A stretch of DNA of 64,000 nucleotides from Pseudomonas sp. B21-040 (GTDB taxonomy: Bacteria; Pseudomonadota; Gammaproteobacteria; Pseudomonadales; Pseudomonadaceae): assembly GCF_024748695.1 (NCBI RefSeq), contig NZ_CP087176.1, positions 4,519,501 through 4,583,500 of the forward strand. The letters are read 5' to 3'. A program made the translations under genes and the position numbers. This document shows positions 1-64,000 of this stretch, piece by piece; the stretch's first letter is position 1; the number at the start of each line of letters is the position of its first letter. The notes beneath the pieces were generated by a model. It was not told where the DNA came from and did no database searches. It saw only the letters and a list, made by a program, of their open reading frames with translations.

Positions 1-441
1 ATGAAAACCGTCGCTCAACTGCTCAAGCTCAAAGATCAGAAGAATCAGGAAGTGCATCAGATCAAGCCTGATCATATGGTGCTGGAAGCACTGATGAAGA
101 TGGCCGAGAAAAACGTCGGTGCCTTGCTGGTGGTAGAAAATGACGAAGTGCTGGGCATCATCAGTGAACGCGACTACGCCCGCAAACTGGTGCTGCATGG
201 CCGCTCCTCGGTCGGTACGCCGGTGCGCGACATCATGGTGTCCCCAGTCATTACCGTGGACACCCATCAAACCGTCGATACGTGCCTGGGCATCATGTCC
301 GACAGGCGCCTGCGTCACTTGCCGGTGGTGGAGAACGGCAAGTTGATCGGTTTGTTGTCGATCGGCGACCTGGTCAAGGAGGCCATTGCCGAGCAGGCTG
401 AACTGATTCAACAACTGGAGCAGTACATCCGCGGCGAATAA
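1..441 (+). CDS. Tandem CBS-domain protein
   Basis: Two CBS repeats (about residues 15-70 and 80-140) fill this 146-residue protein, with no other domain. Such pairs form a Bateman module that binds adenosine-type ligands, so a cytosolic sensor role is more likely than catalysis. The second repeat opens with a DIMVSPVITVD stretch typical of the family, and both repeats contain the GIISERD / GLLSIGD type of motif. The ATG is base 1 of the window, so the ribosome-binding site cannot be seen. The partner protein is unknown, and no co-directional gene follows. Confidence 0.9.
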   Translation: MKTVAQLLKLKDQKNQEVHQIKPDHMVLEALMKMAEKNVGALLVVENDEVLGIISERDYARKLVLHGRSSVGTPVRDIMVSPVITVDTHQTVDTCLGIMSDRRLRHLPVVENGKLIGLLSIGDLVKEAIAEQAELIQQLEQYIRGE

Positions 442-460
442 TCCGAACACACTACAAAAA

Positions 461-549
461 CCTGTGGGAGCCGGGCTTGCCCGCGATGGGATCAACCCGG
501 TTCGACGTCAAACCGGGTCGCCTGCATCGCGGGCAAGCCCGGCGCCTAC
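461..549. repeat. REP pair (inverted)
   Basis: Two inverted copies of a Pseudomonas REP core (GGGCTTGCCCGCGAT and its complement) flank a short spacer containing the dyad ACCCGGTT/AACCGGGT. It lies between the convergent CBS and glutathione transferase genes and can fold into a strong hairpin. Confidence 0.8.
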
Positions 550-572
550 AGCTCACCGTTGATCTTTTGTGT

Positions 573-1196
573 TCAGGTTGGCCAATGCCGCGCGAAGACC
601 GGTGCCAAGGTCGGGTGCCGGTCTATACGCTCAAGCCATGCAAAAAAACCGGGCCGGGTACGGCGTAAATGCTCCCGGCTGCCCGCCCATCTCGACACCA
701 CCGCCGCCAGCACATCCAGCGCTCCCGGCGTCTCATCGCCCAGATACAGCTCGCCGGAAAACTGATCGGCAAACACCTCCCAGCTCCAGTGCAAACGTGT
801 GCGGGCGCCGGCCATGAGATTTTGTCTGGACGACTCATCCGCCTCGATCAACCAGCGTTCGGGGTAATCGATAATGCCGATGGCCGTGTAGCAATTGCAG
901 ATGATGAACGCCAGGCCCCGAATGGCTTGATCGCGATCAGCGGCCAGCTTCGGCAGCAGGTTTGACTCGGGAAAGGTCAACCCGAGATGAATCAGGATCG
1001 CCGCGCTTTCGCTCAGCACACTGCCATCGGGCAATTGCAGGGTTGGGATTTGTTTGAGCGGGTTGAGTTTTTCCAGCGCGTGGGCGGCCTCTAGCGAAGA
1101 TTCGACGTCAATGAAGCGATAAGGAATTTCACAGAGTTCGAGGGCAGCCTCTATCGCCGCCGCGCCGGAATTCTGGTGTCCATAAAGTTGGTACAT
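573..1196 (-). CDS. Glutathione S-transferase family protein
   Basis: The 207-residue length and the two-domain layout fit cytosolic glutathione transferases. The thioredoxin-like N-terminal domain (about 1-80) starts MYQLYG, carries the cis-proline loop IPTLQLPDG and the glutathione-binding SES motif (ESAAI near residue 63), and an all-helical domain follows (about 90-200). The start at 1196 has an AGGAGG ribosome-binding site a few bases upstream. It presumably conjugates or reduces small electrophiles using glutathione, but the substrate cannot be read from sequence. The isochorismatase-like gene lies 61 bases upstream on the same strand, so the two may be co-transcribed. Confidence 0.88.
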   Translation of the reverse strand: MYQLYGHQNSGAAAIEAALELCEIPYRFIDVESSLEAAHALEKLNPLKQIPTLQLPDGSVLSESAAILIHLGLTFPESNLLPKLAADRDQAIRGLAFIICNCYTAIGIIDYPERWLIEADESSRQNLMAGARTRLHWSWEVFADQFSGELYLGDETPGALDVLAAVVSRWAGSREHLRRTRPGFFAWLERIDRHPTLAPVFARHWPT

Positions 1197-1257
1197 GGTG
1201 CGGCCTCCTGGCGTGACAAAAATGAAGGATCAAGAGAGGCGCCATCTGCTGGCCGTA

Positions 1258-1878
1258 CTAGCCCAGCGCTGCGATCAACTCGGCCGTTGTGACGATCGAA
1301 TGCGCATACGTCGGCCCGTTGATCTCATGCGCGGCATGCATGGCTTCTGCACTGAACGCGGCGGTGGCGTCGCGTACCAGCGTCACGTGATAGCCCAGTT
1401 CAGCGGCAAACTTGCCGGTGGTTTCGATGCAGGTATTGGCGAGCATCCCCACCACCACGACCTTGTCGATCCCGTGTTGCTTGAGCAAAAAGTCCAGGTC
1501 GGTGTTGGCGAAACCGCTGCCGCCCCAGTGTTCCTTGACGATCACGTCGCCCGCCTCGGGATGGAAGTCCGGGTGCCATTCCCCGCCCCAGGCTCCCGCC
1601 GCAAACACTTGCGCGCTGCTGGCCCCTTGTTGATAAGGGCTGGGATGCTGCCAGTGGGCCAGGTCATCCGGTTCGGCGCGGTGGTGGGGTACATAGAAAA
1701 CCCGGATCCCGGCATGGCGAGCGGCCGACACCACGGCCTTCAGATTGGCCAGCGTGCCGACGCTGTCAGCCACCGGTTTGGCCCGACCGTGAAGTTTGCC
1801 CCCTTCGCTGAGGAAGTCGTTGTAAGGGTCAACCAGCAGTAGGCCGGTGTGTTCGGCAACATAAGAACTGGTATTCAT
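1258..1878 (-). CDS. Isochorismatase-like cysteine hydrolase
   Basis: This 206-residue protein has the cysteine-hydrolase (isochorismatase-like) fold. An early Asp lies in LLVDPYNDF, a Lys in VIVKEHWGGSGF, and the nucleophilic Cys in VVVGMLANTCIETT, giving the D-K-C triad of the family. Members hydrolyse amides or isochorismate-type ethers in the cytosol (nicotinamide, biuret, carbamoylsarcosine and so on). Nothing here fixes the substrate. The start at 1878 has GAGGAG upstream. The gene precedes the glutathione transferase on the same strand. Confidence 0.88.
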   Translation of the reverse strand: MNTSSYVAEHTGLLLVDPYNDFLSEGGKLHGRAKPVADSVGTLANLKAVVSAARHAGIRVFYVPHHRAEPDDLAHWQHPSPYQQGASSAQVFAAGAWGGEWHPDFHPEAGDVIVKEHWGGSGFANTDLDFLLKQHGIDKVVVVGMLANTCIETTGKFAAELGYHVTLVRDATAAFSAEAMHAAHEINGPTYAHSIVTTAELIAALG

Positions 1879-2097
1879 GATTGGCTCCTCGGGGGCACGC
1901 GCCAGCTAACCAGTGTAGAAGTGCCGCTCAACCCTACCCGCGCTATCCGACGACTGAACCATCACACCTGCGTGGGGTTACTTTCATCACCTATCAATAC
2001 CGTCGATGTTCACAATCACAGCAATGAAGTTCTCATAAAAAATCGTCGGCGTAACATCCGCTCCATACCAACCAATAACACCCCGGAGCACACCCTC
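1879..2097. promoter_or_regulatory. Divergent intergenic region
   Basis: These 219 bases separate the minus-strand hydrolase from the plus-strand repeat protein and must hold promoters for both. It is locally AT-rich just before the repeat protein (around 2030-2080). I could not assign -35/-10 elements with confidence. Confidence 0.35.
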
Positions 2098-2499
2098 ATG
2101 AAACGCCAAACTCTTCTCAGCATCGCTTTCTCGGTTTTTGCAGTTAACGCTTTTGCCGCTACCTCTGCTCAACCTGTCGTCGCCGAAGGCGGCTCGGATC
2201 GCCTGATTGAAAGCCGTGTGGCTGAAGGAGGTTCGGATCGTTTGATCGAGAATCGTGTTGCCGCTGATGGTTCCGACCGTCTGATGCAGAACCGCGTTGC
2301 TGAAGGTGGCTCCGACCGTCTGATCGAAAACCGCGTTGCCGCTGATGGTTCCGACCGTCTGATGCAGAACCGCGTTGCCGAAGGTGGCTCCGACCGCCTG
2401 ATCGAAAACCGCGTTGCCGCTGATGGTTCCGACCGTCTGATGCAGAACCGCGTTGCTGAAGGTGGCTCCGACCGCTTGATCGAAAGCCGTGCTGCATAA
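2098..2499 (+). CDS. Secreted protein made of eight 13-residue repeats
   Basis: The protein has 133 residues. A signal peptide (MKRQTLLSIAFSVFAVNAFA, cleavage near residue 20) is followed at residues 28-131 by eight tandem 13-residue units of the form VAEGGSDRLIENR or VAADGSDRLMQNR, largely alternating, then two alanines. Each unit has a conserved GSDRL core. The ATG at 2098 is chosen because it starts a good signal peptide; in-frame codons upstream lead only to a meaningless extension. The near-identical 39-bp DNA repeats suggest unit number can change by slippage. Export to the periplasm or cell surface is likely, and the function is unknown to me. A strong terminator follows. Confidence 0.8.
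   Translation: MKRQTLLSIAFSVFAVNAFAATSAQPVVAEGGSDRLIESRVAEGGSDRLIENRVAADGSDRLMQNRVAEGGSDRLIENRVAADGSDRLMQNRVAEGGSDRLIENRVAADGSDRLMQNRVAEGGSDRLIESRAA
2179..2490 (+). repeat. Tandem 39-bp coding repeat, eight units
   Basis: Eight in-frame 39-bp units encode the 13-residue repeats of the secreted protein. Internal units are almost identical in DNA as well as protein, with two alternating types (AEGGSDRLIEN and AADGSDRLMQN), which points to duplication of a 78-bp pair. Confidence 0.9.
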
Positions 2500-2527
2500 A
2501 TGCAGGGTTTTACCGCAGGACTCAATG

Positions 2528-2558
2528 AAAAACCCGGCCTCACCCGCCGGGTTTTTTT
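2528..2558 (+). terminator. Intrinsic terminator of the repeat-protein gene
   Basis: A stem AACCCGGC/GCCGGGTT (2531-2538 with 2546-2553) runs into seven T residues. It also faces the end of the convergent DUF1615 gene, and could serve both strands because As precede the stem. Confidence 0.85.
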
Positions 2559-2579
2559 ACGTCTGTTTTTTGCTTCCGC

Positions 2580-3674
2580 TCACTGGCCTGCCCGCACCAG
2601 GCAGCGCTGATAACGCTCATCGACCCGTTTGGCGAACCACGCCGTCGTGAGTTTTCGGGTGATTTTCGGACTTTGCAACTTGATCCCCGGTAACACTGCA
2701 CGAGGCAATGACCGGCCCTCGGCCTGGTCGGCCAACGCGAACACCCGCCGATAGAGTTCGGTGTTCTCTAATGTCAGACTTTTGCCCTCCTCCAATTGAT
2801 TGCGAATGGTCGTATTGCGCATGCCCAACTGCTTGCCGAGGCTGCGCACCGCCAATTCAGTGGTGCCGGGCATGATCGAGTCATAGCGAACCAGATCGCC
2901 ATCCAGCGCCAGCGGAATGCCTGACACCCGACTCAACGCGTTCTGAAACGCCGCATTGCGGCTGGCATACCAGCCGGCATTGAAATCCGCGAAGCGATAC
3001 AGCGGTTGCGTATAGCTCACCGGGTAACCCAGCAAGTGGGCGATGCCGAAGTACATGCCGCCTCGGCGGCTGAACACTTCATGCCGGATCGAGCCGTTCA
3101 CCGGGTACGGATAGCCCCGCGCCTGCTGCTCGGCGAAATCGATGCTGACCTGCATTGGCCCGCCGGTGTGCACCGGATTGAAGCCACCGAACAGGGTCTT
3201 GCCCAATGGCACCATGCCAATGAAGTCATCGAAAATCGCGCTGAGTTCTTTCTCGCTGCGCGCTGCTTTGAGGCGCTCGCTGTAGCTTTTGCCGTTGGGT
3301 GAACGCAACTGCAATGCGCCACTGACCAACAGACTGGGGATATGAGCTTTAGCGGCGCGACGATCGATCTCTTCCCGAGCGATCTTGCCCAGGCCCGGCA
3401 CCGGCGGGTCGACCTGAAATGTGGATTCCTGCTCGGTGACGGCGATCACCGAACACAGGTTTTGCGTGGAGGGATCAAGTTTCCGGGTAGCGAATGCGGT
3501 GTATATGTCCGTGGCCCAGCCCTGCCGATCGGTGGTTTTAACCGGCAATAGCCGCACGATCTCGGCCTTGACCTCGGCGGGCGTGCGCGCAGGCTGTTCC
3601 TGCGAGCGTTGAGTGCCGCAACCGGCCAAAAGCAACAGCACCGCAACCCCCGTGAGCAATCGATTGGCTTGCAT
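2580..3674 (-). CDS. DUF1615 family lipoprotein
   Basis: This 364-residue protein starts with a lipoprotein signal peptide whose lipobox LLAGC places the lipidated Cys at residue 19. The rest matches the DUF1615 family common in Pseudomonas and related proteobacteria: an N-terminal helical part, VTEQESTFQ with a lysozyme-like Glu, a Gly-rich region around GGPMQVSIDFAE, and HEVFSRRGGMYFGIAHLLGY. The lysozyme-like context of E and GPMQV suggests a transglycosylase-type fold, but this is inference. It is expected in the periplasm, anchored to a membrane. The gene stands alone between a terminator and a divergent monooxygenase gene. Confidence 0.85.
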   Translation of the reverse strand: MQANRLLTGVAVLLLLAGCGTQRSQEQPARTPAEVKAEIVRLLPVKTTDRQGWATDIYTAFATRKLDPSTQNLCSVIAVTEQESTFQVDPPVPGLGKIAREEIDRRAAKAHIPSLLVSGALQLRSPNGKSYSERLKAARSEKELSAIFDDFIGMVPLGKTLFGGFNPVHTGGPMQVSIDFAEQQARGYPYPVNGSIRHEVFSRRGGMYFGIAHLLGYPVSYTQPLYRFADFNAGWYASRNAAFQNALSRVSGIPLALDGDLVRYDSIMPGTTELAVRSLGKQLGMRNTTIRNQLEEGKSLTLENTELYRRVFALADQAEGRSLPRAVLPGIKLQSPKITRKLTTAWFAKRVDERYQRCLVRAGQ

Positions 3675-3859
3675 GGTGCTCCATCAAATCCGTTGAACCG
3701 GGTTAACCATACGACCAATGGCATGGCGCAGGCTATGACTCCTGCCGCCGCGCCCCGTTCCCCGGTCGCAGCAGCACGGCCGTTTTCCGTTGGGCAGTCA
3801 GCCTGCCTGCGCTGCACGAGTGGACCATACTTGAGCCAGTCACCGAGGAGGACAGGTTG

Positions 3860-5395
3860 ATGAATCGTAGTGACGTGCTGATCGTCGGCGCCGGCCCGAC
3901 CGGGCTGGTACTCGCGCTGTGGTTGAGCAAACTGGGCGTTCGCGTGCGGATTCTCGACAAGACGTCGGCACCCGGCACGACGTCGCGGGCACTCGCGGTC
4001 CAGGCCCGGACACTGGAGCTGTATCGCCAGCTCGATCTCAGCGAGGCCGTGGTGCAAAACGGTCATCGTGTTGAGGCGGCGAATTTCTGGGTCAAGGGCG
4101 AACCGGTGGCGCGCTTGCCCCTGAGCCGCGTCGGCGAGGGACTGACGCCCTACGCCTTCCTCGAAATATACCCTCAGGACGAGCACGAGCGACTGCTGAT
4201 AAAACGCCTCGAAGCCTTTGGCATTCAAGTGGAGCGCAACACGGAACTGGAAAGCTTCACAGACACCGGCGATGGCATCACCGCCCAACTGCGCTTGCCC
4301 GACGGCCAGCAGGAAACCTGTCAGGCCTGTTATCTGGCGGGTTGCGACGGTGCCCGGTCAATTGTGCGCAAGACCCTGGACACCGGCTTTCCGGGCGGGA
4401 CCTACCAGCAGATTTTCTATGTCGCCGACGTACAAGCCAGCGGGCCGACCTTCAATGGCGAACTGCATGTGGATCTGGATGAAGCGGACTTCCTCGCCAT
4501 ATTTCCACTCGGCGGCACAGGCCGTGCCCGGTTGATCGGCACCGTGCGCGACGAACGTGCCGAGCAGGCTGAAACCCTGCAGTTTGAGGACGTCAGCAGC
4601 CGGGCCATCGAACATCTGAAGGTGCAGATCGAACAGGTGAACTGGTTCTCGACCTACCGTGTGCATCATCGGGTGGCCGACCACTTTCACACCGGACGCG
4701 CGTTTCTATTGGGTGACGCCGCCCATGTGCACAGCCCGGCGGGTGGTCAGGGCATGAACACCGGAATCGGCGATGCCATCAACCTGGCATGGAAACTCGC
4801 GGCGGTGTTAAGCGGCGGCGCTACGGCCAAGCTGCTGGACACGTACGAAACCGAGCGTATCGCGTTCGCCCGCAAACTGGTCGCCACCACCGACCGTGTA
4901 TTCACGTTCGTCACCGCCGAAGGTCGCCTGGCCGATGTGCTGCGTACACGGCTGGCACCGTTTGTGATTCCCAAAATGGCTTCGTTTGAAGCGACCCGCG
5001 AGTTCCTGTTTCGCACGGTCTCGCAGATCACCCTCAATTATCGCGGCATGCCGCTGAGCACTGGCGTTGCCGGGCACGTTCACGGCGGTGATCGCCTGCC
5101 CTGGGCCCACGACGGTGAGGGCGATAATTTTGGGTCGCTGAAGAACCCGAACTGGCAAGTGCATGTATATGGCGACACCAGCGACGAAATGATCGCTTGG
5201 TGTAATGAGCATCACCTGCCGCTGCAGGTTTTCGGCTGGAGGCCCGCGTTTGAAGCCGCGGGGCTGGGCCGTAACGGGTTTTACCTGTTACGGCCGGATA
5301 CGTATGTGGCGATTGCCGAGACGTGTTCCGATCCGAAAGTGATCGAGCGGTACTTCAGGGATCACGGGATTCGGCCATTTTTTGGCTGCCCCTGA
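3860..5395 (+). CDS. FAD-dependent aromatic monooxygenase (PheA/TfdB-like)
   Basis: The 511-residue protein has the class A flavin monooxygenase layout: a GxGxxG Rossmann motif at the N-terminus (VGAGPTGLVLAL), a DG motif (AGCDGARSIVRK) near residue 160, and the second FAD motif GDAAHVHSPAGGQGMN near residue 290, then a C-terminal thioredoxin-like part. It should hydroxylate an aromatic or polyketide-like ring using NAD(P)H and O2. The ATG at 3860 directly follows an in-frame TTG and has GAGGAGGACAGG upstream, so ATG is preferred. No pathway neighbours are evident; it ends convergent to hemB. Confidence 0.87.
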   Translation: MNRSDVLIVGAGPTGLVLALWLSKLGVRVRILDKTSAPGTTSRALAVQARTLELYRQLDLSEAVVQNGHRVEAANFWVKGEPVARLPLSRVGEGLTPYAFLEIYPQDEHERLLIKRLEAFGIQVERNTELESFTDTGDGITAQLRLPDGQQETCQACYLAGCDGARSIVRKTLDTGFPGGTYQQIFYVADVQASGPTFNGELHVDLDEADFLAIFPLGGTGRARLIGTVRDERAEQAETLQFEDVSSRAIEHLKVQIEQVNWFSTYRVHHRVADHFHTGRAFLLGDAAHVHSPAGGQGMNTGIGDAINLAWKLAAVLSGGATAKLLDTYETERIAFARKLVATTDRVFTFVTAEGRLADVLRTRLAPFVIPKMASFEATREFLFRTVSQITLNYRGMPLSTGVAGHVHGGDRLPWAHDGEGDNFGSLKNPNWQVHVYGDTSDEMIAWCNEHHLPLQVFGWRPAFEAAGLGRNGFYLLRPDTYVAIAETCSDPKVIERYFRDHGIRPFFGCP

Positions 5396-5418
5396 GAACA
5401 CCACATTGGCAATGGGGT

Positions 5419-6393
5419 TCAGATGCCAGCCAGGGCCAGGTCCATCGCGAAGTAGGTGAAAATCAAATCCGCCCCCGCGCGCTTGATCGCCCCGAGGCTT
5501 TCACGCACCACGCGATCCTCATCGATCGCCCCCGCTTGCGCCGCGAATTTGATCATCGCGTACTCGCCACTGACCTGGTACGCCGACAACGGCAAACGCG
5601 ACACCTCGCGGATGTCGCGGATGATGTCCAGGTAGGCACCGGCCGGTTTCACCATCAGTGCATCCGCGCCTTCCTGTTCGTCCATCAGCGATTCGCGCAC
5701 CGCTTCGCGGCGGTTCATCGGGTTCATCTGATAGCTTTTGCGGTCGCCCTTGAGCGCGCTGCCGCCGGCTTCACGAAACGGGCCGTAGAGTGCAGAGGCA
5801 AATTTGGTGGAATACGCCATGATCGCGGTCTGGCTGAAACCCGCGTCATCCAGCGCCCGGCGAATCGCCTGGACCTGCCCGTCCATGGCCGCCGAGGGCG
5901 CAATCACATCGGCGCCAGCCCGCGCGGCGGCCACGGCTTGCTTGCCGAGGTTGATAAGGGTCTGGTCGTTATCGACTTCGTGGTTGTGCAGCACGCCGCA
6001 ATGACCGTGGTCGGTGTATTCGCAGAAGCAGGTGTCGGACATCACGATCATCTCTGGCACGGCATCCTTGGCGATCCGCGCCATGCGCGACACCAGCCCG
6101 TTGTCGTTCCAGGTGTCGCTGCCACTGCTGTCCAGATGATGCGACACGCCGAAGGTCATCACGGATTTGATGCCGGCGCGGGCGTAGCGCTCGATCTCGC
6201 CGGCCAGTTTCGACTCCGGAATGCGCATCACGCCAGGCATGCTTTTGATCGGCACGAAGTCGTCGATTTCTTCCTCGACGAAAATCGGCAGTACCAGATC
6301 GTTCAGGCTGAATTCGGTTTCCTGGAACAGGCTGCGCAGGCTCGCATTGCGGCGCAGACGGCGTGGACGTGCTTCGGGGAACTGACTGGACAT
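5419..6393 (-). CDS. hemB: Delta-aminolevulinic acid dehydratase, zinc/enterobacterial type
   Basis: Porphobilinogen synthase condenses two 5-aminolevulinate molecules in tetrapyrrole synthesis. The 324 residues match E. coli HemB in length and closely in sequence. Both active-site lysines are present (K197 in YSTKFAS, K249 in MVKPAG), and the three zinc-ligand cysteines C122, C124 and C132 lie in [13 protein letters not shown]. This differs from the magnesium-type HemB (about 337 residues, Cys-poor) that I expect as the main Pseudomonas enzyme, so this is probably a second isozyme. Two in-frame ATGs exist. AGGA abuts the first (6399) but is well spaced from the second (6393), which I chose. 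Confidence 0.92.
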
Positions 6394-6531
6394 GGGCATT
6401 CCTGAAAACGGAGGACAAGATAAACGTCGTAGGGAGCGAAGCTTATGCCTTGCAAGGCGCCAGGCACAAACCTCAAGAGCGGAAAAACCCTTACCGGGTC
6501 AGCAATAATCCGCGCCTGTAACACATCCCTC

Positions 6532-6674
6532 GTAGCAGCTGCCGAGCGTGCGAGGCTGCGTCCGGCTGCGAAGCAGTCGCAAAACCTGCAACCGAATTCT
6601 TTCAGTCAAACCGCGTTCACCGGGCCACGACTGCTGCGCAGCCGGACGCAGCCTCGCACGCTCGGCAGCTGCTA
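6532..6674. repeat. Long inverted repeat (GTAGCAGCTG family), copy 1
   Basis: A left arm starting GTAGCAGCTGCCGAGCG and a right arm ending GGCAGCTGCTAC are complementary over about 45 bases and enclose a roughly 50-base variable centre. It fills the hemB to PhzF-like gap together with about 100 unassigned bases. Confidence 0.85.
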
Positions 6675-6682
6675 CAGGGCGG

Positions 6683-7525
6683 TTAAAGCATCAGGGTGCC
6701 GGTAATGCAGGTCACCACAGCACCGCCAATCCAGATCTCATCACCCACCTGATCCACCTGGATGCGCCCCGCTCGTCCCATCGTCAAACCCTGGCTGACC
6801 ACATAGGAGGCAGGCGCCAGCCCTTCAGCGAGCAACCATTGCGCAATCCCTGCGTTCAGACTGCCCGTGGCGGGGTCTTCCGGCATGCCGTCACCCGAGA
6901 TGAACGCCCGCACTTCGAACTGTGCGTCATCACCATCGCGCTCGGGATTGCACGGCGCAATCACACCGACGGCCAGGCCCAGCATTTGCGAATGATCCGG
7001 CTGCAAGTCCAGCACCTGTTGGCGCTCTTCGAGCATGACTGCCAGCCATCCGGCACCGTTATCCACCCACTGCGCCCGCACAATCGCCCCAACCTCCAGG
7101 CCAAGGCCGCGTCGCACGCGCTCCACCAGTTCGGCGTCCACCGGCCCGGCGTTAATCAGGGGCGGCGCGAGAAAGGCCAACTGCGCGCCTTGTCGACGAA
7201 TACGCACCAGTCCGACGCCGCACTCCTGAATAATCTCCTCGCCCTTGGGCACGCCACCGGCCTCAAGCCACGCATGGCAGGTGCCCAGGGTCGGATGCCC
7301 GGCAAATGGCAACTCGTTCAGGGTGGTGAAGATCCGCACCCGATAGTCGGCCCGCGGATCGCGCGGTTCCAGCACGAACGTGGTTTCACTGAGGTTGGTC
7401 CAGGTCGCGAACGCGGCCATGCGTTCCTCACTGAGTTCGTCCGCACCGAACACCACTGCCAATGGGTTGCCCTTGAGGGCGACGCGGCTGAAGACATCTA
7501 CTTGCTTGAAATCGAATGAACTCAT
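6683..7525 (-). CDS. PhzF-family isomerase
   Basis: The protein has 280 residues and the PhzF/diaminopimelate-epimerase-like double fold. Catalytic Glu47 lies in TNLSETTFVL, GHPTLGTCHAW follows near residue 77, and the second half carries GMPEDPATGSLN. Members catalyse isomerisation or epimerisation without cofactors; most Pseudomonas copies outside phenazine clusters have no assigned substrate. No phenazine genes are present, so I do not assign that role. The ATG at 7525 gives the canonical family start MSSFDFKQVDVF; the 56 codons upstream look non-coding. It lies 23 bases downstream of a glutathione transferase gene and is probably co-transcribed with it. Confidence 0.87.
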   Translation of the reverse strand: MSSFDFKQVDVFSRVALKGNPLAVVFGADELSEERMAAFATWTNLSETTFVLEPRDPRADYRVRIFTTLNELPFAGHPTLGTCHAWLEAGGVPKGEEIIQECGVGLVRIRRQGAQLAFLAPPLINAGPVDAELVERVRRGLGLEVGAIVRAQWVDNGAGWLAVMLEERQQVLDLQPDHSQMLGLAVGVIAPCNPERDGDDAQFEVRAFISGDGMPEDPATGSLNAGIAQWLLAEGLAPASYVVSQGLTMGRAGRIQVDQVGDEIWIGGAVVTCITGTLML

Positions 7526-7548
7526 TGCCTGCCTTGGTCTTGAATAAA

Positions 7549-8265
7549 TCAAAGGATCGATTTGGGAATTTCCAGCCCGCGCATGACGGCCGGCCGCGCC
7601 AGGAAACGCTCCAGCACGCGTGTGACATTCGCAAAATTCTTGATGCCCACCAGATCGCCCGCTTCGTAGAAACCGATGAGGTTGCGCACCCACGGGAACG
7701 TTGCGATGTCGGCGATGGTGTAGCGCTCGCCCATGATCCAGTCACGCCCTTCAAGGCGTCCATCCAAAACCTTTAACAAACGTTTACTTTCCTCGACGTA
7801 GCGGTCGCGCGGTCGTTTGTCCTCGTAGTCCTTGCCGGCAAACTTGTTGAAGAAACCGAGCTGGCCAAACATCGGCCCGATGCCTCCCATCTGAAACATC
7901 AGCCATTGAATCGTCTCGTAACGCGCGGCCGATTCCTGAGCCAGCAGTTGCCCGCTCTTGTCGGCGAGGTAAATCAGAATCGCCCCGGACTCGAACAATG
8001 GCAGGGGTTTGTCCCCGGGACCATGGGGGTCGAGGATGGCCGGAATCTTGTTGTTGGGGCTCAGTGACAGAAACTCGGGCGACATCTGATCATTGGTGTC
8101 GAAGCCCACACGATGCGGTTCATAGGGCAGGCCGATCTCTTCAAGCATGATCGACACCTTGACGCCATTGGGGGTCGGCAAGGAGTAAAGCTGGATCCAG
8201 TCGGGGTATTGGGCTGGCCATTTTTGGGTGATGGGGAACGCGGACAAATCGGTCATCGGGAACAT
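7549..8265 (-). CDS. Glutathione S-transferase, YfcG/YghU (nu) type
   Basis: The roughly 235-residue protein has the nu-class signature: LYSLPTPNGVKVSIMLEE near residue 30, where T and N take the place of the usual Tyr/Ser/Cys activator, then NNKIPAILDPHG with the cis-proline, and ESGAILIYLADK for glutathione binding. E. coli relatives show disulfide reductase activity, so a redox role is likely. Two starts are possible, 8265 (used) and 8256, neither with a strong Shine-Dalgarno sequence. It is upstream of, and probably in an operon with, the PhzF-like gene. Confidence 0.87.
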   Translation of the reverse strand: MFPMTDLSAFPITQKWPAQYPDWIQLYSLPTPNGVKVSIMLEEIGLPYEPHRVGFDTNDQMSPEFLSLSPNNKIPAILDPHGPGDKPLPLFESGAILIYLADKSGQLLAQESAARYETIQWLMFQMGGIGPMFGQLGFFNKFAGKDYEDKRPRDRYVEESKRLLKVLDGRLEGRDWIMGERYTIADIATFPWVRNLIGFYEAGDLVGIKNFANVTRVLERFLARPAVMRGLEIPKSIL

Positions 8266-8627
8266 CCGTCGCTAAAGAAAGGGATGAGCATAATCCAGGA
8301 TTAGCGCCCGTTGCTTGCGATCTTTTCGCGTTATCAAAACCATTGATGAACACGATCGAAAGATCTCAGCCTTTGCCCGAGCCTCAAGGTGTAGGGTGTC
8401 CACAAATTCGCAACATCTTGTCGATAACCTTCGCTGCAACCCGCTCAAGGTTGTCGATACAGTGCTGCGCAACCACCGGACGCGAACCAAATGGGCATCG
8501 GAGGACTCTGAGCAATGCCCTTTCGGACTCGGACCGACTCAACGACATGGAAAACACTCGAAGCTGGGAGCTCGTGGTGTAAAGGTTTGTCAGCCTTAAC
8601 CGAATGCGCTGAAGATCACTTATACCA
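8266..8627. other. Gap with no supported gene
   Basis: I see no convincing gene in these 362 bases. Open frames on both strands exist, but none resembles a known protein or has a good ribosome-binding site. Promoters for the two diverging genes should lie here. Confidence 0.4.
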
Positions 8628-9302
8628 ATGACCAAACTTTTTAAATTCGCTAAACGCTTCAAGCACCGTGCGTTTATTGTTCTGCCGGTGCTGCTGGCGG
8701 CAAGCGCAGTGTTTTTGTTGCTGGAGTCCCGCGAAAGTCGTGCCCAACCGGCGGACGGCACCCAGACACTGGTGTTCCTGCGTCACGCAGAGAAACCCGC
8801 CGGTGGTTTGGGCCAACTCAATTGCCAGGGCCTCAACCGCGCCATCGACCTGGCCACCTTGTTGCCGGAAAAGTTCGGCAAGGCCAACTACGTGTTTGCC
8901 GCCAACCCGACGCGCAATGTCGAGGAAGGTGAACTGGACAACTCCTACAGCTATATCCGTCCACTGATGACCATCAGCCCCAGCGCGATCAAGCTCGGTT
9001 TGCCGGTGAACATCTCATTCTCGGCCAACGACACCAGCGACCTCGCCGAAGAATTACTGCACGACAAGTACCACAACTCCATCATCTACACCGCCTGGTC
9101 CCATGGCTACTTGCCAGAGTTGATCAACAAGGTCGCTGGAGACGCCGTCGGCAAGAAGCAGAGCATCACCGAAGACTGGGCGTCCAGCGACTACGATTCG
9201 GTGTTCGTACTCACGTTGACCTGGCAAAACGGCAAGGCCAGCCTCGTCAGTCACAGCTACAAACAAGGGCTGGATAACGGGTCTCAGACTTGTCCGACCT
9301 AA
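8628..9302 (+). CDS. Exported histidine phosphatase-family protein
   Basis: This 224-residue protein has a membrane segment or uncleaved signal near residues 12-32 (FIVLPVLLAASAVFLLL) and then the histidine phosphatase motif LVFLRHAEKP with the phosphorylated His. The conserved WSHGYLPELI near residue 160 supplies the second catalytic region. It probably acts in the periplasm as a phosphoesterase; the substrate is unknown. The ribosome-binding site is weak. It is followed after 61 bases by a co-directional permease gene, but there is no functional link I can defend. Confidence 0.78.
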   Translation: MTKLFKFAKRFKHRAFIVLPVLLAASAVFLLLESRESRAQPADGTQTLVFLRHAEKPAGGLGQLNCQGLNRAIDLATLLPEKFGKANYVFAANPTRNVEEGELDNSYSYIRPLMTISPSAIKLGLPVNISFSANDTSDLAEELLHDKYHNSIIYTAWSHGYLPELINKVAGDAVGKKQSITEDWASSDYDSVFVLTLTWQNGKASLVSHSYKQGLDNGSQTCPT

Positions 9303-9363
9303 GCGGTCGGCAACATCCCACAGCCGGTGAAGACCACGACAGCCAAGGGGCGGGCTATCATGT

Positions 9364-10449
9364 ATGCAACTTCCCCTTGTCTGGACTCTCTCCATGTCAC
9401 TCTCATCCGCAGCTGTCCCCGCCCGGGGTTGGTCGTTCTGGTGGAAACCTGCCCTTTTCGTCGTGGTCGCCTGTATCGGCCTCTATTACGTCAAGTGGTC
9501 GCCTTACTACCTGAAAGCCTTCATCGCCGCTGACAATCACAGCATCGGCGCCTCCATCCTCAATGACGAACAGACCGCCCCGCTGGCCGCCGCGCTGACG
9601 TACGCGAAGGTGTACTTCCTGGCGATCTGGAAAGCCGCCGTGCTGGCCGTGATTCTCGGCTCCCTCCTGCAAGTCCTGATTCCACGAGACTGGCTGCTGC
9701 GCCTGTTCGGTCGCGCCAGCTTCGCTTCAACCTTGCGTGGCGGCCTGTTCGCCCTGCCGGGGATGATGTGCTCGTGCTGCGCCGCCCCGGTGGCCGCGAG
9801 CATGCGTCGCTCGAATGTCTCGGTCGGCGCAGCGCTGGCCTTCTGGATCGGCAACCCGGTGCTCAACCCCGCGACGCTGGTGTTCATGGGGTTCGTGCTG
9901 GGCTGGGGGTTCACCGCGTTGCGATTGGTCGCCGGGATTGTGCTGGTGTTCGGGGTGTCGATGATCGCTCAACGCATCAGCGGCCCGGAAACACTGCCTG
10001 AAGCTGCCGTCGAGGCAGTGGCCGAAGTCAGCGAAAAAGATACCCAACCATTCCTGACACGCTGGGCCAAAACCCTGTGGAGTTTGTTCTGGAGCACCAT
10101 CCCGATCTATATCCTGGCAGTCCTGGTGCTGGGCGCGGTGCGGGTCTGGGTGTTCCCGCACATTGACGGGGCCATGGCCAACGGCCTGCTGTGGCTGGTG
10201 CCGCTGGCAATCATCGGTACGTTGTTTGTGATTCCTACCGCAGCAGAAATCCCTATCGTGCAAACCATGATGACGTTGGGCATGAGCACCGCCCCGGCCG
10301 TGGCATTGCTGATGACCCTGCCGAGCATCAGCCTGCCGTCGCTGCTGATGCTGCGCAAGGATTTCGATGCGCGGGTGCTGGTGAGCGTGGCGCTGATGAC
10401 CATGGCAATTGGTGTGATCAGCGGGTTGATCGGGGCGGCGTTGCTCTAG
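9364..10449 (+). CDS. ArsP/DUF318-type permease
   Basis: The 361-residue, roughly eight-helix inner-membrane protein belongs to the permease family that includes ArsP. The diagnostic motif PGMMCSCCAAPVAASMRR sits near residue 145, and its cysteines could bind a soft metal or organoarsenical. A second conserved block, VIPTAAEIPIVQTM, follows near residue 285. ArsP proteins export organoarsenicals, but no ars genes are nearby, so the substrate is open. The start is uncertain: 9364 and an in-frame ATG at 9394 both lack a clear ribosome-binding site. Confidence 0.8.
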   Translation: MQLPLVWTLSMSLSSAAVPARGWSFWWKPALFVVVACIGLYYVKWSPYYLKAFIAADNHSIGASILNDEQTAPLAAALTYAKVYFLAIWKAAVLAVILGSLLQVLIPRDWLLRLFGRASFASTLRGGLFALPGMMCSCCAAPVAASMRRSNVSVGAALAFWIGNPVLNPATLVFMGFVLGWGFTALRLVAGIVLVFGVSMIAQRISGPETLPEAAVEAVAEVSEKDTQPFLTRWAKTLWSLFWSTIPIYILAVLVLGAVRVWVFPHIDGAMANGLLWLVPLAIIGTLFVIPTAAEIPIVQTMMTLGMSTAPAVALLMTLPSISLPSLLMLRKDFDARVLVSVALMTMAIGVISGLIGAALL

Positions 10450-10468
10450 GTTTTGTAACACCGGTCAG

Positions 10469-10570
10469 ATCGCCTTCGCGAGCGGCTCGCTCCTACAGTG
10501 GATCTCGGCAGTACACACAATCTGTGTTCACTGAAGATTCAATGTGGGAGCGGGCTTGCCCGCGATTGGG
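10469..10570. repeat. REP elements
   Basis: Two REP-type units, one with the TCGCGAGCGGCTCGCTCCTACAG core and one with GTGGGAGCGGGCTTGCCCGCGAT, lie between the convergent permease and mnmH genes. Confidence 0.7.
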
Positions 10571-10586
10571 GCCAGTCAATACAACC

Positions 10587-11690
10587 TCAACCTTGCTGAT
10601 TGACTCGCTCGCGCAGGTATTCGAGTACCGCTACCCTCTCCCCAGCAAACTCGATCCGCGCGCCTTTCTTCTCCCGCTGAAACGCATACATCGGGTCGTA
10701 ATACTCACGAAGCAACCCTTCAATCCAGCCTCGGTGCAAATCCACTGCACCGCTTCGGCCCTGCTCGGCCAAGGCTTCTTCCATCAATATCAACATCCGC
10801 CGATGGCGTTCGCCACCCAGGCGTTTCTGCACGTTGTTGAGGCTTTCCAGCATACGTGCGCAAAACAACGCAAACCCTTCATCGCCATGCACGCCGATGA
10901 ACTCGGCACACAGGTCCACCACGTAGTCGCGCAATATTCGTTCGACACGCCCTTCGAGGCTGTCTTCCAGCCAGACCATCGGAAATTGCTGCATGCCCTG
11001 ATACAGCGGCAACGGCAATGCGCAACTGCCGACTGCCCGGCTCTCGTCTTCCAGCACAAACTGCTCGATGCCGTGGGCACGCTTTTTCAGGACATCCACC
11101 GCCAGACGGTTTTCAAAATCAATGTTGGACGGCTGCCCGGTCGCGCGCTTGCCGAAGCTGGAGCCGCGATGATTGGCGTGGCCTTCAAGGTCCAGCCCGT
11201 TGCTCAACTGCGTCAGCACTTCGGTCTTGCCGGTGCCGGTCATGCCGCCCAGCAAGACGAAATCGCACTGGGTCACCGCCTGATCGAGCGTGTCGAGGAG
11301 GAACGTGCGCATGGCCTTGTAGCCGCCACCGACCCGGGGATAGTCAATGCCGGCTTCGTCCTTGAGCCATTGCTGGACGATCTGCGAACGCAAGCCGCCG
11401 CGAAAACAATACAAATAGCCCTCGGGATGCACCCGGGCGAAATCGGCCCAGGCCTGGATGCGTTCAGCCTTGATCTCGCCGGACACCAGTTGATGCCCCA
11501 GCGTAATGGCCGCTTGCTGCCCGTGCTGCTTGTAACAGGTGCCGATGCGCTGGCGTTCGCTGTCATTCATCAGCGGCAGGTTGACCCCCCCCGGGAATGA
11601 ACCCTTGCTGAACTCCACCGGCGCGCGGGCATCCATCATCGGCCGGTCGTTGAGAAAGATGTCGCGGTAATCGGTGAAGTCGATCGACAT
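10587..11690 (-). CDS. mnmH: tRNA 2-selenouridine synthase
   Basis: MnmH (SelU/YbbB) replaces sulfur by selenium, via a geranylated intermediate, at U34 of some tRNAs. The 367 residues comprise an N-terminal rhodanese domain with catalytic Cys95 in [10 protein letters not shown], and a C-terminal P-loop domain ([11 protein letters not shown] from about residue 148). The start ATG at 11690 follows an in-frame TTG and has GAGGTG upstream. Its A overlaps the selD stop (TGATG), so translation is coupled to selD, which makes the selenophosphate this enzyme needs. The upstream selD frameshift therefore bears directly on its function. Confidence 0.93.
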
Positions 11691-12723
11691 CAAAACACCT
11701 CAACCGCGTGTGTCTGTCGCTCAACCAGTTCGCCGATCGGCTCAAGGCTCAGGCCCAGCTCGGCCGCCACTGCCAGGAACTGTTCGTTGCCCTCGGGCGT
11801 GACCGCAATCAGCAGGCCACCGCTGGTCTGCGGATCACACAACACGCGTTTGTGCATTTCCTGAAGCCGCCCCAGTTTGCTGGCATAACTGTCGAAGTTG
11901 CGCAGCGTCCCGCCCGGTACGCAGCCTTGGTCGAGGTAATACTCAACCCCTGGCAGGCGCGGCACGCGGTCGTATTCGATGCGGGCAGTCAGGTGGCTGC
12001 CGTCAGCCATTTCCACCAGGTGCCCCAGCAGGCCAAACCCGGTGACGTCGGTCATGGCGGTCACGCCGTCGAGCTTGCCGAAACGGCTGCCGGGTTTGTT
12101 CAGGGTGCACATCCAGTCACGGGCCAGGCCGATGTCGGCATGGCGCAACTTGCCCTTCTTCTCGGCGGTGGTGAGGATGCCGATGCCCAGCGGCTTGGTC
12201 AGATAGAGCAGGCAACCGGCCGTGGCCGTGTCATTGCGCTTCATGTGGCGCTTTTCCACGAGCCCGGTCACGGCCAGGCCGAAGATCGGCTCCGGCGCAT
12301 CGATGGAGTGCCCACCGGCCAGTGGAATCCCGGCTTCATCGCAGACCGAACGGCCACCGCGAATCACTTCCCGGGCAATCTCCGGCGCCAGCACATTGAC
12401 CGGCCAGCCGAGGATCGCAATCGCCATCAGTGGGTCGCCCCCCATGGCGTAGATGTCGCTGATGGCATTGGTGGCGGCGATGCGGCCGAAATCGAACGGG
12501 TCGTCGACGATGGGCATAAAGAAGTCAGTGGTCGAGACCACGCCACGTTCTTCATCGATGGAATAGACCGCGGCGTCATCGCGCGAGGCGTTGCCGACCC
12601 AGAGTTTCGGGTCCAGGTTCTGCGCCCCGCTGCCGGCCAGAATCACCTCCAGCACCTGGGGGAAATCTTGCAGCCGCAACCTGCGCCGTGGCTGTATTGG
12701 GTCAGACGAATCGGCTCGCTCAT
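11690..12723 (-). CDS. selD: Selenide, water dikinase, with apparent 1-base frameshift
   Basis: SelD makes selenophosphate from selenide and ATP. From about 12655 down to 11690 the frame is an intact SelD body ([48 protein letters not shown]). The true N-terminus, [20 protein letters not shown] with catalytic Cys16 and Lys19, starts at the ATG at 12723 but in another frame, and stops at a TGA at 12645-12643. The frames meet at a run of five Gs (five Cs in the gene) at 12658-12662; a sixth base would restore a normal protein. The body frame runs upstream to 12793 but yields unrelated residues there. Sequencing error, true mutation or slippage are all possible. Confidence 0.88.
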
Positions 12724-12771
12724 GGGAGGCACCTTGGGAAGTCAGTGCGAGCGATTCTAGCATTGTGTCTG

Positions 12772-12867
12772 GTGATCGTTCCGAATGCCTCAACGGACGC
12801 TTCGCGTTCAGCTAGAGACGCGGAGCGTCCCGGGCTGCATTCCCACGCAGAGCGTGGGAACGATCAC
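12772..12867. repeat. REP/BIME-like mosaic
   Basis: The segment starts GTGATCGTTCC, contains the pair GGACGC/GCGTCC and ends with CCCACGCAGAGCGTGGGAACGATCAC. It resembles the longer mosaic at 23585-23721 and lies between selD and the alcohol dehydrogenase-like gene. Confidence 0.75.
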
Positions 12868-12869
12868 CG

Positions 12870-13826
12870 TTACGGCAACAGGATCACTTTGTCGCCACTG
12901 CCCTGATTCACTTCTGAATACCGCTCCAGGCCTTGGGACAGCGGTGATTCAAACAAGCCCTCGGGCAATGGCAACAACCCCTGATCGAAGAACTTGCCGA
13001 ACTGATCGAGCATCGCCGCGCACGCCTGAACCCCGTACAACAATGAGTTGATCCCGACCACCGAGCCACCCTTGCGATACAGCGCCAGCGCCGGCAATTG
13101 CACCATGCCGTCCACCGGTGCGGCGATGATGGCGATGCGGCCGAACGTCGCCAGTGCCGGGACTGAGGCCGGCAGCCAGAACCCGGTGGTGTCGAAGATC
13201 ACGTCAGCGCCGCCGCTGTACACGGTGTTCACCTGAGCGCCCAGGTTTTCCGGATTATCCAGTTGCAGGGTTTGATAGCCCTGAGCCTGCAATTCCTTGA
13301 CCTGCTCCGGTCGCCGCGCCGCCGCCAGCACCTGAGCTCCGCGCACCTTGGCCAGCGCCAACGCCGCGCTGCCCACCGCGCCGCCGCCGATCACCAACAA
13401 TCGCGTTTGCGCCGTCACCAGGCTGCGCTCCAACGCATCCCAGGCCGTGGTGTACGGCACGCCGAGGCTGGCGGCCTGGGCAAAACTCAGGTGGGTCGGT
13501 TTGAGCGCGACACCGTTGGCCGGCAGTTTGACGAATTGCGCATGGGAGCCATCGGCAAAGAACCCCAGCTCACGCCCGGTGCCCCAGACGTCCTGACCAA
13601 TCAACGCCTGCGGACCTTCAACCACGACACCGGCAAAATCCCGACCGGGAATCCGTGGCAACGTGGTGTAGGGAAATCGACCCAGCACATTCTTCACGTC
13701 GCTGGGGTTGAGGCCCGCGGCCTTGATCTGCACCAGCACTTCATCGGCGCCGGGTACCGGAGTGGGCACGTCAACGTAGCGCAGGGCCGAGAGGTCGCCG
13801 GTTTTGTCGAACTGCAATGCTTTCAT
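12870..13826 (-). CDS. Quinone oxidoreductase-like MDR protein
   Basis: This 318-residue member of the medium-chain dehydrogenase/reductase superfamily lacks the catalytic zinc ligands of true alcohol dehydrogenases and resembles NADPH quinone oxidoreductases. It has AGLNPSDVKNVLG, then PGRDFAGVV near residue 60, and an NAD(P) fold with VIGGGAVGSAALALAK near residue 150. It should reduce an activated carbonyl or quinone using NADPH. The ATG at 13826 (family start MKALQFDK, GGAAA upstream) is preferred over an ATG four codons earlier. It follows the XapX gene by 28 bases, probably as one operon. Confidence 0.85.
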   Translation of the reverse strand: MKALQFDKTGDLSALRYVDVPTPVPGADEVLVQIKAAGLNPSDVKNVLGRFPYTTLPRIPGRDFAGVVVEGPQALIGQDVWGTGRELGFFADGSHAQFVKLPANGVALKPTHLSFAQAASLGVPYTTAWDALERSLVTAQTRLLVIGGGAVGSAALALAKVRGAQVLAAARRPEQVKELQAQGYQTLQLDNPENLGAQVNTVYSGGADVIFDTTGFWLPASVPALATFGRIAIIAAPVDGMVQLPALALYRKGGSVVGINSLLYGVQACAAMLDQFGKFFDQGLLPLPEGLFESPLSQGLERYSEVNQGSGDKVILLP

Positions 13827-13854
13827 GAGCGTTTCCATCGAATAAATAAACGGT

Positions 13855-14028
13855 TCAGGAGATCCAGCCAGCGACCAGTTGCCGCCCCATGGGCCACAAC
13901 TTTTCACCGGCCAGCATGCCGAGCAGCCCGACCAGCGCGATGGCCGGCGGTGCGGGGGAACGAAAATCCAGTGCGCCGTAGAGCAAACCGACGCCCAGAC
14001 CAATGGCCAGTGAGATGAGGTAGCTCAT
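13855..14028 (-). CDS. XapX domain small membrane protein
   Basis: This 57-residue protein has two predicted membrane helices (about residues 2-20 and 28-41). The residues MSYLISLAIGLGVGLLYGAL, RSPAPPAIALVGLLGM and GEKL match the XapX family of small proteins. The start at 14028 has GGAG eleven bases upstream. It sits just before the MDR reductase gene on the same strand, and the AraC-type regulator gene lies upstream of both, also on the minus strand. Its molecular role is not known. Confidence 0.85.
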   Translation of the reverse strand: MSYLISLAIGLGVGLLYGALDFRSPAPPAIALVGLLGMLAGEKLWPMGRQLVAGWIS

Positions 14029-14143
14029 GGCTGACTCCGTGGGCTATTAAGATAGGCCAGAGTCTAATGGCAGGTTGCACCGGGCATCGGCCAAGTGCTT
14101 CTGCTTTCCGGCCAAAGCACTAATGCCGAATACAAGACGACGT

Positions 14144-14274
14144 GTAGCAGCTGGCGAAGCCTGCGTCCGGCGGCGAAGCAGCCGTAAAATCAGGCAACGC
14201 GGTCGGTCAGTAATACCGTGCTAGTAGGTTCTACGACTGCTTCGCCGCCGGACGCAGGCTTCGCCAGCTGCTAC
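14144..14274. repeat. Long inverted repeat (GTAGCAGCTG family), copy 2
   Basis: The arms GTAGCAGCTGGCGAAGCCTG and its complement enclose a roughly 45-base centre. The right arm contains the TAG stop of the AraC gene (14271-14273), so the repeat forms the 3' end of that transcript. Confidence 0.85.
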
Positions 14275-15059
14275 AGGGTTTGGTGATGGCTGGAAAATTG
14301 TGAGGGTGCAATGCCCAGTTCCCGGCGGAACATGTCGCTGAAACTGCTCGGCGAATAGCCCAATTCGCGCGCAATGGCACTGACCGGCACACCCTGAATC
14401 AGCTCGGCCACGGCTGTCGCCAGTTGCACCTGTCGCCGCCACTCGGCGAACCCCATGCCCAGACCGTCCTTGAACAAGCGCGCCAGGGTGCGCACGCTGG
14501 CACCGGCGCTTTCGGCGTGTTGTTCAAAAGAGATGTCCAGCGATGGCGCGGCCATGACGGCCTGACAGAGGTTGATCAGGCGTCGGTCGGAATCATCCGG
14601 CATCGGGATTTTCAACTCGGAGCGCTTGGCGCGCCTGAGTTCCAGCAGTGCAAGGCCGACCAGCGCCTCGTAATACTCGGGCGCGCCGTTGTCGCCCTGC
14701 TCCACCAACCCGACGATCAGCTCGCGCAGCAAGCCGCCAACCTCGATGACCTGAACGGTTTCGTCCAGCGTCGCGGCGAGGGACGGTCGCAGGTAGATGT
14801 TACGCATCTGCAAGTCCGAGACCACGCGAATCCCATGGGGCACGCCCGGTGGCAGCCACACCGCCCGTTGCGGCGGCACGACCAGCGCTTCATGGGGCGT
14901 TTCGACCCACATCACCCCGCTCATCGCATACAGCAACTGGCCCCAGACGTGCTCGTGTGGCTCGATGAACAAGCCGCGCGGATAGGTCCGTGCCAGTGGT
15001 TGCACGGGCACATCGGTATCACTCAGGTCGGGGGGCGCAGCAAGGGCCATGGGCAGCAT
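14271..15059 (-). CDS. AraC-family regulator with N-terminal cupin
   Basis: The 262-residue protein has an N-terminal cupin domain (HEHVWGQLLY near residue 36, PPGVPHGIRV near 70) and a C-terminal AraC pair of helix-turn-helix motifs (about 165-260, SVRTLARLFK and AIARELGYSPSSFSDMFRRELG). The layout is that of NimR/YeaM-like regulators. It probably controls the XapX-MDR genes downstream, since it lies immediately before them on the same strand, but this is inference. Starts at 15059 or 15050 are both possible; neither has a clear ribosome-binding site. The stop codon lies within a long inverted repeat. Confidence 0.85.
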   Translation of the reverse strand: MLPMALAAPPDLSDTDVPVQPLARTYPRGLFIEPHEHVWGQLLYAMSGVMWVETPHEALVVPPQRAVWLPPGVPHGIRVVSDLQMRNIYLRPSLAATLDETVQVIEVGGLLRELIVGLVEQGDNGAPEYYEALVGLALLELRRAKRSELKIPMPDDSDRRLINLCQAVMAAPSLDISFEQHAESAGASVRTLARLFKDGLGMGFAEWRRQVQLATAVAELIQGVPVSAIARELGYSPSSFSDMFRRELGIAPSQFSSHHQTL

Positions 15060-15195
15060 TCATTGGGGTATTGAGACATTGCATGGTAACCAGCCCAACG
15101 TCTGGTCGCCACTGGTCGCCGCCACCTGACAATCCAACTGAATTTTCCGCGACACCGACGATCCCTCTATTACCACCGGGAGGAATACGGGCTTT

Positions 15196-15423
15196 ATGAA
15201 CAACACAAAACTTTTCGTCATTGAATACACCCTTCATGGCGCCCCCAAGTCATTCATCATCCGCCTGGACAAGATGGACAACGCGGAGGCCTGGCATTGG
15301 GCGAGCTGCGACGCCGGGGTGGGCCGGATCCCGCGTTTCGGCCGGGAGAAGGTGCAAAAGACCAGCAAGCCGATGGCAGAGAAGTTCGGCGTCGAGAACG
15401 TGACCTGGCGGCCAGCGAGTTAA
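15196..15423 (+). CDS. Small conserved Pseudomonas protein (DUF6555-like)
   Basis: This 75-residue soluble protein has no signal peptide or membrane segment. I recognise it as a family widespread in Pseudomonas, probably DUF6555, from the pattern FVIEYTLHGAPKSFIIRLDK followed by EAWHWASCDAGVG. GGGAGGAAT lies ten bases before the ATG. It contains several aromatic residues and one Cys but no catalytic motif. The function is unknown. It is divergent from the AraC gene and convergent with the metallothionein gene. Confidence 0.7.
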   Translation: MNNTKLFVIEYTLHGAPKSFIIRLDKMDNAEAWHWASCDAGVGRIPRFGREKVQKTSKPMAEKFGVENVTWRPAS

Positions 15424-15491
15424 TAAAAAAGAGCGATTGAATACCTGCGGCGAGGGAGCTTGCTCCCGCGCCACAAGATCAGGTTTTAGCA

Positions 15492-15659
15492 CTATTTCTC
15501 GTGAGCACACTTGCAGCCCTTGCTGGAGCATTCTTCGCCATGTTCATGGTGCTTGGCGCAGGCTTCGCAGCAATAGTGTTTACCGTGGCGCGCTATCGGA
15601 TGCTCGCCCAGCTTGCACGAGCATTTGGGACAATCGCAGATACTGTCACTGCTGATCAT
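15492..15659 (-). CDS. Bacterial metallothionein
   Basis: Among its 55 residues are ten cysteines (8, 10, 13, 15, 30, 31, 34, 44, 49, 51) and several histidines, with the bacterial metallothionein pattern CDCPKCSCK, GKHYCCEACAKHH and CSSKGCKC. Such proteins chelate zinc, cadmium or copper in the cytosol through a zinc-finger-like fold. I chose the ATG at 15659, with GGAG eight bases upstream, over a GTG 13 codons earlier. It lacks the long C-terminal tail (ending near FPASDPISP) seen in some pseudomonad relatives, so it is a short form. No metal regulator is adjacent. Confidence 0.88.
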   Translation of the reverse strand: MISSDSICDCPKCSCKLGEHPIARHGKHYCCEACAKHHEHGEECSSKGCKCAHEK

Positions 15660-15731
15660 GAGTCTGACTCCATTGGTGTGGTCGTCGGGGTGCCGCACGC
15701 GCGGCCCGTCTTACCAGTGTAGGAGTTTGCG

Positions 15732-16187
15732 TCAGCCCTGCCGCTTGCTGCTGCGATACATGAACACCAACGCCAGTCCCAGACACACCATCGCCACGAT
15801 CCGGCTGTTCGACAGGTCGATGGCCGGATTACCCAGCCAGCCGAAATTGTCGATCAACATGCCCATGCCCAGTTGCCCGACAATCACCGCCACAGTCGCC
15901 ACCGCCGTACCGACCCTTGGCACCGCGCCGACCATGACCATCATGTACACCACCCCAAACAGCGCGCCACTGAGTTGCCACTTCGGCACGTCCAGCAAGC
16001 TCACGGCCTGCGCCGGTTCGAAAAACAGGATCAGCAGCCCGGTAACCACCGCCCCCACCACGAAGGTCAGCAAACTGCTGCGCAACACGCCAACCGTTTC
16101 GCCCAGACGGCCATTGATCGCCGCCTGCACACTCAACACCGCACCGGCCGCCACGATTACGGCCAACAAAATAATCAGATTCATCAT
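15732..16187 (-). CDS. YdcZ/DUF606-type DMT transporter, second of pair
   Basis: This 151-residue protein has five predicted membrane helices and the DUF606 (YdcZ) pattern: SVQAAINGRLG near residue 25 and GQLGMGMLIDNFGWLG near 107. Half-size DMT proteins work as dimers. The neighbouring gene encodes a homologous half, so a heterodimeric exporter is likely, with substrate unknown. The ATG at 16187 overlaps the upstream stop by one base (TGATG), indicating translational coupling. A TTG one codon earlier is also possible. Confidence 0.85.
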   Translation of the reverse strand: MMNLIILLAVIVAAGAVLSVQAAINGRLGETVGVLRSSLLTFVVGAVVTGLLILFFEPAQAVSLLDVPKWQLSGALFGVVYMMVMVGAVPRVGTAVATVAVIVGQLGMGMLIDNFGWLGNPAIDLSNSRIVAMVCLGLALVFMYRSSKRQG

Positions 16188-16672
16188 CAACCCCGAGCGA
16201 TCAGAACAAGTGCCAAGACAATCAACAGCAACGCCAGCCAGCGTTCACCGTTGACCTTTTTGCGGCTGGCGCCGAACCAGCCAAAGTGGTCGATCAGTAC
16301 GCTTTTGCCGACCTGCCCGCAGAGGATCGCGATCATGGTCATTGCAATGCCGATGTGCGGCGTGGCCAGGGTCAGCACCACCACATAAATCGGCCCGAGA
16401 AAGCCGCCGATCAACTGCCAGCGCGGCAAGGTGTTCAACGCCGGACCTTGTTGCGGGCCGCTGAACAACAGCAGCAAAAACAGAATCGCCGAGCCGACTC
16501 CGAAAATGCTCAATGTCGCCCACAAATGCCCGACCTGAACCCCGAGCGGCCCGAGCAACCCGGCCTCCACGGAAAGGCCCATGCCGGCGAGGATCACCAG
16601 CGGCAACAGCAATAGCCGCAGCCCTGGTTTGGTCGCGGGTGTGACCGCAGTGTTGATTGAAGACGCTTGCAT
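16187..16672 (-). CDS. YdcZ/DUF606-type DMT transporter, first of pair
   Basis: The 161-residue membrane protein is homologous to its downstream neighbour. It has five predicted helices and the shared motif ILCGQVGKSVLIDHFGWFG near residue 120. The first ten or so residues before the first helix are polar. I chose the ATG at 16672 because the frame upstream is not family-like, although the ribosome-binding site is weak. A LysR regulator is transcribed divergently 112 bases away and probably controls this pair. It lies in the inner membrane, with unknown substrate. Confidence 0.84.
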   Translation of the reverse strand: MQASSINTAVTPATKPGLRLLLLPLVILAGMGLSVEAGLLGPLGVQVGHLWATLSIFGVGSAILFLLLLFSGPQQGPALNTLPRWQLIGGFLGPIYVVVLTLATPHIGIAMTMIAILCGQVGKSVLIDHFGWFGASRKKVNGERWLALLLIVLALVLIARG

Positions 16673-16784
16673 AAGGGAAACCTGCCTGTAGAAACAATGG
16701 CCGGCATTATCCGGTGGCAGTGCTTTGCGATAAATGGGAGTAGCCTGACAACACTTTTGCGCAACTCGCACAGCAGGACGAATC
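16673..16784. promoter_or_regulatory. Divergent DMT/LysR promoter region
   Basis: These 112 bases separate the divergent DMT pair and LysR gene, the usual place for a LysR operator (T-N11-A motif) acting on both promoters. I could not single out one site. Confidence 0.4.
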
Positions 16785-17720
16785 ATGCACGGCCTCAACG
16801 ACCTCGGATTCAAGGCACTTCGGCTGTTTGTCGCGGTGCTCGACCATGGCAGTTTTTCCGAAGTGGCGCGGCGCGAAGGCCTGGCGCCCTCTTCGATTTC
16901 CCGGCAGATCCAGCTAATGGAACAAGCCCTGAGCCAGCAATTGCTCTACCGCCACACCCGCGCCGTAACGCCCACCGAAGCCGGGCGCATGCTCGGTCAT
17001 CATGCGCGGCTGGTGCTGGTGCAACTGGAAGAAGCCGAGCAAGCCTTGCAAGAACAGCAAAGCGAACCTAGCGGGCTGGTGCGGATCAACGCCCCGGTGG
17101 TTTTCGGCCAACGGCACCTGACGCCGTGGCTGGGGCAATTGTGCGAGCGCTATCCGGAGCTGCAACTGGATATCCAGCAAACCGACCACTACATCGACCC
17201 GCTGCAAGAAGGTGCCGACCTGCTGTTTCGCATCGGCCCGCTGCACGACTCCAGCATGCAGGCGCGCATTCTGGCGCCTCACCGGTTTCAAGTCGCCGCC
17301 AGCCCGGCCTACCTAGAACGCCACGGCACACCGCAACACCCTGAAGACCTCGCAGCGTATCAATGCCTGGCCTACAAAGGCGCGACAGGCCTGCAACGCT
17401 GGTTTTTCCGCAAGGATCAGCAGGACTGGACGCCCTACTCGGTCAAAGGGCCGATCACCGGCAATCACGCTGACACCCTGGTTCAAGCCGCCGAACAAGG
17501 GTTGGGGTTGGTGATGTTTCCGTCATGGTTGATTGGCGAGGCAGTGCGCGAAGGCACGCTGGTGCCGGTGCTGGGGGACTTTCAGGTATCCAACAGCCTG
17601 GAGCCGCAGCAGATTGCGGTGTTGTGGCCGGGCAGCCGACGGTTGTCGGTGAAGGTGCGGACGGTGATTGATTTCTTTGTTGAATGCTTTGGGGCTGTGC
17701 CGTATTGGGACAGACCGTAG
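16785..17720 (+). CDS. LysR-family transcriptional regulator
   Basis: The 311-residue protein has the LysR winged helix-turn-helix at residues 7-66 (ALRLFVAVLDHGSFSEVARREG, SSISRQIQLMEQAL) and a periplasmic-binding-like effector domain from about residue 95. AGGA sits well placed before the ATG. It is divergent from the DMT transporter pair, the classic arrangement for a local regulator, so it probably senses the exported compound or its precursor. The effector is unknown. A long inverted repeat follows the gene. Confidence 0.9.
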   Translation: MHGLNDLGFKALRLFVAVLDHGSFSEVARREGLAPSSISRQIQLMEQALSQQLLYRHTRAVTPTEAGRMLGHHARLVLVQLEEAEQALQEQQSEPSGLVRINAPVVFGQRHLTPWLGQLCERYPELQLDIQQTDHYIDPLQEGADLLFRIGPLHDSSMQARILAPHRFQVAASPAYLERHGTPQHPEDLAAYQCLAYKGATGLQRWFFRKDQQDWTPYSVKGPITGNHADTLVQAAEQGLGLVMFPSWLIGEAVREGTLVPVLGDFQVSNSLEPQQIAVLWPGSRRLSVKVRTVIDFFVECFGAVPYWDRP

Positions 17721-17736
17721 CATCAACATAAATCTA

Positions 17737-17866
17737 TAGCAGCTGGCGCAGCCTGCGTTCGGCTGCGCAGCAGTCGTGAAATCAGTCGATGCGGTGTTTC
17801 AGGAAGACCTCGCACTCAAGGTTTACGACTGCTTCGCAGCCGAACGCAGGCTGCGCCAGCTGCTAC
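17737..17866. repeat. Long inverted repeat (GTAGCAGCTG family), copy 3
   Basis: The arms TAGCAGCTGGCGCAGCCTG and its complement span about 40 bases each around a 50-base centre, between the convergent LysR and chemoreceptor genes. Confidence 0.85.
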
Positions 17867-17883
17867 AAAGAATGCTTAACGGC

Positions 17884-19566
17884 TCAGATACGGAACTGGC
17901 CGACCAGTTTGCCAAGGCGCTGGCCGAGGTCAGCCAGGCTGCGCGAAGTCTGCGCACCGAGCTGCGTTTCATCCGCCACATTGTCCACGGCGACCGCGAT
18001 CTGATGCACGCTGCGGTTGATCTCTTCGGCCACTGCGGTTTGTTCTTCAGCGGCGCTGGCGATCTGTGCGTTCATCGAGTTGATGGTGCCGATCAACTGC
18101 GCCATGGTGTCGAGTGAGGCGCCCGCCTCGTTGGCCTGCGCGGACGTGCCGTCGCCGGCTTCGCTGGAACGGCGCATGGCTTCCACCGCCGATTGGGTCC
18201 CGGCCTGCAAGCGGTCGATCATGCCCTGGATTTCCTGGGTGCTGATTTGCGTACGACTGGCCAGCGCGCGAACTTCATCGGCCACCACCGCAAACCCGCG
18301 CCCCGCTTCGCCGGCACGGGCCGCTTCGATGGCGGCGTTGAGTGCCAGCAAGTTGGTTTGGTCGGCAATCGAACGGATCACACCGAGGACGCTGACAATC
18401 GACGACACGTCTTTTTGCAGGCTGTCCAACGACACACCGCTGCTGCGGATGTCGTCCACCAACGCATGAATCTTCACGATACTGCCGGCCACCACACGCT
18501 TGGCGGCCTGGCCTTCTTCGTCAGTTTGCTGTGCAGCCACGGCTGCGTTTTGTGCACTTTTGGCCACTTCCTGAGCCGCCGCCGACATTTCGTTGATCGC
18601 CGTCGCAACCTGATCGGTCTCATGGCGCTGACGTTCCATGGCCTGGTCCGAACGCTGGGCCTGGTCGGAGACCTGATTCACCAGACCGGTCAGTTGCGAG
18701 GTCATTTCGGTGATCTGGCGCACCAGACTGTGGATTTTGTCGACAAAACGGTTGAACGAGCCAGCCAGTTCACCGAGTTCATCCTGGCTGGTGATGGACA
18801 AGCGGCGCGTCAGGTCGCCCTCGCCCGCCGCGATGTCATCGAGGTTGGCTTTCATCAGGTTCAGTGGACGCAGAATGGTGTTGGCCAGCAGCAGGCCGAC
18901 CGCCGCAATCACCAACAGCAGCACCGCGGCAATCCCGACAATGCTCAGCACCACGCCTTCCATGCGTTCCTGGACCTTGGCCTCCACCAGCGCGACTTGC
19001 GCTTCGATGCCATCGAGGTTGACCGACGTGCCCACCGCCATGTCCCACTTCGACAGGTATTCGGTGTAGCCGAGTTTAGGCACCAGCACCTGGGTGTTGC
19101 CGGGCAGCGGTGAGCTGTATTGCAGGTAGTGAGTACCGTCCTTGGCGACTTTCACCAGGTCGCGGTTGACGTAGACGCCGTTCGGGTCGCGGTTGTCCTT
19201 GAAGCTCTGGCCCACGCCTTCGGGGCTGTTGGCCTTGAACAGGCGCACTGTGTTGGAGTCGTAGCCGAAGAAGTAGCCTTCCTTGCCGTAGGTGATGCTC
19301 GACAGCAACTTGATCACCTGCGCGCGCGCGGCATCATCACCGGGGGCGGCCGCGTCGTAGAGCGGTTTGATCGTGGTCATGGCCACGGCAACGTAGCTTT
19401 GCAGCGTGGCCTTGGCATCGTTGAGCAGGCGCTGACGGGTTTCTTCGACTTCCTTGTGCGCCTGTTCCTGGAGGACGAAAAGCGTGGTCAGGCTGATAAC
19501 CAAGGCAAAGAGCAACACCGGGAGAACGGCAAGGGACAGGACTTTAGCCTTCAGGCTCATGCGCAT
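17884..19566 (-). CDS. Methyl-accepting chemotaxis protein, sCache type
   Basis: The 560-residue transmembrane chemoreceptor has a first helix at about residues 8-30, then a periplasmic single Cache domain (about 35-195, with [11 protein letters not shown] and [15 protein letters not shown]), a second helix at about 205-228, and a HAMP domain ([11 protein letters not shown] near 262). The cytoplasmic signalling tip is [20 protein letters not shown]. sCache_2 receptors of this type often bind small organic acids, but the ligand is not readable. The start is 19566 or the ATG two codons later. It is a single-gene unit between repeats. Confidence 0.92.
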
Positions 19567-19629
19567 GACGGTTCACTCTTTTGGTTTTGTTGGCGTGGTT
19601 AAAGGCTTTAACGGCACGCCAACAAAAAA

Positions 19630-19699
19630 CTGTAGGAGCACGGCTTGCCGGCGATGGCGATTTCAAGGACGCCATCGCCGGCAAGCCGTGCTCCTACAG
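19630..19699. repeat. Perfect 30-bp inverted REP pair
   Basis: The left arm at 19630-19659 (beginning CTGTAGGAGCACGGCTTGCC) is an exact reverse complement of 19670-19699, with a 10-base loop. It ends near the antiporter stop codon and can act as a transcript 3' stabiliser or terminator. Confidence 0.9.
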
Positions 19700-19710
19700 G
19701 GTGGGCCAGG

Positions 19711-21030
19711 TTAGAGAATCATCGCCGCCACCCAGCCGAACGCCAGCAGCGGCAGGTTGTAGTGCAGGAAGGTCGGGACCACGGTGTCCCAGATGTGATG
19801 GTGCTGGCCGTCAATGTTCAAACCCGAGGTCGGGCCCAGGGTCGAGTCGGAGGCCGGCGAACCGGCATCACCCAGGGCGCCGGCCGTGCCGACGATGCAC
19901 ACGATCGCCAACGGGCTGAAACCCAGTTGCACGCACAACGGCACGAAAATCGCCGCCAGGATCGGCACGGTGGAGAACGACGAACCAATGCCCATGGTCA
20001 CCAGCAACCCCACCAACAGCATCAACAGTGCGCCAATGCCTTTGCTGTGGTTGATCCACGAGGCCGACGATTCCACCAGCGTCTGCACCTGACCGGTGGC
20101 TTTCATTACTTCGGCGAACCCGGACGCGGCGATCATGATGAAGCCGATCATCGCCATCATCTTCATGCCTTCGGTGAACAGGTCGTCGGTTTCACGCCAT
20201 TTCACAATGCCCGACACCGAGAAAATCAGGAACCCGGCCAGCGCGCCGATGATCATCGAGTCCAGCAGCAACTGAATAATGAAGGCCGCCACGATGGCGA
20301 CGCCCGCGACCATCAGGCTCAGCGGGTTGTATTGCACCGCGACCTGTTCGACTTGCTCGATTTTCTCCAGGTCGTAGACGCGTTTCTTGCGATAGCTGAA
20401 AAACGCCACCGCCAGGCCGAACACCATGCCCAGTGCCGGAATACCCATGGCGTGGGTGACGTTGATGCCGCTGATGTCCACGCCGCTGCGGGCGACGTTG
20501 GCCAGCAGAATCTCGTTGAGGAAGATGTTGCCGAAGCCCACCGGCAGGAACATGTACGGGGTGATCAAACCGAAGGTCATGACGCAGGCAATCAACCGGC
20601 GATCCAGTTGCAGCTTGGTCAGCACATATAAAAGCGGCGGCACCAGCAACGGGATAAACGCGATATGTATCGGCAGAATGTTTTGCGAGGCGATGGCCAC
20701 CACCCACAGCAAACCGATCAGCAGCCACTTGACTTGCCCCCCACCGCTGGCGTGCTGGCGATCAACCATCGCCAGGGCCTTGTCCGCCAGGGCGTGGGCC
20801 ATGCCGGACTTGGCAATCGCCACCGCGAACGCACCGAGCAAGGCATACGACAACGCGACTGTTGCGCCGCCACCGAGGCCACTATTAAAGGCTTTGAGCG
20901 TGGCGTCGATGCCCAGGCCGCCGGTCAAACCACCCACCAGCGCGCCGACGATCAGCGCGATGACCACGTGCACGCGCGACAGACTGAGGATCAGCATGAT
21001 GCCGACCGCGGCAATTACAGCATTAATCAT
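19711..21030 (-). CDS. Na+/H+ antiporter family membrane protein
   Basis: This 439-residue protein has about eleven membrane helices and matches the YuiF/NhaC-like antiporter group of the ion transporter superfamily. It has two pseudo-symmetric halves with discontinuous helices around [12 protein letters not shown] near residue 115 and [14 protein letters not shown] near 350, and [17 protein letters not shown] near 400. Relatives exchange Na+ for H+, or in some cases carry amino acids. AGAGG lies before the ATG. It is monocistronic, flanked by a REP hairpin and a long inverted repeat. Confidence 0.84.
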
Positions 21031-21165
21031 CGTTACCTCTGGGCAAGCGAAATGAGCTCAGCCGGCAGTCTGCGAAGAGCCGCCAGCGAAGTTAAGAATG
21101 GGTTTTATTAGAGGGCGCGCACTGTGCCGCAGCACCGGCGCCTTGTCAAAGTGAACACCGTCCCT

Positions 21166-21320
21166 GTAGCAGCTGCCGAAGGCTGCGTCGGCCGGTCCGC
21201 GCTCGGGCGCAGCAGTCGTGAAATCAGGCAGCGCGGTGAATCAAATGAACCGAGATCACAGGGTTTACGGCTGCTACGCCCGAGCGCGGACCGGCCGACG
21301 CAGGCTTCGCCAGCTGCTAC
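21166..21320. repeat. Long inverted repeat (GTAGCAGCTG family), copy 4
   Basis: The arms extend through GCGTCGGCCGGTCCGCGCTCGG, a longer GC-rich variant shared with copy 8. It lies between two divergent genes (antiporter and chemoreceptor), so it is in an upstream region rather than a 3' end. Confidence 0.85.
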
Positions 21321-21422
21321 AAGTTTTGTTTCGTTTCTTATTTGAGCGCATGGATAAAGAAAGCCAAATCACGGCCGCTACAGTGCAAAGTCTCAGATAT
21401 TTATCGAATAAAGGACGTCTCC

Positions 21423-23570
21423 ATGTCGCTAAGACAACTTTCCATTCAATGGAAAATCACCCTGTTGGCCGGGCTCTGCCTGGCCGGCATCGTGACCCTG
21501 TTGGTGGGTCTTTCGCTGTATCGCATGGAGCACAGCTCCGAGATGGTGAAAGCCTCAAGCATGGAGATGCTCACCGAAGCCGCCCAGGCACGGATCGAAT
21601 CCCAGGGTGAAAACCAGGCGCTGCTGATTCGTCAGCAGTTCATGGATGCCTATCAATATGGCCACGGCTTCTCGCGTCAGGTGTTGTTCCTGCGCGATCA
21701 GGCAGAAAAGCGTTTTCTGGACGCCTTCGACCTGCGTGAAGACCTGACTCGCCAGGTCAAGTCGGCGCTGCAAGCCAACCCGGAACTGCTCGGCCTGTCG
21801 CTGGTGTTCGAAGCCAACGCACTGGACGGCAAGGACGAACTGTTCACCGGTCAGGCGGAACTGGGCAGCAACGACAAGGGCCGTTTTGCCCTGTACTGGT
21901 CGCAACCGACACCGGGCAAGGTCACCTCCATGGCATTGCCGGAAAGTGACATGGCCGACACCAGCACCGGCCCCAGCGGCGAACCGGCCAACGCCTGGTT
22001 CACCTGCCCGCGCACCTCGCTCAAGCCGTGCGTGATCGAACCGTACTTCTACGTGATCGACGGCCAGAACGTGCTGATGACCAGCATCGTTTTCCCGTTG
22101 ATGGTCAACGGCAAGGTCATCGCCTCGCTGTCGGTGGACATCAACCTCAACAGCCTGCAAGCCATGAGTCAGGGCGCGAGCAAAAAGCTCTACGATGGCC
22201 AGACCAATGTCAGCATCCTCAGCCCGGTCGGTTTGCTCGCCGGCTACAGCGCCGACGCCAGCAAACTCAGCCAGCGCCTGGACACCGTGGACAAAGCCAA
22301 TGGTGCCGAGCTGATTCGCATGCTTGCCAGCAGCAGCAAAACCGAAAGCCTGCACAACGATCATCAGTTGAAAGTGTTGTCGCCATTCCAGCCGATTCCC
22401 GGGGGTAAATCCTGGGGCGTGCTGCTGGACGTGCCGGAAAAAGTCCTGGTCGGCCGAGCCGAAGCGCTGAAAAAACAACTCGATGAAAGCAACACCTCCG
22501 GCACCCTGATTGAGCTCAGCCTCGGCGTGCTGGCCGCGTTGATTGGCCTGATGCTGGTGTGGCTGATGGCCCGCAGCGTGACCAATCCGATCCTCGGCGT
22601 GGCGCACATGCTCGAAGACATCGCCAGCGGCGAAGGTGACCTGACCCGGCGCCTGGCCTACGACAAAAAGGATGAGTTGGGCCAGTTGGCCGGCTGGTTC
22701 AACCGTTTTCTCGACAAGCTGCAACCGATCATTGCCGAGGTAAAACGCTCGGTGCAGGACGCACGCAGCACCGCAGACCAATCATCGGCCATTGCCACCC
22801 AGACCAGCGCCGGCATGGAGCAGCAATACCGCCAGGTCGATCAGGTCGCCACCGCGTCCCACGAAATGAGCGCCACCGCCCAGGACGTTGCCCGCAGCGC
22901 CGCGCAAGCGGCACAAGCCGCCAAAGATGCGGACCAGGCGACCCGTCGCGGGTTGACCGTGATCGACCAGACCACCACCAGCATCGACCGTCTGGCCGCC
23001 GACATGAGCGCCGCCATGGTGCAAGTCGAGGGTCTGGCGGCGAACAGCGAGAAAATCGGTTCGGTACTGGAAGTGATTCGCGCGATTGCCGAGCAGACCA
23101 ACCTGCTGGCCCTCAATGCCGCCATCGAAGCTGCCCGTGCGGGTGAAGCCGGGCGCGGTTTTGCCGTGGTCGCCGATGAAGTGCGCAACCTGGCGCGACG
23201 CACGCAAGAGTCGGTCGAAGAAACCCGCCTGGTGATCGAGCAATTGCAGAGCGGCACCCAGGACGTGGTCGGTTCGATGAACAACAGCCATCGCCAGGCC
23301 CAGGGCAGTGTCGATCAAGTCAGCCAGGCGGTGACCGCGCTGCGCCAGATTGGTGATGCGGTGACGGTGATCAGCGACATGAACCTGCAGATTGCGTCGG
23401 CAGCGGAAGAGCAGAGCGCGGTGGCCGAGGAGATCAACAACAACGTGGCGACCATTCGGGACGTGACGGAATCGTTGTCGGGGCAGGCCAACGAATCGGC
23501 ACGGGTGAGCCAATCGCTGAACAGCCTGGCGAATCAGCAGCAGAGCTTGATGGATCAGTTCCGCGTCTGA
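21423..23570 (+). CDS. Methyl-accepting chemotaxis protein, dCache type
   Basis: The 715-residue chemoreceptor has a first helix at about residues 11-32, a large periplasmic double-Cache-like sensor (about 35-360), a second helix at about 367-390, a HAMP domain ([14 protein letters not shown]) and the signalling domain with [20 protein letters not shown]. The sensor holds Cys195 and Cys203, spaced to form a disulfide. It is a clear paralog of the receptor at 40831-42957 (same cysteine positions, same LPESD/STGPSG and PYF motifs). The ATG at 21423 is preferred, with AAAGGAC upstream. The ligand is unknown. Confidence 0.91.
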
Positions 23571-23584
23571 GATCCGCCCCTCAT

Positions 23585-23721
23585 GATCGTTCCCACGCTC
23601 TGCGTGGGAATGCCGCCTGGGACGCTCCGCGTTCCGCTGTGGGATGTGACGCAGAGCGTCACGGGATGCATTCCCACGCAGAGCGTGGGAACGATCAACG
23701 TCGCGGAGCGTGGGAACGATC
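23585..23721. repeat. BIME-like mosaic of short inverted repeats
   Basis: Successive modules GATCGTTCCCACGCTCTGCG, GGGACGCTCCGCGTTCC, GACGCAGAGCGTC and GCATTCCCACGCAGAGCGTG form nested dyads. The last module overlaps the TGA of the sensor kinase gene (23720-23722). Confidence 0.85.
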
Positions 23722-25033
23722 AGTGCCGAGGTAACTCGATCACCACTTTCAACCCGCCCCACTCGCTCTCCTCCAATCGCATCACCCCGCCCCACGTGTC
23801 GACGATGTCGCGCACAATCCCCAGCCCCAACCCGTGGCCATCCGTTTGTTCATCCAGTCGCGTGCCGCGATTGAGCACCTGCTCGCGCTGGTCTTCGGGA
23901 ATCCCCGGCCCGTCATCTTCGACGCTCAGTTCAAACCCTCCCGGCGTCTCGGCCACACTCAAGCGAACCTCGGCATCCGCCCATTTACAGGCGTTGTCCA
24001 GCAGGTTACCGAGCAGTTCGAGCAGGTCCTCACGATCCCGCGGCAGCTGCAAACCCGTCGGCGCGCGGTAGCTGAGCGCCAGGTGCTCGCCATGAATCAT
24101 GTTCAGTGTCGCCAACAACCCCGGCAGTTCTTCATCGCAATCAAACAATGCCCCCGGCAGCGCGTCGCCAGCCAATCGGGCGCGGTTGAGTTCGCGATTT
24201 AGGCGTTGCTGCACCTGTTCCAACTGCTCCTTGAGGAGCTTGCGCAACGCTGGATGAGCGTCGAGTTTGTCGCTGGACGCCAGGCTCAACAACACCGCCA
24301 GCGGGGTTTTCAAGGCGTGACCGAGGTTGCCCAAGGCGTTGCGCGAACGCTTGAGGCTGTCTTCGGTGTGCGCGAGCAAATGGTTGATCTGCGCCACCAG
24401 CGGCTCCAACTCCACCGGCACCTGATCATCCAGTTGCGAGCGCTGGCCCTGCTGCAACTGGGCGATCTGTTCGCGGGCCTGTTCCAGGGGACGCAAGGCG
24501 CGGCGCACAGTGAAGCGTTGCAGCAGCAAAATCAGCAGCAGCCCGGCCAATCCCAGGCCAAGCCCCACCTGCTGCATGCGCTTGAAACTCTCGCGCACCG
24601 GGGTGTAGTCCTGAGCGACGCTGATGGAAATCGATTGGCCAAGGCGCCGATAGTCTGACCGCAACACGAGCAACTGCTGGCCTTCGGGCCCCAGCTGCAA
24701 GTTGCTGTGCATGCCCGGATGTTCAAGCATGGGCAGTTCCTGATCCCACAGCGAACGGGAGCGCCAGTGGGTATCGTCGAAATCGATGCGAAAGTAGTGC
24801 CCGGAAAACGGTCGTTGGTAGGCTGGCGACAGGTGCCGCTCCTCCAGTTGCAACCCTTGCGGCCCGCGTACCAGCGCCAACAGCAGGTTTTCACTGTCAT
24901 TGCGCAGCCCCGCTTCGAGGTAACGCTGCAAGCCCATTTCAAACAACCACAAACTGGTTTGAGCCAGCACCAGGCCGACAACGACCATGACGCTGATCAG
25001 GCCCAGGCTCAAGCTGCGCTGAATCGACTTCAC
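23720..25033 (-). CDS. Sensor histidine kinase (PhoQ-like)
   Basis: The 437-residue membrane kinase has helices at about residues 9-33 and 158-178, a periplasmic sensor between them, a HAMP-like linker, and the H-box [13 protein letters not shown] near residue 239. These are followed by N (LLDNACKWA), G1 (DDGPGIP) and G2 (GLGLGI) boxes. GTG at 25033 is the start, and it overlaps the response-regulator stop (GTGA), so the two are translated together. The acidic periplasmic part is compatible with cation sensing as in PhoQ, but this is inference. The stop overlaps a repeat mosaic. Confidence 0.91.
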
Positions 25034-25698
25034 TGAGCCGCCCCGCCGAACACGTAACCCTGACCGCGACGGGTTTCGATCACACTGCGCCCCAGCTTGC
25101 GCCGCAGGTGGTTGACGTGAACTTCCAGCACGTTGGAGTCGCGCTCGGTTTCACCGTCGTAGAGGTGTTCGGCGAGGTGGCTTTTGGAAAGGATCTGTTC
25201 GGGGTGCAGCATGAAATAGCGCAGCAGGCGAAACTCGGCGGCTGTGAGCTGAATGTCGGCACCGTCGCGAGTCACGCACTGGCGGCCTTCGTCCAGGTGC
25301 AGCCCGGCGGCCTTGAGCGTCGGTTGATTGGCCTGACCGTGGGAGCGACGCAGCAGCGCCTGGACCCGCAGGTGCAGTTCTTCAGGGTGGAACGGCTTGG
25401 TCAGGTAATCGTCGGCACCGGCCTTGAGGCCTTCAATGCGTTCGGCCCAGGACCCGCGCGCGGTGAGGATCAGCACCGGCGTCGACAAGCCGCCGGTGCG
25501 CCATTGCTCCAACACCTCAAGCCCCGGCAAACCGGGCAGGCCGAGGTCGAGAATAATCAGGTCATAGGGCTCGCTGCTGCCCTGATACACCGCATCGCGA
25601 CCGTCGGCCAGCCAGTCCACGGCGTAACCCTGGCGAATGAGGCCGGCGAGTAATTCGTCGGCCAGCGGCACGTGGTCTTCCACCAGCAGCAATCGCAT
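25030..25698 (-). CDS. OmpR-family response regulator
   Basis: The 222-residue protein has a receiver domain (about 1-115: phosphoacceptor Asp51 in [10 protein letters not shown], acidic EDH near residue 7, Lys in [10 protein letters not shown] near 101) and an OmpR winged helix (about 128-220, ending GYVFGG). It is the cognate partner of the kinase overlapping its stop. It begins three bases after the stop of the upstream PepSY gene. It probably controls this operon and envelope or metal-stress genes. The sequence resembles PhoP/QseB-type regulators. Confidence 0.92.
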
Positions 25699-25701
25699 CG
25701 A

Positions 25702-26007
25702 TCAGTCTTCCTTGTCTTTGAGTAAACGCCCGGTGGTGGCGTCGATGTCCAGTTCGCGGACCACACCTTCGGCGGTCAGCAGTTCGACTTCATAAATGTA
25801 GACGTCGTGTTTTTCTTCAAGCTCGGCTTCCAGCAATTTCGAGCCGGGGTAGCGATCCAGTGCCTGCTGCAGCAGTTGCTCCAGCGGCAGAATCACACCC
25901 TGTTGACGCAGGCGCAGGGCTTCGTCCTGATCAAGGTCGCGGGCCAGGGCCACCGAACAAAACGCCAGAAGCACCAGCGCCATGCGTGAAAATGAAAACA
26001 CCTTCAT
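25702..26007 (-). CDS. Secreted PepSY-domain protein, second of pair
   Basis: The 101-residue protein has a signal peptide (MKVFSFSRMALVLLAFCSVA, cleaved near residue 22) and one PepSY domain (about residues 40-100, DVYIYEVELLTAEGVVRELDID). The start ATG at 26007 overlaps the preceding gene's TAA by one base (TAATG). Periplasmic PepSY proteins next to two-component genes often modulate the sensor or a protease; that role here is inference. Another PepSY gene precedes it and the response regulator gene follows by three bases. Confidence 0.87.
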   Translation of the reverse strand: MKVFSFSRMALVLLAFCSVALARDLDQDEALRLRQQGVILPLEQLLQQALDRYPGSKLLEAELEEKHDVYIYEVELLTAEGVVRELDIDATTGRLLKDKED

Positions 26008-26315
26008 TACGTATCCTGATGATCCTTGAGAACCTGCCCACTGACAGCGTCTAATTCCAGTTCCCACTCGATGCCCTGTGGGTCGCGCAGCTCAACCTGA
26101 TAAATGTACTTGCCATACGCGTCTTCCAGTTCGGTCTGGGTAACGGTCGAACCGGGGTGTTTGGCCAGCGCCGTGGCGTTGAGCTTCTCGAAAGACACAA
26201 TGGTACCAGCGTCACGCAGCCTCAGGGCTTCGTCGGGGCCCAGGTCGCGAGCGTGGGCGAGGCTGGCGGTCATGGCGATGATCGAGGCGCAGAACAGGGC
26301 AGTCTGGGTGTTCAT
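26007..26315 (-). CDS. Secreted PepSY-domain protein, first of pair
   Basis: The 102-residue protein has a signal peptide (MNTQTALFCASIIAMTASLA, cleaved near residue 22, AHA/R) and a PepSY domain with KYIYQVELRDPQGIEWELELD. It is homologous to its downstream neighbour, with the same DLxxDEALRLR opening of the mature protein. It is the first gene of a four-gene operon (PepSY, PepSY, response regulator, kinase). The ATG at 26315 has GGAG upstream. It acts in the periplasm, presumably as input or feedback to the kinase. Confidence 0.87.
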   Translation of the reverse strand: MNTQTALFCASIIAMTASLAHARDLGPDEALRLRDAGTIVSFEKLNATALAKHPGSTVTQTELEDAYGKYIYQVELRDPQGIEWELELDAVSGQVLKDHQDT

Positions 26316-26433
26316 GGGTGTCTCCGGGTTTTTATGTGTTGCAGCACCGGACACCTTAGCGAGCTGAACTTAATTGAAACTGAATGGCCATCATTGGAAC
26401 AACACACCACGAAATTGCAGATCTGCACAAACC

Positions 26434-26523
26434 CTGTGGGAGCGAGCTTGCTCGCGATAGCGGTGTATCAGTCACCATCAGTGGTGAATTTGAGACCGCA
26501 ATCGCGAGCAAGCTCGCACACAG
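26434..26523. repeat. REP pair (inverted)
   Basis: CTGTGGGAGCGAGCTTGCTC and its near complement ATCGCGAGCAAGCTCGCACA are separated by about 45 bases, in the divergent gap between the PepSY operon and the patatin gene. Confidence 0.8.
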
Positions 26524-26584
26524 TGGATGGGTGGTGTTGCCTGAACTGCTTATAATCTTGCGCTTGCCAACAATCGAGACCGGT

Positions 26585-27664
26585 ATGACCGCTATCCACA
26601 TCAAGTTCCCCTCCCTGACCCTCAAGGCCGGCCCGCGTGCCATGGCGCGTATCCGTGAAAACGGCTTGAGCGCCGCCGATGTCGGCACGCTGCCGGGTGC
26701 CGCCGGTGGCCCCAAGGCCCTGGGGATTCAAGGTCTGGACCTGGCGTTGTTTGGCGAATGGCTGCCGGCCGCGCCTCGGGAGCGTTCGCTGATTGGCGCC
26801 TCGGTCGGTTCCTGGCGCTTTGCCAGCGCGTGCCTGCCGGATGCCGCCGAAGGCATCCGGCGCCTCGGTCACTTGTACACCGAGCAGAACTTTGCCAAGG
26901 GCGTGACCATGGCGCAGATCAGCCAGAGTTCCCGGCGCATGCTCGATGAATTGCTCGACGGCCGCGACGCCTCGATCCTGAGCAACGCCCATTACCGGCT
27001 GAACATCATGGTGGTCAAAAGCCACGGACGCCTGGCCGACGATCATCGTGGCCGGCTCGGGTTGGCGCTCGGCTCAGTGATCGCCGACAACTTGCGTGCT
27101 CGCGCGCGGCTGTCGCGGCATTTCGAACGGCTGATCATCCACGACCCGCGCCTGGCCCCGCCGGTCAATGCACTGAATGACTTCCCGTCGCGCTTTGTCG
27201 CATTGAGTGCCGGCAACCTGCGCCAGGCCTTGCTCGCGTCGGGCTCGATCCCGATGGTGATGGAAGGCGTGCGCGATTTGCCAGGGGCCGGCAAGGGGAC
27301 GTTCCGCGATGGCGGCTTGCTGGATTACCACCTTGATCTGCCCTACAGCGGCAACGACATCGTGCTGTACCCGCACTTCACCGACCGGGTGATTCCCGGC
27401 TGGTTCGACAAGACGTTGCCGTGGCGCCGTGCCTGCCCCGCGCGGTTGCAAGATGTTCTGCTACTGGCGCCGTCGAAGGATTATCTGGCGCGCTTGCCCT
27501 ACGGCAAACTGCCGGACCGTAACGATTTCAAGCGTTTCATGGGCGACGCGCCGGGCCGGCAGAAATACTGGCGTGCCGCGATGGATGAAAGCCGTCGCCT
27601 CGGTGATGAGTTCCTCGAACTGGCCGCCAATGGTCGCCTCGGCGAGCGCTTGCTGACCCTTTAG
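26585..27664 (+). CDS. Patatin-like phospholipase family protein
   Basis: The 359-residue protein keeps the patatin Ser-Asp dyad. The nucleophile Ser73 is in IGASVGSW (GxSxG), a Gly-rich oxyanion stretch PGAAGGPKALG lies near residue 38, and Asp242 is in RDGGLLDYH. It should hydrolyse acyl esters of lipids. There is no signal peptide or secretion domain, so it is probably cytosolic and not a type V PlpD-like exporter. The ATG at 26585 is chosen because the upstream in-frame codons cross a REP element. Confidence 0.85.
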   Translation: MTAIHIKFPSLTLKAGPRAMARIRENGLSAADVGTLPGAAGGPKALGIQGLDLALFGEWLPAAPRERSLIGASVGSWRFASACLPDAAEGIRRLGHLYTEQNFAKGVTMAQISQSSRRMLDELLDGRDASILSNAHYRLNIMVVKSHGRLADDHRGRLGLALGSVIADNLRARARLSRHFERLIIHDPRLAPPVNALNDFPSRFVALSAGNLRQALLASGSIPMVMEGVRDLPGAGKGTFRDGGLLDYHLDLPYSGNDIVLYPHFTDRVIPGWFDKTLPWRRACPARLQDVLLLAPSKDYLARLPYGKLPDRNDFKRFMGDAPGRQKYWRAAMDESRRLGDEFLELAANGRLGERLLTL

Positions 27665-27679
27665 TCAGTGTTTTGCCCA

Positions 27680-27740
27680 GAGCTCTGTTAAACTCGCCAC
27701 CTGCCCACATCGCCGCGGCGATCGCCACCTGACAGAGCTC
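27680..27740 (+). promoter_or_regulatory. Hairpin in the queD leader
   Basis: GAGCTCTGT (27680-27688) pairs with ACAGAGCTC (27732-27740) just before the GTG start. Between them lies the perfect palindrome ATCGCCGCGGCGAT (27709-27722). The 3' arm covers the only SD-like AGAG, so folding could hide the ribosome-binding site. No known riboswitch consensus is recognised. Confidence 0.45.
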
Positions 27741-27748
27741 AAATCACT

Positions 27749-28105
27749 GTGGAAATCTTCAAAGAGTTTACGTTCGAATCCGCCCACCGCCTGCCTCACG
27801 TACCGGAAGGCCACAAGTGCGGTCGCCTGCACGGTCACTCGTTCAAAGTGGCGATCCACTTGAGCGGCGACATCGACCCGCACACTGGCTGGATCCGTGA
27901 CTTCTCGGAAATCAAGGCGATCTTCAAGCCACTCTACGAGCGTCTGGACCACAACTACCTGAACGACATTCCCGGTCTGGAAAACCCGACCAGTGAAGTC
28001 CTGGCCAAATTCATCTGGAATGAATTGAAGCCCCTGCTGCCGGAACTGAGCGCGATCCGTATCCACGAGACGTGCACCAGCGGCTGCATCTATCACGGCG
28101 AGTAA
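27749..28105 (+). CDS. queD: 6-carboxy-5,6,7,8-tetrahydropterin synthase
   Basis: QueD converts dihydroneopterin triphosphate to carboxytetrahydropterin in queuosine synthesis. The 118-residue length is normal. The zinc ligands are His13 (FESAHRL), His28 and His30 (GRLHGHSF), with catalytic Cys24 in [10 protein letters not shown] and a conserved Glu near the C-terminus (HETCTSGC). The start is GTG, fitting the family start [10 protein letters not shown]. An inverted repeat in the leader overlaps the translation start region, and a strong terminator lies 46 bases after the stop, making it monocistronic. Confidence 0.94.
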
Positions 28106-28150
28106 CCCGGCTCACTCCTACAATGAAACGGCGTTTCGTCAGTGAATGAT

Positions 28151-28177
28151 CAAACCACCCTCAGCGGTGGTTTTTTT
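28151..28177 (+). terminator. Intrinsic terminator after queD
   Basis: The stem AAACCACC/GGTGGTTT with loop CTCAGC is followed by seven Ts, about 46 bases beyond the queD stop. Confidence 0.9.
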
Positions 28178-28221
28178 ATGCCTATGCTTTTCGGGTTCGC
28201 ACCCGCCAAGAGGACAGGCAC

Positions 28222-29046
28222 ATGGCTGACTGGTTGCTGGACCGCCAATACCGCTTCAATGGGCACCGGATTCACTACGCCGTTCACGGCGATGGCCCGC
28301 CGCTGGTGTTCGTACACGGCACCCCCTTCTCTTCTTATGTGTGGCACCGGATCGCCCCGCACTTCATCGCCACACACCGCGTGCATTATTTCGACCTGCT
28401 GGGTTATGGCCAATCCGAGAAAATCGACGGCGACGTGTCGCTGGGCGTGCAGAACGAGTTGTTGGCGCATTTGCTCGATCACTGGGCAATCGAACGGCCA
28501 GACGTGGTGGCCCACGATTTCGGTGGCGCCACGGCCCTGCGCGCGCATCTGTTGAACGGCAAGGATTACCGCAGCCTCACGCTGATCGACCCGGTAGCGC
28601 TGTCGCCCTGGGGTTCGCCGTTCGTGCAGCATGTGCGTCAGCATGAAGCGGCGTTCAGTGGCGTACCCGATTACATTCAGCAGGCCATCGTGCCGGCCTA
28701 CATTCGCGGGGCGATCAAACGCGACATGACCGATGAAGAACTCGCGCCTTACGTGCAACCCTGGCTGGGTGATCCGGGGCAAGCGGCGTTTTACCGGCAG
28801 ATTGCGCAGATGGACGAACGCTATACCCGCGAGGTCGAAGGGTTGTACCCGACCATTCGATGCCCGGTGCAGATTCTGTGGGGCGAGGATGACCAGTGGA
28901 TCCCCATCGAGCGAGGACGGGCCTTGCACCAGATGATTGCTGGCTCGCAATTTCACCCGATCCCCAATGCCGGGCATCTGGTTCAGGAAGATGTGCCGGA
29001 AGCGATTGTCGCCGCATTGCTGAAATTCTTGCCCCTGGCGCAATGA
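28222..29046 (+). CDS. Alpha/beta hydrolase, dehalogenase/epoxide hydrolase-like
   Basis: The 274-residue alpha/beta hydrolase has an Asp nucleophile: Asp99 in VVAHDFGGA replaces the usual Ser, as in haloalkane dehalogenases and epoxide hydrolases. The oxyanion HGTPFSSYVW is near residue 32, and the catalytic His is in PNAGHLVQED near residue 254. The cap is helical. AGGACAGG precedes the ATG. The substrate is not determined; dehalogenases need a Trp/Asn pair for halide binding, and Trp41 after the HGTP motif is consistent but not decisive. It stands alone. Confidence 0.84.
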   Translation: MADWLLDRQYRFNGHRIHYAVHGDGPPLVFVHGTPFSSYVWHRIAPHFIATHRVHYFDLLGYGQSEKIDGDVSLGVQNELLAHLLDHWAIERPDVVAHDFGGATALRAHLLNGKDYRSLTLIDPVALSPWGSPFVQHVRQHEAAFSGVPDYIQQAIVPAYIRGAIKRDMTDEELAPYVQPWLGDPGQAAFYRQIAQMDERYTREVEGLYPTIRCPVQILWGEDDQWIPIERGRALHQMIAGSQFHPIPNAGHLVQEDVPEAIVAALLKFLPLAQ

Positions 29047-29060
29047 CCCCACAATCCCCC

Positions 29061-29088
29061 TGTAGGAGTGAGCCGGCTCACTCCTACA
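29061..29088. repeat. Perfect 28-bp palindrome
   Basis: TGTAGGAGTGAGCC joined directly to its reverse complement gives a loopless 28-bp palindrome 14 bases after the hydrolase gene. It looks like two head-to-head REP halves. Confidence 0.9.
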
Positions 29089-29176
29089 AGAGCAGTGTTG
29101 TGTTTCGTCACGCGGCACTAGCAAGGATCGCCACTGCCGCGCTAATTTAGAGTCATCAACCCAAAGGACTCACCTC

Positions 29177-30421
29177 ATGCACATCATCAACGCCCGCCTG
29201 CGCAACCAAGAAGGCCTGCATGAGTTGCACCTGGAAAACGGCCTGATCCGTACCATTGCCCGCCAGACCGAAGCCCCGACCCTGGGGCCCGACGATCTGG
29301 ACGCCGGTGGCAACCTGGTGGTGCCTCCTTTCGTCGAACCGCACATTCACCTCGACGCCACCCTGACCGCCGGCGAGCCGCGCTGGAACATGAGCGGCAC
29401 ACTGTTCGAAGGCATCGAGTGCTGGGGCGAGCGCAAGGTCACGATCACCGAGGAAGACACCAGGACCCGCGCCACAAAAACCATCCAGACCCTCGCCGCC
29501 CACGGCATTCAGCATGTGCGCACCCACGTCGACGTCACCGACCCGCAACTCACCGCGCTCAAGGCCATGCTCGAGGTGCGCGAGCAAAGCCGTCACCTGA
29601 TCGACATGCAAATCGTCGCGTTCCCGCAGGAAGGCATCGAGTCCTACCGCAATGGCCGCGAGTTGATGGAAGAAGCGATCCGCATGGGCGCCGATGTGGT
29701 CGGTGGCATTCCGCACTTCGAGTACACCCGCGATCAGGGTGTCAGCTCAGTGAAGTTCCTGATGGACCTGGCTGAACGCACCGGCTGCCTGGTGGACGTG
29801 CACTGCGACGAAACCGACGACCCGCATTCACGTTTCCTCGAAGTGCTGGCCGAAGAAGCCCGCAGTCGCGACATGGGCTCGCGGGTCACCGCCAGCCACA
29901 CCACGGCGATGGGCTCTTACGACAACGCTTACTGCGCCAAGCTGTTTCGCCTGCTCGGGCATTCGGGAATCAGTTTTGTCTCCTGCCCGACCGAAAGCAT
30001 TCACCTGCAAGGACGCTTCGACACCTTTCCGAAACGCCGTGGCGTGACACGGGTCAACGAGTTGCTCGAAGCGGGGATGAACGTGTGTTTCGGCCAGGAC
30101 TCGATCGTTGACCCGTGGTATCCGCTGGGCAATGGCAACATCCTGCGGGTGCTCGAAGCGGGGCTGCACATCTGCCATATGCTCGGGTATCGCAACCTGC
30201 AAAGCGCACTGGACCTGGTCACCGACAACAGCGCCAGGGCGATGAACCTCGGCGATCGTTATGGCCTGGAAGCCGGGCGGCCGGCGAACTTGCTGGTGCT
30301 GTCGGCGGACAGCGATTATGAGGTGATTCGCAGTCAGGGCCTGCCGCTGTATTCGGTTCGCGGGGGCAAGTTGCTGATGAAGCGGACGATGCCCGTGGTC
30401 GAGTTCATTGGTCTGAGCTGA
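29177..30421 (+). CDS. codA: Cytosine deaminase
   Basis: The 414-residue amidohydrolase resembles E. coli CodA throughout: metal-binding HIHLD near residue 57, the VDVHCDETDDPHSR motif with the metal His and catalytic Glu near 210, ASHTTAMGSYDNAYC near 240, and the Asp-containing GQDSIVDPWYPLGNGN near 310. It deaminates cytosine to uracil in pyrimidine salvage and may accept related bases. It is cytosolic. No codB permease is adjacent. The start at 29177 gives the expected N-terminal beta-strand domain. Confidence 0.9.
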   Translation: MHIINARLRNQEGLHELHLENGLIRTIARQTEAPTLGPDDLDAGGNLVVPPFVEPHIHLDATLTAGEPRWNMSGTLFEGIECWGERKVTITEEDTRTRATKTIQTLAAHGIQHVRTHVDVTDPQLTALKAMLEVREQSRHLIDMQIVAFPQEGIESYRNGRELMEEAIRMGADVVGGIPHFEYTRDQGVSSVKFLMDLAERTGCLVDVHCDETDDPHSRFLEVLAEEARSRDMGSRVTASHTTAMGSYDNAYCAKLFRLLGHSGISFVSCPTESIHLQGRFDTFPKRRGVTRVNELLEAGMNVCFGQDSIVDPWYPLGNGNILRVLEAGLHICHMLGYRNLQSALDLVTDNSARAMNLGDRYGLEAGRPANLLVLSADSDYEVIRSQGLPLYSVRGGKLLMKRTMPVVEFIGLS

Positions 30422-30445
30422 AAACTGCGTCGACGTTGATGGCCT

Positions 30446-30514
30446 CATCGCGGGCAAGCCACGCGCCCACAGTGGAATGCATTCCAAATGTGGGAGCGTG
30501 GCTTGCCCGCGATA
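30446..30514. repeat. REP pair (inverted)
   Basis: ATCGCGGGCAAGCCACGC and GCGTGGCTTGCCCGCGAT face each other around GGAATGCATTCC between the convergent codA and DapF-like genes. Confidence 0.85.
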
Positions 30515-30526
30515 GCAATCTTGAAT

Positions 30527-31519
30527 TCAACCCATCAACCGCGCCGTACCAAACAGCCTGACTCGAGTCAATTCCCCTGCTGATTCTTCCAACAAAATCG
30601 GCGCCGTGCCCCCAGGCATCACAACGCTCACGGCCCCCGCCGCCACCCAACCGACCGACCACGCCGCGCACGCCACCGCACTGGCGCTGGTGCCCGATGA
30701 CGCCGTCGGCCCTTCCCCGCGCTCAAACACCCTCGCAACCACCCGGCCTTCAGATTCAAGCATCGCCCATTGCAGGTTCACCCCCGCCGGACACGGCGCC
30801 CCTGCCCCGGTCGGCAAGGCATACGCAATGAGCAGCAGTCCTTGCGCCAACGGTGCTTCACGCATCTGCTCATTACTCGGCAACGCGGCAGCGTCCGCCA
30901 CCAGCGTCACGCAATGAGGATTGCCGATGCGCACAAACTGGCTGCGGCTCCACGCCGGTTCGAGCGCGGCCAATGGCGCCACATGGCTGACATCACACCC
31001 CTTCAACAACTCGCCTTCAATCCCCTGCGCACCCACGGCTTGCGGCCCGAACGACGGTTTGCCCAAATCCAGCCAGAACCCGTGCACGCCCTCGACCTCG
31101 GCCGGTATGACGGTCGTTTCAACCGGCGAAACCGCGTCAGCCTTGTCGTGATGAACCCGCAGCAGGCAGGCACCCTCCTTCGGCATCAAGCCTTGCTCGC
31201 TCAGTGACTGGGAAAAGATCGTCAGCCCATTGCCACTGCGTTCGGCCAGTGTGCCGTCGGTGTTGACGATCAGCAGGTCATAAGGTGGCGCCGATTGAAA
31301 CGGCCCGACCAGCAAACCGTCGCTGCGATGATCTTTGCTGCCGGGCGGTTGAGTACCGGGCGCCCAGGCGCAGAACGTCTCGATGGCCGCCAGTCCCCAT
31401 TTCTCACGGGTTTGCGCGGCAAGGTCGGCCTGTTCAGGTAATTCGATACCGCTTGCGCGCACGGCGTCAGGCGCCACGACGATATAAATATTGCCTCGCG
31501 CATCGTACATCCCCGCCAT
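30527..31519 (-). CDS. DapF-fold protein lacking both catalytic cysteines
   Basis: The 330 residues follow the diaminopimelate epimerase fold: ARGNIYIVV at the N-terminus (compare GLGNDF), SGNGLTIFSQ at 95-104 (compare CGNGARC), IGNPHCV near 199, ERGEGPTASSGTSAS at 266-280 (compare ERGxGET-ACGTGA). Both catalytic Cys positions are Ser (S95 and S275), so ordinary cysteine-based epimerisation is not expected. Serine-bearing relatives may have another role, such as isomerisation or binding. The ATG at 31519 has AGGAGG four bases upstream; codons further upstream are not family-like. It is divergent from an MFS gene. Confidence 0.8.
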   Translation of the reverse strand: MAGMYDARGNIYIVVAPDAVRASGIELPEQADLAAQTREKWGLAAIETFCAWAPGTQPPGSKDHRSDGLLVGPFQSAPPYDLLIVNTDGTLAERSGNGLTIFSQSLSEQGLMPKEGACLLRVHHDKADAVSPVETTVIPAEVEGVHGFWLDLGKPSFGPQAVGAQGIEGELLKGCDVSHVAPLAALEPAWSRSQFVRIGNPHCVTLVADAAALPSNEQMREAPLAQGLLLIAYALPTGAGAPCPAGVNLQWAMLESEGRVVARVFERGEGPTASSGTSASAVACAAWSVGWVAAGAVSVVMPGGTAPILLEESAGELTRVRLFGTARLMG

Positions 31520-31684
31520 GTCGCCTCCTGCCTGAGCAATCAAAGTGTCGACGATATCGCGAAACAACCGCTGGCTGTGCAAGGATGTGGACCTGCCTGA
31601 CCGCGAACCGCTGCGGACACTGACCGAACCCCGCGGGTCAGTCGGTGTCCTTTGGGGACGCGACGTTTTTTGCCAAGGATTGAT
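31520..31684. promoter_or_regulatory. Divergent region with imperfect hairpin
   Basis: The gap between the DapF-like and MFS genes carries an imperfect dyad, GGACACTGACC (31615-31625) with GGTCAGTCGGTGTCC (31636-31650). It may be an operator; no regulator gene is adjacent. Confidence 0.35.
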
Positions 31685-32836
31685 ATGACCAACCTTCACA
31701 CCCAAACCCCGCTGGTTCCCGGCCGTCTGGAGCAGATGTCCACGCGCATCGCGTTCTTCATCGCCGGTCTCGGCATCGCCGCCTGGGCGCCGCTGGTGCC
31801 TTACGCCAAGGCACGGGCCGGGCTGGAGGAAGGGACGCTCGGTTTGCTGCTGTTGAGCCTGGGGGTCGGTTCGATTCTGGCGATGCCGATGGCCGGGTTG
31901 CTGGCCGCGCGCTTCGGTTGCCGGCGAGTGGCCACCGGGGGGGCGTTGTTGATTTGCGTGGCATTACCGCTACTGGCGACGGTGTCGTCCATACCGGGGT
32001 TGATCGCCGCGTTATTCATGTTCGGCGCCGGTCTCGGCACGGTGGATTCGACCGTCAACCTGCAAGCGGTGATCGTCGAGCGAGCCAGCGGCAAGAACAT
32101 GATGTCGGGGTTTCACGGGATGTTCAGCCTGGGCGGGATTGTTGGCGCGGCCGGTGTCAGTGGCCTGCTTGGCCTTGGGTTTTCACCGCTGGGCGCGATG
32201 GCCGTGGTCATTGTGGTGCTGGTACTGGCGTTGCTCAAGGCGGCGCCCCACCTGTTGCCCTATGGCAGCGAAAGCACAGGGCCTGCGTTTGCCGTGCCCC
32301 ATGGCATCGTGCTGTTTATTGGCGGGATGTGCTTCATCGTGTTCCTGGCCGAAGGCGCGGCTCTCGACTGGAGTGCGGTATTTCTGGCGCAGGAACGCGG
32401 GATCGATACCGCGTATGCGGGACTTGGGTATGCGGCATTTGCACTGACCATGACGGCCGGGCGCTTAACCGGTGACCGGATTGTCCGACGCCTTGGTTCG
32501 ACGCGGGTGATTGTGTTTGGCGGGCTGACAGCCGCGACGGGCCTGGCGTTGGCCACGTTCGCACCGGCCTGGGAAGCAGCGCTGGCCGGTTATGCGTTAT
32601 TGGGCGCGGGGTGTTCCAACATTGTGCCGGTGCTGTACACCGCCGTCGGTAAACAAACGGTCATGCCCGAACACATTGCCGTGCCGGCCATCACTACGTT
32701 GGGCTATGCGGGCATCCTCGCCGGCCCGGCCGTGATCGGATTTATCGCCCATGGCAGCAGCTTGAGTTTTGCCTTCGGCTTGATGGCATTGCTGCTGGTG
32801 GCGGTGGCGATTGGCGGGAAAGTGTTGAGAGCCTGA
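31685..32836 (+). CDS. MFS transporter (YbjJ-like)
   Basis: The 383-residue inner-membrane carrier has about twelve predicted helices and resembles the YbjJ group of the major facilitator superfamily. It carries the inter-helix loop GLLAARFGCRRVATGG near residue 70, and GFHGMFSLGGIVGA near 140, a motif typical of this subgroup. AAGGA precedes the ATG at 31685; an in-frame start eleven codons upstream is less likely. The substrate is unknown. It is divergent from the DapF-like gene, so the two may serve one pathway, but no direct evidence supports that. Confidence 0.84.
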   Translation: MTNLHTQTPLVPGRLEQMSTRIAFFIAGLGIAAWAPLVPYAKARAGLEEGTLGLLLLSLGVGSILAMPMAGLLAARFGCRRVATGGALLICVALPLLATVSSIPGLIAALFMFGAGLGTVDSTVNLQAVIVERASGKNMMSGFHGMFSLGGIVGAAGVSGLLGLGFSPLGAMAVVIVVLVLALLKAAPHLLPYGSESTGPAFAVPHGIVLFIGGMCFIVFLAEGAALDWSAVFLAQERGIDTAYAGLGYAAFALTMTAGRLTGDRIVRRLGSTRVIVFGGLTAATGLALATFAPAWEAALAGYALLGAGCSNIVPVLYTAVGKQTVMPEHIAVPAITTLGYAGILAGPAVIGFIAHGSSLSFAFGLMALLLVAVAIGGKVLRA

Positions 32837-32842
32837 AACAGC

Positions 32843-32914
32843 AATCGCGGGCAAGCCCGCTCCCACATTTGTTTTGTGTCGTTCACAAAACCTGTAGGAG
32901 CGGGCTTGGTCCGG
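32843..32914. repeat. REP pair
   Basis: ATCGCGGGCAAGCCCGCTCC and TGTAGGAGCGGGCTTGG lie in opposite orientation between the convergent MFS and fecA genes; the second copy is truncated. Confidence 0.75.
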
Positions 32915-32947
32915 GCGGCGTTCCGACGTTGAAGTCACCTCGCTCTA

Positions 32948-35371
32948 TCAGAAGCCGACGCTGGCCTGCACAAAGAACGTACGCGGCGCTCCGACGTACA
33001 TCCCCGAGTTGTTGTCGCTGGAGCGAGTGAAGTACTGCTTGTCGAAGATGTTTTTCACCCCCGCCGCCAGTTTCAGGTTTGACAACTGCGCACCGAAGTC
33101 ATACCCGCCGCGCGCGTTCCAGGTCACGTAACCCGGAATGTCGCCGAACTGGCCGTCCGCAGTCCCTTCGGTGATGTAATTGCCGTTGAAACTGCCATCG
33201 GCGTTCACGCCTGTACCCGGCGAGCGCTGCTTGGACTGGGCAAACGCATCGAGGTTGTAAGTCCAGCGATTGATGTCGTAACGCAACCCGGCGGTGGCCA
33301 CCTGGCGCGAATAGAACGGCAGGTCACGGCCCTTGAAGCCCGGAATCTCACCCTCATACGTCGCGCGGGTGTAAGTGAAACCGGCGTTGGCCGTCAGGCC
33401 TTCCAGCATCGGGTTCAGCGCCGCCATGTTGTAATGCACCGACGTTTCAATGCCCTGATGCTTGGTCGCGCCGAGGTTGGTCCATCCCACATCGTTGCTG
33501 ATGTATTGCAGTTCGTCGTCGAAGTCGATGTAGAACAGCGTCACTTCGCCGCCCCACACGTCATCGTTGTAGCGCGTACCGATTTCGTAGGTCTTGGCCT
33601 TTTCCGGCTCCAGGCCATTGGCCGGGTTGTCGCCAATGCCACCCTGGCCGAGCTGGAAATATTGCAGGCTGCCGAACGACGTTTCGTAGTTGGCGAACAG
33701 CTTCCACGCTTCGGACATGTGATACATCACGCTCAGGGCCGGCAGCGGCTCGTTGCTCTCGATGCTGCGGCTTTTCGCCGGTACACGCTTGCCGGCGGTG
33801 TCGAGCACGGCGCGGTCGTGCCAGTCAGTGCTGATGTGTTCAAAGCGAATACCCGGGGTCACGGTCCAGTTGCCGACATCAATCTTGTTGTCGACATACA
33901 CCGAGTTGGCTTCGGTGCCACCGGTACGGTCCTGGAACACGTGGCCATCGGAGGTCTTGGTGATCACCGGCTGATTGTTCACCAACGCCACGCGGCTCGA
34001 TTCTTCGTGCATGGCTTCCTTCAGGTAGCGATAGCCGACGCTGACTTCCTGAGTGGTCGGGCCCACATCAAACACATGGGACACCCGTGGCTCGATGCCG
34101 TACGTGTAGTAAGTGCGCGGGTACGAGCTGAGGGTTTTCTGGTCGCGGGCGGCGATGTTGCTGCCCCGAAAACTGTCGGTGTAATACGTCAGCACTTCGG
34201 CCTGGGTGCGGTCGTCGATCTGCCGCGCCCAGCGAAAGGACACATCTTTACGACGGCCGCTGAAATTGTCGTGGTCACGGTCGGACTGGAACGGATCGGC
34301 GTCGTACTGCGCCTGGGTCAGGCCGCCGGGCATGTCGGCGCTGGCGTCGTAGTAGTGAAAATTGAGGCTGAAATCGTCGACATCGGTGGGTGCCCAATGG
34401 GTCTTGAGGATCACGTCGTCGATGTCGTTGCCGTTGTTGCTTTCGCGGTAACCGTTGCCGTTGACGCCGGAATACAACAGCGCCATGCCGATGCCGTTGT
34501 CCGCCGTGCCGCCGAGGAACGCGGTGTCGATGTGTTTCCAGCCACCGTACTGGGACGTTTCCAGGGTGGTGCCGATTTCACCAGTGGCCTTTTCCGGGAT
34601 GGCGCGGGTGACGAAGTTGATCACGCCACCGACGTTCTGTGGCCCGTAACGTACCGAACCGGCGCCGCGTACCACGTCGATGCTGTCGAGGTTGCCTGAG
34701 GAAATCGGCGCCATCGACAGTTGCGGCTGGCCATAGGGGGCGAACGCGGCGGGGACGCCGTCGATCAGCACCGTGGAGCGTGGCGACAGGCGCGATGTCA
34801 GGCCGCGCACGCCGACGTTCAGGGAAATATCACTGCCGCCGGTGCCGTTGGCGTCCTGCACTTGCACGCCGGGAACGCGTTTGAGCACGTCGCCAACGTT
34901 CATCGCGCCCTGCTCGATCATCGCTTCGCGGCGCACCACCGTCCGCGCGCCAGGGTGGTTCTGCACCAGGGCGGCATCGGCATTATCAAGCCAGTCGCCG
35001 ACCACTTTGATGTCGGTCACGCCCAGTTCGATCGGGCCATTGGCGGCGGAAGTCGGTGCTGGCATCAGCGTGACCGAGCCTTCATCGATCTGGTATTGCA
35101 GACCGCTGCCTTGCAGCAATTGACGCAAGGCTTCTTCAGGCGAGAAGTTGCCGTCCACCGCCGGGGCTGTTTTGCCGGCCACCAGTTCTGGACTGAAAAA
35201 AACCTGCAGCGAGGTTTGCTGACCCAGTTCACTCAAGGCCTCGCCCAACGGCTGGGCCGGAATGCGGATGGCGTCAGCGGCGAATGCCTGAGGCAGCGCC
35301 GAGCTGATGGCCAGGGCAAGCGCGAGCCGCAGCCAAGGGGAATTGTTGTTTTTAGCGGTGGTTTTCTTCAC
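32948..35371 (-). CDS. fecA: Ferric citrate-type TonB-dependent receptor
   Basis: The 807-residue outer-membrane receptor has a signal peptide (about 1-31, cut near AFA/A) and an N-terminal signalling (STN) domain (about 32-110) that talks to the FecR-type anti-sigma factor. A plug follows (GDVLKRVPGVQV, RSTVLIDGVPAAFAPYGQPQLS, VVRGAGSVRYGPQNVGG), then a 22-strand barrel ending VQASVGF with a terminal Phe. Plug and barrel motifs match E. coli FecA closely (FAPYGQPQLS, GGTADNGxGxALLYSG, YYDxxADMPGGL, GVKNIFDxxYFxRS), so iron dicitrate is the likely ligand. The start is GTG at 35371. It is the last gene of fecI-fecR-fecA. Confidence 0.91.
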   Translation of the reverse strand: MKKTTAKNNNSPWLRLALALAISSALPQAFAADAIRIPAQPLGEALSELGQQTSLQVFFSPELVAGKTAPAVDGNFSPEEALRQLLQGSGLQYQIDEGSVTLMPAPTSAANGPIELGVTDIKVVGDWLDNADAALVQNHPGARTVVRREAMIEQGAMNVGDVLKRVPGVQVQDANGTGGSDISLNVGVRGLTSRLSPRSTVLIDGVPAAFAPYGQPQLSMAPISSGNLDSIDVVRGAGSVRYGPQNVGGVINFVTRAIPEKATGEIGTTLETSQYGGWKHIDTAFLGGTADNGIGMALLYSGVNGNGYRESNNGNDIDDVILKTHWAPTDVDDFSLNFHYYDASADMPGGLTQAQYDADPFQSDRDHDNFSGRRKDVSFRWARQIDDRTQAEVLTYYTDSFRGSNIAARDQKTLSSYPRTYYTYGIEPRVSHVFDVGPTTQEVSVGYRYLKEAMHEESSRVALVNNQPVITKTSDGHVFQDRTGGTEANSVYVDNKIDVGNWTVTPGIRFEHISTDWHDRAVLDTAGKRVPAKSRSIESNEPLPALSVMYHMSEAWKLFANYETSFGSLQYFQLGQGGIGDNPANGLEPEKAKTYEIGTRYNDDVWGGEVTLFYIDFDDELQYISNDVGWTNLGATKHQGIETSVHYNMAALNPMLEGLTANAGFTYTRATYEGEIPGFKGRDLPFYSRQVATAGLRYDINRWTYNLDAFAQSKQRSPGTGVNADGSFNGNYITEGTADGQFGDIPGYVTWNARGGYDFGAQLSNLKLAAGVKNIFDKQYFTRSSDNNSGMYVGAPRTFFVQASVGF

Positions 35372-35452
35372 GTCGAACAGTGTCCTGAGAATCGCAAGAG
35401 TGTGCGTCTGTTAATGCAAACCAGTTGCAGTTGGACAAGAAGACGATGAACT

Positions 35453-35473
35453 CAAAAAAAACCTGAATCGGTT
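35453..35473 (-). terminator. Weak terminator/attenuator between fecR and fecA
   Basis: Read on the minus strand, AAACC-GATTCA-GGTTT is followed directly by Ts, giving a short stem with an eight-T run. It may reduce read-through from fecR into fecA, as expected if fecA has its own FecI promoter. A CGTCT box on the minus strand (35441-35445) is compatible with such a promoter. Confidence 0.35.
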
Positions 35474-35479
35474 TGGAAA

Positions 35480-36454
35480 TTAATTGGAAATTATTTCCTG
35501 ACTGCCGTCATCGAGCGTGCGCACGGCCACCGGCAGGATGCTCGGCAAGGCCTTGAGCAGTGCATCGGTGTTGTCGGATTTGAACACGCTGGTCAGGCGC
35601 AAATTGCCCACTTTATCGTTGCCGACCGTGAGGGGGTTGGCCCGGTAGCGCGACACTTCGGCAACCACCTCGCTGAGGCTGGCGTTGTTGAACACCAGTT
35701 TGCCGCTGCGCCATGCGGTCAGTTCCTCGGGATTGATCGCATAGGCGGCTGCGACCACCCCTTGCGCATCGATGCGGGTACCGAGGCCGGCAGTGACGGT
35801 GATGAAATCAGCGCCCTGCCCCTGAACCTTGACCGTGCCCTGCTCCACCGCCACCCGGGTTTGCGTGGGGTCGCGACGTACATCGAAACGCGTACCGGTG
35901 ACCGTGACCTTGCCGTTGCCGGCCTCGACCACAAACGGCCGGCCGGTGTCATGTTCAACGCTGAACATGGCCTCGCCTTCCGTCAATTCGATGGCCCGAC
36001 GATTCTTTTCATAGCGCACCTGCACGCGGCTGCGGCTGTTCATGTCGATCACCGAACCGTCCGGCAAGGCCACATGACGACGCTCGCCCAGCGCCGTGGA
36101 ATATTCCGCCGTATACGCTGGCGGATGATTCAAACCGCTGAACAATCCCAGCCCCAGTGCTACCGCGACGATGCTCGCCGCCACGGCATAACGCATCAGC
36201 GGCTGGCGTTTGCGGCGTGCTGGCGGGGTTTCGCACAAGGCTTGCAGGCGTTTGACCGGCAGCCTATCTGCAGCCGTCCACAAGCCCTGAAGAATCTTGA
36301 ATTCGTCGCAGTGTTGAGGATGTTCGCTCAGCCAGGCTTCAAAGCGTTGGACCTCTTCGACGCCCATCGCCCGCTCCTGCAAACGCACAAACCAGCGCGC
36401 CGCCTCGTCGCGAACGGTTGTTTGCCCGCACGCACAATCACGAGTATCCATCAT
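35480..36454 (-). CDS. fecR: FecR-type anti-sigma regulator
   Basis: The 324-residue protein has an N-terminal cytosolic DUF4880 domain (about 1-75: EAARWFVRLQ, QRFEAWLSEHPQH) that binds the sigma factor, one membrane helix (about 89-107, VAASIVAVALGLGLFSG), and a periplasmic FecR domain (DGSVIDMNSRSRVQV, EGEAMFSVEHD, TVTGTRFDVRRD) with a C-terminal STN-binding part. It passes the ferric citrate signal from FecA to FecI. AGGA is correctly spaced from the ATG at 36454. It lies 40 bases after fecI. Confidence 0.92.
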   Translation of the reverse strand: MMDTRDCACGQTTVRDEAARWFVRLQERAMGVEEVQRFEAWLSEHPQHCDEFKILQGLWTAADRLPVKRLQALCETPPARRKRQPLMRYAVAASIVAVALGLGLFSGLNHPPAYTAEYSTALGERRHVALPDGSVIDMNSRSRVQVRYEKNRRAIELTEGEAMFSVEHDTGRPFVVEAGNGKVTVTGTRFDVRRDPTQTRVAVEQGTVKVQGQGADFITVTAGLGTRIDAQGVVAAAYAINPEELTAWRSGKLVFNNASLSEVVAEVSRYRANPLTVGNDKVGNLRLTSVFKSDNTDALLKALPSILPVAVRTLDDGSQEIISN

Positions 36455-36494
36455 GGAAGTTCCTGTTTGGCTGGGGATGAGAATGCGCGGCCAG

Positions 36495-36995
36495 TCATGG
36501 GTACAGTCCGTCGAGGCGGTCGCGCAGATGCCGCAGGGTGCGGATCATATACTTTTCCACCATGTTCTTGGACAGGCCCAGGCGTTCGGCGATTTCAGCC
36601 TGGGTCAGGCCTTCGATCTTCTGCCACACGAATATTTTGCGGCAGTTGATCGGCAACTCGGTGAGCGCCCGTTCGATGGAATCAGCCAACTGAACCGCCT
36701 GCATGAAATGCTCCGGGTCGCCGGACGACGACACACTGTGATCATTCGCCTGCGACTCCATGGCGCCCCGCCGATCCTCACGCCGATAACCATCCACCGC
36801 GATGTTGCGCGCGGTCTGGTGCAAATAGGCCCGGGGTTGCTCCACCACCGCCGAATCGGACTCAAGCACCCGCACAAAGGTGTCGTGGGCCAGGTCCTCG
36901 GCCTGCTGACGATTTCTCAGGCGACGGGTCCAGGTGCCAACCAACTCTTCGTAATGCTCGAAAAAGCCGTGTCTGCGGGGCAGCTTGGGGGTCAT
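36495..36995 (-). CDS. fecI: FecI-type ECF sigma factor
   Basis: The 166-residue ECF sigma factor has region 2 (about 11-75, QQAEDLAHDTFVRVL, RAYLHQTARNIAVDGYRR) and region 4 (about 110-160, ELPINCRKIFVWQKIEGLTQAEIAERLGLSKNMVEKYMIRTL). It should direct RNA polymerase to fecA when FecR is activated. It heads the fecIRA operon, and a candidate Fur site lies about 30 bases upstream of the start. The ribosome-binding site is weak, consistent with low expression. Confidence 0.92.
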   Translation of the reverse strand: MTPKLPRRHGFFEHYEELVGTWTRRLRNRQQAEDLAHDTFVRVLESDSAVVEQPRAYLHQTARNIAVDGYRREDRRGAMESQANDHSVSSSGDPEHFMQAVQLADSIERALTELPINCRKIFVWQKIEGLTQAEIAERLGLSKNMVEKYMIRTLRHLRDRLDGLYP

Positions 36996-37023
36996 TGCGG
37001 TGTGCTGTGGGGACGGAGGCGCG

Positions 37024-37042
37024 AATAGTAATGCTTCCTATT
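37024..37042 (-). promoter_or_regulatory. Candidate Fur box upstream of fecI
   Basis: AATAGTAATGCTTCCTATT is a 19-bp imperfect dyad (seven of nine pairs) lying just upstream of fecI, and about half its positions agree with the classical Fur consensus. Iron-repressed control of fecIR is standard, so the location supports the call; the sequence match alone is modest. Confidence 0.45.
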
Positions 37043-37095
37043 AACTGGAAGCAATGGATACTACGTCGCCAACGTCGCCGCCAGTCAGTCAAACC

Positions 37096-37120
37096 AACGG
37101 CCCCCATTGCAGGGGCCGTT
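37096..37120 (-). terminator. Hairpin after the aldehyde dehydrogenase gene
   Basis: AACGGCCCC and GGGGCCGTT form a 9-bp stem with a 7-base loop, 14 bases beyond the aldehyde dehydrogenase stop. The following bases on the minus strand are GGTTTG, a poor U-tract, so termination may be partial. Confidence 0.5.
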
Positions 37121-37133
37121 GCCAATTACTCAA

Positions 37134-38624
37134 TCAGTGCGCAATACACACCGACTTCAGCTCGGTATACGCCTCAATCACCGCACGACCAAACTCACGA
37201 CCCATGCCCGATTGCTTGACGCCACCAAACGGCATGGCCGGGTCGAGCAGCACGTGGGCGTTGACCCACACCGTGCCGGCTTCGATGCGTGGCACCAGGT
37301 TCATGGCTTTGCCCAGGTCGTTGGTCCACAGGCTGGCGGCCAGGCCGTAGCGGTTGTCGTTGGCCAAGGCGATGACGGCATCTTCGTCGTCGAACGGCAT
37401 TACGCCCAGCACGGGGCCGAACACTTCTTCACGGGCCACGGCCATGCTGTGGTCGATGTCGGCCAGAATGGTGGGCTGCACATAGAAGCCCTCGCCTTCC
37501 ACCAACTCCCCGCCCGAGACCACGCGCGCGCCTTCACGGCGAGCCAGTTCGATGTGCTTGAGCACGCTTTGCTGTTGCTTGCGCGACACCAGTGGGTTGA
37601 TCGCGGCATTGCAGTTCATGCCGGCACCGATCGGCATGGCCGATACCGCTGCGGCGAGCGCTTCGACGAATTGATCGTGGATCGAGCGGTGCACATAGAA
37701 GCGCGAAGCCGCCGCGCACACCTGGCCATTGTTCAGCAGGCCACCGAGGATCGCGCCCTGCACGGCTTTTTCGATGTCGGCATCAGCGAGCACTATCATC
37801 GGGTTTTTGCCGCCCAGTTCCAGCGAGAAGCGCGTCATGTTTTCCATGCACGCCACGCCGACGCTTTTGCCCACGGCAGTGGAACCGGTGAACGACACTT
37901 TGCTCACCAGCGGATGCGCGGTCAGCACGCCGCCCACCGAAGCACCGCCACCGGTGACGACGTTGAACACGCCGGCCGGGATGCCCGCTTCAAGGGCCAG
38001 TTCGGCCAGGCGCATGGCGGTCAGCGGGGTTTCCATTGCCGGCTTGATGATCACCGTGCAACCGGTGGCCAGCGCGGGCATCAGCTTCCAGGCCGCGATC
38101 AGCAGCGGGAAGTTCCACGGCACAATCCCGACCACCACACCCACTGGCTCACGCTTGGTGAACGCGGTGAACTTGGCGCCCGGTGGCAGCGGGATCGACA
38201 CGTCAAAGGTCTGGCCTTCAATCTTGGTCGCCCAACCCGACATGTAGCGCATGAATTCCACGGTGGCGTTCAAGTCCAGCGCGCGGGCCATGTTGATCGA
38301 CTTGCCCTGGCTCAGGGTCTCCAGCTGCGCCAGTTCTTCGGCGTGCGCTTCTACCAGTGCGGTGAAGTTCAGCAGGATGCGTTCGCGGTCCGCCGGGCGC
38401 AGTGCCGACCAGACGCCGGATTTGAACGCCTTGTGCGACGACTGCACGGCTTGCTCGACGAGTTCCAGCGGCGCGTCCAGGGTTTCGCACAGGGTTTGCC
38501 CGGTGGCCGGGTTGACCACGGCGATTTGCGGGCCGTCGGCCAACACCCAATGGCCGTCAATGAAGCAGCCATGGCGGCGTTCAAGGAAGGCAGCAACCTG
38601 CGGCAGAATTTCAACGTTGCTCAT
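37134..38624 (-). CDS. Aldehyde dehydrogenase, phenylacetaldehyde type
   Basis: The 496-residue NAD-dependent aldehyde dehydrogenase has catalytic Cys in GQVCAAASR (about 302), the general base Glu in LELGGKNP, and NAD contacts in PWNFPLL and FTGSTAVG. The GQVCAAASRFYVHRSI block is typical of the FeaB/phenylacetaldehyde dehydrogenase group, so an arylacetaldehyde substrate is likely. A cytochrome c gene lies upstream on the same strand and an AlgE-like porin gene diverges from that. With the aromatic amine dehydrogenase at 59-62 kb it could supply the aldehyde-to-acid step; that link is inferred. Confidence 0.88.
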   Translation of the reverse strand: MSNVEILPQVAAFLERRHGCFIDGHWVLADGPQIAVVNPATGQTLCETLDAPLELVEQAVQSSHKAFKSGVWSALRPADRERILLNFTALVEAHAEELAQLETLSQGKSINMARALDLNATVEFMRYMSGWATKIEGQTFDVSIPLPPGAKFTAFTKREPVGVVVGIVPWNFPLLIAAWKLMPALATGCTVIIKPAMETPLTAMRLAELALEAGIPAGVFNVVTGGGASVGGVLTAHPLVSKVSFTGSTAVGKSVGVACMENMTRFSLELGGKNPMIVLADADIEKAVQGAILGGLLNNGQVCAAASRFYVHRSIHDQFVEALAAAVSAMPIGAGMNCNAAINPLVSRKQQQSVLKHIELARREGARVVSGGELVEGEGFYVQPTILADIDHSMAVAREEVFGPVLGVMPFDDEDAVIALANDNRYGLAASLWTNDLGKAMNLVPRIEAGTVWVNAHVLLDPAMPFGGVKQSGMGREFGRAVIEAYTELKSVCIAH

Positions 38625-38672
38625 AATTCACCTGTCATTCAAACGTGTGGTTCAGCCTGGAAGTCCGGCTGA

Positions 38673-39062
38673 TTAGCGTTGTTCTTTGAGATAGCAAACG
38701 ACCGCCTGGCGATCATCGGCGGAGGCCAGCCCCATGTAGGGCATGTAGGTCCCGGGCACATAGGCCTGGGGTTGGGTGATCAGTTGGCTGATGGTTTCGG
38801 CTTGCCAGGTCACGTCCTTGCTGCGCATGGCCTGGGAGTAGCTGAAGCCTTCGAGCGAGCCGGATTTGCGTCCGACCACACCCGACAGGTTCGGCCCCAT
38901 CATGCCGGCCATGCCCTTGCTCACCGAATGGCAAACCCCGCATTCATTGGCGAACACCTGGGCGCCATGGGCTTGATCCGGCGCGCAGTCGGCGGCCACG
39001 ACGGTTTGCGCCAGCGCCAGTGTCAGCAAACCAATGAGCGAGCATTTGTGTGAAGTGAACAT
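38673..39062 (-). CDS. Periplasmic monohaem cytochrome c
   Basis: The 129-residue class I cytochrome c has a signal peptide (about 1-24, TVVAA/D), a single haem site CGVCH at residues 41-45, GPNLSGVVGR, and a distal Met in TYMPYMG near 107-110. It carries electrons in the periplasm. It lies 48 bases upstream of the aldehyde dehydrogenase gene on the same strand and probably shares its transcript, which suggests electron flow from a periplasmic oxidation linked to that pathway. The partner dehydrogenase is not adjacent. Confidence 0.9.
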   Translation of the reverse strand: MFTSHKCSLIGLLTLALAQTVVAADCAPDQAHGAQVFANECGVCHSVSKGMAGMMGPNLSGVVGRKSGSLEGFSYSQAMRSKDVTWQAETISQLITQPQAYVPGTYMPYMGLASADDRQAVVCYLKEQR

Positions 39063-39302
39063 AAGAAGCGACCTTGAAAATCCGTGGGGGAAGCAACAGC
39101 AGGGTTGAAACGGATTGTCAGCGCTGACTCACGCACAGGTTTTGCCCTGCGTGCCAGTCGTGTTGGCCCGGCTGCCAAACCACGCTTTTTGGCAAGCACA
39201 GGCAACTCTTTGGCAACCACACAAAAGGCCGAAAAAGTTCCTCGCCTTAGTATCGAAACAGACCTCAACCCTGTGGTCATGAACAAGAATGGATGCCACA
39301 CC
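39063..39302. promoter_or_regulatory. Divergent cytochrome/porin promoter region
   Basis: The 240-base gap has divergent promoters. I looked for sigma-54 sites among several TGGC/GGCA clusters at 39160-39230, but spacing is wrong. An open frame in phase with the porin runs through it without family-like sequence. Confidence 0.35.
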
Positions 39303-40625
39303 ATGCTCAAGTCCCCCTTGCTTCGTCTTTCGACGCTCGCGCTGATGATCAGCGCCACCCAGGCTCATGCCTACGAACTCTATGCCGATGACGACAGTCA
39401 TTTGAACGCCACCCTGGAAGCCGTCTTCGGCGCGTTCCACAGCCAGGAAAACTACGCGCTGTCGGGTCGTCTCAGTGAAGGCTCTTCTTCATGGCAAGAG
39501 GGCTACATCAAATACGGCCTGAGCTTCGACCAGGCCCTGGGCGGTGTCGGCACCGCTTACGGCGCCGGCAACATGCTCAGCTCCGGCACCTGGGGTGATG
39601 GCGATGCCGCCGGTTTCACCGACGGCTCGGAACGCACCACCAAGTTCGAAGACGCCTACCTCGGCTGGCGCTCGGGCAAGTTGTTCGAAGCGATGGGTGA
39701 TGACGGCGTCGACCTGTCCTTCGGTCGCCAGAACATCGTGGTCGGCGATGGTTTCCTGATTGATGGCGACGCGCTGAACATCGGCAAAGGTCTGGCCGAC
39801 GGTGAGTTCAACCGCGGCGGCGCCTACTACCTGGCCGCGCGTAAAGCCTTCGACGAAACCGCCGTGCTGCGCCTCGGTGGCAAGCAAGGCTGGCGCAGCG
39901 ACTTGATGTGGTTGAAGTCGGATAACCGCGCCCAGGCCAAGACCGAAATGTACGTCGGCACCCTTGAGCACGTGGCCGAAGCAGGCACCGTCGGCCTGAC
40001 CTACATCGACACCACCGATGTCGACGAGCAATTCGCGTCCCCGTTGCAAGCTGAACGCGACGGCATGAAGACCTACAGCCTGCGCGCGACCGGCAATGCC
40101 GGGGTGAAAAACCTGTTCCTGTCCGGTGAATACGCCGAGCAGGACAAACCGCACACCGGCAACGAAGACGCCTGGTACCTGGAAGCGGGATGGACCTTTT
40201 CCGACGCCCTCTGGACGCCGTATGTCAGCTACCGCTACAGCCGCTTCTCGGAAAATTACGACACGTTGTTCTACGGTTTCAGCCGCGGCTATGGCACTTG
40301 GTTCCAGGGTGAAGTGGCCGGTAACTATGCCGGGCCGTTCAACAGCAACTCGCGCATCCAGAACGTTTCCATGAAGGTTTCGCCACTGGAGAACCTCAAC
40401 GTCGGCGTGATGTATTTCAACTACGACACCATCGATCGCAACCTCGGCAACACCGATGGCCACGAAGTCGACCTGTACGCCGAATGGCACGTCAACGACC
40501 ACCTGACGGTGATGCCGCTGGTTGGTATCTACCAGCCGGACAAGAGCGCCGAACAGGGTGGCACCCAGCTGGGCAACAACGACCAGAACGTCTACAGCCA
40601 AGTGGTGTTCGCCACTTCGTTCTAA
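39303..40625 (+). CDS. Alginate-export (AlgE-like) family porin
   Basis: This 440-residue outer-membrane barrel has a signal peptide (MLKSPLLRLSTLALMISATQ, cleaved near AHA/Y at 23-24), many alternating beta-strands and a terminal aromatic (VVFATSF). The pattern GRQNIVVGDGFLIDGD near residue 140 and the strand KFEDAYLGWRS identify the alginate_exp family, which here most likely forms a substrate-specific uptake porin rather than an alginate channel. The start is uncertain: an ATG eight codons upstream (39279) is also open. It diverges from the cytochrome c/aldehyde dehydrogenase genes and may feed the same pathway. Confidence 0.8.
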   Translation: MLKSPLLRLSTLALMISATQAHAYELYADDDSHLNATLEAVFGAFHSQENYALSGRLSEGSSSWQEGYIKYGLSFDQALGGVGTAYGAGNMLSSGTWGDGDAAGFTDGSERTTKFEDAYLGWRSGKLFEAMGDDGVDLSFGRQNIVVGDGFLIDGDALNIGKGLADGEFNRGGAYYLAARKAFDETAVLRLGGKQGWRSDLMWLKSDNRAQAKTEMYVGTLEHVAEAGTVGLTYIDTTDVDEQFASPLQAERDGMKTYSLRATGNAGVKNLFLSGEYAEQDKPHTGNEDAWYLEAGWTFSDALWTPYVSYRYSRFSENYDTLFYGFSRGYGTWFQGEVAGNYAGPFNSNSRIQNVSMKVSPLENLNVGVMYFNYDTIDRNLGNTDGHEVDLYAEWHVNDHLTVMPLVGIYQPDKSAEQGGTQLGNNDQNVYSQVVFATSF

Positions 40626-40650
40626 GTCTGTAAGCCCAACACGATCCCTG

Positions 40651-40780
40651 TAGCAGCTGGCGAAGCCTGCGTCCGGCTGCGCAGCAGTCGCCAAGACAGA
40701 CAATGCGGCATGTCAGGAAGGCCCCGCATTCAAGTTTTACGACTGCTTCGCAGCCGGACGCAGGCTTCGCCAGCTGCTAC
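40651..40780. repeat. Long inverted repeat (GTAGCAGCTG family), copy 5
   Basis: The arms GTAGCAGCTGGCGAAGCCTG and its complement are about 40 bases each. It sits between two co-directional genes, 26 bases after the porin stop and 50 bases before the chemoreceptor. Confidence 0.85.
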
Positions 40781-40830
40781 AGGGAACGGGTTGAGGCAAA
40801 CATTGTTCTTCAACGGAAACGGAGTTTCCA

Positions 40831-42957
40831 ATGCGCTCAAGATTTCTGACGATTCAGAGCAAAATCGCCCTGCTCGCCGGCCTCTGCCTGTTGTTGGTGG
40901 TGGGTTTGTTGATGGGGTTGTCGCTGTACCAAACCCATCAAAGCAGCCAGCAAGTGGCCCAGGCCAGCAGCGACATGCTCGCCAACGCGGCCAGGGAACA
41001 CATGCAAGCGCTGGGCACCGTGCAGGCGATGCAGGTGCAACGCACCTTCATGCAGACTCACGAATATGGCCAAGGGTTGTCGCGGTATTTGCTCTACCTC
41101 CGGCAGCTGCAACAGCAGGGTCATCTGACCCGCTCGCAACTGCGCCAGGAGCTGAGCACCCAGCTTCATCAAGCCCTGATCGACAAGCCCGACCTGCTCG
41201 GGCTTTATGTCATTTTCGAACCCGATGCCCTCGACGGTGCCGACGCCGGTTTCACCGACCAGGCCGCCATGGGCAGCAACGAAACCGGGCGCTTCTCCCT
41301 CTACTGGGTGCAAAGCAAACCCGGCGAACTGCAAGCGGTGATCGGCGATGAATCATTGCTGGCCAACACCTCACCCGGCCCCAGCGGCGCACCGTACAAC
41401 GCGTTCTACACCTGCGCCCGCGACACCCGTCAGGCCTGTGTACTCGAACCCTATTTCGATGAAGCCTCCGGTAGCCGCAAACTGGTGACCAGCGTCGCGT
41501 TCCCGCTGATGGACAACGGCAAAGTCATCGCCGTGGTCGGCCTCGACATCAACCTCGCCGCCCTGCAACAGAACAGCGAAGCCAGCGCCCATCAACTGTT
41601 CGACGGCCATGGGCAGATCAGCATCGTCAGCCCGCGTGGCGTGATCTCGGCCAACAGCCAGGACGTCAGCCGCCTCGGGCAACCGTTGGACAATGCCGAG
41701 GTGATCGACGCCTTGCGTCAGGGGCAACCGAAGGTCTTTATCGATCAGCAACAAATCAAAGTCCTCGAACCGTTGGCACCGATTGCCGGCGCCGCGCCGT
41801 GGGGTGTATTGGTGGGTGTGCCGCAAGACGTGCTGTTGGCGCCGGTGACCACGCTGCAAAAAGAACTTGATGCCCAAGGCGTGCAAAGCACCGCACTCGA
41901 AATGCTGGTGGGTGGCGGCTCCGCCCTGCTCGGTTTGCTGTTGATCTGGTACACGGCGTTTCGCATCACCCGGCCACTGCAAGTGCTGACGCGGGTCATG
42001 GAAGATATCTCCCGAGGCGAAGGCGACCTGACGCGGCGTCTTGAGGTGCAGTCGCGGGATGAAATCGGCCAACTGGCGACTGCGTTCAACCGCTTTGTCG
42101 AACGCATTCACCAGTCAATTCGCGAGGTGTCTTTGGCAGCGATTGGCGTGAATGAAGTGGCCAAGCGTGTGCTGCTCGCCTCCAATTCGTCGATGAGCAA
42201 CTTCGACGAACAATCGACCCGCACCAACAGCGTCGCCGCCGCGATCAACCAACTGGGTGCCGCCGCGCAGGAGATCGCACATAACGCGTCCGATGCTTCA
42301 CAGAAGGCGTCCGTCGCACGGGAACAAGCCGAGGATGGCCGGCAAGTGGTGGAGCGCACGATTGAACTGATGAACGAATTGTCCGGAAAAATCAGCGCCT
42401 CGTGCGTCAACATCGAAGTGCTGAACGGCAAAACCGTGAACATCGGGCAGATCCTCGAAGTGATCAAAGGCATCTCGCAGCAGACCAACCTGCTGGCGCT
42501 CAACGCCGCGATCGAGGCAGCACGCGCCGGTGAAGCCGGTCGCGGGTTTGCGGTGGTCGCCGACGAAGTGCGTAGCCTGGCCGGACGCACCCAGACGTCC
42601 GCGGCGGAGATTCAGCAGATGATCGAAGAACTGCAAATCGGCGCCCGCGACTCGGTCACCACCATGACTGAGAGCCAGCAGCACAGCGAAGAAAGCGTCA
42701 ACATCGCCAACCTCGCCGGCAAGCGCTTGGGCAGCGTGACGCAGCGCATCGGTGAGATCGACAACGTTAACCAATCAGTCGCCGCTGCTACGGAAGAGCA
42801 GACGTCAGTGGTCGAGGCGTTGAATGTCGACATCACCGAAATCAACACTTTGAACCAGCAAGGCGTGGAAAACCTGCACTCGACGTTGCAGGCTTGTACC
42901 GAGCTGGAGCGGCAGGCGGATCGGTTGAATCAGCTTGTTGGTAGTTTTCGGATCTGA
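40831..42957 (+). CDS. Methyl-accepting chemotaxis protein, dCache type (paralog)
   Basis: This 708-residue chemoreceptor has helices at about residues 13-33 and 360-382, a periplasmic double-Cache-like sensor, HAMP ([13 protein letters not shown]) and a signalling domain with [20 protein letters not shown]. It is paralogous to the receptor at 21423-23570: sensor motifs [23 protein letters not shown] and [19 protein letters not shown] match, and Cys195/Cys203 occupy identical positions. GGAG precedes the ATG. The two receptors may recognise related ligands. It follows the porin gene across an inverted repeat. Confidence 0.91.
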
Positions 42958-42980
42958 GATTGATGTTGCCTGACACATCG

Positions 42981-43074
42981 CCATCGCGGGCAAGCTCGCT
43001 CCCACAGGTTTTGAGGTCATCACAAAATGACTGAACACTACAAAACCTGTGGGAGCGTGGCTTGCCCGCGATGA
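42981..43074. repeat. REP pair (inverted)
   Basis: CCATCGCGGGCAAGCTCGCT and GAGCGTGGCTTGCCCGCGAT face each other between the convergent chemoreceptor and DUF6124 genes. Confidence 0.85.
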
Positions 43075-43093
43075 ACGATGACACGGTCTCAGC

Positions 43094-43459
43094 CTATGAC
43101 TTCGGCACCTCAACGTTATCCATCATCCGGTTCGCCGCCAATTCCGCCAGCATGATGATCTGCTGAATCGCCATCGCCGTGTGCCGATGCGGTCCTTCCA
43201 GGTACCCCGCGAAATCGCTGGCCATGACACTGGCCTGGGCCAATGACTCACAGGTATGGGCGAGCAGGTCTTCGTCTCTGATATTCGGTGCGAGCATGAA
43301 CATTGTGCTGGGTTTGCGGGTAGCGGGGGATTTGAGGGCCGCGGGGTTGAGGTAGTGATTCAGCGCGCGCTCGGCGGCTTCGTGGAGTTTTTTTGAATCG
43401 ACTGATTCGTAGGGGGATGCCGGATCTGTGTCTGGCGGATTTGGCGTTACCTTGAACAT
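43094..43459 (-). CDS. DUF6124 (formerly DUF3077-like) family protein
   Basis: The 121-residue protein resembles a family present in many copies in Pseudomonas genomes: an acidic/proline-rich start (MFKVTPNPPDTDPASPYE), then ERALNHYL, MFMLAPNIRDEDLLAHTCESLAQASVMASDFA and LEGPHRHTAMAIQQIIMLAELAANR. It is soluble and helical, with no signal peptide. The ATG at 43459 is the family start. It has a long leader with stable hairpins (43487-43580). The function is unknown. No operon partner is visible. Confidence 0.75.
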   Translation of the reverse strand: MFKVTPNPPDTDPASPYESVDSKKLHEAAERALNHYLNPAALKSPATRKPSTMFMLAPNIRDEDLLAHTCESLAQASVMASDFAGYLEGPHRHTAMAIQQIIMLAELAANRMMDNVEVPKS

Positions 43460-44010
43460 ATTATGCGTTCCTGATTGGGCAGCCACGCCTCGCTACTAAT
43501 ACGAGGGGTGGCGGCTGTACGCAGGTTAGTAGACCGGGGAACGAATAGAAGACCGGCGCGCCCGAGGGCGCCCTGCGAACAGCCACCATCAAATGCAGGC
43601 AATGAAATACCTGTCTGACAGACGCCTGACGCACTACTCGAACCTCGGGCTACTAAACCCGATCACTGGGAATCAGTGACGGGAATCAAGTTACCGAGGG
43701 CGTCCAAAGCGCACAAGCCGGCGGATTCTGGCGTAGTCGTAGGTAATGGCGCAAGGTGCTGTGGCTTTCAGGAAGTAACCTTAAACGCCGTTAAACATGT
43801 GCTTCGATTTGAGGGCGCCATCGCGGGCAAGCCCGCGATGAACGATAACGCGATCCCCCTGCCCTCCACCCAACCAAATCTGGCATCCACAAACAACCGG
43901 ATGGCATCCACGCAAACAAGCCCCACCACCACCCCCGCGTAGTATCAAAACCGATCCCTTTTCTAACCCCCAAAAACAATAAATCGACCCCAGGGTCGCG
44001 GGAGACGCTT
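43460..44010. other. 551-base gap with structured leader of the DUF6124 gene
   Basis: No convincing gene lies here. Close to the DUF6124 start are an imperfect hairpin (AGCCACGCCTCG with CGAGGGGTGGCGGCT, about 43481-43516) and a GC hairpin, GGCGCGCCCGAGGGCGCCC (43555-43573). ATCACTGGGAATCAGTGAC follows near 43661. A single REP half, ATCGCGGGCAAGCCCGCGAT, is at 43820. The final 150 bases must hold the promoter of the permease operon. Confidence 0.45.
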
Positions 44011-45336
44011 GTGCTTAAGAAAAGTGCGTTGGGCTGGCCAAAGATTGCCGGCCTCGGAATTGCGTTGGTGGTGGCCGGGCAGTTTTCCGGCTGGAACTTC
44101 GGGTTGATGGCCGGCGGTTGGCTGAACATGCTGATCGCCACCTTGTTGATGGCCTTGCTGTGCGGCGGTCTGGCGTTGTGTGTGGCGGAGCTGTCCACCG
44201 CGTTGCCAAGTGCCGGCGGTGTATTCGTCTATGCGCAAAACGCTTTCGGACCGTTCGTGGGTTACCTGGTCGGCGTCGCTTGCGCGCTGGCACTGACCAT
44301 CGGCACCGGCGCGGCGGCGACGTTTATTTGCGCCTACACCGAGTCGATGTTCGGCCTCGGTGGCTGGCCGGTCAAAATCGCCCTGTTCGCGATCATCATC
44401 GGCATCCACATGCGCGGCGTCGGTGAGGCCATGGGCCTGACCATGATTGCCGGCGTGATCGCGGTCGTCGCCCTGCTGACCTTTGGCGTGGCCATGGCAC
44501 CGCATGTCGAATTGACCAACCTGCTGACAATGCCGGCGGCAATCGCTGGGCCGTCGATTAGCCTGGGCGGTATTTTCGCCTGTGTGCCGTTCGCGATCTG
44601 GTTGTTCATCACCGTCGAGCAGACCGGCTCGGCCGCCGAAGAAGCGCAAAACCCCGGGCGCAGCATGCCACGCGGAATTCTTGCCGCCATCGCCACGTTG
44701 CTGGTGACCGCATTGGTGGTGCTGGTGTGCGCACCGGGCGCCGGTGGCGTTGAGTTGGTCGGTTCGGCAGGCGACCCGCTGTACGCCGCGATGACCAGCA
44801 CCAATGTCTACGGCGACGCTTCGTGGCTGGCCAAGGTGATTGGCTGCGGCGCGGTGTTCGGTTTGATCGCGACCTTCTTCTCGCTGATCTACGCCGCCTC
44901 GCGACAACTGTTTGCCATGGCCCGCGACGGCTTGTTCCCGCAGTGGTTGGGCAAAACCGGCAAGCGCGGCACGCCGTTCCCGGCACTGCTGTTGATCGGC
45001 GCCATCGGCCTGCCGTTGTCCGCCGTCGACCCGGCCACAGTGATGCTCGCGGTCGTGCTGCTGCTCAACGTTTGCTACCTGTTCATTTTCGGCGCCTACC
45101 TGCGCATCAAAAGCAGTCAACCGGACCTGCCACGGCCGTTTTGCCTGGCCGGCGGCAAAGTGATCGCCTGGCTGGGCCTGGCCCTGACGCTGCTGGTGAT
45201 CGCTGCCTGCTTCCAGCTCGACATGCTGATGCTGATCGCCCTCGCGGTGACCTTCGTGCTGAGCATTTTCAACTTCCTGCTGCGTGCCCGTCTGCAAGGC
45301 AACGCGCCACTGATCGAGACCCCAGACCATGCCTGA
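44011..45336 (+). CDS. APC-family amino acid/amine permease
   Basis: The 441-residue protein has about twelve helices and the APC superfamily pattern. The N-terminal PKIAGLGIALVVAGQFSGWNFGLMAGG and ELSTALPSAGGVFVYAQNAFGP resemble ethanolamine/amino acid permeases. The start is GTG with GGGAG upstream. Its 3' end overlaps the class III PLP enzyme gene by eight bases, so it is the first gene of a three-gene operon with that enzyme and a small-molecule kinase. It should import the compound that those enzymes degrade, likely an amino alcohol or hydroxylated amino acid. Confidence 0.85.
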   Translation: MLKKSALGWPKIAGLGIALVVAGQFSGWNFGLMAGGWLNMLIATLLMALLCGGLALCVAELSTALPSAGGVFVYAQNAFGPFVGYLVGVACALALTIGTGAAATFICAYTESMFGLGGWPVKIALFAIIIGIHMRGVGEAMGLTMIAGVIAVVALLTFGVAMAPHVELTNLLTMPAAIAGPSISLGGIFACVPFAIWLFITVEQTGSAAEEAQNPGRSMPRGILAAIATLLVTALVVLVCAPGAGGVELVGSAGDPLYAAMTSTNVYGDASWLAKVIGCGAVFGLIATFFSLIYAASRQLFAMARDGLFPQWLGKTGKRGTPFPALLLIGAIGLPLSAVDPATVMLAVVLLLNVCYLFIFGAYLRIKSSQPDLPRPFCLAGGKVIAWLGLALTLLVIAACFQLDMLMLIALAVTFVLSIFNFLLRARLQGNAPLIETPDHA

Positions 45337-46609
45337 AGACACGCTCTTGCAGCGCCGCCATCGCGTACTCGGCAGCGCTTCCCCTTTGTTCTACGACAAG
45401 CCCTTGCACCTGGTGCGCGGCGAAGGCGTCTGGCTGTATGACGTCGATGGCCAGCGCTACCTCGACGTCTACAACAACGTGCCCTGCGTCGGCCATTGCA
45501 ACCCGCACGTGGTGGCGGCCATGCACCGCCAGGCCGAAACGCTGAACATCCACACGCGTTATCTGGATGAGCAAATCGTGCGCTACGCCGAGCGCCTGAC
45601 CGCAACCTTCAGCGACCCGCTGGACACCGCGATGTTCACCTGCACCGGCAGCGAAGCCAATGAGCTGGCGTTGCGCCTGGCACGCTTCGCCAGCGGCGGC
45701 ACCGGCATTATCGTCAGCGATTACAACTACCACGGTAACTCGGCGTCGCTGGCCGAAGTCACCACCGCGTTACCGTCACCGGAACCGTTCGGCGCGCATG
45801 CCCGCGCCGTGCCGATCCCGTGTCTTTATCACGCGCCCGCTGGCACCACTGAAGCGCAATTGGCGGAGCAATATGCCGCCAACATCAAAGCCGCCATCGC
45901 CTCGATGCAAGCCCAAGGCATTCGCCCTGCCGCGTTGCTGATCGACACCTTGTTTGCCAACGAAGGCTTGCCACGGGTGCCGGCCGGTTTCGTCAAAAAA
46001 GCCGCTGAGCTGATCCGTGCGGCGGGCGGCTTGTTCATTGCCGACGAGGTGCAATCCGGGTTTGCGCGTACCGGCGAACACTTGTGGGGGCATCAGGCCC
46101 ACGCCGTGGTGCCGGACATCGTTACCCTCGGCAAGCCGATGGGCAACGGTTATCCCCTGGCCGGGTTGATTACCCGCAAGGAGCTGGTCGAGTCGTTCGG
46201 TCGTAACGCGATGTACTTCAACACCTTCGGCGGCTCGCCAGTGGCGGCGGCGGTTGGCATGGCGGTACTCGATGTCATTGAAGAGCAACAGTTGCTGCGC
46301 AATGCGCACACCGTCGGCGCTTATGTACAACAACGCTTGCAGGTGCTCGCCAGCAAGCACTCGATCATTGGCGATGTGCGCGGCAAAGGGTTGTTCTTCG
46401 CCATGGAACTGGTGCGCGACCACGCCAGCAAAGAGCCCGCCGGGCTGGAGGCGCGGCGGGTGGTCAACCACATGCGTGAGCTGGGGGTGCTGATCAGCAA
46501 GATCGGCGCCGGCGACAACATTCTCAAACTACGGCCGCCGCTGGTGTTCAACCGCGAGCACGCCGACCTCTTCGTCGACACGCTGGACACCGCCCTGAGC
46601 GCTATCTGA
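45329..46609 (+). CDS. Class III PLP enzyme, aminotransferase or phospholyase
   Basis: The 426-residue fold-type I PLP enzyme has Lys269 in DIVTLGKPMGNGYPLAG for the Schiff base, Asp239 in FIADEVQSGFARTGEH, and a cofactor-stacking Tyr in DYNYHGNSASL. Sequence and the neighbouring kinase gene point to the AGXT2L-type phospholyases, which eliminate phosphate and ammonia from O-phosphoethanolamine or 5-phosphohydroxylysine, rather than an ordinary omega-transaminase. This assignment is inference from context. It overlaps the permease gene and is followed by the kinase after nine bases. Confidence 0.86.
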   Translation: MPEDTLLQRRHRVLGSASPLFYDKPLHLVRGEGVWLYDVDGQRYLDVYNNVPCVGHCNPHVVAAMHRQAETLNIHTRYLDEQIVRYAERLTATFSDPLDTAMFTCTGSEANELALRLARFASGGTGIIVSDYNYHGNSASLAEVTTALPSPEPFGAHARAVPIPCLYHAPAGTTEAQLAEQYAANIKAAIASMQAQGIRPAALLIDTLFANEGLPRVPAGFVKKAAELIRAAGGLFIADEVQSGFARTGEHLWGHQAHAVVPDIVTLGKPMGNGYPLAGLITRKELVESFGRNAMYFNTFGGSPVAAAVGMAVLDVIEEQQLLRNAHTVGAYVQQRLQVLASKHSIIGDVRGKGLFFAMELVRDHASKEPAGLEARRVVNHMRELGVLISKIGAGDNILKLRPPLVFNREHADLFVDTLDTALSAI

Positions 46610-46618
46610 GGCCATGCC

Positions 46619-47641
46619 ATGACTGATTTCCACACCCTGAGCCACGACCAGCAAGTCGCCAAACTGCACGATCTGGCCCGGCACGCCCTGCAACAGTGGG
46701 ACGGCGCCTTTGCCGAGATCGAACTGGTGAAATTCCGCGAGAACGCGGTGTTCTCGGCGCGCCGTGAGGACGGCCAACGGGTCGCCTTGCGCATCCACCG
46801 CAACGGCTATCACTGCGAAGCGGCGCTGCGTTCGGAGCTGCAATGGATGGAAGCGCTGGCCACGGCCGGCATTACCGTGCCGCAGATCATCCGCGCGCAA
46901 AACCAGCGCCACCTGGTCGAAGTGCTGCATGCCGACATCGGCGAACCGCGCCACGTCGACATGCTCGCCTGGCTGCCCGGCGCCACGGCGGGCACCTCTG
47001 AAGCGGGCGTGCAGGCGGACACCGAAATCGACTTTCTGTTTGCCGAAGCCGGCGCGCTCGCCGCGCGTATTCATTTGCACGCGGCGGATTGGCAACAGCC
47101 GGACGAGTTTGTCCGGCATGCCTGGGATGAGGATGGCTTGATCGGCGCCAATCCGTTCTGGGGGCGGTTCTGGGACCTGGAACAGCTCAGCGTCGATCAA
47201 CGTGAACTGCTGCAACAGGCCCGCCGCCGTGCGCGCAGCGACTTGCGTCGATACGGTCGACAGCTGGGCAACTTCGGCATGATCCACGCTGACCTGGTGC
47301 CAGAGAACCTGCTGATCGAGGGCGCAAACTTGCGCCTGATCGACTTCGACGATGCGGGTTTTGGCTGGCACATGTTTGAGTTGGCGACGGCACTGTACTT
47401 CTGCCTGGACGACCCGCGTTATGAGCAGATCAAAGCGGCGCTGCTGAAGGGGTATCACGCAGTCAAACCGCTGACGGATGCCGACCGGGAGACGCTGGCG
47501 CTGTTTCTGATGCTGCGCGGCACGACGTACCTGGGCTGGATTCATACCCGCAAAGGCACACCGACCGCGATCGAAATGGCACCGATGTTGATTGATCGGG
47601 CTTGCTTGTTGGCTCGGGAGTATCTGCAACAGGTGCGGTGA
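46619..47641 (+). CDS. APH-family small-molecule kinase (hydroxylysine/amino-alcohol kinase-like)
   Basis: The 340-residue aminoglycoside-phosphotransferase-fold kinase has the catalytic loop MIHADLVPENLL (Asp225, Asn230) and the metal-binding IDFDDAGFGWH (Asp242/244), as in choline, ethanolamine, homoserine and hydroxylysine kinases. No resistance context exists. Placed nine bases after a candidate phospholyase gene and with an amine permease, it probably phosphorylates the hydroxyl of the imported amine to make that enzyme's substrate. It is cytosolic and ends the operon before a REP pair. Confidence 0.84.
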   Translation: MTDFHTLSHDQQVAKLHDLARHALQQWDGAFAEIELVKFRENAVFSARREDGQRVALRIHRNGYHCEAALRSELQWMEALATAGITVPQIIRAQNQRHLVEVLHADIGEPRHVDMLAWLPGATAGTSEAGVQADTEIDFLFAEAGALAARIHLHAADWQQPDEFVRHAWDEDGLIGANPFWGRFWDLEQLSVDQRELLQQARRRARSDLRRYGRQLGNFGMIHADLVPENLLIEGANLRLIDFDDAGFGWHMFELATALYFCLDDPRYEQIKAALLKGYHAVKPLTDADRETLALFLMLRGTTYLGWIHTRKGTPTAIEMAPMLIDRACLLAREYLQQVR

Positions 47642-47650
47642 CTGTTAGTC

Positions 47651-47747
47651 CGCCATCGCGGGCAAGCCCGCTCCCACAGTGGTCAGCGTGAACACCAAAT
47701 TTGTGTATTGCGCAAAACCCTGTGGGAGCGTGGCTTGCCCGCGATGA
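47651..47747. repeat. REP pair (inverted)
   Basis: CGCCATCGCGGGCAAGCCCG and GAGCGTGGCTTGCCCGCGAT face each other between the convergent kinase and iacG genes. Confidence 0.85.
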
Positions 47748-47763
47748 ACGATAACGCGGTGTA

Positions 47764-48276
47764 TCAGCAATGCGCCCCGGCATGCTCAAGGCGATGAAAC
47801 AACCGGTTGAAGTACACCAGGCTGTCCCTCTCCCCGCGCACACCGACATTCGACAGCTCAACAAACATCACCGAATGCGACCCGACTTCCTTGCATTCGG
47901 TGATCCGTCCTTCCAGCTGCACCAACGCATCGCGCAGCAACGGCACGCCGGTGTCGCCTTCGTCCCACAGGTCCCAGGCAAAACGTTCGGCCATCGACAC
48001 TTTGGTCATGCCGGCGAAGTGTCGGGCCAGCTCTTCCTGCTCGCCACACAGCACGTTGACGCACAAGTGGCCGTTGGTGCGGAACACATCGTGGGTGGCG
48101 CTGTTGCGGTTCACACAGACCAGCACGGTCGGTGGCGAATCGGTGACCGAGCACACGGCGCTGGCGGTGATGCCGCATTGTCCGCCGGGGCCGTTGGTGG
48201 TGATGATGTTCACCGCAGCAGGCAGCTGCGCCATGGCGTTGCGAAAGTCGATTTGCTGCTGGCTCAGGTCGGCCAT
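47764..48276 (-). CDS. iacG: Flavin reductase of the IAA pathway
   Basis: The 170-residue HpaC-type flavin reductase has FRNAMAQLPAAVNIITTNGPGGQCGITASAVCSVTDSPP, LCVNVL, ARHFAGMTK and a C-terminal LVYFNRLFHRL. It supplies reduced flavin to a partner monooxygenase, here most likely IacA (56140-57303). It lies apart from the other iac genes, beyond the AraC and response-regulator genes, and diverges from the latter. The sequence alone would fit any HpaC-like reductase; the iac name rests on the complete set of neighbours. Confidence 0.85.
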   Translation of the reverse strand: MADLSQQQIDFRNAMAQLPAAVNIITTNGPGGQCGITASAVCSVTDSPPTVLVCVNRNSATHDVFRTNGHLCVNVLCGEQEELARHFAGMTKVSMAERFAWDLWDEGDTGVPLLRDALVQLEGRITECKEVGSHSVMFVELSNVGVRGERDSLVYFNRLFHRLEHAGAHC

Positions 48277-48396
48277 GTCGATGCCCCTTCCTTCAGGAGG
48301 ACCGTCGTTGCGCGGCCCCTTGTTGTTGGAACAAGATTAAGGCCCGGCGCGGCGCGCGACCATTCTGACGATCCCCATGGCGAGGTAGGCTTTCCG

Positions 48397-48420
48397 CTAG
48401 TCGACTAGGTGGTTTCTTTA
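48397..48420. promoter_or_regulatory. Palindrome and shared motif in the iacG/response-regulator gap
   Basis: CTAGTCGACTAG (48397-48408) is a perfect 12-bp palindrome and runs into CTAGGTGGTTTCTTTA (48405-48420). The latter matches 14 of 16 bases with a motif upstream of iacA (57424-57439, minus strand). The site lies roughly 120-130 bases from both divergent start codons. It is a candidate operator for the FixJ-type regulator. Confidence 0.5.
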
Positions 48421-48535
48421 TCGTCAGGGCCCACGGCAGTGGGTATTCTGCTACTAAGCTCAGTGATGAGCTGATGTCCGCCGCAGCGTGCACGCGTGCG
48501 AAAACAATAATTAGAAATTCTCGTGGCAGTCCCAG

Positions 48536-49165
48536 ATGGAAACCCGCAAACCGATTGTGTATATCGTCGATGACGACAAAGACCTGCGCACCTCATTGGC
48601 GTGGTTGCTGGAGTCGGTCAGTGTGCAGGCGCAATGCTTTGCCGGCGCTGAAGAGTTCCTGAGCCAGTACGACCCCAAGCAACCGGCGTGCCTGGTGCTG
48701 GACGTGCGCATGCCGGAAACCAGCGGCTTTCAGTTGCAAGAAATCCTCAACCAGCGCGGCAGCACCCTGCCGACGATTTTCGTGTCGGCCCATGGCGATA
48801 TTCCGATGTCGGTCACGGCGATGAAAAACGGAGCGCTGGATTTCGTCGAGAAGCCCTACAACCCGCAGCAGATGATCGACCGCATTCAGGCGGCGCTGAA
48901 GACCGCCGTGCATGCCCAGGCCGATCAGGAGCAACGTCAGAACCTGCAAGGCAAACTGGCGCTGCTGACCAGCCGGGAACGGGAAGTGTTGATGCTGGTG
49001 ATCGATGGCAAGGCCAGCAAGGTAATCGCCCGCGAGCTGAACATCAGCGTCAAAACCGTTGATGTGCACCGCACCAAGATCAAGGAAAAGATGGGCGTGA
49101 CCAGCATTGCGATGCTGGTGCGCGAGGTGTTGCATTTGCCGGTGGATGAACCTGCCCGGCACTGA
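48536..49165 (+). CDS. FixJ/NarL-type response regulator of the iac region
   Basis: The 209-residue regulator has a receiver domain (Asp12/13, phosphoacceptor Asp56 in LVLDVRMPETSG, Lys106 in FVEKPYNP) and a LuxR-type helix-turn-helix (about 140-200, LTSREREVLMLVIDGKASKVIARELNISVKTVDVHRTKIKEKMG). FixJ-like regulators (StyR, TodT, NodW) commonly control aromatic catabolism. No kinase is adjacent; the soluble PAS kinase at 57545-59026, across the iac operon, is the obvious partner. It diverges from iacG. Confidence 0.9.
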   Translation: METRKPIVYIVDDDKDLRTSLAWLLESVSVQAQCFAGAEEFLSQYDPKQPACLVLDVRMPETSGFQLQEILNQRGSTLPTIFVSAHGDIPMSVTAMKNGALDFVEKPYNPQQMIDRIQAALKTAVHAQADQEQRQNLQGKLALLTSREREVLMLVIDGKASKVIARELNISVKTVDVHRTKIKEKMGVTSIAMLVREVLHLPVDEPARH

Positions 49166-49190
49166 CCTTAATCTTCGGCGGTCTTCAGGC

Positions 49191-49270
49191 CGCCATCGCG
49201 GGCAAGCCCGCTCCCACAGTTGATTTGTGGCGTTCACAAAATCACTGTGGGAGCGGGCTTGCCCGCGATG
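49191..49270. repeat. REP pair (inverted)
   Basis: CGCCATCGCGGGCAAGCCCG and GAGCGGGCTTGCCCGCGATG face each other between the convergent response-regulator and AraC genes. Confidence 0.85.
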
Positions 49271-49286
49271 AGGTCGTCACAATTAG

Positions 49287-50204
49287 TCAGTGACTGTAGC
49301 GCTTGCGATATTCACCTGGTGACACGCCAAAGCGCGACTTGAACGCTGAGGAAAAGTAGCTCGAATCCGAGAATCCCCACGCGTAGCACAGCGCCGACAG
49401 CTTCTGCTCGACATCCGAACGGCGCAGGTTTTCGGCGCAGAAATCCAGGCGTCGATGCTTGATGTATTGCGCCACCACCAGACCACGCTTGGAAAACATC
49501 CGGTACAGCCCGCGCACCGAAATCCCCACCTCACGGGCAATCAGCTCCGGGCACAGTTCTTCAGCACTGATGTGCTCGTCGATGTAAGCGATGGTTTTAC
49601 GAAATTGCCGCTCGTGGGCATCCACGCTGGCGTCGCGAGCGCTGATACCCGGCAACAACAGGCTGACCAGCGCGTCGAGCACCGCTTCGCTTTCCTGCAT
49701 GTCCAGGCTTTGATGCTGCCGCGTTTCCAGGACCATGCGGTTGGCCAGCGCAGCCAGTGGCGTGGTGGCCGCAATGCGCGTGGCGCAGTTGAGCGCGTTG
49801 AAGTGCGAACCGCGCTGCACCACCTGGCGCGGCAAAATCAGTGACAACTGCCGGGAGTCTTCGTTGTAGGTCATGTCACTGGGTTGGCAGGCGTCGATCA
49901 GCGCAATGTCACCACAGCCCAATTGGGCGCGGTTGTCACCCTGTTCGAGTTGCGAGCTGCCGCGCAGTTGGAACACTGCGTAGTAGTGGCCGTCGCTGCT
50001 GGTGCTGACGTCTTTGCTGGTGCGATACAAATGCACGTGGGCCATGTCGACCACGCTGAGGTTGATCGCGCCGCTGCGAAACTCCGCCAGTTCACCGTAG
50101 AAATTCGTGTCCAGTGCGCGGGCGTCGAAGCGCCCACAGGCCTGATTGACCTGACTTAACCAACTTTCAAATGCATCGTTGCGCAGTGCCGATGAAGTAA
50201 TCAT
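49287..50204 (-). CDS. AraC-family regulator, FeaR/AraC_binding_2 type
   Basis: The 305-residue protein has an N-terminal AraC_binding_2-type effector domain (about 15-180, HVHLYRTSKDVSTSSDGHYYAVFQLRG reads as this family) and a C-terminal AraC DNA-binding domain (about 200-303, VGISVRGLYRMFSKRG and LCYAWGFSDSSYFSSAFKSRFGVSPGEYRKRY). FeaR, which controls aromatic amine oxidation in E. coli, belongs to this type. Its position between the iac genes and the response regulator suggests local control, and it could alternatively regulate the nearby amine dehydrogenase genes. The effector is unknown. Confidence 0.87.
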   Translation of the reverse strand: MITSSALRNDAFESWLSQVNQACGRFDARALDTNFYGELAEFRSGAINLSVVDMAHVHLYRTSKDVSTSSDGHYYAVFQLRGSSQLEQGDNRAQLGCGDIALIDACQPSDMTYNEDSRQLSLILPRQVVQRGSHFNALNCATRIAATTPLAALANRMVLETRQHQSLDMQESEAVLDALVSLLLPGISARDASVDAHERQFRKTIAYIDEHISAEELCPELIAREVGISVRGLYRMFSKRGLVVAQYIKHRRLDFCAENLRRSDVEQKLSALCYAWGFSDSSYFSSAFKSRFGVSPGEYRKRYSH

Positions 50205-50301
50205 GACCGCAAGGCCTCACGTCAGTTTTATTGTTATTTTTCGACCGCTTCGTCGAGCGGTTCGATGAATACCGGTTTCGTGACCGTCGCCTCCTTAGAC
50301 G

Positions 50302-50332
50302 GTCGTGGGGCGTCGATTTAATCGACTCCCAC
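50302..50332. promoter_or_regulatory. Hairpin and palindrome between iacF and the AraC gene
   Basis: CGTGGG and CCCACG flank the near-perfect palindrome GTCGATTTAATCGAC (50312-50326, one central mismatch), giving a stem without a U-tract. It could be the 3' structure of the iacF transcript or an operator for the AraC gene. A second dyad, CGACCGCTTCGTCGAGCGGTTCG, lies at about 50239-50261. Confidence 0.45.
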
Positions 50333-50355
50333 GCAATGTTTCCAGGGATTTGCGC

Positions 50356-51306
50356 TTACAGGTCCAATACCAGACGAGCGGACAACGCTCGTGAAACGCA
50401 GGCACAAATTTGCTTGTTGCCCGCTTTTTCTTTGCTCGACAAGCAGTTATCCCGGTGTTCCGGAACCCCGTCCAGGACCTCGACGATGCACGTGCCGCAG
50501 ATACCTTCGCGACACTCGGTGTCGATGTCGCAGCCGTGGGCCTGGAGTACGTCGACCAGGCTGGTATTGGCCGGAATCTGCAGCACCACGCCGGAGCTGG
50601 CCAGTTCCACTTCAAAACCGCCGCTCGGGCCGGCATTGGCGGCCGGGTCGGCCTGGAAATGCTCCAGGTGAATCGCGTCTTCGCTACGGCTGCGGGCGGC
50701 CACTTCCACCACTTTGTTCATGAACGGCGCCGGGCCGCACGTGTAGACGTGGGCATCGCTGCCGGCCTGGTTCAGGCTTTGCGTCAATGCAGCGTCCATG
50801 TCACCCGGCTCGACGCCGTAATGGAACTGAACGTGATCGGCAAAGGTGCTGGCCAACAATTCGGAAAATGCCGCGTACTGCGGCGAGCGGGCGAAGTAAT
50901 GCAAACGATACGGTTGGCCACTTTCTGCCAGTCGATAGGCCATGCTCAACAGTGGCGTGACGCCGATACCGGCGGCGAACAGCACGTGCTCGGTGGCGGT
51001 CGGGTCGAGGCGGAACAGGTTGCGCGGGGCACCCATTTCCAGCTCCATGCCCTCTTCCACCTGCTCGTGCAGGGCCGCGGAACCACCGCGCGATTGCGCT
51101 TCTTTCTTGACCGCCACCAGATACGCACGGCGATCCTGCGGCGGACTGCACAGCGAATACTGACGAGTCACGCCGGTCGGCCCGGTCAGGTCGACATGCG
51201 CCCCCGGTTCATAAGCGTCGAGCGGCTGACCATCACTGCGCACGAGGCGAAAGGAACGGATATCCAGCGCTTCGTCGACGATCCTTTCGATCCTCACTTT
51301 CATCAT
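50356..51306 (-). CDS. iacF: Oxygenase ferredoxin reductase (class IA type)
   Basis: The 316-residue phthalate-dioxygenase-reductase-type protein has an FMN-binding domain (RQYSLCSPP near 49), an NAD domain (FAAGIGVTPLLSMAYRL near 110) and a C-terminal 2Fe-2S ferredoxin domain (CREGICGTC plus a later Cys in HRDNCLSS). It passes electrons from NAD(P)H to the Rieske oxygenase IacC/IacD. It lies downstream of iacE across a 263-base gap filled by an inverted repeat. The sequence is also VanB-like; the iac assignment is from context. Confidence 0.89.
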   Translation of the reverse strand: MMKVRIERIVDEALDIRSFRLVRSDGQPLDAYEPGAHVDLTGPTGVTRQYSLCSPPQDRRAYLVAVKKEAQSRGGSAALHEQVEEGMELEMGAPRNLFRLDPTATEHVLFAAGIGVTPLLSMAYRLAESGQPYRLHYFARSPQYAAFSELLASTFADHVQFHYGVEPGDMDAALTQSLNQAGSDAHVYTCGPAPFMNKVVEVAARSRSEDAIHLEHFQADPAANAGPSGGFEVELASSGVVLQIPANTSLVDVLQAHGCDIDTECREGICGTCIVEVLDGVPEHRDNCLSSKEKAGNKQICACVSRALSARLVLDL

Positions 51307-51349
51307 TGCATCACCTGAATTCGGTTGATTTTGTTAAATGAGCAGCCCT

Positions 51350-51547
51350 GTAGCAGCTGTCGAGCACCGCGAGGCTGCGTTCGCCGGTAGCAGCTGTCGA
51401 GCACCGCGAGGCTGCGTTCGGCTCGGTCCGCGCTCGGGCGAAGCAGCCGTCAATCCTGAAAACGCGATCTTCCTGAAACACCGCATCGCCTGATTTCACG
51501 ACTGCCTTGCAGCCGAACGCAGCCTCGCGCTGCTCGACAGCTGCTAC
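51350..51547. repeat. Long inverted repeat (GTAGCAGCTG family), copy 6, left arm duplicated
   Basis: The left arm (GTAGCAGCTGTCGAGCACCG onwards) occurs twice in tandem, at 51350-51386 and 51387-51420, before a single right arm ending at 51547. The element lies inside the iac operon, between iacE and iacF. Confidence 0.88.
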
Positions 51548-51569
51548 ATAAGCTGCGTCGAACGCTTTT

Positions 51570-52310
51570 TCAGCGCATGAACAACCCGCCATTGATGTCC
51601 CAGCACGCGCCGGTTACAGAGGCGGCGTGGTCGGCGACCAACAGCAAGACGCTGTCGGCGATGTATTCGGGGGCGCCAAGGGTGCCGGCCGGGATCACCT
51701 TCAGAATCTGCTCCAGACGCTCCGGGGCCACGGTTTCGTGCACGATCGGCAAGTCCAGTGGTCCTGGCGAAATGCTGTTGACCGTCACCCCTTGTGACGC
51801 CAGTTCGCGGGCGAATACTTTGGTCAGGGTCGCCACGCCGCCCTTGGCCGCCGCGTAATGCGCGCCGGTGGCGGTGCCGCCGTTCTGCCCGGCCAGCGAG
51901 GCGATGTTGACGATGCGACCAAAGCCGCGCTCGGCAAAGTGCGCGCCGAACACCTGGCAAGCCACGAACGTGCCGCGCAGGTTGATCGCCATCGACTCAT
52001 CGAACTCTTCGGGCGTGATGTCCATCAGCGCGGCCACTTTCGATTGACCGGCGTTGTTCACCAGAATGTCAGTGCCGCCCCAACGCTCGGCGAGCAGATC
52101 GCGGGCACGGACAAAGTCGGCCTTATTACGCACATCCAGTTCGACGGCGACGGCACTCGCGCCGCTGCTATCAAGCTCCGCCGCCAACCGCTGCACGCCA
52201 TCAAGGCGCACGTCGGCCAGGGCCACGCGATAACCCGCCGCGTGCAAGCGACGGGCGATGCATTCGCCGAGACCGCGCGAAGCGCCGGTCACCAGGGCTA
52301 CTCGGTTCAT
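51570..52310 (-). CDS. iacE: Short-chain dehydrogenase of the IAA pathway
   Basis: The 246-residue classical SDR has the NAD(P) motif TGASRGLGECIARRL near residue 8, NNAG (VNNAGQSK near 85), catalytic Ser in IVNIASLAG, and YxxxK in HYAAAKGG. It should oxidise or reduce an early hydroxylated indole-acetate intermediate. Note that the Tyr-Ala-Ala-Ala-Lys motif is intact. The start at 52310 is preferred: GAGG lies upstream and overlaps the iacD stop. An in-frame GTG at 52325 would also overlap iacD. Confidence 0.88.
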   Translation of the reverse strand: MNRVALVTGASRGLGECIARRLHAAGYRVALADVRLDGVQRLAAELDSSGASAVAVELDVRNKADFVRARDLLAERWGGTDILVNNAGQSKVAALMDITPEEFDESMAINLRGTFVACQVFGAHFAERGFGRIVNIASLAGQNGGTATGAHYAAAKGGVATLTKVFARELASQGVTVNSISPGPLDLPIVHETVAPERLEQILKVIPAGTLGAPEYIADSVLLLVADHAASVTGACWDINGGLFMR

Positions 52311-52321
52311 GGTGTTGGCCC

Positions 52322-52822
52322 TCACAGCAGGAAGCCGAGCGCGCTTAGGCTGTCGGTGGAGTTGATCAGGCGCACGACCTTGCGCTCCAGTTTCGCCACA
52401 CCGTCGGTGAAGCGAATCCGGTGGTTGAGGTCGGCCACGAACGGTGTGTGCACGCCGCGTTTGTAGGCGTACAGCACCTGCGCCGAATTCACTTCAACCA
52501 GATCCCCCGCCGCTTCCACCAGACGGAAACGCGAGACCGAGCGAATGGTTGTCGCCGCGTCCACCGCCGACGGCGAGTAGCCCGCAGTCAGGCGTTCGAT
52601 GCGCAGGTCACGCATGCGCGCATCGTCATAGGCGTAGTTGAGGGTCGCTTCGAAGTCTTCGGTGTCCGGGTCGATCGGCACGATGTACTTGCCGCTTTCG
52701 CTCCACAGGGTCGCCCATTCGGCGTAGTTCTTGTGGTCGAGCAGTTCGGCTTCGCGCCAGATGAATTCGATGGCCTGGGCCAACGGGCCGGAAAAACCGT
52801 TCAGGGTGTCGTGATTGCTCAT
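52322..52822 (-). CDS. iacD: Rieske dioxygenase small subunit
   Basis: The 166-residue beta subunit of an aromatic-ring-hydroxylating oxygenase has the NTF2-like fold with AIEFIWREAELLDHKNYAEWATLW near residue 20, WSESGKYIVP, and RVVRLINS-type C-terminal strands. It has no cofactor and supports assembly of IacC. The ATG at 52822 overlaps the iacC stop as ATGA, which favours it over the ATG seven codons upstream (52843). It is translated with iacC. Confidence 0.9.
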   Translation of the reverse strand: MSNHDTLNGFSGPLAQAIEFIWREAELLDHKNYAEWATLWSESGKYIVPIDPDTEDFEATLNYAYDDARMRDLRIERLTAGYSPSAVDAATTIRSVSRFRLVEAAGDLVEVNSAQVLYAYKRGVHTPFVADLNHRIRFTDGVAKLERKVVRLINSTDSLSALGFLL

Positions 52823-54102
52823 TGGCTCATCATCCTTTTCCACATGTCGTAGGCACCGCGCATGCCGCCTTCATCGGTGGCGTGGCTGACCTTGTCGCCG
52901 TTTTCAGCGATGATTTCGCGGTTCAAGCCGCGGTTGACCAGGATTGGCGCATCGACGCCGGCGTACGAGCCGCGCTGCACGCGGTCCCAGGCCTCGGCAT
53001 CGTCGGGGCTGCCGAAACCGAACGGGCCCTGGAAGTGTTCGTGAATACGCATGCGTTCGCGGTTGGCGATTTCCGGGCCACCGTCCATGCCGAGGGCGAC
53101 GTGGCGGATCTCGGTTTCGGTGACCGATACCGGACGCAGCACGCGGAAGAACGACATCGACATCGCCACGTTCGGGAACAGGTTCAAGTTGAACCCGGCG
53201 CCGTGCAGCGAGCGCACGATGCGGCGCACTTGATCCGCCGGCAGGGTTTTCGACAGTTCTTCAGTCACATGCGCAAAGCGCTCTTGCAGCTGTTCGGTGC
53301 CGTCGTCGTGATCGAGATCGACGTGTTCCGGCACCATCACCATCACGCTGTGGCCGTTGCCCAACGAATGGGTTACGGCTTGTTCGTCGGTCATGAACGA
53401 GAGCATTTCCGAGGTTTCTTCATCCACCGACGACATGAACGACTTGTGCACGATCGGGAAGTGGTAGCCGTCAGTGGTGTTTTCCAGCTGGATCTTCCAG
53501 TTGCCCTTGAAGCTGAACTTGTGTTCGCCCTGGGTTTTGATCGGGTAGCCGGCGCCCTGTTTCATGAACAGGTCCATCCAGTGTTTGGCGCCGCCGAGGA
53601 AGTCTTCCAGCGGTTCGATCTCGTCGTTGTAACTGGCGAAAACCATACCGGCGTAGCGTTCAACGCGCAGGCTGGTCAGCGGCAGTTCGGACTTTTCCAG
53701 AATGCCTTCGTAGCCGTCCGGGTACGGCAGCGCGCGCAGTTTGCCGTCCAGTCCATAGGACCAGCTGTGGTACGGGCAGGTGAAACCGGTGGCGTTGCCT
53801 TTGTGTTTTTCGCACACTGTGGCGCCACGGTGCCGGCAACGGTTTTCAAGAACATTGATGGTGTTCTTCTTGTCGCGCACGACAATCACCGGGCGACGGC
53901 CAATGGTGGCGGTCTTGAAGTCGCCGCTGTTGCGCACTTCGCTTTCGTGGGCGACCCACACCCAGGTGCGGTAGAAAATCTTTTCCAGCTCGGCTTCGAA
54001 CAGCGCCGGGTCGTTGTACAGCGAGACGTCGACGCGGTCGTGCTCGACCAGTTCGTCAGGGCTTTTCGACGTAGCGATCAGCCGGTATTCATGAGTGCTC
54101 AT
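52819..54102 (-). CDS. iacC: Rieske dioxygenase large subunit
   Basis: The 427-residue alpha subunit has the Rieske cluster ligands Cys89-x-His91 and Cys109-x-x-His112 (CRHRG, CPYHSW) and the mononuclear iron site with Asp211, His214 and His219 (TTDGYHFPIVHK), plus a later carboxylate in PDDAEAW. It acts with IacD and the reductase IacF on a late indole-acetate intermediate on the way to catechol. It is the fifth gene of the iacA-B-I-H-C-D-E-F run and is 20 bases after iacH. Confidence 0.91.
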   Translation of the reverse strand: MSTHEYRLIATSKSPDELVEHDRVDVSLYNDPALFEAELEKIFYRTWVWVAHESEVRNSGDFKTATIGRRPVIVVRDKKNTINVLENRCRHRGATVCEKHKGNATGFTCPYHSWSYGLDGKLRALPYPDGYEGILEKSELPLTSLRVERYAGMVFASYNDEIEPLEDFLGGAKHWMDLFMKQGAGYPIKTQGEHKFSFKGNWKIQLENTTDGYHFPIVHKSFMSSVDEETSEMLSFMTDEQAVTHSLGNGHSVMVMVPEHVDLDHDDGTEQLQERFAHVTEELSKTLPADQVRRIVRSLHGAGFNLNLFPNVAMSMSFFRVLRPVSVTETEIRHVALGMDGGPEIANRERMRIHEHFQGPFGFGSPDDAEAWDRVQRGSYAGVDAPILVNRGLNREIIAENGDKVSHATDEGGMRGAYDMWKRMMSQ

Positions 54103-54122
54103 GCGGTTCTCCTCATGGCTTT

Positions 54123-55271
54123 TTATGACTTCTTGTTAGGGATCGACCGTTCACCGGTCATGCTCTGTTGCAACTGCGCACCAAAGGCGCAGACCACTTC
54201 GTCCTGACCTTTGCGGCCAACAATTTGCAGGCCGACTTTCAGCCCGCCGCAATCCAGTTCCACCGGCACCGTCAGCGCCGGATGGCCGCTGAGGTTGAAT
54301 GGCCGTACCAGCGGCGTCATGCCGGCCACGGCTTTGCTCGCGCTGCGGGCTTCGACCAGTGTCGGCGGCAAACCCGGCATCGTCGGCAATAGCAGCACTT
54401 CAACGTTTTCCAGCGCGGCATCCACCTGCCGGGTGAAGCGCTCACGGACCTTTTCGGCTTCTGCCAGTTCGGCAGCGCTGGTGCGGCTGGCGGCCAGCAG
54501 ACGCAGTTCGACGTCCGCACCGATCAAGCCTTGACCGGTGAGATGACCGAACGCGGCCCAGTTTTCAAAATTGATCACGGTCAGGCCGGCGGCAAATGCG
54601 GCTTCGAATTCACTCAGTTGCACGGTGCTGCGGCGCCAACCGGCACGGTCGGCAGCAGCGCCCAGACACGCTTGCAAATGCGGATCGCAGGCGACATCGA
54701 GAAAGCCCACCGAGGCATTGGCCGATGGCAAACCCTGAGCCTGAAAGCCAGGGCAGATCACTTGCATCGCAGCGATCAAATCCGCCATGTCCGCCGCGAA
54801 GGGGCCCACGCAATCGAGGCTGGATTCAGCCGGATGCGCACCGACCCGACTGACACGGCCATAGGTCGGTTTCAACCCGGCAATGCCGCAGCACGCTGCC
54901 GGTACACGTACCGAACCACCCGTGTCGGAGCCGATGGCGATGTCTGCCAGCCCGGCCGCGACGGCTGCCGCCGAACCGCTGGAAGAACCACCGGGCACGC
55001 GGTCCGGCGCTTGCGGATTAATCGGAGTGCCGGTCCAGTCGTTGATGCCGGTGACGCCAAACGCCAGCTCGTGCATGTTGGTCTTGCCGACGATTTGCCA
55101 GCCCGCCGCGAGGATCGCATCGACCACCTCGGCGTTTTTCAGGGCCGGCAAAGCGCGAGCAAAGGCGCGGCTGCCGGATTGGGTCGGGTGGCCGGCAATG
55201 TCGATGGAATCCTTGATCGCGACCCGCTTGCCGCTGCCACCGAGTAGAAATTCGCTGATAAACGTACTCAT
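54123..55271 (-). CDS. iacH: Amidase of the IAA pathway
   Basis: The 382-residue amidase-signature enzyme has catalytic Lys20 in VAIKDSID, the cis-Ser/Ser pair in PGGSSSGSAAAVAAG and SDTGGSVRVPAACCG. Such enzymes hydrolyse amides. IacH has been proposed to act on an indole-acetate derivative, but it is not clearly essential for IAA breakdown. The ATG at 55271 overlaps the iacI stop (ATGA), and is preferred over an open extension running 49 codons upstream inside iacI. It is cytosolic. Confidence 0.89.
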   Translation of the reverse strand: MSTFISEFLLGGSGKRVAIKDSIDIAGHPTQSGSRAFARALPALKNAEVVDAILAAGWQIVGKTNMHELAFGVTGINDWTGTPINPQAPDRVPGGSSSGSAAAVAAGLADIAIGSDTGGSVRVPAACCGIAGLKPTYGRVSRVGAHPAESSLDCVGPFAADMADLIAAMQVICPGFQAQGLPSANASVGFLDVACDPHLQACLGAAADRAGWRRSTVQLSEFEAAFAAGLTVINFENWAAFGHLTGQGLIGADVELRLLAASRTSAAELAEAEKVRERFTRQVDAALENVEVLLLPTMPGLPPTLVEARSASKAVAGMTPLVRPFNLSGHPALTVPVELDCGGLKVGLQIVGRKGQDEVVCAFGAQLQQSMTGERSIPNKKS

Positions 55272-55738
55272 GCGCCCAGCACCGTGTTGAACAAACGTTG
55301 TGTGCGGAAATGCGCGATCAGCCAGACACCGTCGACGCGCTGGAAATCGATGTTCAAGCGCGTGCCGAACAATTCGCTGCGGCCATCGGCATAGGTTGAA
55401 ATCTGCTGCATGATCCACTGCCCTTGGGCCGTGCTGCCGTCGACCACAATCGACTCGCTGGTGAGGTAATGCAGGTTCAGCGCAAAGTGTTCGGACGGCG
55501 GCAAGTAGCTGCCGACAAACGCAGCCACGGCGTCACGTCCGCGATGCTGGCCAAAGGTCTGCACCGTCTGGCTGCCGATGCCTTCCCAGATCGCGTCTTC
55601 GCTGAACAATTCAGCCAGTTCACGCACCTGCGTCGGTGCCCTCGGCACATCGCACAGGTCCATGTAGCGCGCCATCAAGCGGCGCACCTGGCTCTCCCCT
55701 TCCAGCGTTTCAAGACGCTGCAGCACGGCCTCGTTCAT
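55268..55738 (-). CDS. iacI: SnoaL/NTF2-like small protein
   Basis: The 156-residue NTF2-like fold protein resembles SnoaL/ring-hydroxylase-beta proteins: LMARYMDLCDVPRA, ELFSEDAIWEG, and a C-terminal TRLNIDFQRVDGVWLIAHFRTQRLF. It may be an accessory or an isomerase-like enzyme; its exact step is unknown. It starts three bases after iacB and overlaps iacH by four bases, so expression is tied to both. Confidence 0.87.
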   Translation of the reverse strand: MNEAVLQRLETLEGESQVRRLMARYMDLCDVPRAPTQVRELAELFSEDAIWEGIGSQTVQTFGQHRGRDAVAAFVGSYLPPSEHFALNLHYLTSESIVVDGSTAQGQWIMQQISTYADGRSELFGTRLNIDFQRVDGVWLIAHFRTQRLFNTVLGA

Positions 55739-55741
55739 GGT

Positions 55742-56113
55742 TTAAACCTTGGCTGCATCAGGAATGGTCAGTGGGCGGCCGATGCGCGCTTCGACCTTGG
55801 CGTAGCGCCACAGGCTGTATTCGTTCACCGGCGTAGTGCGGAACAGGTTGCAGGCGTCGATCACCGTTTGATGGCAGTCGACGTCGGCCATGATGTAGAC
55901 GGTCCACGGCGAGGTGGTGGACGGGCCGACCATCAAGCGGTCATCGTCCATCGCGCCCAGCACGGTGATACCCGGCAGGGCGCCGAGCGAGCCCATCATC
56001 TGGCTGAAGCCTTTCCACACGCTCAGGCCTTCGCCGGTTGGCAGGTCGAAAAAGTTCTGGGTGATGCCGATGCAAAAGACGACGCGCAGCGGTTCTTGAG
56101 TGGTCTGGGACAT
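55742..56113 (-). CDS. iacB: IacB family protein
   Basis: The 123-residue protein has no signal peptide. It matches the small IacB family found only in iac clusters, with NFFDLPTGEGLSVWKGFSQMMGSLG, GITVLGAMDDDRLMVGPS and WTVYIMADV. The alpha/beta sandwich pattern suggests a dimeric ferredoxin-like (EthD/muconolactone isomerase-like) fold, so it may act on a reactive intermediate. It lies 26 bases after iacA. Confidence 0.87.
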   Translation of the reverse strand: MSQTTQEPLRVVFCIGITQNFFDLPTGEGLSVWKGFSQMMGSLGALPGITVLGAMDDDRLMVGPSTTSPWTVYIMADVDCHQTVIDACNLFRTTPVNEYSLWRYAKVEARIGRPLTIPDAAKV

Positions 56114-56139
56114 GGGACTTGATCCTTGAAATAGAGGGT

Positions 56140-57303
56140 TCAGATGTAGCCAGGGAATGGCGGCACACCGAGGAACACCGAACCGGCGCCGTCGTACAGG
56201 CCTTCACTGAGAAATGCGTGCTGGGTGACCACCATCGAATCGCGCAGGTAGCGCTGCAGTGGATGGCGCAGATAAATGGCGGTGGTGCCGGCCAGGCTGT
56301 ATGCGCTCTGCACCACGGCCGCACCGGCCTGGGACACGTGAATGGCGGACAGGCGCAGCAGGCTGGTTTGCTCTGGCGTGACCGGGTTGCCGGCGAGGAT
56401 CGAGTTCCACACCTGCTCGGTGGCGTTGTAGAAGAACCCGCGTGCGGCGGCCAGTTGCGCTTCGGCCTTGGCGATTTCAATCCGCACGTAAGCGCGGTCA
56501 GCCATCTTCGGCGCGCCTGTGATGCCGCTGCCGGCGGCCATGCTGCTGACTTCGTCGAGGGCGGCGCGGGCCAGACCGAGGTTGACCACGGCCAGCACTT
56601 GCGCAGCGTAGGCAATCGAGGGATAGCGGAACAACGGCTCGTCGATGGTGGCAGCACCGCCACGGATGAAGGTCCAGCGCTCATCGACGTGTTTGTCGGT
56701 GACGCGCAGGTCGTGGCTACCGGTGCCTTTGAGGCCGACCACGTCCCAGTTCTCGATGATGTCGACCTGATCCGCACGGAACACAGCGGTGCGTGGTTTG
56801 CCGCCGGCCGCGCCGATGCCGACACCGAGCAGGTCGGCGCCTTTGCAGCCGCTGGCGAATTTCCAGGTGCCGTTGACCTGCCAGCCGCCATCAACCGCTT
56901 CCGCCGGTTGCAACGGGAACAGGCCGCCGGCGAACACCAGATCAGGACTGTCCGCGTAGATTTCAGCGAGGGTTTCTGGCGGCAACGCAGCGAGATAAAC
57001 ACCGGCACTGCCGAAGCTCGCCACCCAGCCGGCGGACCCGTCGGCTTCAGAAATGCGTTCGATCATCTGCAGGAACAGCGCGGGGGCCAGCGCATCGCCG
57101 CCGAAGCATTTCGGCGTGGCGGCGCGGTAGATGCCCACTTGCTTGAAGCGCTCGATCATGTCCCGTGGCACATGGGAGCCGGCGTCGAATTCATCGCGAC
57201 GTTGGCGCACTTCATCCAGCACCCGCTGAAATTCCTGGCAGTGGACGCTGGTGTCGTCGACGCCTGGCAGAGGGTCTTTCTGCGCGGTAGCTGAACGCAG
57301 CAT
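56140..57303 (-). CDS. iacA: IAA-attacking flavin monooxygenase
   Basis: The 387-residue protein is a two-component flavin monooxygenase of the acyl-CoA dehydrogenase fold (HsaA/DszC/indole-oxygenase type): SEADGSAGWVASFGSAG near residue 90, WQVNGTWKFASGCKGAD near 140, and helical C-terminal half. It hydroxylates IAA in the first step, using flavin reduced by IacG, and is also able to turn indole into coloured products in related strains. The ATG at 57303 has GGAG upstream; the further 32 codons are not family-like. It is first in the operon. Confidence 0.9.
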   Translation of the reverse strand: MLRSATAQKDPLPGVDDTSVHCQEFQRVLDEVRQRRDEFDAGSHVPRDMIERFKQVGIYRAATPKCFGGDALAPALFLQMIERISEADGSAGWVASFGSAGVYLAALPPETLAEIYADSPDLVFAGGLFPLQPAEAVDGGWQVNGTWKFASGCKGADLLGVGIGAAGGKPRTAVFRADQVDIIENWDVVGLKGTGSHDLRVTDKHVDERWTFIRGGAATIDEPLFRYPSIAYAAQVLAVVNLGLARAALDEVSSMAAGSGITGAPKMADRAYVRIEIAKAEAQLAAARGFFYNATEQVWNSILAGNPVTPEQTSLLRLSAIHVSQAGAAVVQSAYSLAGTTAIYLRHPLQRYLRDSMVVTQHAFLSEGLYDGAGSVFLGVPPFPGYI

Positions 57304-57544
57304 GGGCTTCTTCTCCGTTGACTTGTTATTAGACGGAGCCTGCCTCGGGGCGAGGCGACCGTTGATGGGTTCAGTGTAAAAACCGCATCCGCTCGCCACT
57401 ATTGGTGCGTGTAGCCTCCCTGCTAAAGAAAACCCCTAGGCCCAGGCGGGTTACCTCTGAGCGCATCCCGAAGCGCAAGCCGGTATAAAACGCCATACTT
57501 CTACCTCACCCGTAGTGGATCCCTCCGTCGTCAAGGGCTGCGCG
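57304..57544. promoter_or_regulatory. Divergent iacA/kinase promoter region with shared motif
   Basis: This 241-base gap carries, on the minus strand, CTAGGGGTTTTCTTTA (57424-57439), close to the motif at 48405-48420, and next to it the partial dyad CCTGGGCCTAGG. It points toward iacA and lies at a similar distance from the start codon as the other copy does from its gene. TATAAAA near 57484 could be part of a kinase promoter. Confidence 0.45.
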
Positions 57545-59026
57545 ATGTACCTGCCAAAACCGAATGACTTCTACACCCTCATCGAAGCCATGCCGTTGTG
57601 CATCATTCTTCACGACGCGCAGAGCAAGGAGATCCTGTGGGCCAACGCCGCGGCCCTGGCGGCGCTCGGCTTTACCCTGGAAGAACTGACGCCGCTCAAA
57701 GCCCCGGACATGACCCGCAATGAGCCCAAATACCGACGTTCGGTGGGTTTGCGCTGGCTGGAAGGCGCCGCGCGCACGGGTCAGCGCGCCATCGAGTGGT
57801 GTTATCGCTCCAAGCAAGGCGTGGAAATTCTCTCCGAGGCGGTGGCGACGCTGGTGCACCTGGAAGGTCGCGATGTACTGATGGTGCAGTTCCGCGACAT
57901 CTCCAAGGAAGACCGGGTCAAGCGCGACCTCAAGCGCTTCGAAAGTCGCCTCAAGGCTTTTATGCAGGACCTGGCCGAAGGGGTGGCGGTGCTCGGGCCG
58001 GACGGTGAGATTCGTTTTATCAGCGACTCCGGTGCGCACTTGCTGCACAGCGAGGAGCCGGCGCTGATCGGTGAAAATTTCCTGACCTGGTGCGACGACG
58101 ATTCGCGCCAGCGCCTGTTGCAACAGTTGGCCGGCGAGACACCCGAGCACGCGCCCTTCAGCGTCCACTACCACGTGCAGCGACGTGACGGTGAATGGCG
58201 CTGGCATGAGGCAACGTGTCGTTTTATTGAAATTGAAGATGATCTGGTCGGGCATCTGCTGCTGTTTCGCGACGTCACCGAACAGGTGCAAGCCGAAGAA
58301 GCGCGGCGGGTTAGTGAGCAAAAGCTTGAATACCTGGCGCGCTATAACGCCATGGGCGAAATGGCCGTGGCGATTGCCCATGAGTTGAGTCAACCGTTGG
58401 CGGCCACGCGCAACTTCATCGAAGGCGCGGTGATCCGTCTGGGCCATGCTGACACCACCGAGCAAGGCGTGGCCTGGGGTTTGCAGAACGCGGTGCGGCA
58501 AATCGAGCATGCGTCGGTGATCATCAAGAGCGTGCGTGAATACGTGGTCAAGCTGGAGCAATCCGAAGAGCTGATCGACCTCAATGAGCTGCTACGCGAT
58601 TCCCAGTATTTCATCAGCCTGCGTGCCGACCCGAGCCTGATCAAGGTCGAGATCGTCACCAGCCCTGAACCGCTGCTGATCAGTTGCGAGAAGGTGTTGA
58701 TCGGACAGGTCATCCTGAATCTGGCCTTTAATGCCATTGAAGAGATGAGCGATTTACCGCCGGAACGACGCGTGCTGCGCATTCATGCCAGCGCCGACAA
58801 CGAGGTTGCGTTGGTGCGCATTGAAGACTGCGGTCGCGGCATCCAGGCCCAGGCGCAAGAGAAACTCTTCGACGGGTTCTTCTCGTCCAAAGTCAGCGGC
58901 AACGGCATTGGCCTGGCGCTGTGCAAAAACATCATCGGCCGCCATCGCGGGGATATCTGGGCGCAAAACCTGGAGCCTTGTGGCGCGGTGTTTACCTTCT
59001 CCCTTCCCCTCGCAAACCCCGCCTGA
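57545..59026 (+). CDS. Soluble PAS-domain sensor histidine kinase of the iac region
   Basis: The 493-residue kinase has no membrane segment. There are two PAS domains (about 10-118 and 135-245, FRDIS and FRDVTEQ ends), an H-box with His279 in AVAIAHELSQPLAATRNF, and N, G1 and G2 boxes (NLAFNAIEEM, EDCGRGI, GNGIGLALCKNIIGRH). The FixL/StyS-like layout fits cytosolic sensing of an aromatic compound. Its best partner is the FixJ-type regulator at 48536-49165. The ATG at 57545 has AAGGG upstream; a GTG ten codons earlier is less likely. It diverges from iacA. Confidence 0.9.
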   Translation: MYLPKPNDFYTLIEAMPLCIILHDAQSKEILWANAAALAALGFTLEELTPLKAPDMTRNEPKYRRSVGLRWLEGAARTGQRAIEWCYRSKQGVEILSEAVATLVHLEGRDVLMVQFRDISKEDRVKRDLKRFESRLKAFMQDLAEGVAVLGPDGEIRFISDSGAHLLHSEEPALIGENFLTWCDDDSRQRLLQQLAGETPEHAPFSVHYHVQRRDGEWRWHEATCRFIEIEDDLVGHLLLFRDVTEQVQAEEARRVSEQKLEYLARYNAMGEMAVAIAHELSQPLAATRNFIEGAVIRLGHADTTEQGVAWGLQNAVRQIEHASVIIKSVREYVVKLEQSEELIDLNELLRDSQYFISLRADPSLIKVEIVTSPEPLLISCEKVLIGQVILNLAFNAIEEMSDLPPERRVLRIHASADNEVALVRIEDCGRGIQAQAQEKLFDGFFSSKVSGNGIGLALCKNIIGRHRGDIWAQNLEPCGAVFTFSLPLANPA

Positions 59027-59048
59027 CACCCAAATCCCACGCCGGCCT

Positions 59049-59179
59049 GTAGCAGCTGCCGAAGGCTGCGTCCGGCTGCGCAGCAGTCGTAAAACCAGAG
59101 CGCGCGGTGTGTCAGAGGGACCGTGTCATCAGGGTTTACGACTGCTTCGCAGCCGGACGCAGCCTTCGGCAGCTGCTAC
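59049..59179. repeat. Long inverted repeat (GTAGCAGCTG family), copy 7
   Basis: The arms GTAGCAGCTGCCGAAGGCTG and its complement lie 23 bases after the kinase stop. The following 200 bases up to aauB hold no gene and must contain the amine dehydrogenase promoter. Confidence 0.85.
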
Positions 59180-59386
59180 AGGTATGCCGCGTTGCAGGCT
59201 TCGGCAGAAGCCACAGGTGCGCCGCGTTTGCAGTGCTTTTCGCCGGTTTTCCGCGACTGGCACAGACACACAAACACTTGGCAGCCACAGCAATTCCAGG
59301 GGTTTCCCGGCGAGGCAGAATCGAATTGTAAAAATCTGCCCAAGCACCCGCGATCTGCGTGAATAACAATTCAGGGAGTTCCCCTA

Positions 59387-60535
59387 ATGCGAACCAACAG
59401 GATCAACGTACAGTCAGCGCTAGGTCTGAGCCTGCTTGTACTCGGCTTGACCAGCGCCCGTGCGGACCTGCCGGCTGACACCATCGGCCAGACCGTTTTG
59501 GCGTTTCCGCCAGAAGCTCACCGGGCGTATATCGTCGACGTCGAATTCGACAGTTTCGTGGCTGGCCGCGTCACCGTGGTCGACCCCGACAAAAAACGCA
59601 TCCTCGGTATGGTGCCGACGGGCTTTGCCGCGCCTTCGACGCTCAGCCGCGACAAGAAAACCCTCTACAGCGCCGACATCTTTTACTCGCGCGGCACCCG
59701 CGGCACGCGCACCGATGTGCTGACCGCGTGGGACACGTCGACCCTGGCGCCGGCCTGGGAGCTGTTGATTCCGACCAAGCGGGCCGAATCGCTGACCCAG
59801 CGCTTTGGCTTGGGCACCAGCAGCGATGACCGCTTCGTCTACGTCTACAACTTCACGCCGTCGACGTCGGTGACCGTGGTCGACACCCAGACCAAGTCGG
59901 TCGCCGGTGAACTGGCGATTCCGGGCTGCGTGCTCAACTACCCGGTCGGCGCTCGTCGCTTCGCTTCTCTGTGCGGCGATGGCAGTTTGCAGGTGATCAC
60001 GCTGAACGATCAGGGCCAGGAAACCGCGCGCAGCCGCACGCCGTTCTTCGACCCGAATGCTGAAAAGCTCATCGAGCGCGCGGTAAACGTCGGCGATACG
60101 TACTACTTCACCACCACGACCGGCACCGTTCGCCCGGTGGATTTCTCGGCCGATGCGCCAAAGATCCTGCCGTCGTGGTCGTTGACCACCGACGCGGAAA
60201 AGAAAGCCGGTTGGGCACCAGGTGGCTGGCAGTTGATGGCCGTGGCGCCGAAGCTCGACCGTTTGTACGTGCTGATGCATGACGCGCACGAACCGATGAA
60301 GTGGGAAGACCCGAGCCCGCTGATCTGGGCGTTCGACCTCAAGACCCACAAAAAAGTGGCGACGCTGGAAGCGCCGGCGCCGGTCTGGAGCATGCAAGCC
60401 ACTGGCGATGACAAGCCGCTGTTGCTGGGCGCCGACGTCGAGGGCGGTTTGCAGATTTTTGATCTGAAGACCAACAAGCTCACCGCCAGCATGCCAAAAG
60501 TCGCCAAAACCGCGACTCAGGTCATGAGCTACTAA
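59387..60535 (+). CDS. aauB: Aromatic amine dehydrogenase heavy subunit
   Basis: The 382-residue periplasmic beta-propeller subunit of a tryptophan tryptophylquinone amine dehydrogenase has a signal peptide (about 1-26, SARA/D). It then has family strands such as AYIVDVEFDSFVAGRVTVVDPD, GFAAPSTLSRD, YSRGTRGTRTDVLTAWD, GTSSDDRFVYVYNFTPSTSVTVVD and a DAHEPMKWEDPSPLIWAFD region near 300. With AauA it oxidises primary amines to aldehydes. GGGAG precedes the ATG. It heads aauB-mauE-mauD-aauA. Confidence 0.91.
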   Translation: MRTNRINVQSALGLSLLVLGLTSARADLPADTIGQTVLAFPPEAHRAYIVDVEFDSFVAGRVTVVDPDKKRILGMVPTGFAAPSTLSRDKKTLYSADIFYSRGTRGTRTDVLTAWDTSTLAPAWELLIPTKRAESLTQRFGLGTSSDDRFVYVYNFTPSTSVTVVDTQTKSVAGELAIPGCVLNYPVGARRFASLCGDGSLQVITLNDQGQETARSRTPFFDPNAEKLIERAVNVGDTYYFTTTTGTVRPVDFSADAPKILPSWSLTTDAEKKAGWAPGGWQLMAVAPKLDRLYVLMHDAHEPMKWEDPSPLIWAFDLKTHKKVATLEAPAPVWSMQATGDDKPLLLGADVEGGLQIFDLKTNKLTASMPKVAKTATQVMSY

Positions 60536-60548
60536 ACGAGGTTCGGCC

Positions 60549-61088
60549 ATGCTTTTAGATCCGATCTTCATCATTGCCTGCGCCCTCACCATTGCGGTGT
60601 TGCTGGCCAGTGCCGCGACGCACAAGGTGCGCGCTCCGGCACGCTTTGCCAAACAGTTGGCGGACTACCAACTGCTGCCCGACGCGCTGGTGCGTCCCGT
60701 TGCCCGTGTGATCCCGGTGGTAGAGCTGGCGATCGCGTTTGCGCTGCTGGTGCCGGTCAGCCGGCATTGGGCAGCGTTGACGGCGGCCAGCCTGATTGCG
60801 CTGTATGCCGCCGCCATTGGCATCAACCTGTGGCGCGGTCGCCGCGACATCGACTGCGGCTGTGCCGGTCCGGACCAGGCGCAACCGCTGCGCCCGGTCC
60901 TGCTGCTGCGCAACAGCGTGCTAGTGGGGTTGGCGCTGTTGGCCAGCACCCTGCCGATGGCTCGCGACCTTGGTTTTTTTGATGGCTTCGTCACCGTTGC
61001 CGCCAGCGCCGTTGCGCTGCTCCTGTACGCCGCAGCCGATGGCTTGCTGGCGAACGCCCCTCTTCTGCTCAAACTGATTGGTAGGTGA
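60549..61088 (+). CDS. mauE: Methylamine utilisation protein MauE family
   Basis: The 179-residue membrane protein has four predicted helices and the MauE/DoxX-like pattern AATHKVRAPARFAKQLADYQLLP, VELAIAF and DIDCGCAGPD. The DCGC cysteines suggest a thiol redox function. In methylamine and aromatic amine dehydrogenase operons MauE is needed for the light chain, probably for its many disulfides. It starts 13 bases after aauB and ends three bases before mauD. Confidence 0.9.
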   Translation: MLLDPIFIIACALTIAVLLASAATHKVRAPARFAKQLADYQLLPDALVRPVARVIPVVELAIAFALLVPVSRHWAALTAASLIALYAAAIGINLWRGRRDIDCGCAGPDQAQPLRPVLLLRNSVLVGLALLASTLPMARDLGFFDGFVTVAASAVALLLYAAADGLLANAPLLLKLIGR

Positions 61089-61091
61089 TCA

Positions 61092-61712
61092 ATGGAAGGC
61101 TTAATTGTTTCCAACGTTTTGCTCTGGATTCTGCTCGCGGCCGTGGCGTTTGCCGTCATGGGCCTGGTGCGTCAGATTGGTGTCCTGCACGGCCGCCTGG
61201 CTCCGGCCGGGGCGCTGATGATGGACAAAGGCGTGGCGGTCAACGAAGCCGCGCCGCAAGTCACCGCGTCCGACCGTAACGGTCGCCCGGTGAACTTCGG
61301 TTATGCCGGCGAAAAGAATCAGCTGCTGTTCTTCCTCTCGCCGACCTGCCCGATCTGCAAATCGCTGTTGCCGGCGATCAAGTCCATTGCCAAGGAGCAG
61401 GCTGATCGCCTGGACGTGGTGTTTATCAGTGACGGCGACATGGACGCCCAACAAAAGCTGATCCGCGAACACAAACTGGAAGACGCCACCTACGTGGTCG
61501 GGCCGGAAGTCGGCATGACCTATCAGATCGGCAAGCTCCCTTACGCCGCCCTGATCGATAAGTCCGGCACCCTGCGCGCCAAAGGCCTGGTCAATTCCCG
61601 CGAGCACCTGGACAGCCTGTTCGAAGTCGAGCACCTGAAAAAGTCCACGCTGCAGGAATACCTCAACAGCCAGCCGCACCCACACGACCACAGCCACGGC
61701 CATAGCCACTGA
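61092..61712 (+). CDS. mauD: Thiol-disulfide protein MauD
   Basis: The 206-residue thioredoxin-fold protein is anchored by an N-terminal helix (about 8-26). It has the active-site Cys86-Pro-Ile-Cys89 in FFLSPTCPICKS and a cis-proline in KLPYAALID, and ends with the His-rich tail HPHDHSHGHSH. It probably works in the periplasm with MauE to form or isomerise the light-chain disulfides. The His tail could bind metal, an unusual ending worth noting. Confidence 0.91.
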   Translation: MEGLIVSNVLLWILLAAVAFAVMGLVRQIGVLHGRLAPAGALMMDKGVAVNEAAPQVTASDRNGRPVNFGYAGEKNQLLFFLSPTCPICKSLLPAIKSIAKEQADRLDVVFISDGDMDAQQKLIREHKLEDATYVVGPEVGMTYQIGKLPYAALIDKSGTLRAKGLVNSREHLDSLFEVEHLKKSTLQEYLNSQPHPHDHSHGHSH

Positions 61713-61731
61713 TTAAGGCAGGGAGATTTTT

Positions 61732-62253
61732 ATGAAACTGCTAGACCTGCTGTTCGAGCGCTCGACACGTCGAGTGGCCGACACCACCTCACGCCGCAAA
61801 TTGTTGTCGCGCATGGGTTCCTTGATGGTCGCCGGTGCCGCATTGCCGCTGCTGTTGCCGCTGGACCGCACCAGCAAAGCCCTGGCCGCCGATAACCCGA
61901 AAGCCGGTGACCCGGGCGATCCGAACAGCTGCGACTACTGGCGTTACTGCTCCATCGACGGCTTTCTGTGCAGCTGCTGCGGCGGATCGGTAACGTCCTG
62001 CCCGCCGGGCACCGAAGCCTCGCAAGTGACCTGGATCGGCACCTGCCGCAACCCGGCGGACGGCAAGGACTACATCATTTCGTACAACGACTGCTGCGGT
62101 AAGCAAAGCTGCGCCCAGTGCGCCTGCACCCGTAACGACAGTGAAGAACCGGCTTATCGCCCGTTCAACAACAACGATGTGAACTGGTGCCTGGCCGCCA
62201 AATCGCACATCTACCACTGCACCGTTTCGGTCATCCGTGGCGTCGCCGTTTAA
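61732..62253 (+). CDS. aauA: Aromatic amine dehydrogenase light subunit (TTQ)
   Basis: The 173-residue light chain has a long twin-arginine-type leader (SRRKLLSRMGSLMVAG at 20-35). The two tryptophans that form the TTQ cofactor are Trp101 (VTWIGTC) and Trp152 (VNWCLA), 51 residues apart as in methylamine dehydrogenase (57/108), with the catalytic/biogenesis aspartates Asp76 and Asp120 at matching distance. There are 14 cysteines, fitting the aromatic rather than the methylamine enzyme (12). It pairs with AauB to oxidise arylalkylamines in the periplasm. A strong terminator follows. Confidence 0.93.
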   Translation: MKLLDLLFERSTRRVADTTSRRKLLSRMGSLMVAGAALPLLLPLDRTSKALAADNPKAGDPGDPNSCDYWRYCSIDGFLCSCCGGSVTSCPPGTEASQVTWIGTCRNPADGKDYIISYNDCCGKQSCAQCACTRNDSEEPAYRPFNNNDVNWCLAAKSHIYHCTVSVIRGVAV

Positions 62254-62261
62254 CGCGCATT

Positions 62262-62297
62262 GCCGTCGGTTGCTCACGCAATCGACGGCTTTTTTTT
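62262..62297 (+). terminator. Intrinsic terminator after aauA
   Basis: A 12-bp stem (GCCGTCGGTTGC with GCAATCGACGGC, one G-T pair, loop TCAC) is followed by eight Ts. It separates the dehydrogenase operon from the cytochrome c gene. Confidence 0.92.
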
Positions 62298-62313
62298 GCC
62301 CAACGCAATCCCT

Positions 62314-62468
62314 GTAGCAGCTGGCAAAGCCTGCGTCGGCCGGTCCGCGCTCGGGCAAAGCAGTCGTAAACCCTGTGAACAAGGTCTTCCTGAAAAACCG
62401 CGTGCGCTGATTTTACGACTGCTGCGCCCGAGCGCGGACCGGCCGACGCAGGCTTCGCCAGCTGCTAC
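62314..62468. repeat. Long inverted repeat (GTAGCAGCTG family), copy 8
   Basis: The arms include CGGCCGGTCCGCGCTCGGGC like copy 4. It fills the gap between the aauA terminator and the cytochrome c gene. Confidence 0.85.
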
Positions 62469-62501
62469 ATAAACGTGTGTTTTACCGTAGAGGTGCTTGT
62501 C

Positions 62502-63023
62502 ATGCGTAAGTTGCTCTTTCTCGGTCTGGTCTGTGTCATGAGCGCCCCGCTCGCCTATGCCCGTGCCATTCCCGACCCGGCGCAGCGACATGCGCCGGGC
62601 AACGAAGCACCGCAAAAACCCATCGCCGAGGCCGGCTACGGCGTTGGCGTGAACTACCAACTGCAATGCGCTGGCTGCCACTTGGGCAACGGCATGGGCT
62701 CGGCCGCCAATGACACGCCTCGGCTCACAGGATTTGTCGGCAACTTTCTGAAGGTGCCGGGGGGCCGAGAGTTTCTGGTGCGTGTGCCGGGCATGTCGCA
62801 ATCGGCGCTGAACAATGCGCAGTTGGCCGATCTGCTCAACTGGTTGATGCGCGAAGATGGCCTGGCGGGCAAAAGCACGCCAGCAAACTACCAGCCTTAC
62901 AGCGCGGAGGAAGTTGCGGAGTTACGCCACAAAGCCATGCTGAACCTGCCGGGTACACGGGCAGAGTTGATCAAGGAAATGCGCGCGCAAGGGATCGCGA
63001 TCGAAGATGGAATGAGCAATTGA
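62502..63023 (+). CDS. Periplasmic monohaem cytochrome c near the amine dehydrogenase
   Basis: This 173-residue cytochrome has a signal peptide (about 1-20, AYA/R) and one haem motif CAGCH at residues 56-60, then LGNGMGSAANDTPRLTGFVGNF and a helical C-terminal half. With only one CxxCH it is not the dihaem enzyme MauG. It may be the electron acceptor or a helper for the amine dehydrogenase, as c-type cytochrome genes accompany aau operons. It has AGAGGTG before the ATG and probably its own promoter, since a terminator and inverted repeat lie upstream. Confidence 0.87.
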   Translation: MRKLLFLGLVCVMSAPLAYARAIPDPAQRHAPGNEAPQKPIAEAGYGVGVNYQLQCAGCHLGNGMGSAANDTPRLTGFVGNFLKVPGGREFLVRVPGMSQSALNNAQLADLLNWLMREDGLAGKSTPANYQPYSAEEVAELRHKAMLNLPGTRAELIKEMRAQGIAIEDGMSN

Positions 63024-63187
63024 GTCGCCCGACCGCCACCCCCCTATTGAGGCCATTTACGCCATTTTAGACGCTTTAATTGCTATCACTCATTCAGCGG
63101 CCAACCGTCTTCTAGACTCATCGAATCAGGCGGAGCCCCGCTCCATACGCCATCCCCTATGTTGATGAAAAACAAGGAAAGCTAACC

Positions 63188-63769
63188 TTGAAGGCTTCAA
63201 CAGTGTGCCTTGCGTTCAGCGTGCTCTTTTCGGCCATGGTTTCTGCCAACGGGGTCATTCCTGTCATCGATCTCGATTTCACAAGGTCAGCTGACCAAAC
63301 GCTGAAAAAACTGAACATCAACGACGCTTGCATTATTGCGGCGGCGACTCCCATGACGTTCACCTACTGCCGGGAAGGCTCGTTAACACTCTGGAAGTAT
63401 CAGGCGCTGGACATGGAACAACAGCCGATCATCCACACTGGCGCCCAGCAGTCCCCAATGGCCTTAGGGCGAATCAGCGTTGTGGAAGTCGAGAGCGCTG
63501 CCTGCCTTCACGAATACCAGTCAGACCTCAAACCGGTTGTCACTCGCCGGATTGTCTTGAGCCTGATCGCTCTGTTTCTGCTGATCAGTTCGCGATACGC
63601 CTACAAGGTCATCGCCCAACGCCGCTCCCAACAGTCGGCGTATTCAGAGCCCTTCTGGCAACAATCGACCGAGTCCGAGCCCGCGCACCATGCCATTGAA
63701 AAAGCAGTGGGAGCCTTTGCCATCGCTGCGGTGCTGGCACTCGTTTATGGTTGCTGCAGCGTCATTTAA
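63188..63769 (+). CDS. Hypothetical exported membrane protein
   Basis: I do not recognise this 193-residue protein. It starts with TTG (AAGGA upstream) and has a signal peptide (about 1-20, VSA/N), a periplasmic part with Cys residues near 48, 61 and 105, a membrane helix at about 121-138 (IVLSLIALFLLISS), a polar cytosolic loop, and a last helix at about 171-192. No catalytic motif is seen. Codon use looks slightly less GC-rich than the neighbours. It is not obviously part of the amine dehydrogenase operon. Confidence 0.65.
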   Translation: MKASTVCLAFSVLFSAMVSANGVIPVIDLDFTRSADQTLKKLNINDACIIAAATPMTFTYCREGSLTLWKYQALDMEQQPIIHTGAQQSPMALGRISVVEVESAACLHEYQSDLKPVVTRRIVLSLIALFLLISSRYAYKVIAQRRSQQSAYSEPFWQQSTESEPAHHAIEKAVGAFAIAAVLALVYGCCSVI

Positions 63770-63839
63770 CCGGCCCTGGCTCCCGCGCCACCGGCATGTG
63801 TCCTATCCTTGCATCAAACCCATCGATGCGAACAATGAA

Positions 63840-64000
63840 ATGCCCGATCCCGAATCCACCCTCCTCCAGAGTTGGCACCACAACGCCCGCGCCTGGATCG
63901 AAGCCATTCGCAGTGGCACCCTCGCAAGCCGCGTTCAGGTCACCGACCAGGCCATGGTGCTGGCGGTTCTGGGCCGCCAGCCCGAACGCGTGCTCGACCT
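63840..64000 (+). CDS. Class I methyltransferase, 5' part only
   Basis: The reading frame starts at ATG 63840 (MPDPESTLLQSWHHNARAWI) and runs off the window after 53 codons, ending QPERVLDL, the usual entry to the S-adenosylmethionine-binding motif (LDLGCGxG). The N-terminal helix with NARAWIEAIRSG is typical of a Pseudomonas methyltransferase group. Domain content beyond residue 53 is not visible. An overlapping ATG at 63835 is in another frame and is rejected. Confidence 0.7.
   Translation, partial: MPDPESTLLQSWHHNARAWIEAIRSGTLASRVQVTDQAMVLAVLGRQPERVLD

Follow-up and report, generated by a model that had tools for sequence, protein, structure and literature searches.

Why do a cluster for the degradation of IAA (iac) and an operon for an amine dehydrogenase (aau) stand side by side in Pseudomonas sp. 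B21-040? The window analyzed here, a stretch of 64,000 nucleotides, holds nine iac-type genes (47764-57303, minus strand) and, past a kinase gene, an aau operon (59387-62253, plus strand), all as placed by the initial annotation. We consider it likely that the locus is an arylamine front end controlled by FeaR and joined to an IAA-degradation back end; on our best reading, the front end feeds an indole branch through Iac as well as a phenyl branch through Paa.

The set iacA-I is complete by family and cluster comparison, and its function, IAA to catechol, is predicted. The minus strand carries iacG (flavin reductase, 47764-48276; family match and cluster comparison) and, by family match, iacF (ferredoxin/NAD reductase, 50356-51306), iacE (short-chain dehydrogenase, 51570-52325), iacD (ring-hydroxylating dioxygenase beta, 52322-52843), iacC (Rieske dioxygenase alpha, 52819-54102), iacH (amidase, 54123-55271), iacI (SnoaL-like, 55268-55738), and iacA (flavin-dependent monooxygenase, 56140-57303); iacB (55742-56113, minus strand) has no family match and was named from 58% identity to iacB of a P. 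putida 1290-like cluster. The iacA reading frame spans 56140-57399; since relatives have 387 aa, the true start is probably 57303 rather than 57399. All nine proteins match the P. putida 1290-type cluster of genome G244 at 41–63% identity. No MarR-type IacR was found among the scanned cluster ORFs; in its place stand a FixJ/LuxR-type response regulator (48536-49165, plus strand; family match) between iacG and iacF, and a PAS histidine kinase (57515-59026, plus strand; family match), which we infer to be its partner. ORF 58785-59366, in a different frame over the end of the kinase gene and without family match, was dropped as a gene. Inside the iac cluster, likewise between iacG and iacF, lies the gene of a FeaR-type AraC activator (49287-50204, minus strand), which clears the NCBIfam FeaR equivalog cut-off (360.2 vs. 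199 bits) and was also placed by a tree. Both regulator genes were absent from the initial annotation, and FeaR is the link that it missed. A second FeaR (57%) is encoded in the same genome beside PaaX and paa; paa genes lie 44 kb from the locus, and a catA gene is present elsewhere in the genome.

The plus strand past the kinase gene carries aauB (TTQ amine dehydrogenase heavy chain, 59387-60535; Pfam Me-amine-dh_H), genes for mauE-type (60549-61088; PF07291) and mauD-type (61092-61712; TIGR02661, 208.3 bits, cut-off 188.6) accessory proteins, and aauA (TTQ light chain, 61732-62253; PF02975), the best PDB match of both chains being aromatic amine dehydrogenase (AADH). A terminator-like hairpin follows (62262-62289, plus strand; 12-bp stem, then T8), such sites in the region numbering 14, no excess over a shuffle mean of 16.4; next comes a monohaem c-type cytochrome gene (62475-63023, plus strand), found after aauA in most mapped relatives.

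Beyond iacG lie further candidate members of the front end. The aldehyde dehydrogenase (ALDH) that had been suggested for the intermediate step (37134-38624, minus strand), predicted to convert arylacetaldehyde to arylacetate, held up in that role: its best PDB match is a phenylacetaldehyde dehydrogenase (4o5h, 548.7 bits), it adjoins aau in many genomes, and a FeaR-like box lies upstream of the putative operon that it forms with a small c-type cytochrome, the first gene (cytc2, 38673-39062, minus strand; Pfam Cytochrom_C, 41.8 bits). It is called StyD-like, not StyD, because its NCBIfam StyD score (657.8 bits) is below the cut-off of 850. An OprD-like porin (39303-40625, plus strand; no NCBIfam match) and a methyl-accepting chemotaxis protein (40831-42957, plus strand) were named from reading of the sequence and have orthologs beside aau in many genomes. 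A further plus-strand operon encodes an ethanolamine-permease-like APC permease (44011-45336; TIGR00908, 323 bits, below the cut-off of 381.75), a phospholyase-like protein of class III aminotransferase fold (45329-46609), and an APH-family small-molecule kinase (46619-47641; PDB 6ef6, 159.9 bits; NCBIfam). The second protein, a candidate phospholyase of aminoalcohol phosphates, has a phospholyase as its nearest solved relative (PDB 5g4i, 462.3 bits) and scores 359.2 bits against 6tor, an ethanolamine-phosphate phospho-lyase; no arylethanolamine phospholyase route was found in the literature searched.

Four units of the front end share an operator-like sequence, the direct repeat TGNCA-N16-TGNCA with a 21-bp step (FeaR-like box), located by motif scan at 39152-39177 (minus strand, facing cytc2-ALDH, with cytc2 about 115 bp downstream), 39190-39215 (plus strand, upstream of the porin gene), 43881-43906 (plus strand, 130 bp before the operon of permease, phospholyase, and kinase), and 59258-59283 (plus strand, upstream of aauB). 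The spacing is 16; a 17-base spacing was tried and gave noise only. By count the loose motif is not rare in the window (four found vs. 1.87 expected; 16 of 100 shuffles reach four), and its weight lies only in position, conservation, and strict form. The repeat was found upstream of aauB (at least 55% identity) in 124 of 125 loci, which represent 101 distinct sequences, each with 0.004 expected from shuffling; upstream of the permease gene in 10 of 11 loci, window counted; upstream of the porin gene in 12/12 scorable loci (10 distinct, window extra); and upstream of ALDH, within 600 bp, in 25 of 39, a count held down by the cytochrome gene between box and ALDH. It precedes feaR in eight of 56 loci, the feaR of the window not being among them. 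The strict form has three sites in the whole 6.75-Mb genome, all within the island (reversed control, 0); across 22 further genomes it occurs in 12/12 with aau (11/12 at most 3.5 kb from aauA) vs. 1/10 without. One of the sites, in G276, and two in G244 seem to be chance occurrences. G244 has three sites, none at the aau promoter, where the repeat has TGTCA halves.

E. coli FeaR acts on feaB and tynA, and the same 21-bp-step repeat is present at both. The likeness extends to the FeaR family itself, to amine oxidation followed by an ALDH, and to an acid-degrading pathway next door (paa); the E. coli system differs in using a copper amine oxidase where the window has a TTQ dehydrogenase, and the acid pathway joined in the window is Iac (indole).

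No FeaR-like box was found at the iac upstreams scored (iacA, 0/54; kinase, 0/70; iacG, 0/28; response regulator, 0/29; iacF, 0/27), at the chemotaxis protein gene (0/26), or upstream of the cytochrome gene after aauA (0/126). Since boxes mark aau, porin/ALDH, and the permease operon, and none of these iac upstreams has one, the two halves are seemingly without a common promoter signal.

The proposed pathway would start with periplasmic TTQ AauBA, matured by MauE/MauD, which would oxidize arylethylamines to arylacetaldehydes and pass electrons to c cytochromes; the ALDH would then yield the arylacetate. With tryptamine as the amine the product would be IAA, which the Iac enzymes would take to catechol; phenylethylamine would pass through this front end too and exit through paa. 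FeaR would bind the boxes and drive aau, porin, cytc2-ALDH, and the permease-phospholyase-kinase operon, and expression of iac most likely depends on the kinase and response regulator, which would answer IAA or a product. If this is true, such bacteria could act near plants first as a transient source of auxin and then as its sink, with the common operator as a simple handle to predict when. A further step is put forward tentatively: feaR may now be the last gene of an IAA-inducible iac operon, so that IAA sensed by the kinase would raise FeaR and prime tryptamine uptake and oxidation. Of 26 loci, 21 have an iacF-feaR gap of 148–155 bp, four have one of 60 bp, and one has 176 bp, and none of the terminator-like sites listed in the window lies in this gap; the distance between kinase gene and aauB, in contrast, varies across 67 loci, from 168 bp up to 9 kb. 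Had feaR joined the iac operon, the outcome would be a product-to-precursor feed-forward loop, with synthesis of auxin from tryptamine and its destruction in one and the same bacterium.

Comparison across Pseudomonas, as suggested by the initial annotation, showed the iac-aau adjacency not to be confined to one strain, so that this half of the outcome it had set as refuting did not occur. In a survey of 398 Pseudomonas genomes (many named records repeat contigs of other records, as judged by length, and locus counts are not genome counts), this aau type occurs in 46, and iac is found in 43/46 genomes with aau vs. 37/352 without, by Fisher tests that carry no kinship correction. Distances split the 46 into 30 with iac within 30 kb, 13 with iac more than 30 kb off or on another contig, and three without iac. 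Among the best 80 of 129 relatives, a biased sample, 40 have iac inside the 10-kb flank, a lower bound. The arrangement is met in many Pseudomonas species, root and leaf isolates included. IacC of at least 95% identity occurs in 25/398 genomes, 24 of which have iacC and aauA on one contig at most 18 kb apart (the 25th, G048, has them on two contigs).

The tryptamine-to-IAA-to-catechol block of the initial annotation thus stood as regards both modules and their joining, but tryptamine is not the only likely substrate, since aau is also found together with paa, in some genomes linked to it. The front end could instead serve phenylethylamine or tyramine on their way to Paa and related pathways, with iac a neighbor through island gathering and tryptamine at most a side substrate. 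We regard this as unlikely, if the most serious alternative: paa is present in 42/46 aau genomes vs. 60/352 without aau, nearly as strong an association as that with iac, and lies within 30 kb of aau in 10/46, so phenylethylamine may be the main substrate; the second FeaR, the kinship of the ALDH to phenylacetaldehyde dehydrogenases, and the E. coli feaR-feaB-tynA genes adjoining paa agree with it. Against it, aau still tracks iac inside paa-positive genomes (39/46 with iac vs. 3/56 without), iac lies within 30 kb three times as often as paa, four genomes with both aau and iac show no PaaA above the cut-off (G021, G113, G247, G368), and none of the 46 lacks both iac and paa. A distant TTQ clade has no association with iac (3/13) and a weak one with paa (7/13 vs. 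95/385, p 0.026).

That the front end was joined to the Iac back end by one accidental ancestral junction, inherited in a clade and devoid of functional meaning, is less probable still. Most joined genomes do share one layout and are close relatives, to whose kinship the Fisher tests are blind; the full iacG-response regulator-feaR-iacF order is visible in 23/25. The linked genomes nevertheless show at least five layouts, with at least five different junctions, in two deep iac lineages, two of the junctions belonging to the other lineage; G038, G049, and G211, which lack iac at the aau site, carry another iac elsewhere; and the distant TTQ clade is free of the association. The joining is a natural experiment in how amine oxidation, phenylacetate, and indoleacetate modules get clipped together.

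Loci with feaR and aauB adjacent and no iac (G038, G315, P. mandelii L217) were considered as an ancestral empty site and rejected; in the FeaR tree they fall within the clade that bears iac, which makes iac loss the better reading. The G211 locus (L079; also L202, P. migulae), which keeps iacG, response regulator, feaR, and kinase genes and is without iacA-F, H, and I, is likely a deletion relic. Class-wide, a TTQ light chain was found in 13/369 genomes, own one counted; of the other 12, one with a short match (G709) was omitted, and the remaining 11 gave 13 stretches (three of them from G517) that contain the distant TTQ type alone (45–58%) and are free of iac clusters. Within this survey the joining was therefore seen in Pseudomonas alone.

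The substrate class of AauBA was approached through its two chains. In PDB comparison AauB scores 166.6 bits against AADH vs. 139.4 against methylamine dehydrogenase (MADH), and AauA 168.5 vs. 161.3 or lower, a small margin. Compared with 2agl/2i0r chain D, AauA keeps both TTQ tryptophans, the base aspartate, and the threonine; crude motif counts for these four gave 81, 69, 83, and 68 among 83 distinct light chains. Identity between AauA and the A. faecalis light chain is 57% over 118 aa, which does not exceed the level of distant-type light chains (50–63%, 16 of 24 listed), so the light chain alone is no proof of aromatic specificity. Aromatic-amine activity is suggested instead by the predicted regulon and the co-occurrence. 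The A. faecalis operon has the same four genes in the order aauBEDA, then a small cytochrome c; its heavy chain is homologous but clearly diverged, and the window differs in having the FeaR-like box, ALDH, porin, and iac alongside. A reading of the enzyme as methylamine dehydrogenase, the one given to the P. putida 1290 island genes in 2019 (PMC6624763) and implied by the names of the TTQ family models, is very improbable given that both chains fall below the NCBIfam methylamine dehydrogenase cut-offs (heavy, 171.1/454.45; light, 178.9/196.85), that their nearest solved relatives are AADH (by that small margin for the light chain), that the aau upstream bears the repeat seen at E. coli tynA/feaB, and that the predicted regulon includes a phenylacetaldehyde-dehydrogenase-like enzyme.

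The joining, which had been held to be novel, is not wholly new as such: the iac island of P. putida 1290 is reported to hold 'methylamine' and 'phenylacetaldehyde' genes (PMC6624763). No iac-aau link as amine catabolism was found among the open-licence PMC papers listed. On the present reading, a recurrent but misread neighborhood (iac beside 'methylamine' genes) becomes a testable tryptamine-auxin-catechol pathway. The P. putida 1290 island has the same nine iac functions, and G244, with the gene order and iacCDF duplication of P. putida 1290, has iacI-OprD-feaR-cytc-aauADEB-ALDH in a row. This type differs from the window in belonging to the other deep iac lineage (IacA 55%, IacC 63% identical), in having feaR (52%) outside iac, and in its ALDH, which is another one (48%).

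According to the main text of PMC11630574, the iac regulator of P. putida 1290 is a MarR protein, and a two-component type of iac with a LuxR-type regulator and sensor kinase, not MarR, occurs in Pseudomonas and in Paraburkholderia phytofirmans PsJN; the window likewise has a LuxR-type regulator and sensor kinase. Words beginning 'amine' or 'AraC' are absent from that main text, and words beginning 'amine' also from that of a second IAA expression paper. For strain Root71, PMC11630574 describes growth on IAA and induction of the iac operon, and record L232, which matches Root71 by name, has the iac-kinase-aau layout of the window.

The iac genes and aromatic amine dehydrogenase (aau) genes listed in the initial annotation were all correctly identified and located in the window; that annotation had overlooked the FeaR-type activator and the response regulator, as well as the phospholyase operon. 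iacA, B, I, H, C, D, E, and F run on the minus strand from 57303 down to 50356, followed by the feaR-type gene (49287-50204, minus), which lies between iacF and a FixJ-like response regulator (48536-49165, plus), and by iacG (47764-48276, minus). A PAS histidine kinase (57515-59026, plus) is divergent from iacA, and the aauB-mauE-mauD-aauA operon (59387-62253, plus) starts 360 bp beyond it; aauA is followed by a hairpin resembling a terminator (12-bp stem, T8) and then by a gene for cytochrome c. To the left of all these stand a minus-strand cytochrome-aldehyde dehydrogenase pair (cytc2-ALDH; 39062-37134), genes for a porin (39303-40625) and a chemoreceptor (40831-42957), and an operon of permease, phospholyase and kinase genes (44011-47641); catA lies at 2.84 Mb in the genome, outside the iac-aau island. 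No MauG-like di-haem protein was matched among the ORFs scanned around aau (59387-63023). The iacA ORF start (57303-57399) probably lies 32 codons too far upstream, with a later ATG as true start, since relatives begin at that ATG and several have stop codons across the matched stretch. In the iacF-feaR gap (50205-50355), the sequence GTCGAT-TAA-ATCGAC forms a perfect inverted repeat, and there is a second hairpin that lacks a T run; these may represent an operator or processing site. Beyond the aau cytochrome lie genes for a methyltransferase and a QEGLA/MATCAP protein (L002:191-2361) and, past these, an IS transposase (L002:6021-7418).

FeaR scored far above the NCBIfam cut-off. Upstream of aauB, 124 of 125 loci carry the direct repeat TGNCA-N16-TGNCA (101 distinct sequences), at a median position of -131; it also stands upstream of the APC permease gene in 10 of 11 loci and at the porin in all 12 scored loci, and in the window it faces both the porin and cytc2-ALDH (boxes at 39152-39215). 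It was absent from every iac upstream scored. In Escherichia coli, feaB and tynA are FeaR targets, and the repeat found at the aau, porin, ALDH, and permease genes of the window also stands upstream of both, its 21-bp step unchanged. Because the repeat occurs at genes of the amine half and at no scored iac upstream, the amine half is predicted to form a single FeaR regulon, with iac outside it. A search of the 6.75-Mb genome for the strict form (TGGCA-N9-AA-N5-TGGCA-N9-A) gave three sites, all inside the window (39190, 43881, 59258), and none for its reversed control. Among 22 further, hand-picked genomes, it was present in all 12 with aau (27 sites) and in one of 10 without (one site), with a single occurrence of the reversed control in total; in 11 of these 12, at least one site is no more than 3.5 kb from aauA, the exception being the P. 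putida 1290-like genome G244, with none that near.

A TTQ light chain was detected in 57 of 398 Pseudomonas genomes (window type, 46; distant type, 13; both in two), and IacC in 80. Counting genomes as independent and ignoring kinship, iac accompanies window-type aau in 43 of 46 genomes versus 37 of 352 without it; for the distant type the count is 3 of 13. Where IacC belongs to the lineage of the window (identity at least 85%), aau is present in every genome (27 of 27); where the other lineage alone occurs (59-64%), in 16 of 53; and where iac is lacking, in 3 of 318 (G128, G229, and the incomplete G315). iacC lies within 30 kb of aauA in 30 of 46 mapped aau genomes. The order iacG-response regulator-feaR-iacF is fully visible in 23 of the 25 genomes nearest to the window and is interrupted by contig ends in the other two (G002, G021).

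The phenylacetate pathway (paa) co-occurs with aau as well: PaaA exceeded the cut-off in 102 of 398 genomes, 42 of 46 with aau versus 60 of 352 without (kinship ignored). Among paa-positive genomes, aau is present in 39 of 46 with iac versus 3 of 56 without; among iac-positive genomes, in 39 of 46 with paa versus 4 of 34 without (kinship again ignored). Each association thus persists with the other held fixed. In 10 of 46 aau genomes no more than 30 kb separates paa from aau, and iac, aau, and paa stand together in four genomes (G042, G059, G260, G338); in the genome of the window the distance between paaA and aauA is 44 kb. A second FeaR paralogue (57%; L287:1938-3861) adjoins PaaX near paa in this genome, and FeaR clades may mark the indole and phenyl branches.

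Separate iac-aau junctions were distinguished. The window type reads iac-kinase-aau with feaR inside iac; P. citronellolis and P. delhiensis share its kinase-aauB junction, with feaR-cytc2-ALDH on a different contig. G042 and P. segetis (iac in view only from iacA to iacC) have iac-kinase-OprD-aau-ALDH-feaR, without internal feaR, and P. schmalbachii has aau-cytc-OprD-iacG-response regulator-iacF. Within the other iac lineage, G244 and G264 show iacI-OprD-feaR-cytc-aau-ALDH (feaR 52-53% and ALDH 48-50% against the window), and G113, G247, and G368 carry iacH-first clusters about 10 kb from ALDH (49%), a gene of the AraC family (resembling FeaR at only 28-29%), OprD, and aau. A sixth, less certain junction places iacD-E-F beside aau-ALDH-feaR in Pseudomonas sp. 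A-1. IacC splits into two deep lineages, with joined members in both; genome G131 holds both (contigs C10 and C23). Records L079 and L202 (G211, P. migulae) retain iacG, response regulator, feaR, and kinase and lack the iac structural genes; G211 has another iac cluster elsewhere. At L149 (G188) and L148 (G334) an IacA-like protein (60-61%) adjoins an IacG-like reductase, the fetched stretches holding no other iac genes except an IacF-like one; these genes belong to a different monooxygenase cluster.

In P. putida 1290, iac is reported to lie within an island of about 30 kb beside methylamine and phenylacetaldehyde utilisation genes (PMC6624763). According to PMC11630574, four Pseudomonas have an iac type that is putatively two-component, and IAA induces iac in Root71; the record named Root71 (L232) has the iac-kinase-aau order of the window. 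In the passages of PMC8383072 on strain LY1, words starting with 'amine' are absent; two aau loci (L254, L267) are present in P. composti LY1, which may or may not be that strain. A different indole island is described in PMC12538310. Among the literature matches listed, neither a shared FeaR operator, nor feaR placement within iac, nor a reading as arylamine-to-IAA catabolism was found in print.

From sequence, layout, and co-occurrence we infer each pathway and signalling step as follows. An arylethylamine would enter the periplasm and be oxidised by AauBA to the aldehyde, which the aldehyde dehydrogenase would convert to the arylacetic acid; the indole acid would pass through Iac to catechol, and the phenyl acid to Paa. 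FeaR would respond to amine or aldehyde, and the kinase/response-regulator pair to IAA or a product. On account of its fold relatives and the shared repeat, the permease-phospholyase-kinase operon is a candidate route by which hydroxylated arylethylamines (octopamine type) may be fed into the same arylacetaldehydes, through phosphorylation and then elimination. In another genus of the class (L178, G641), a TTQ dehydrogenase of the distant type is immediately preceded by phospholyase-like (52%), kinase-like (45%), and ALDH-like (36%) genes, the kinds of gene that accompany the TTQ dehydrogenase in the window too.
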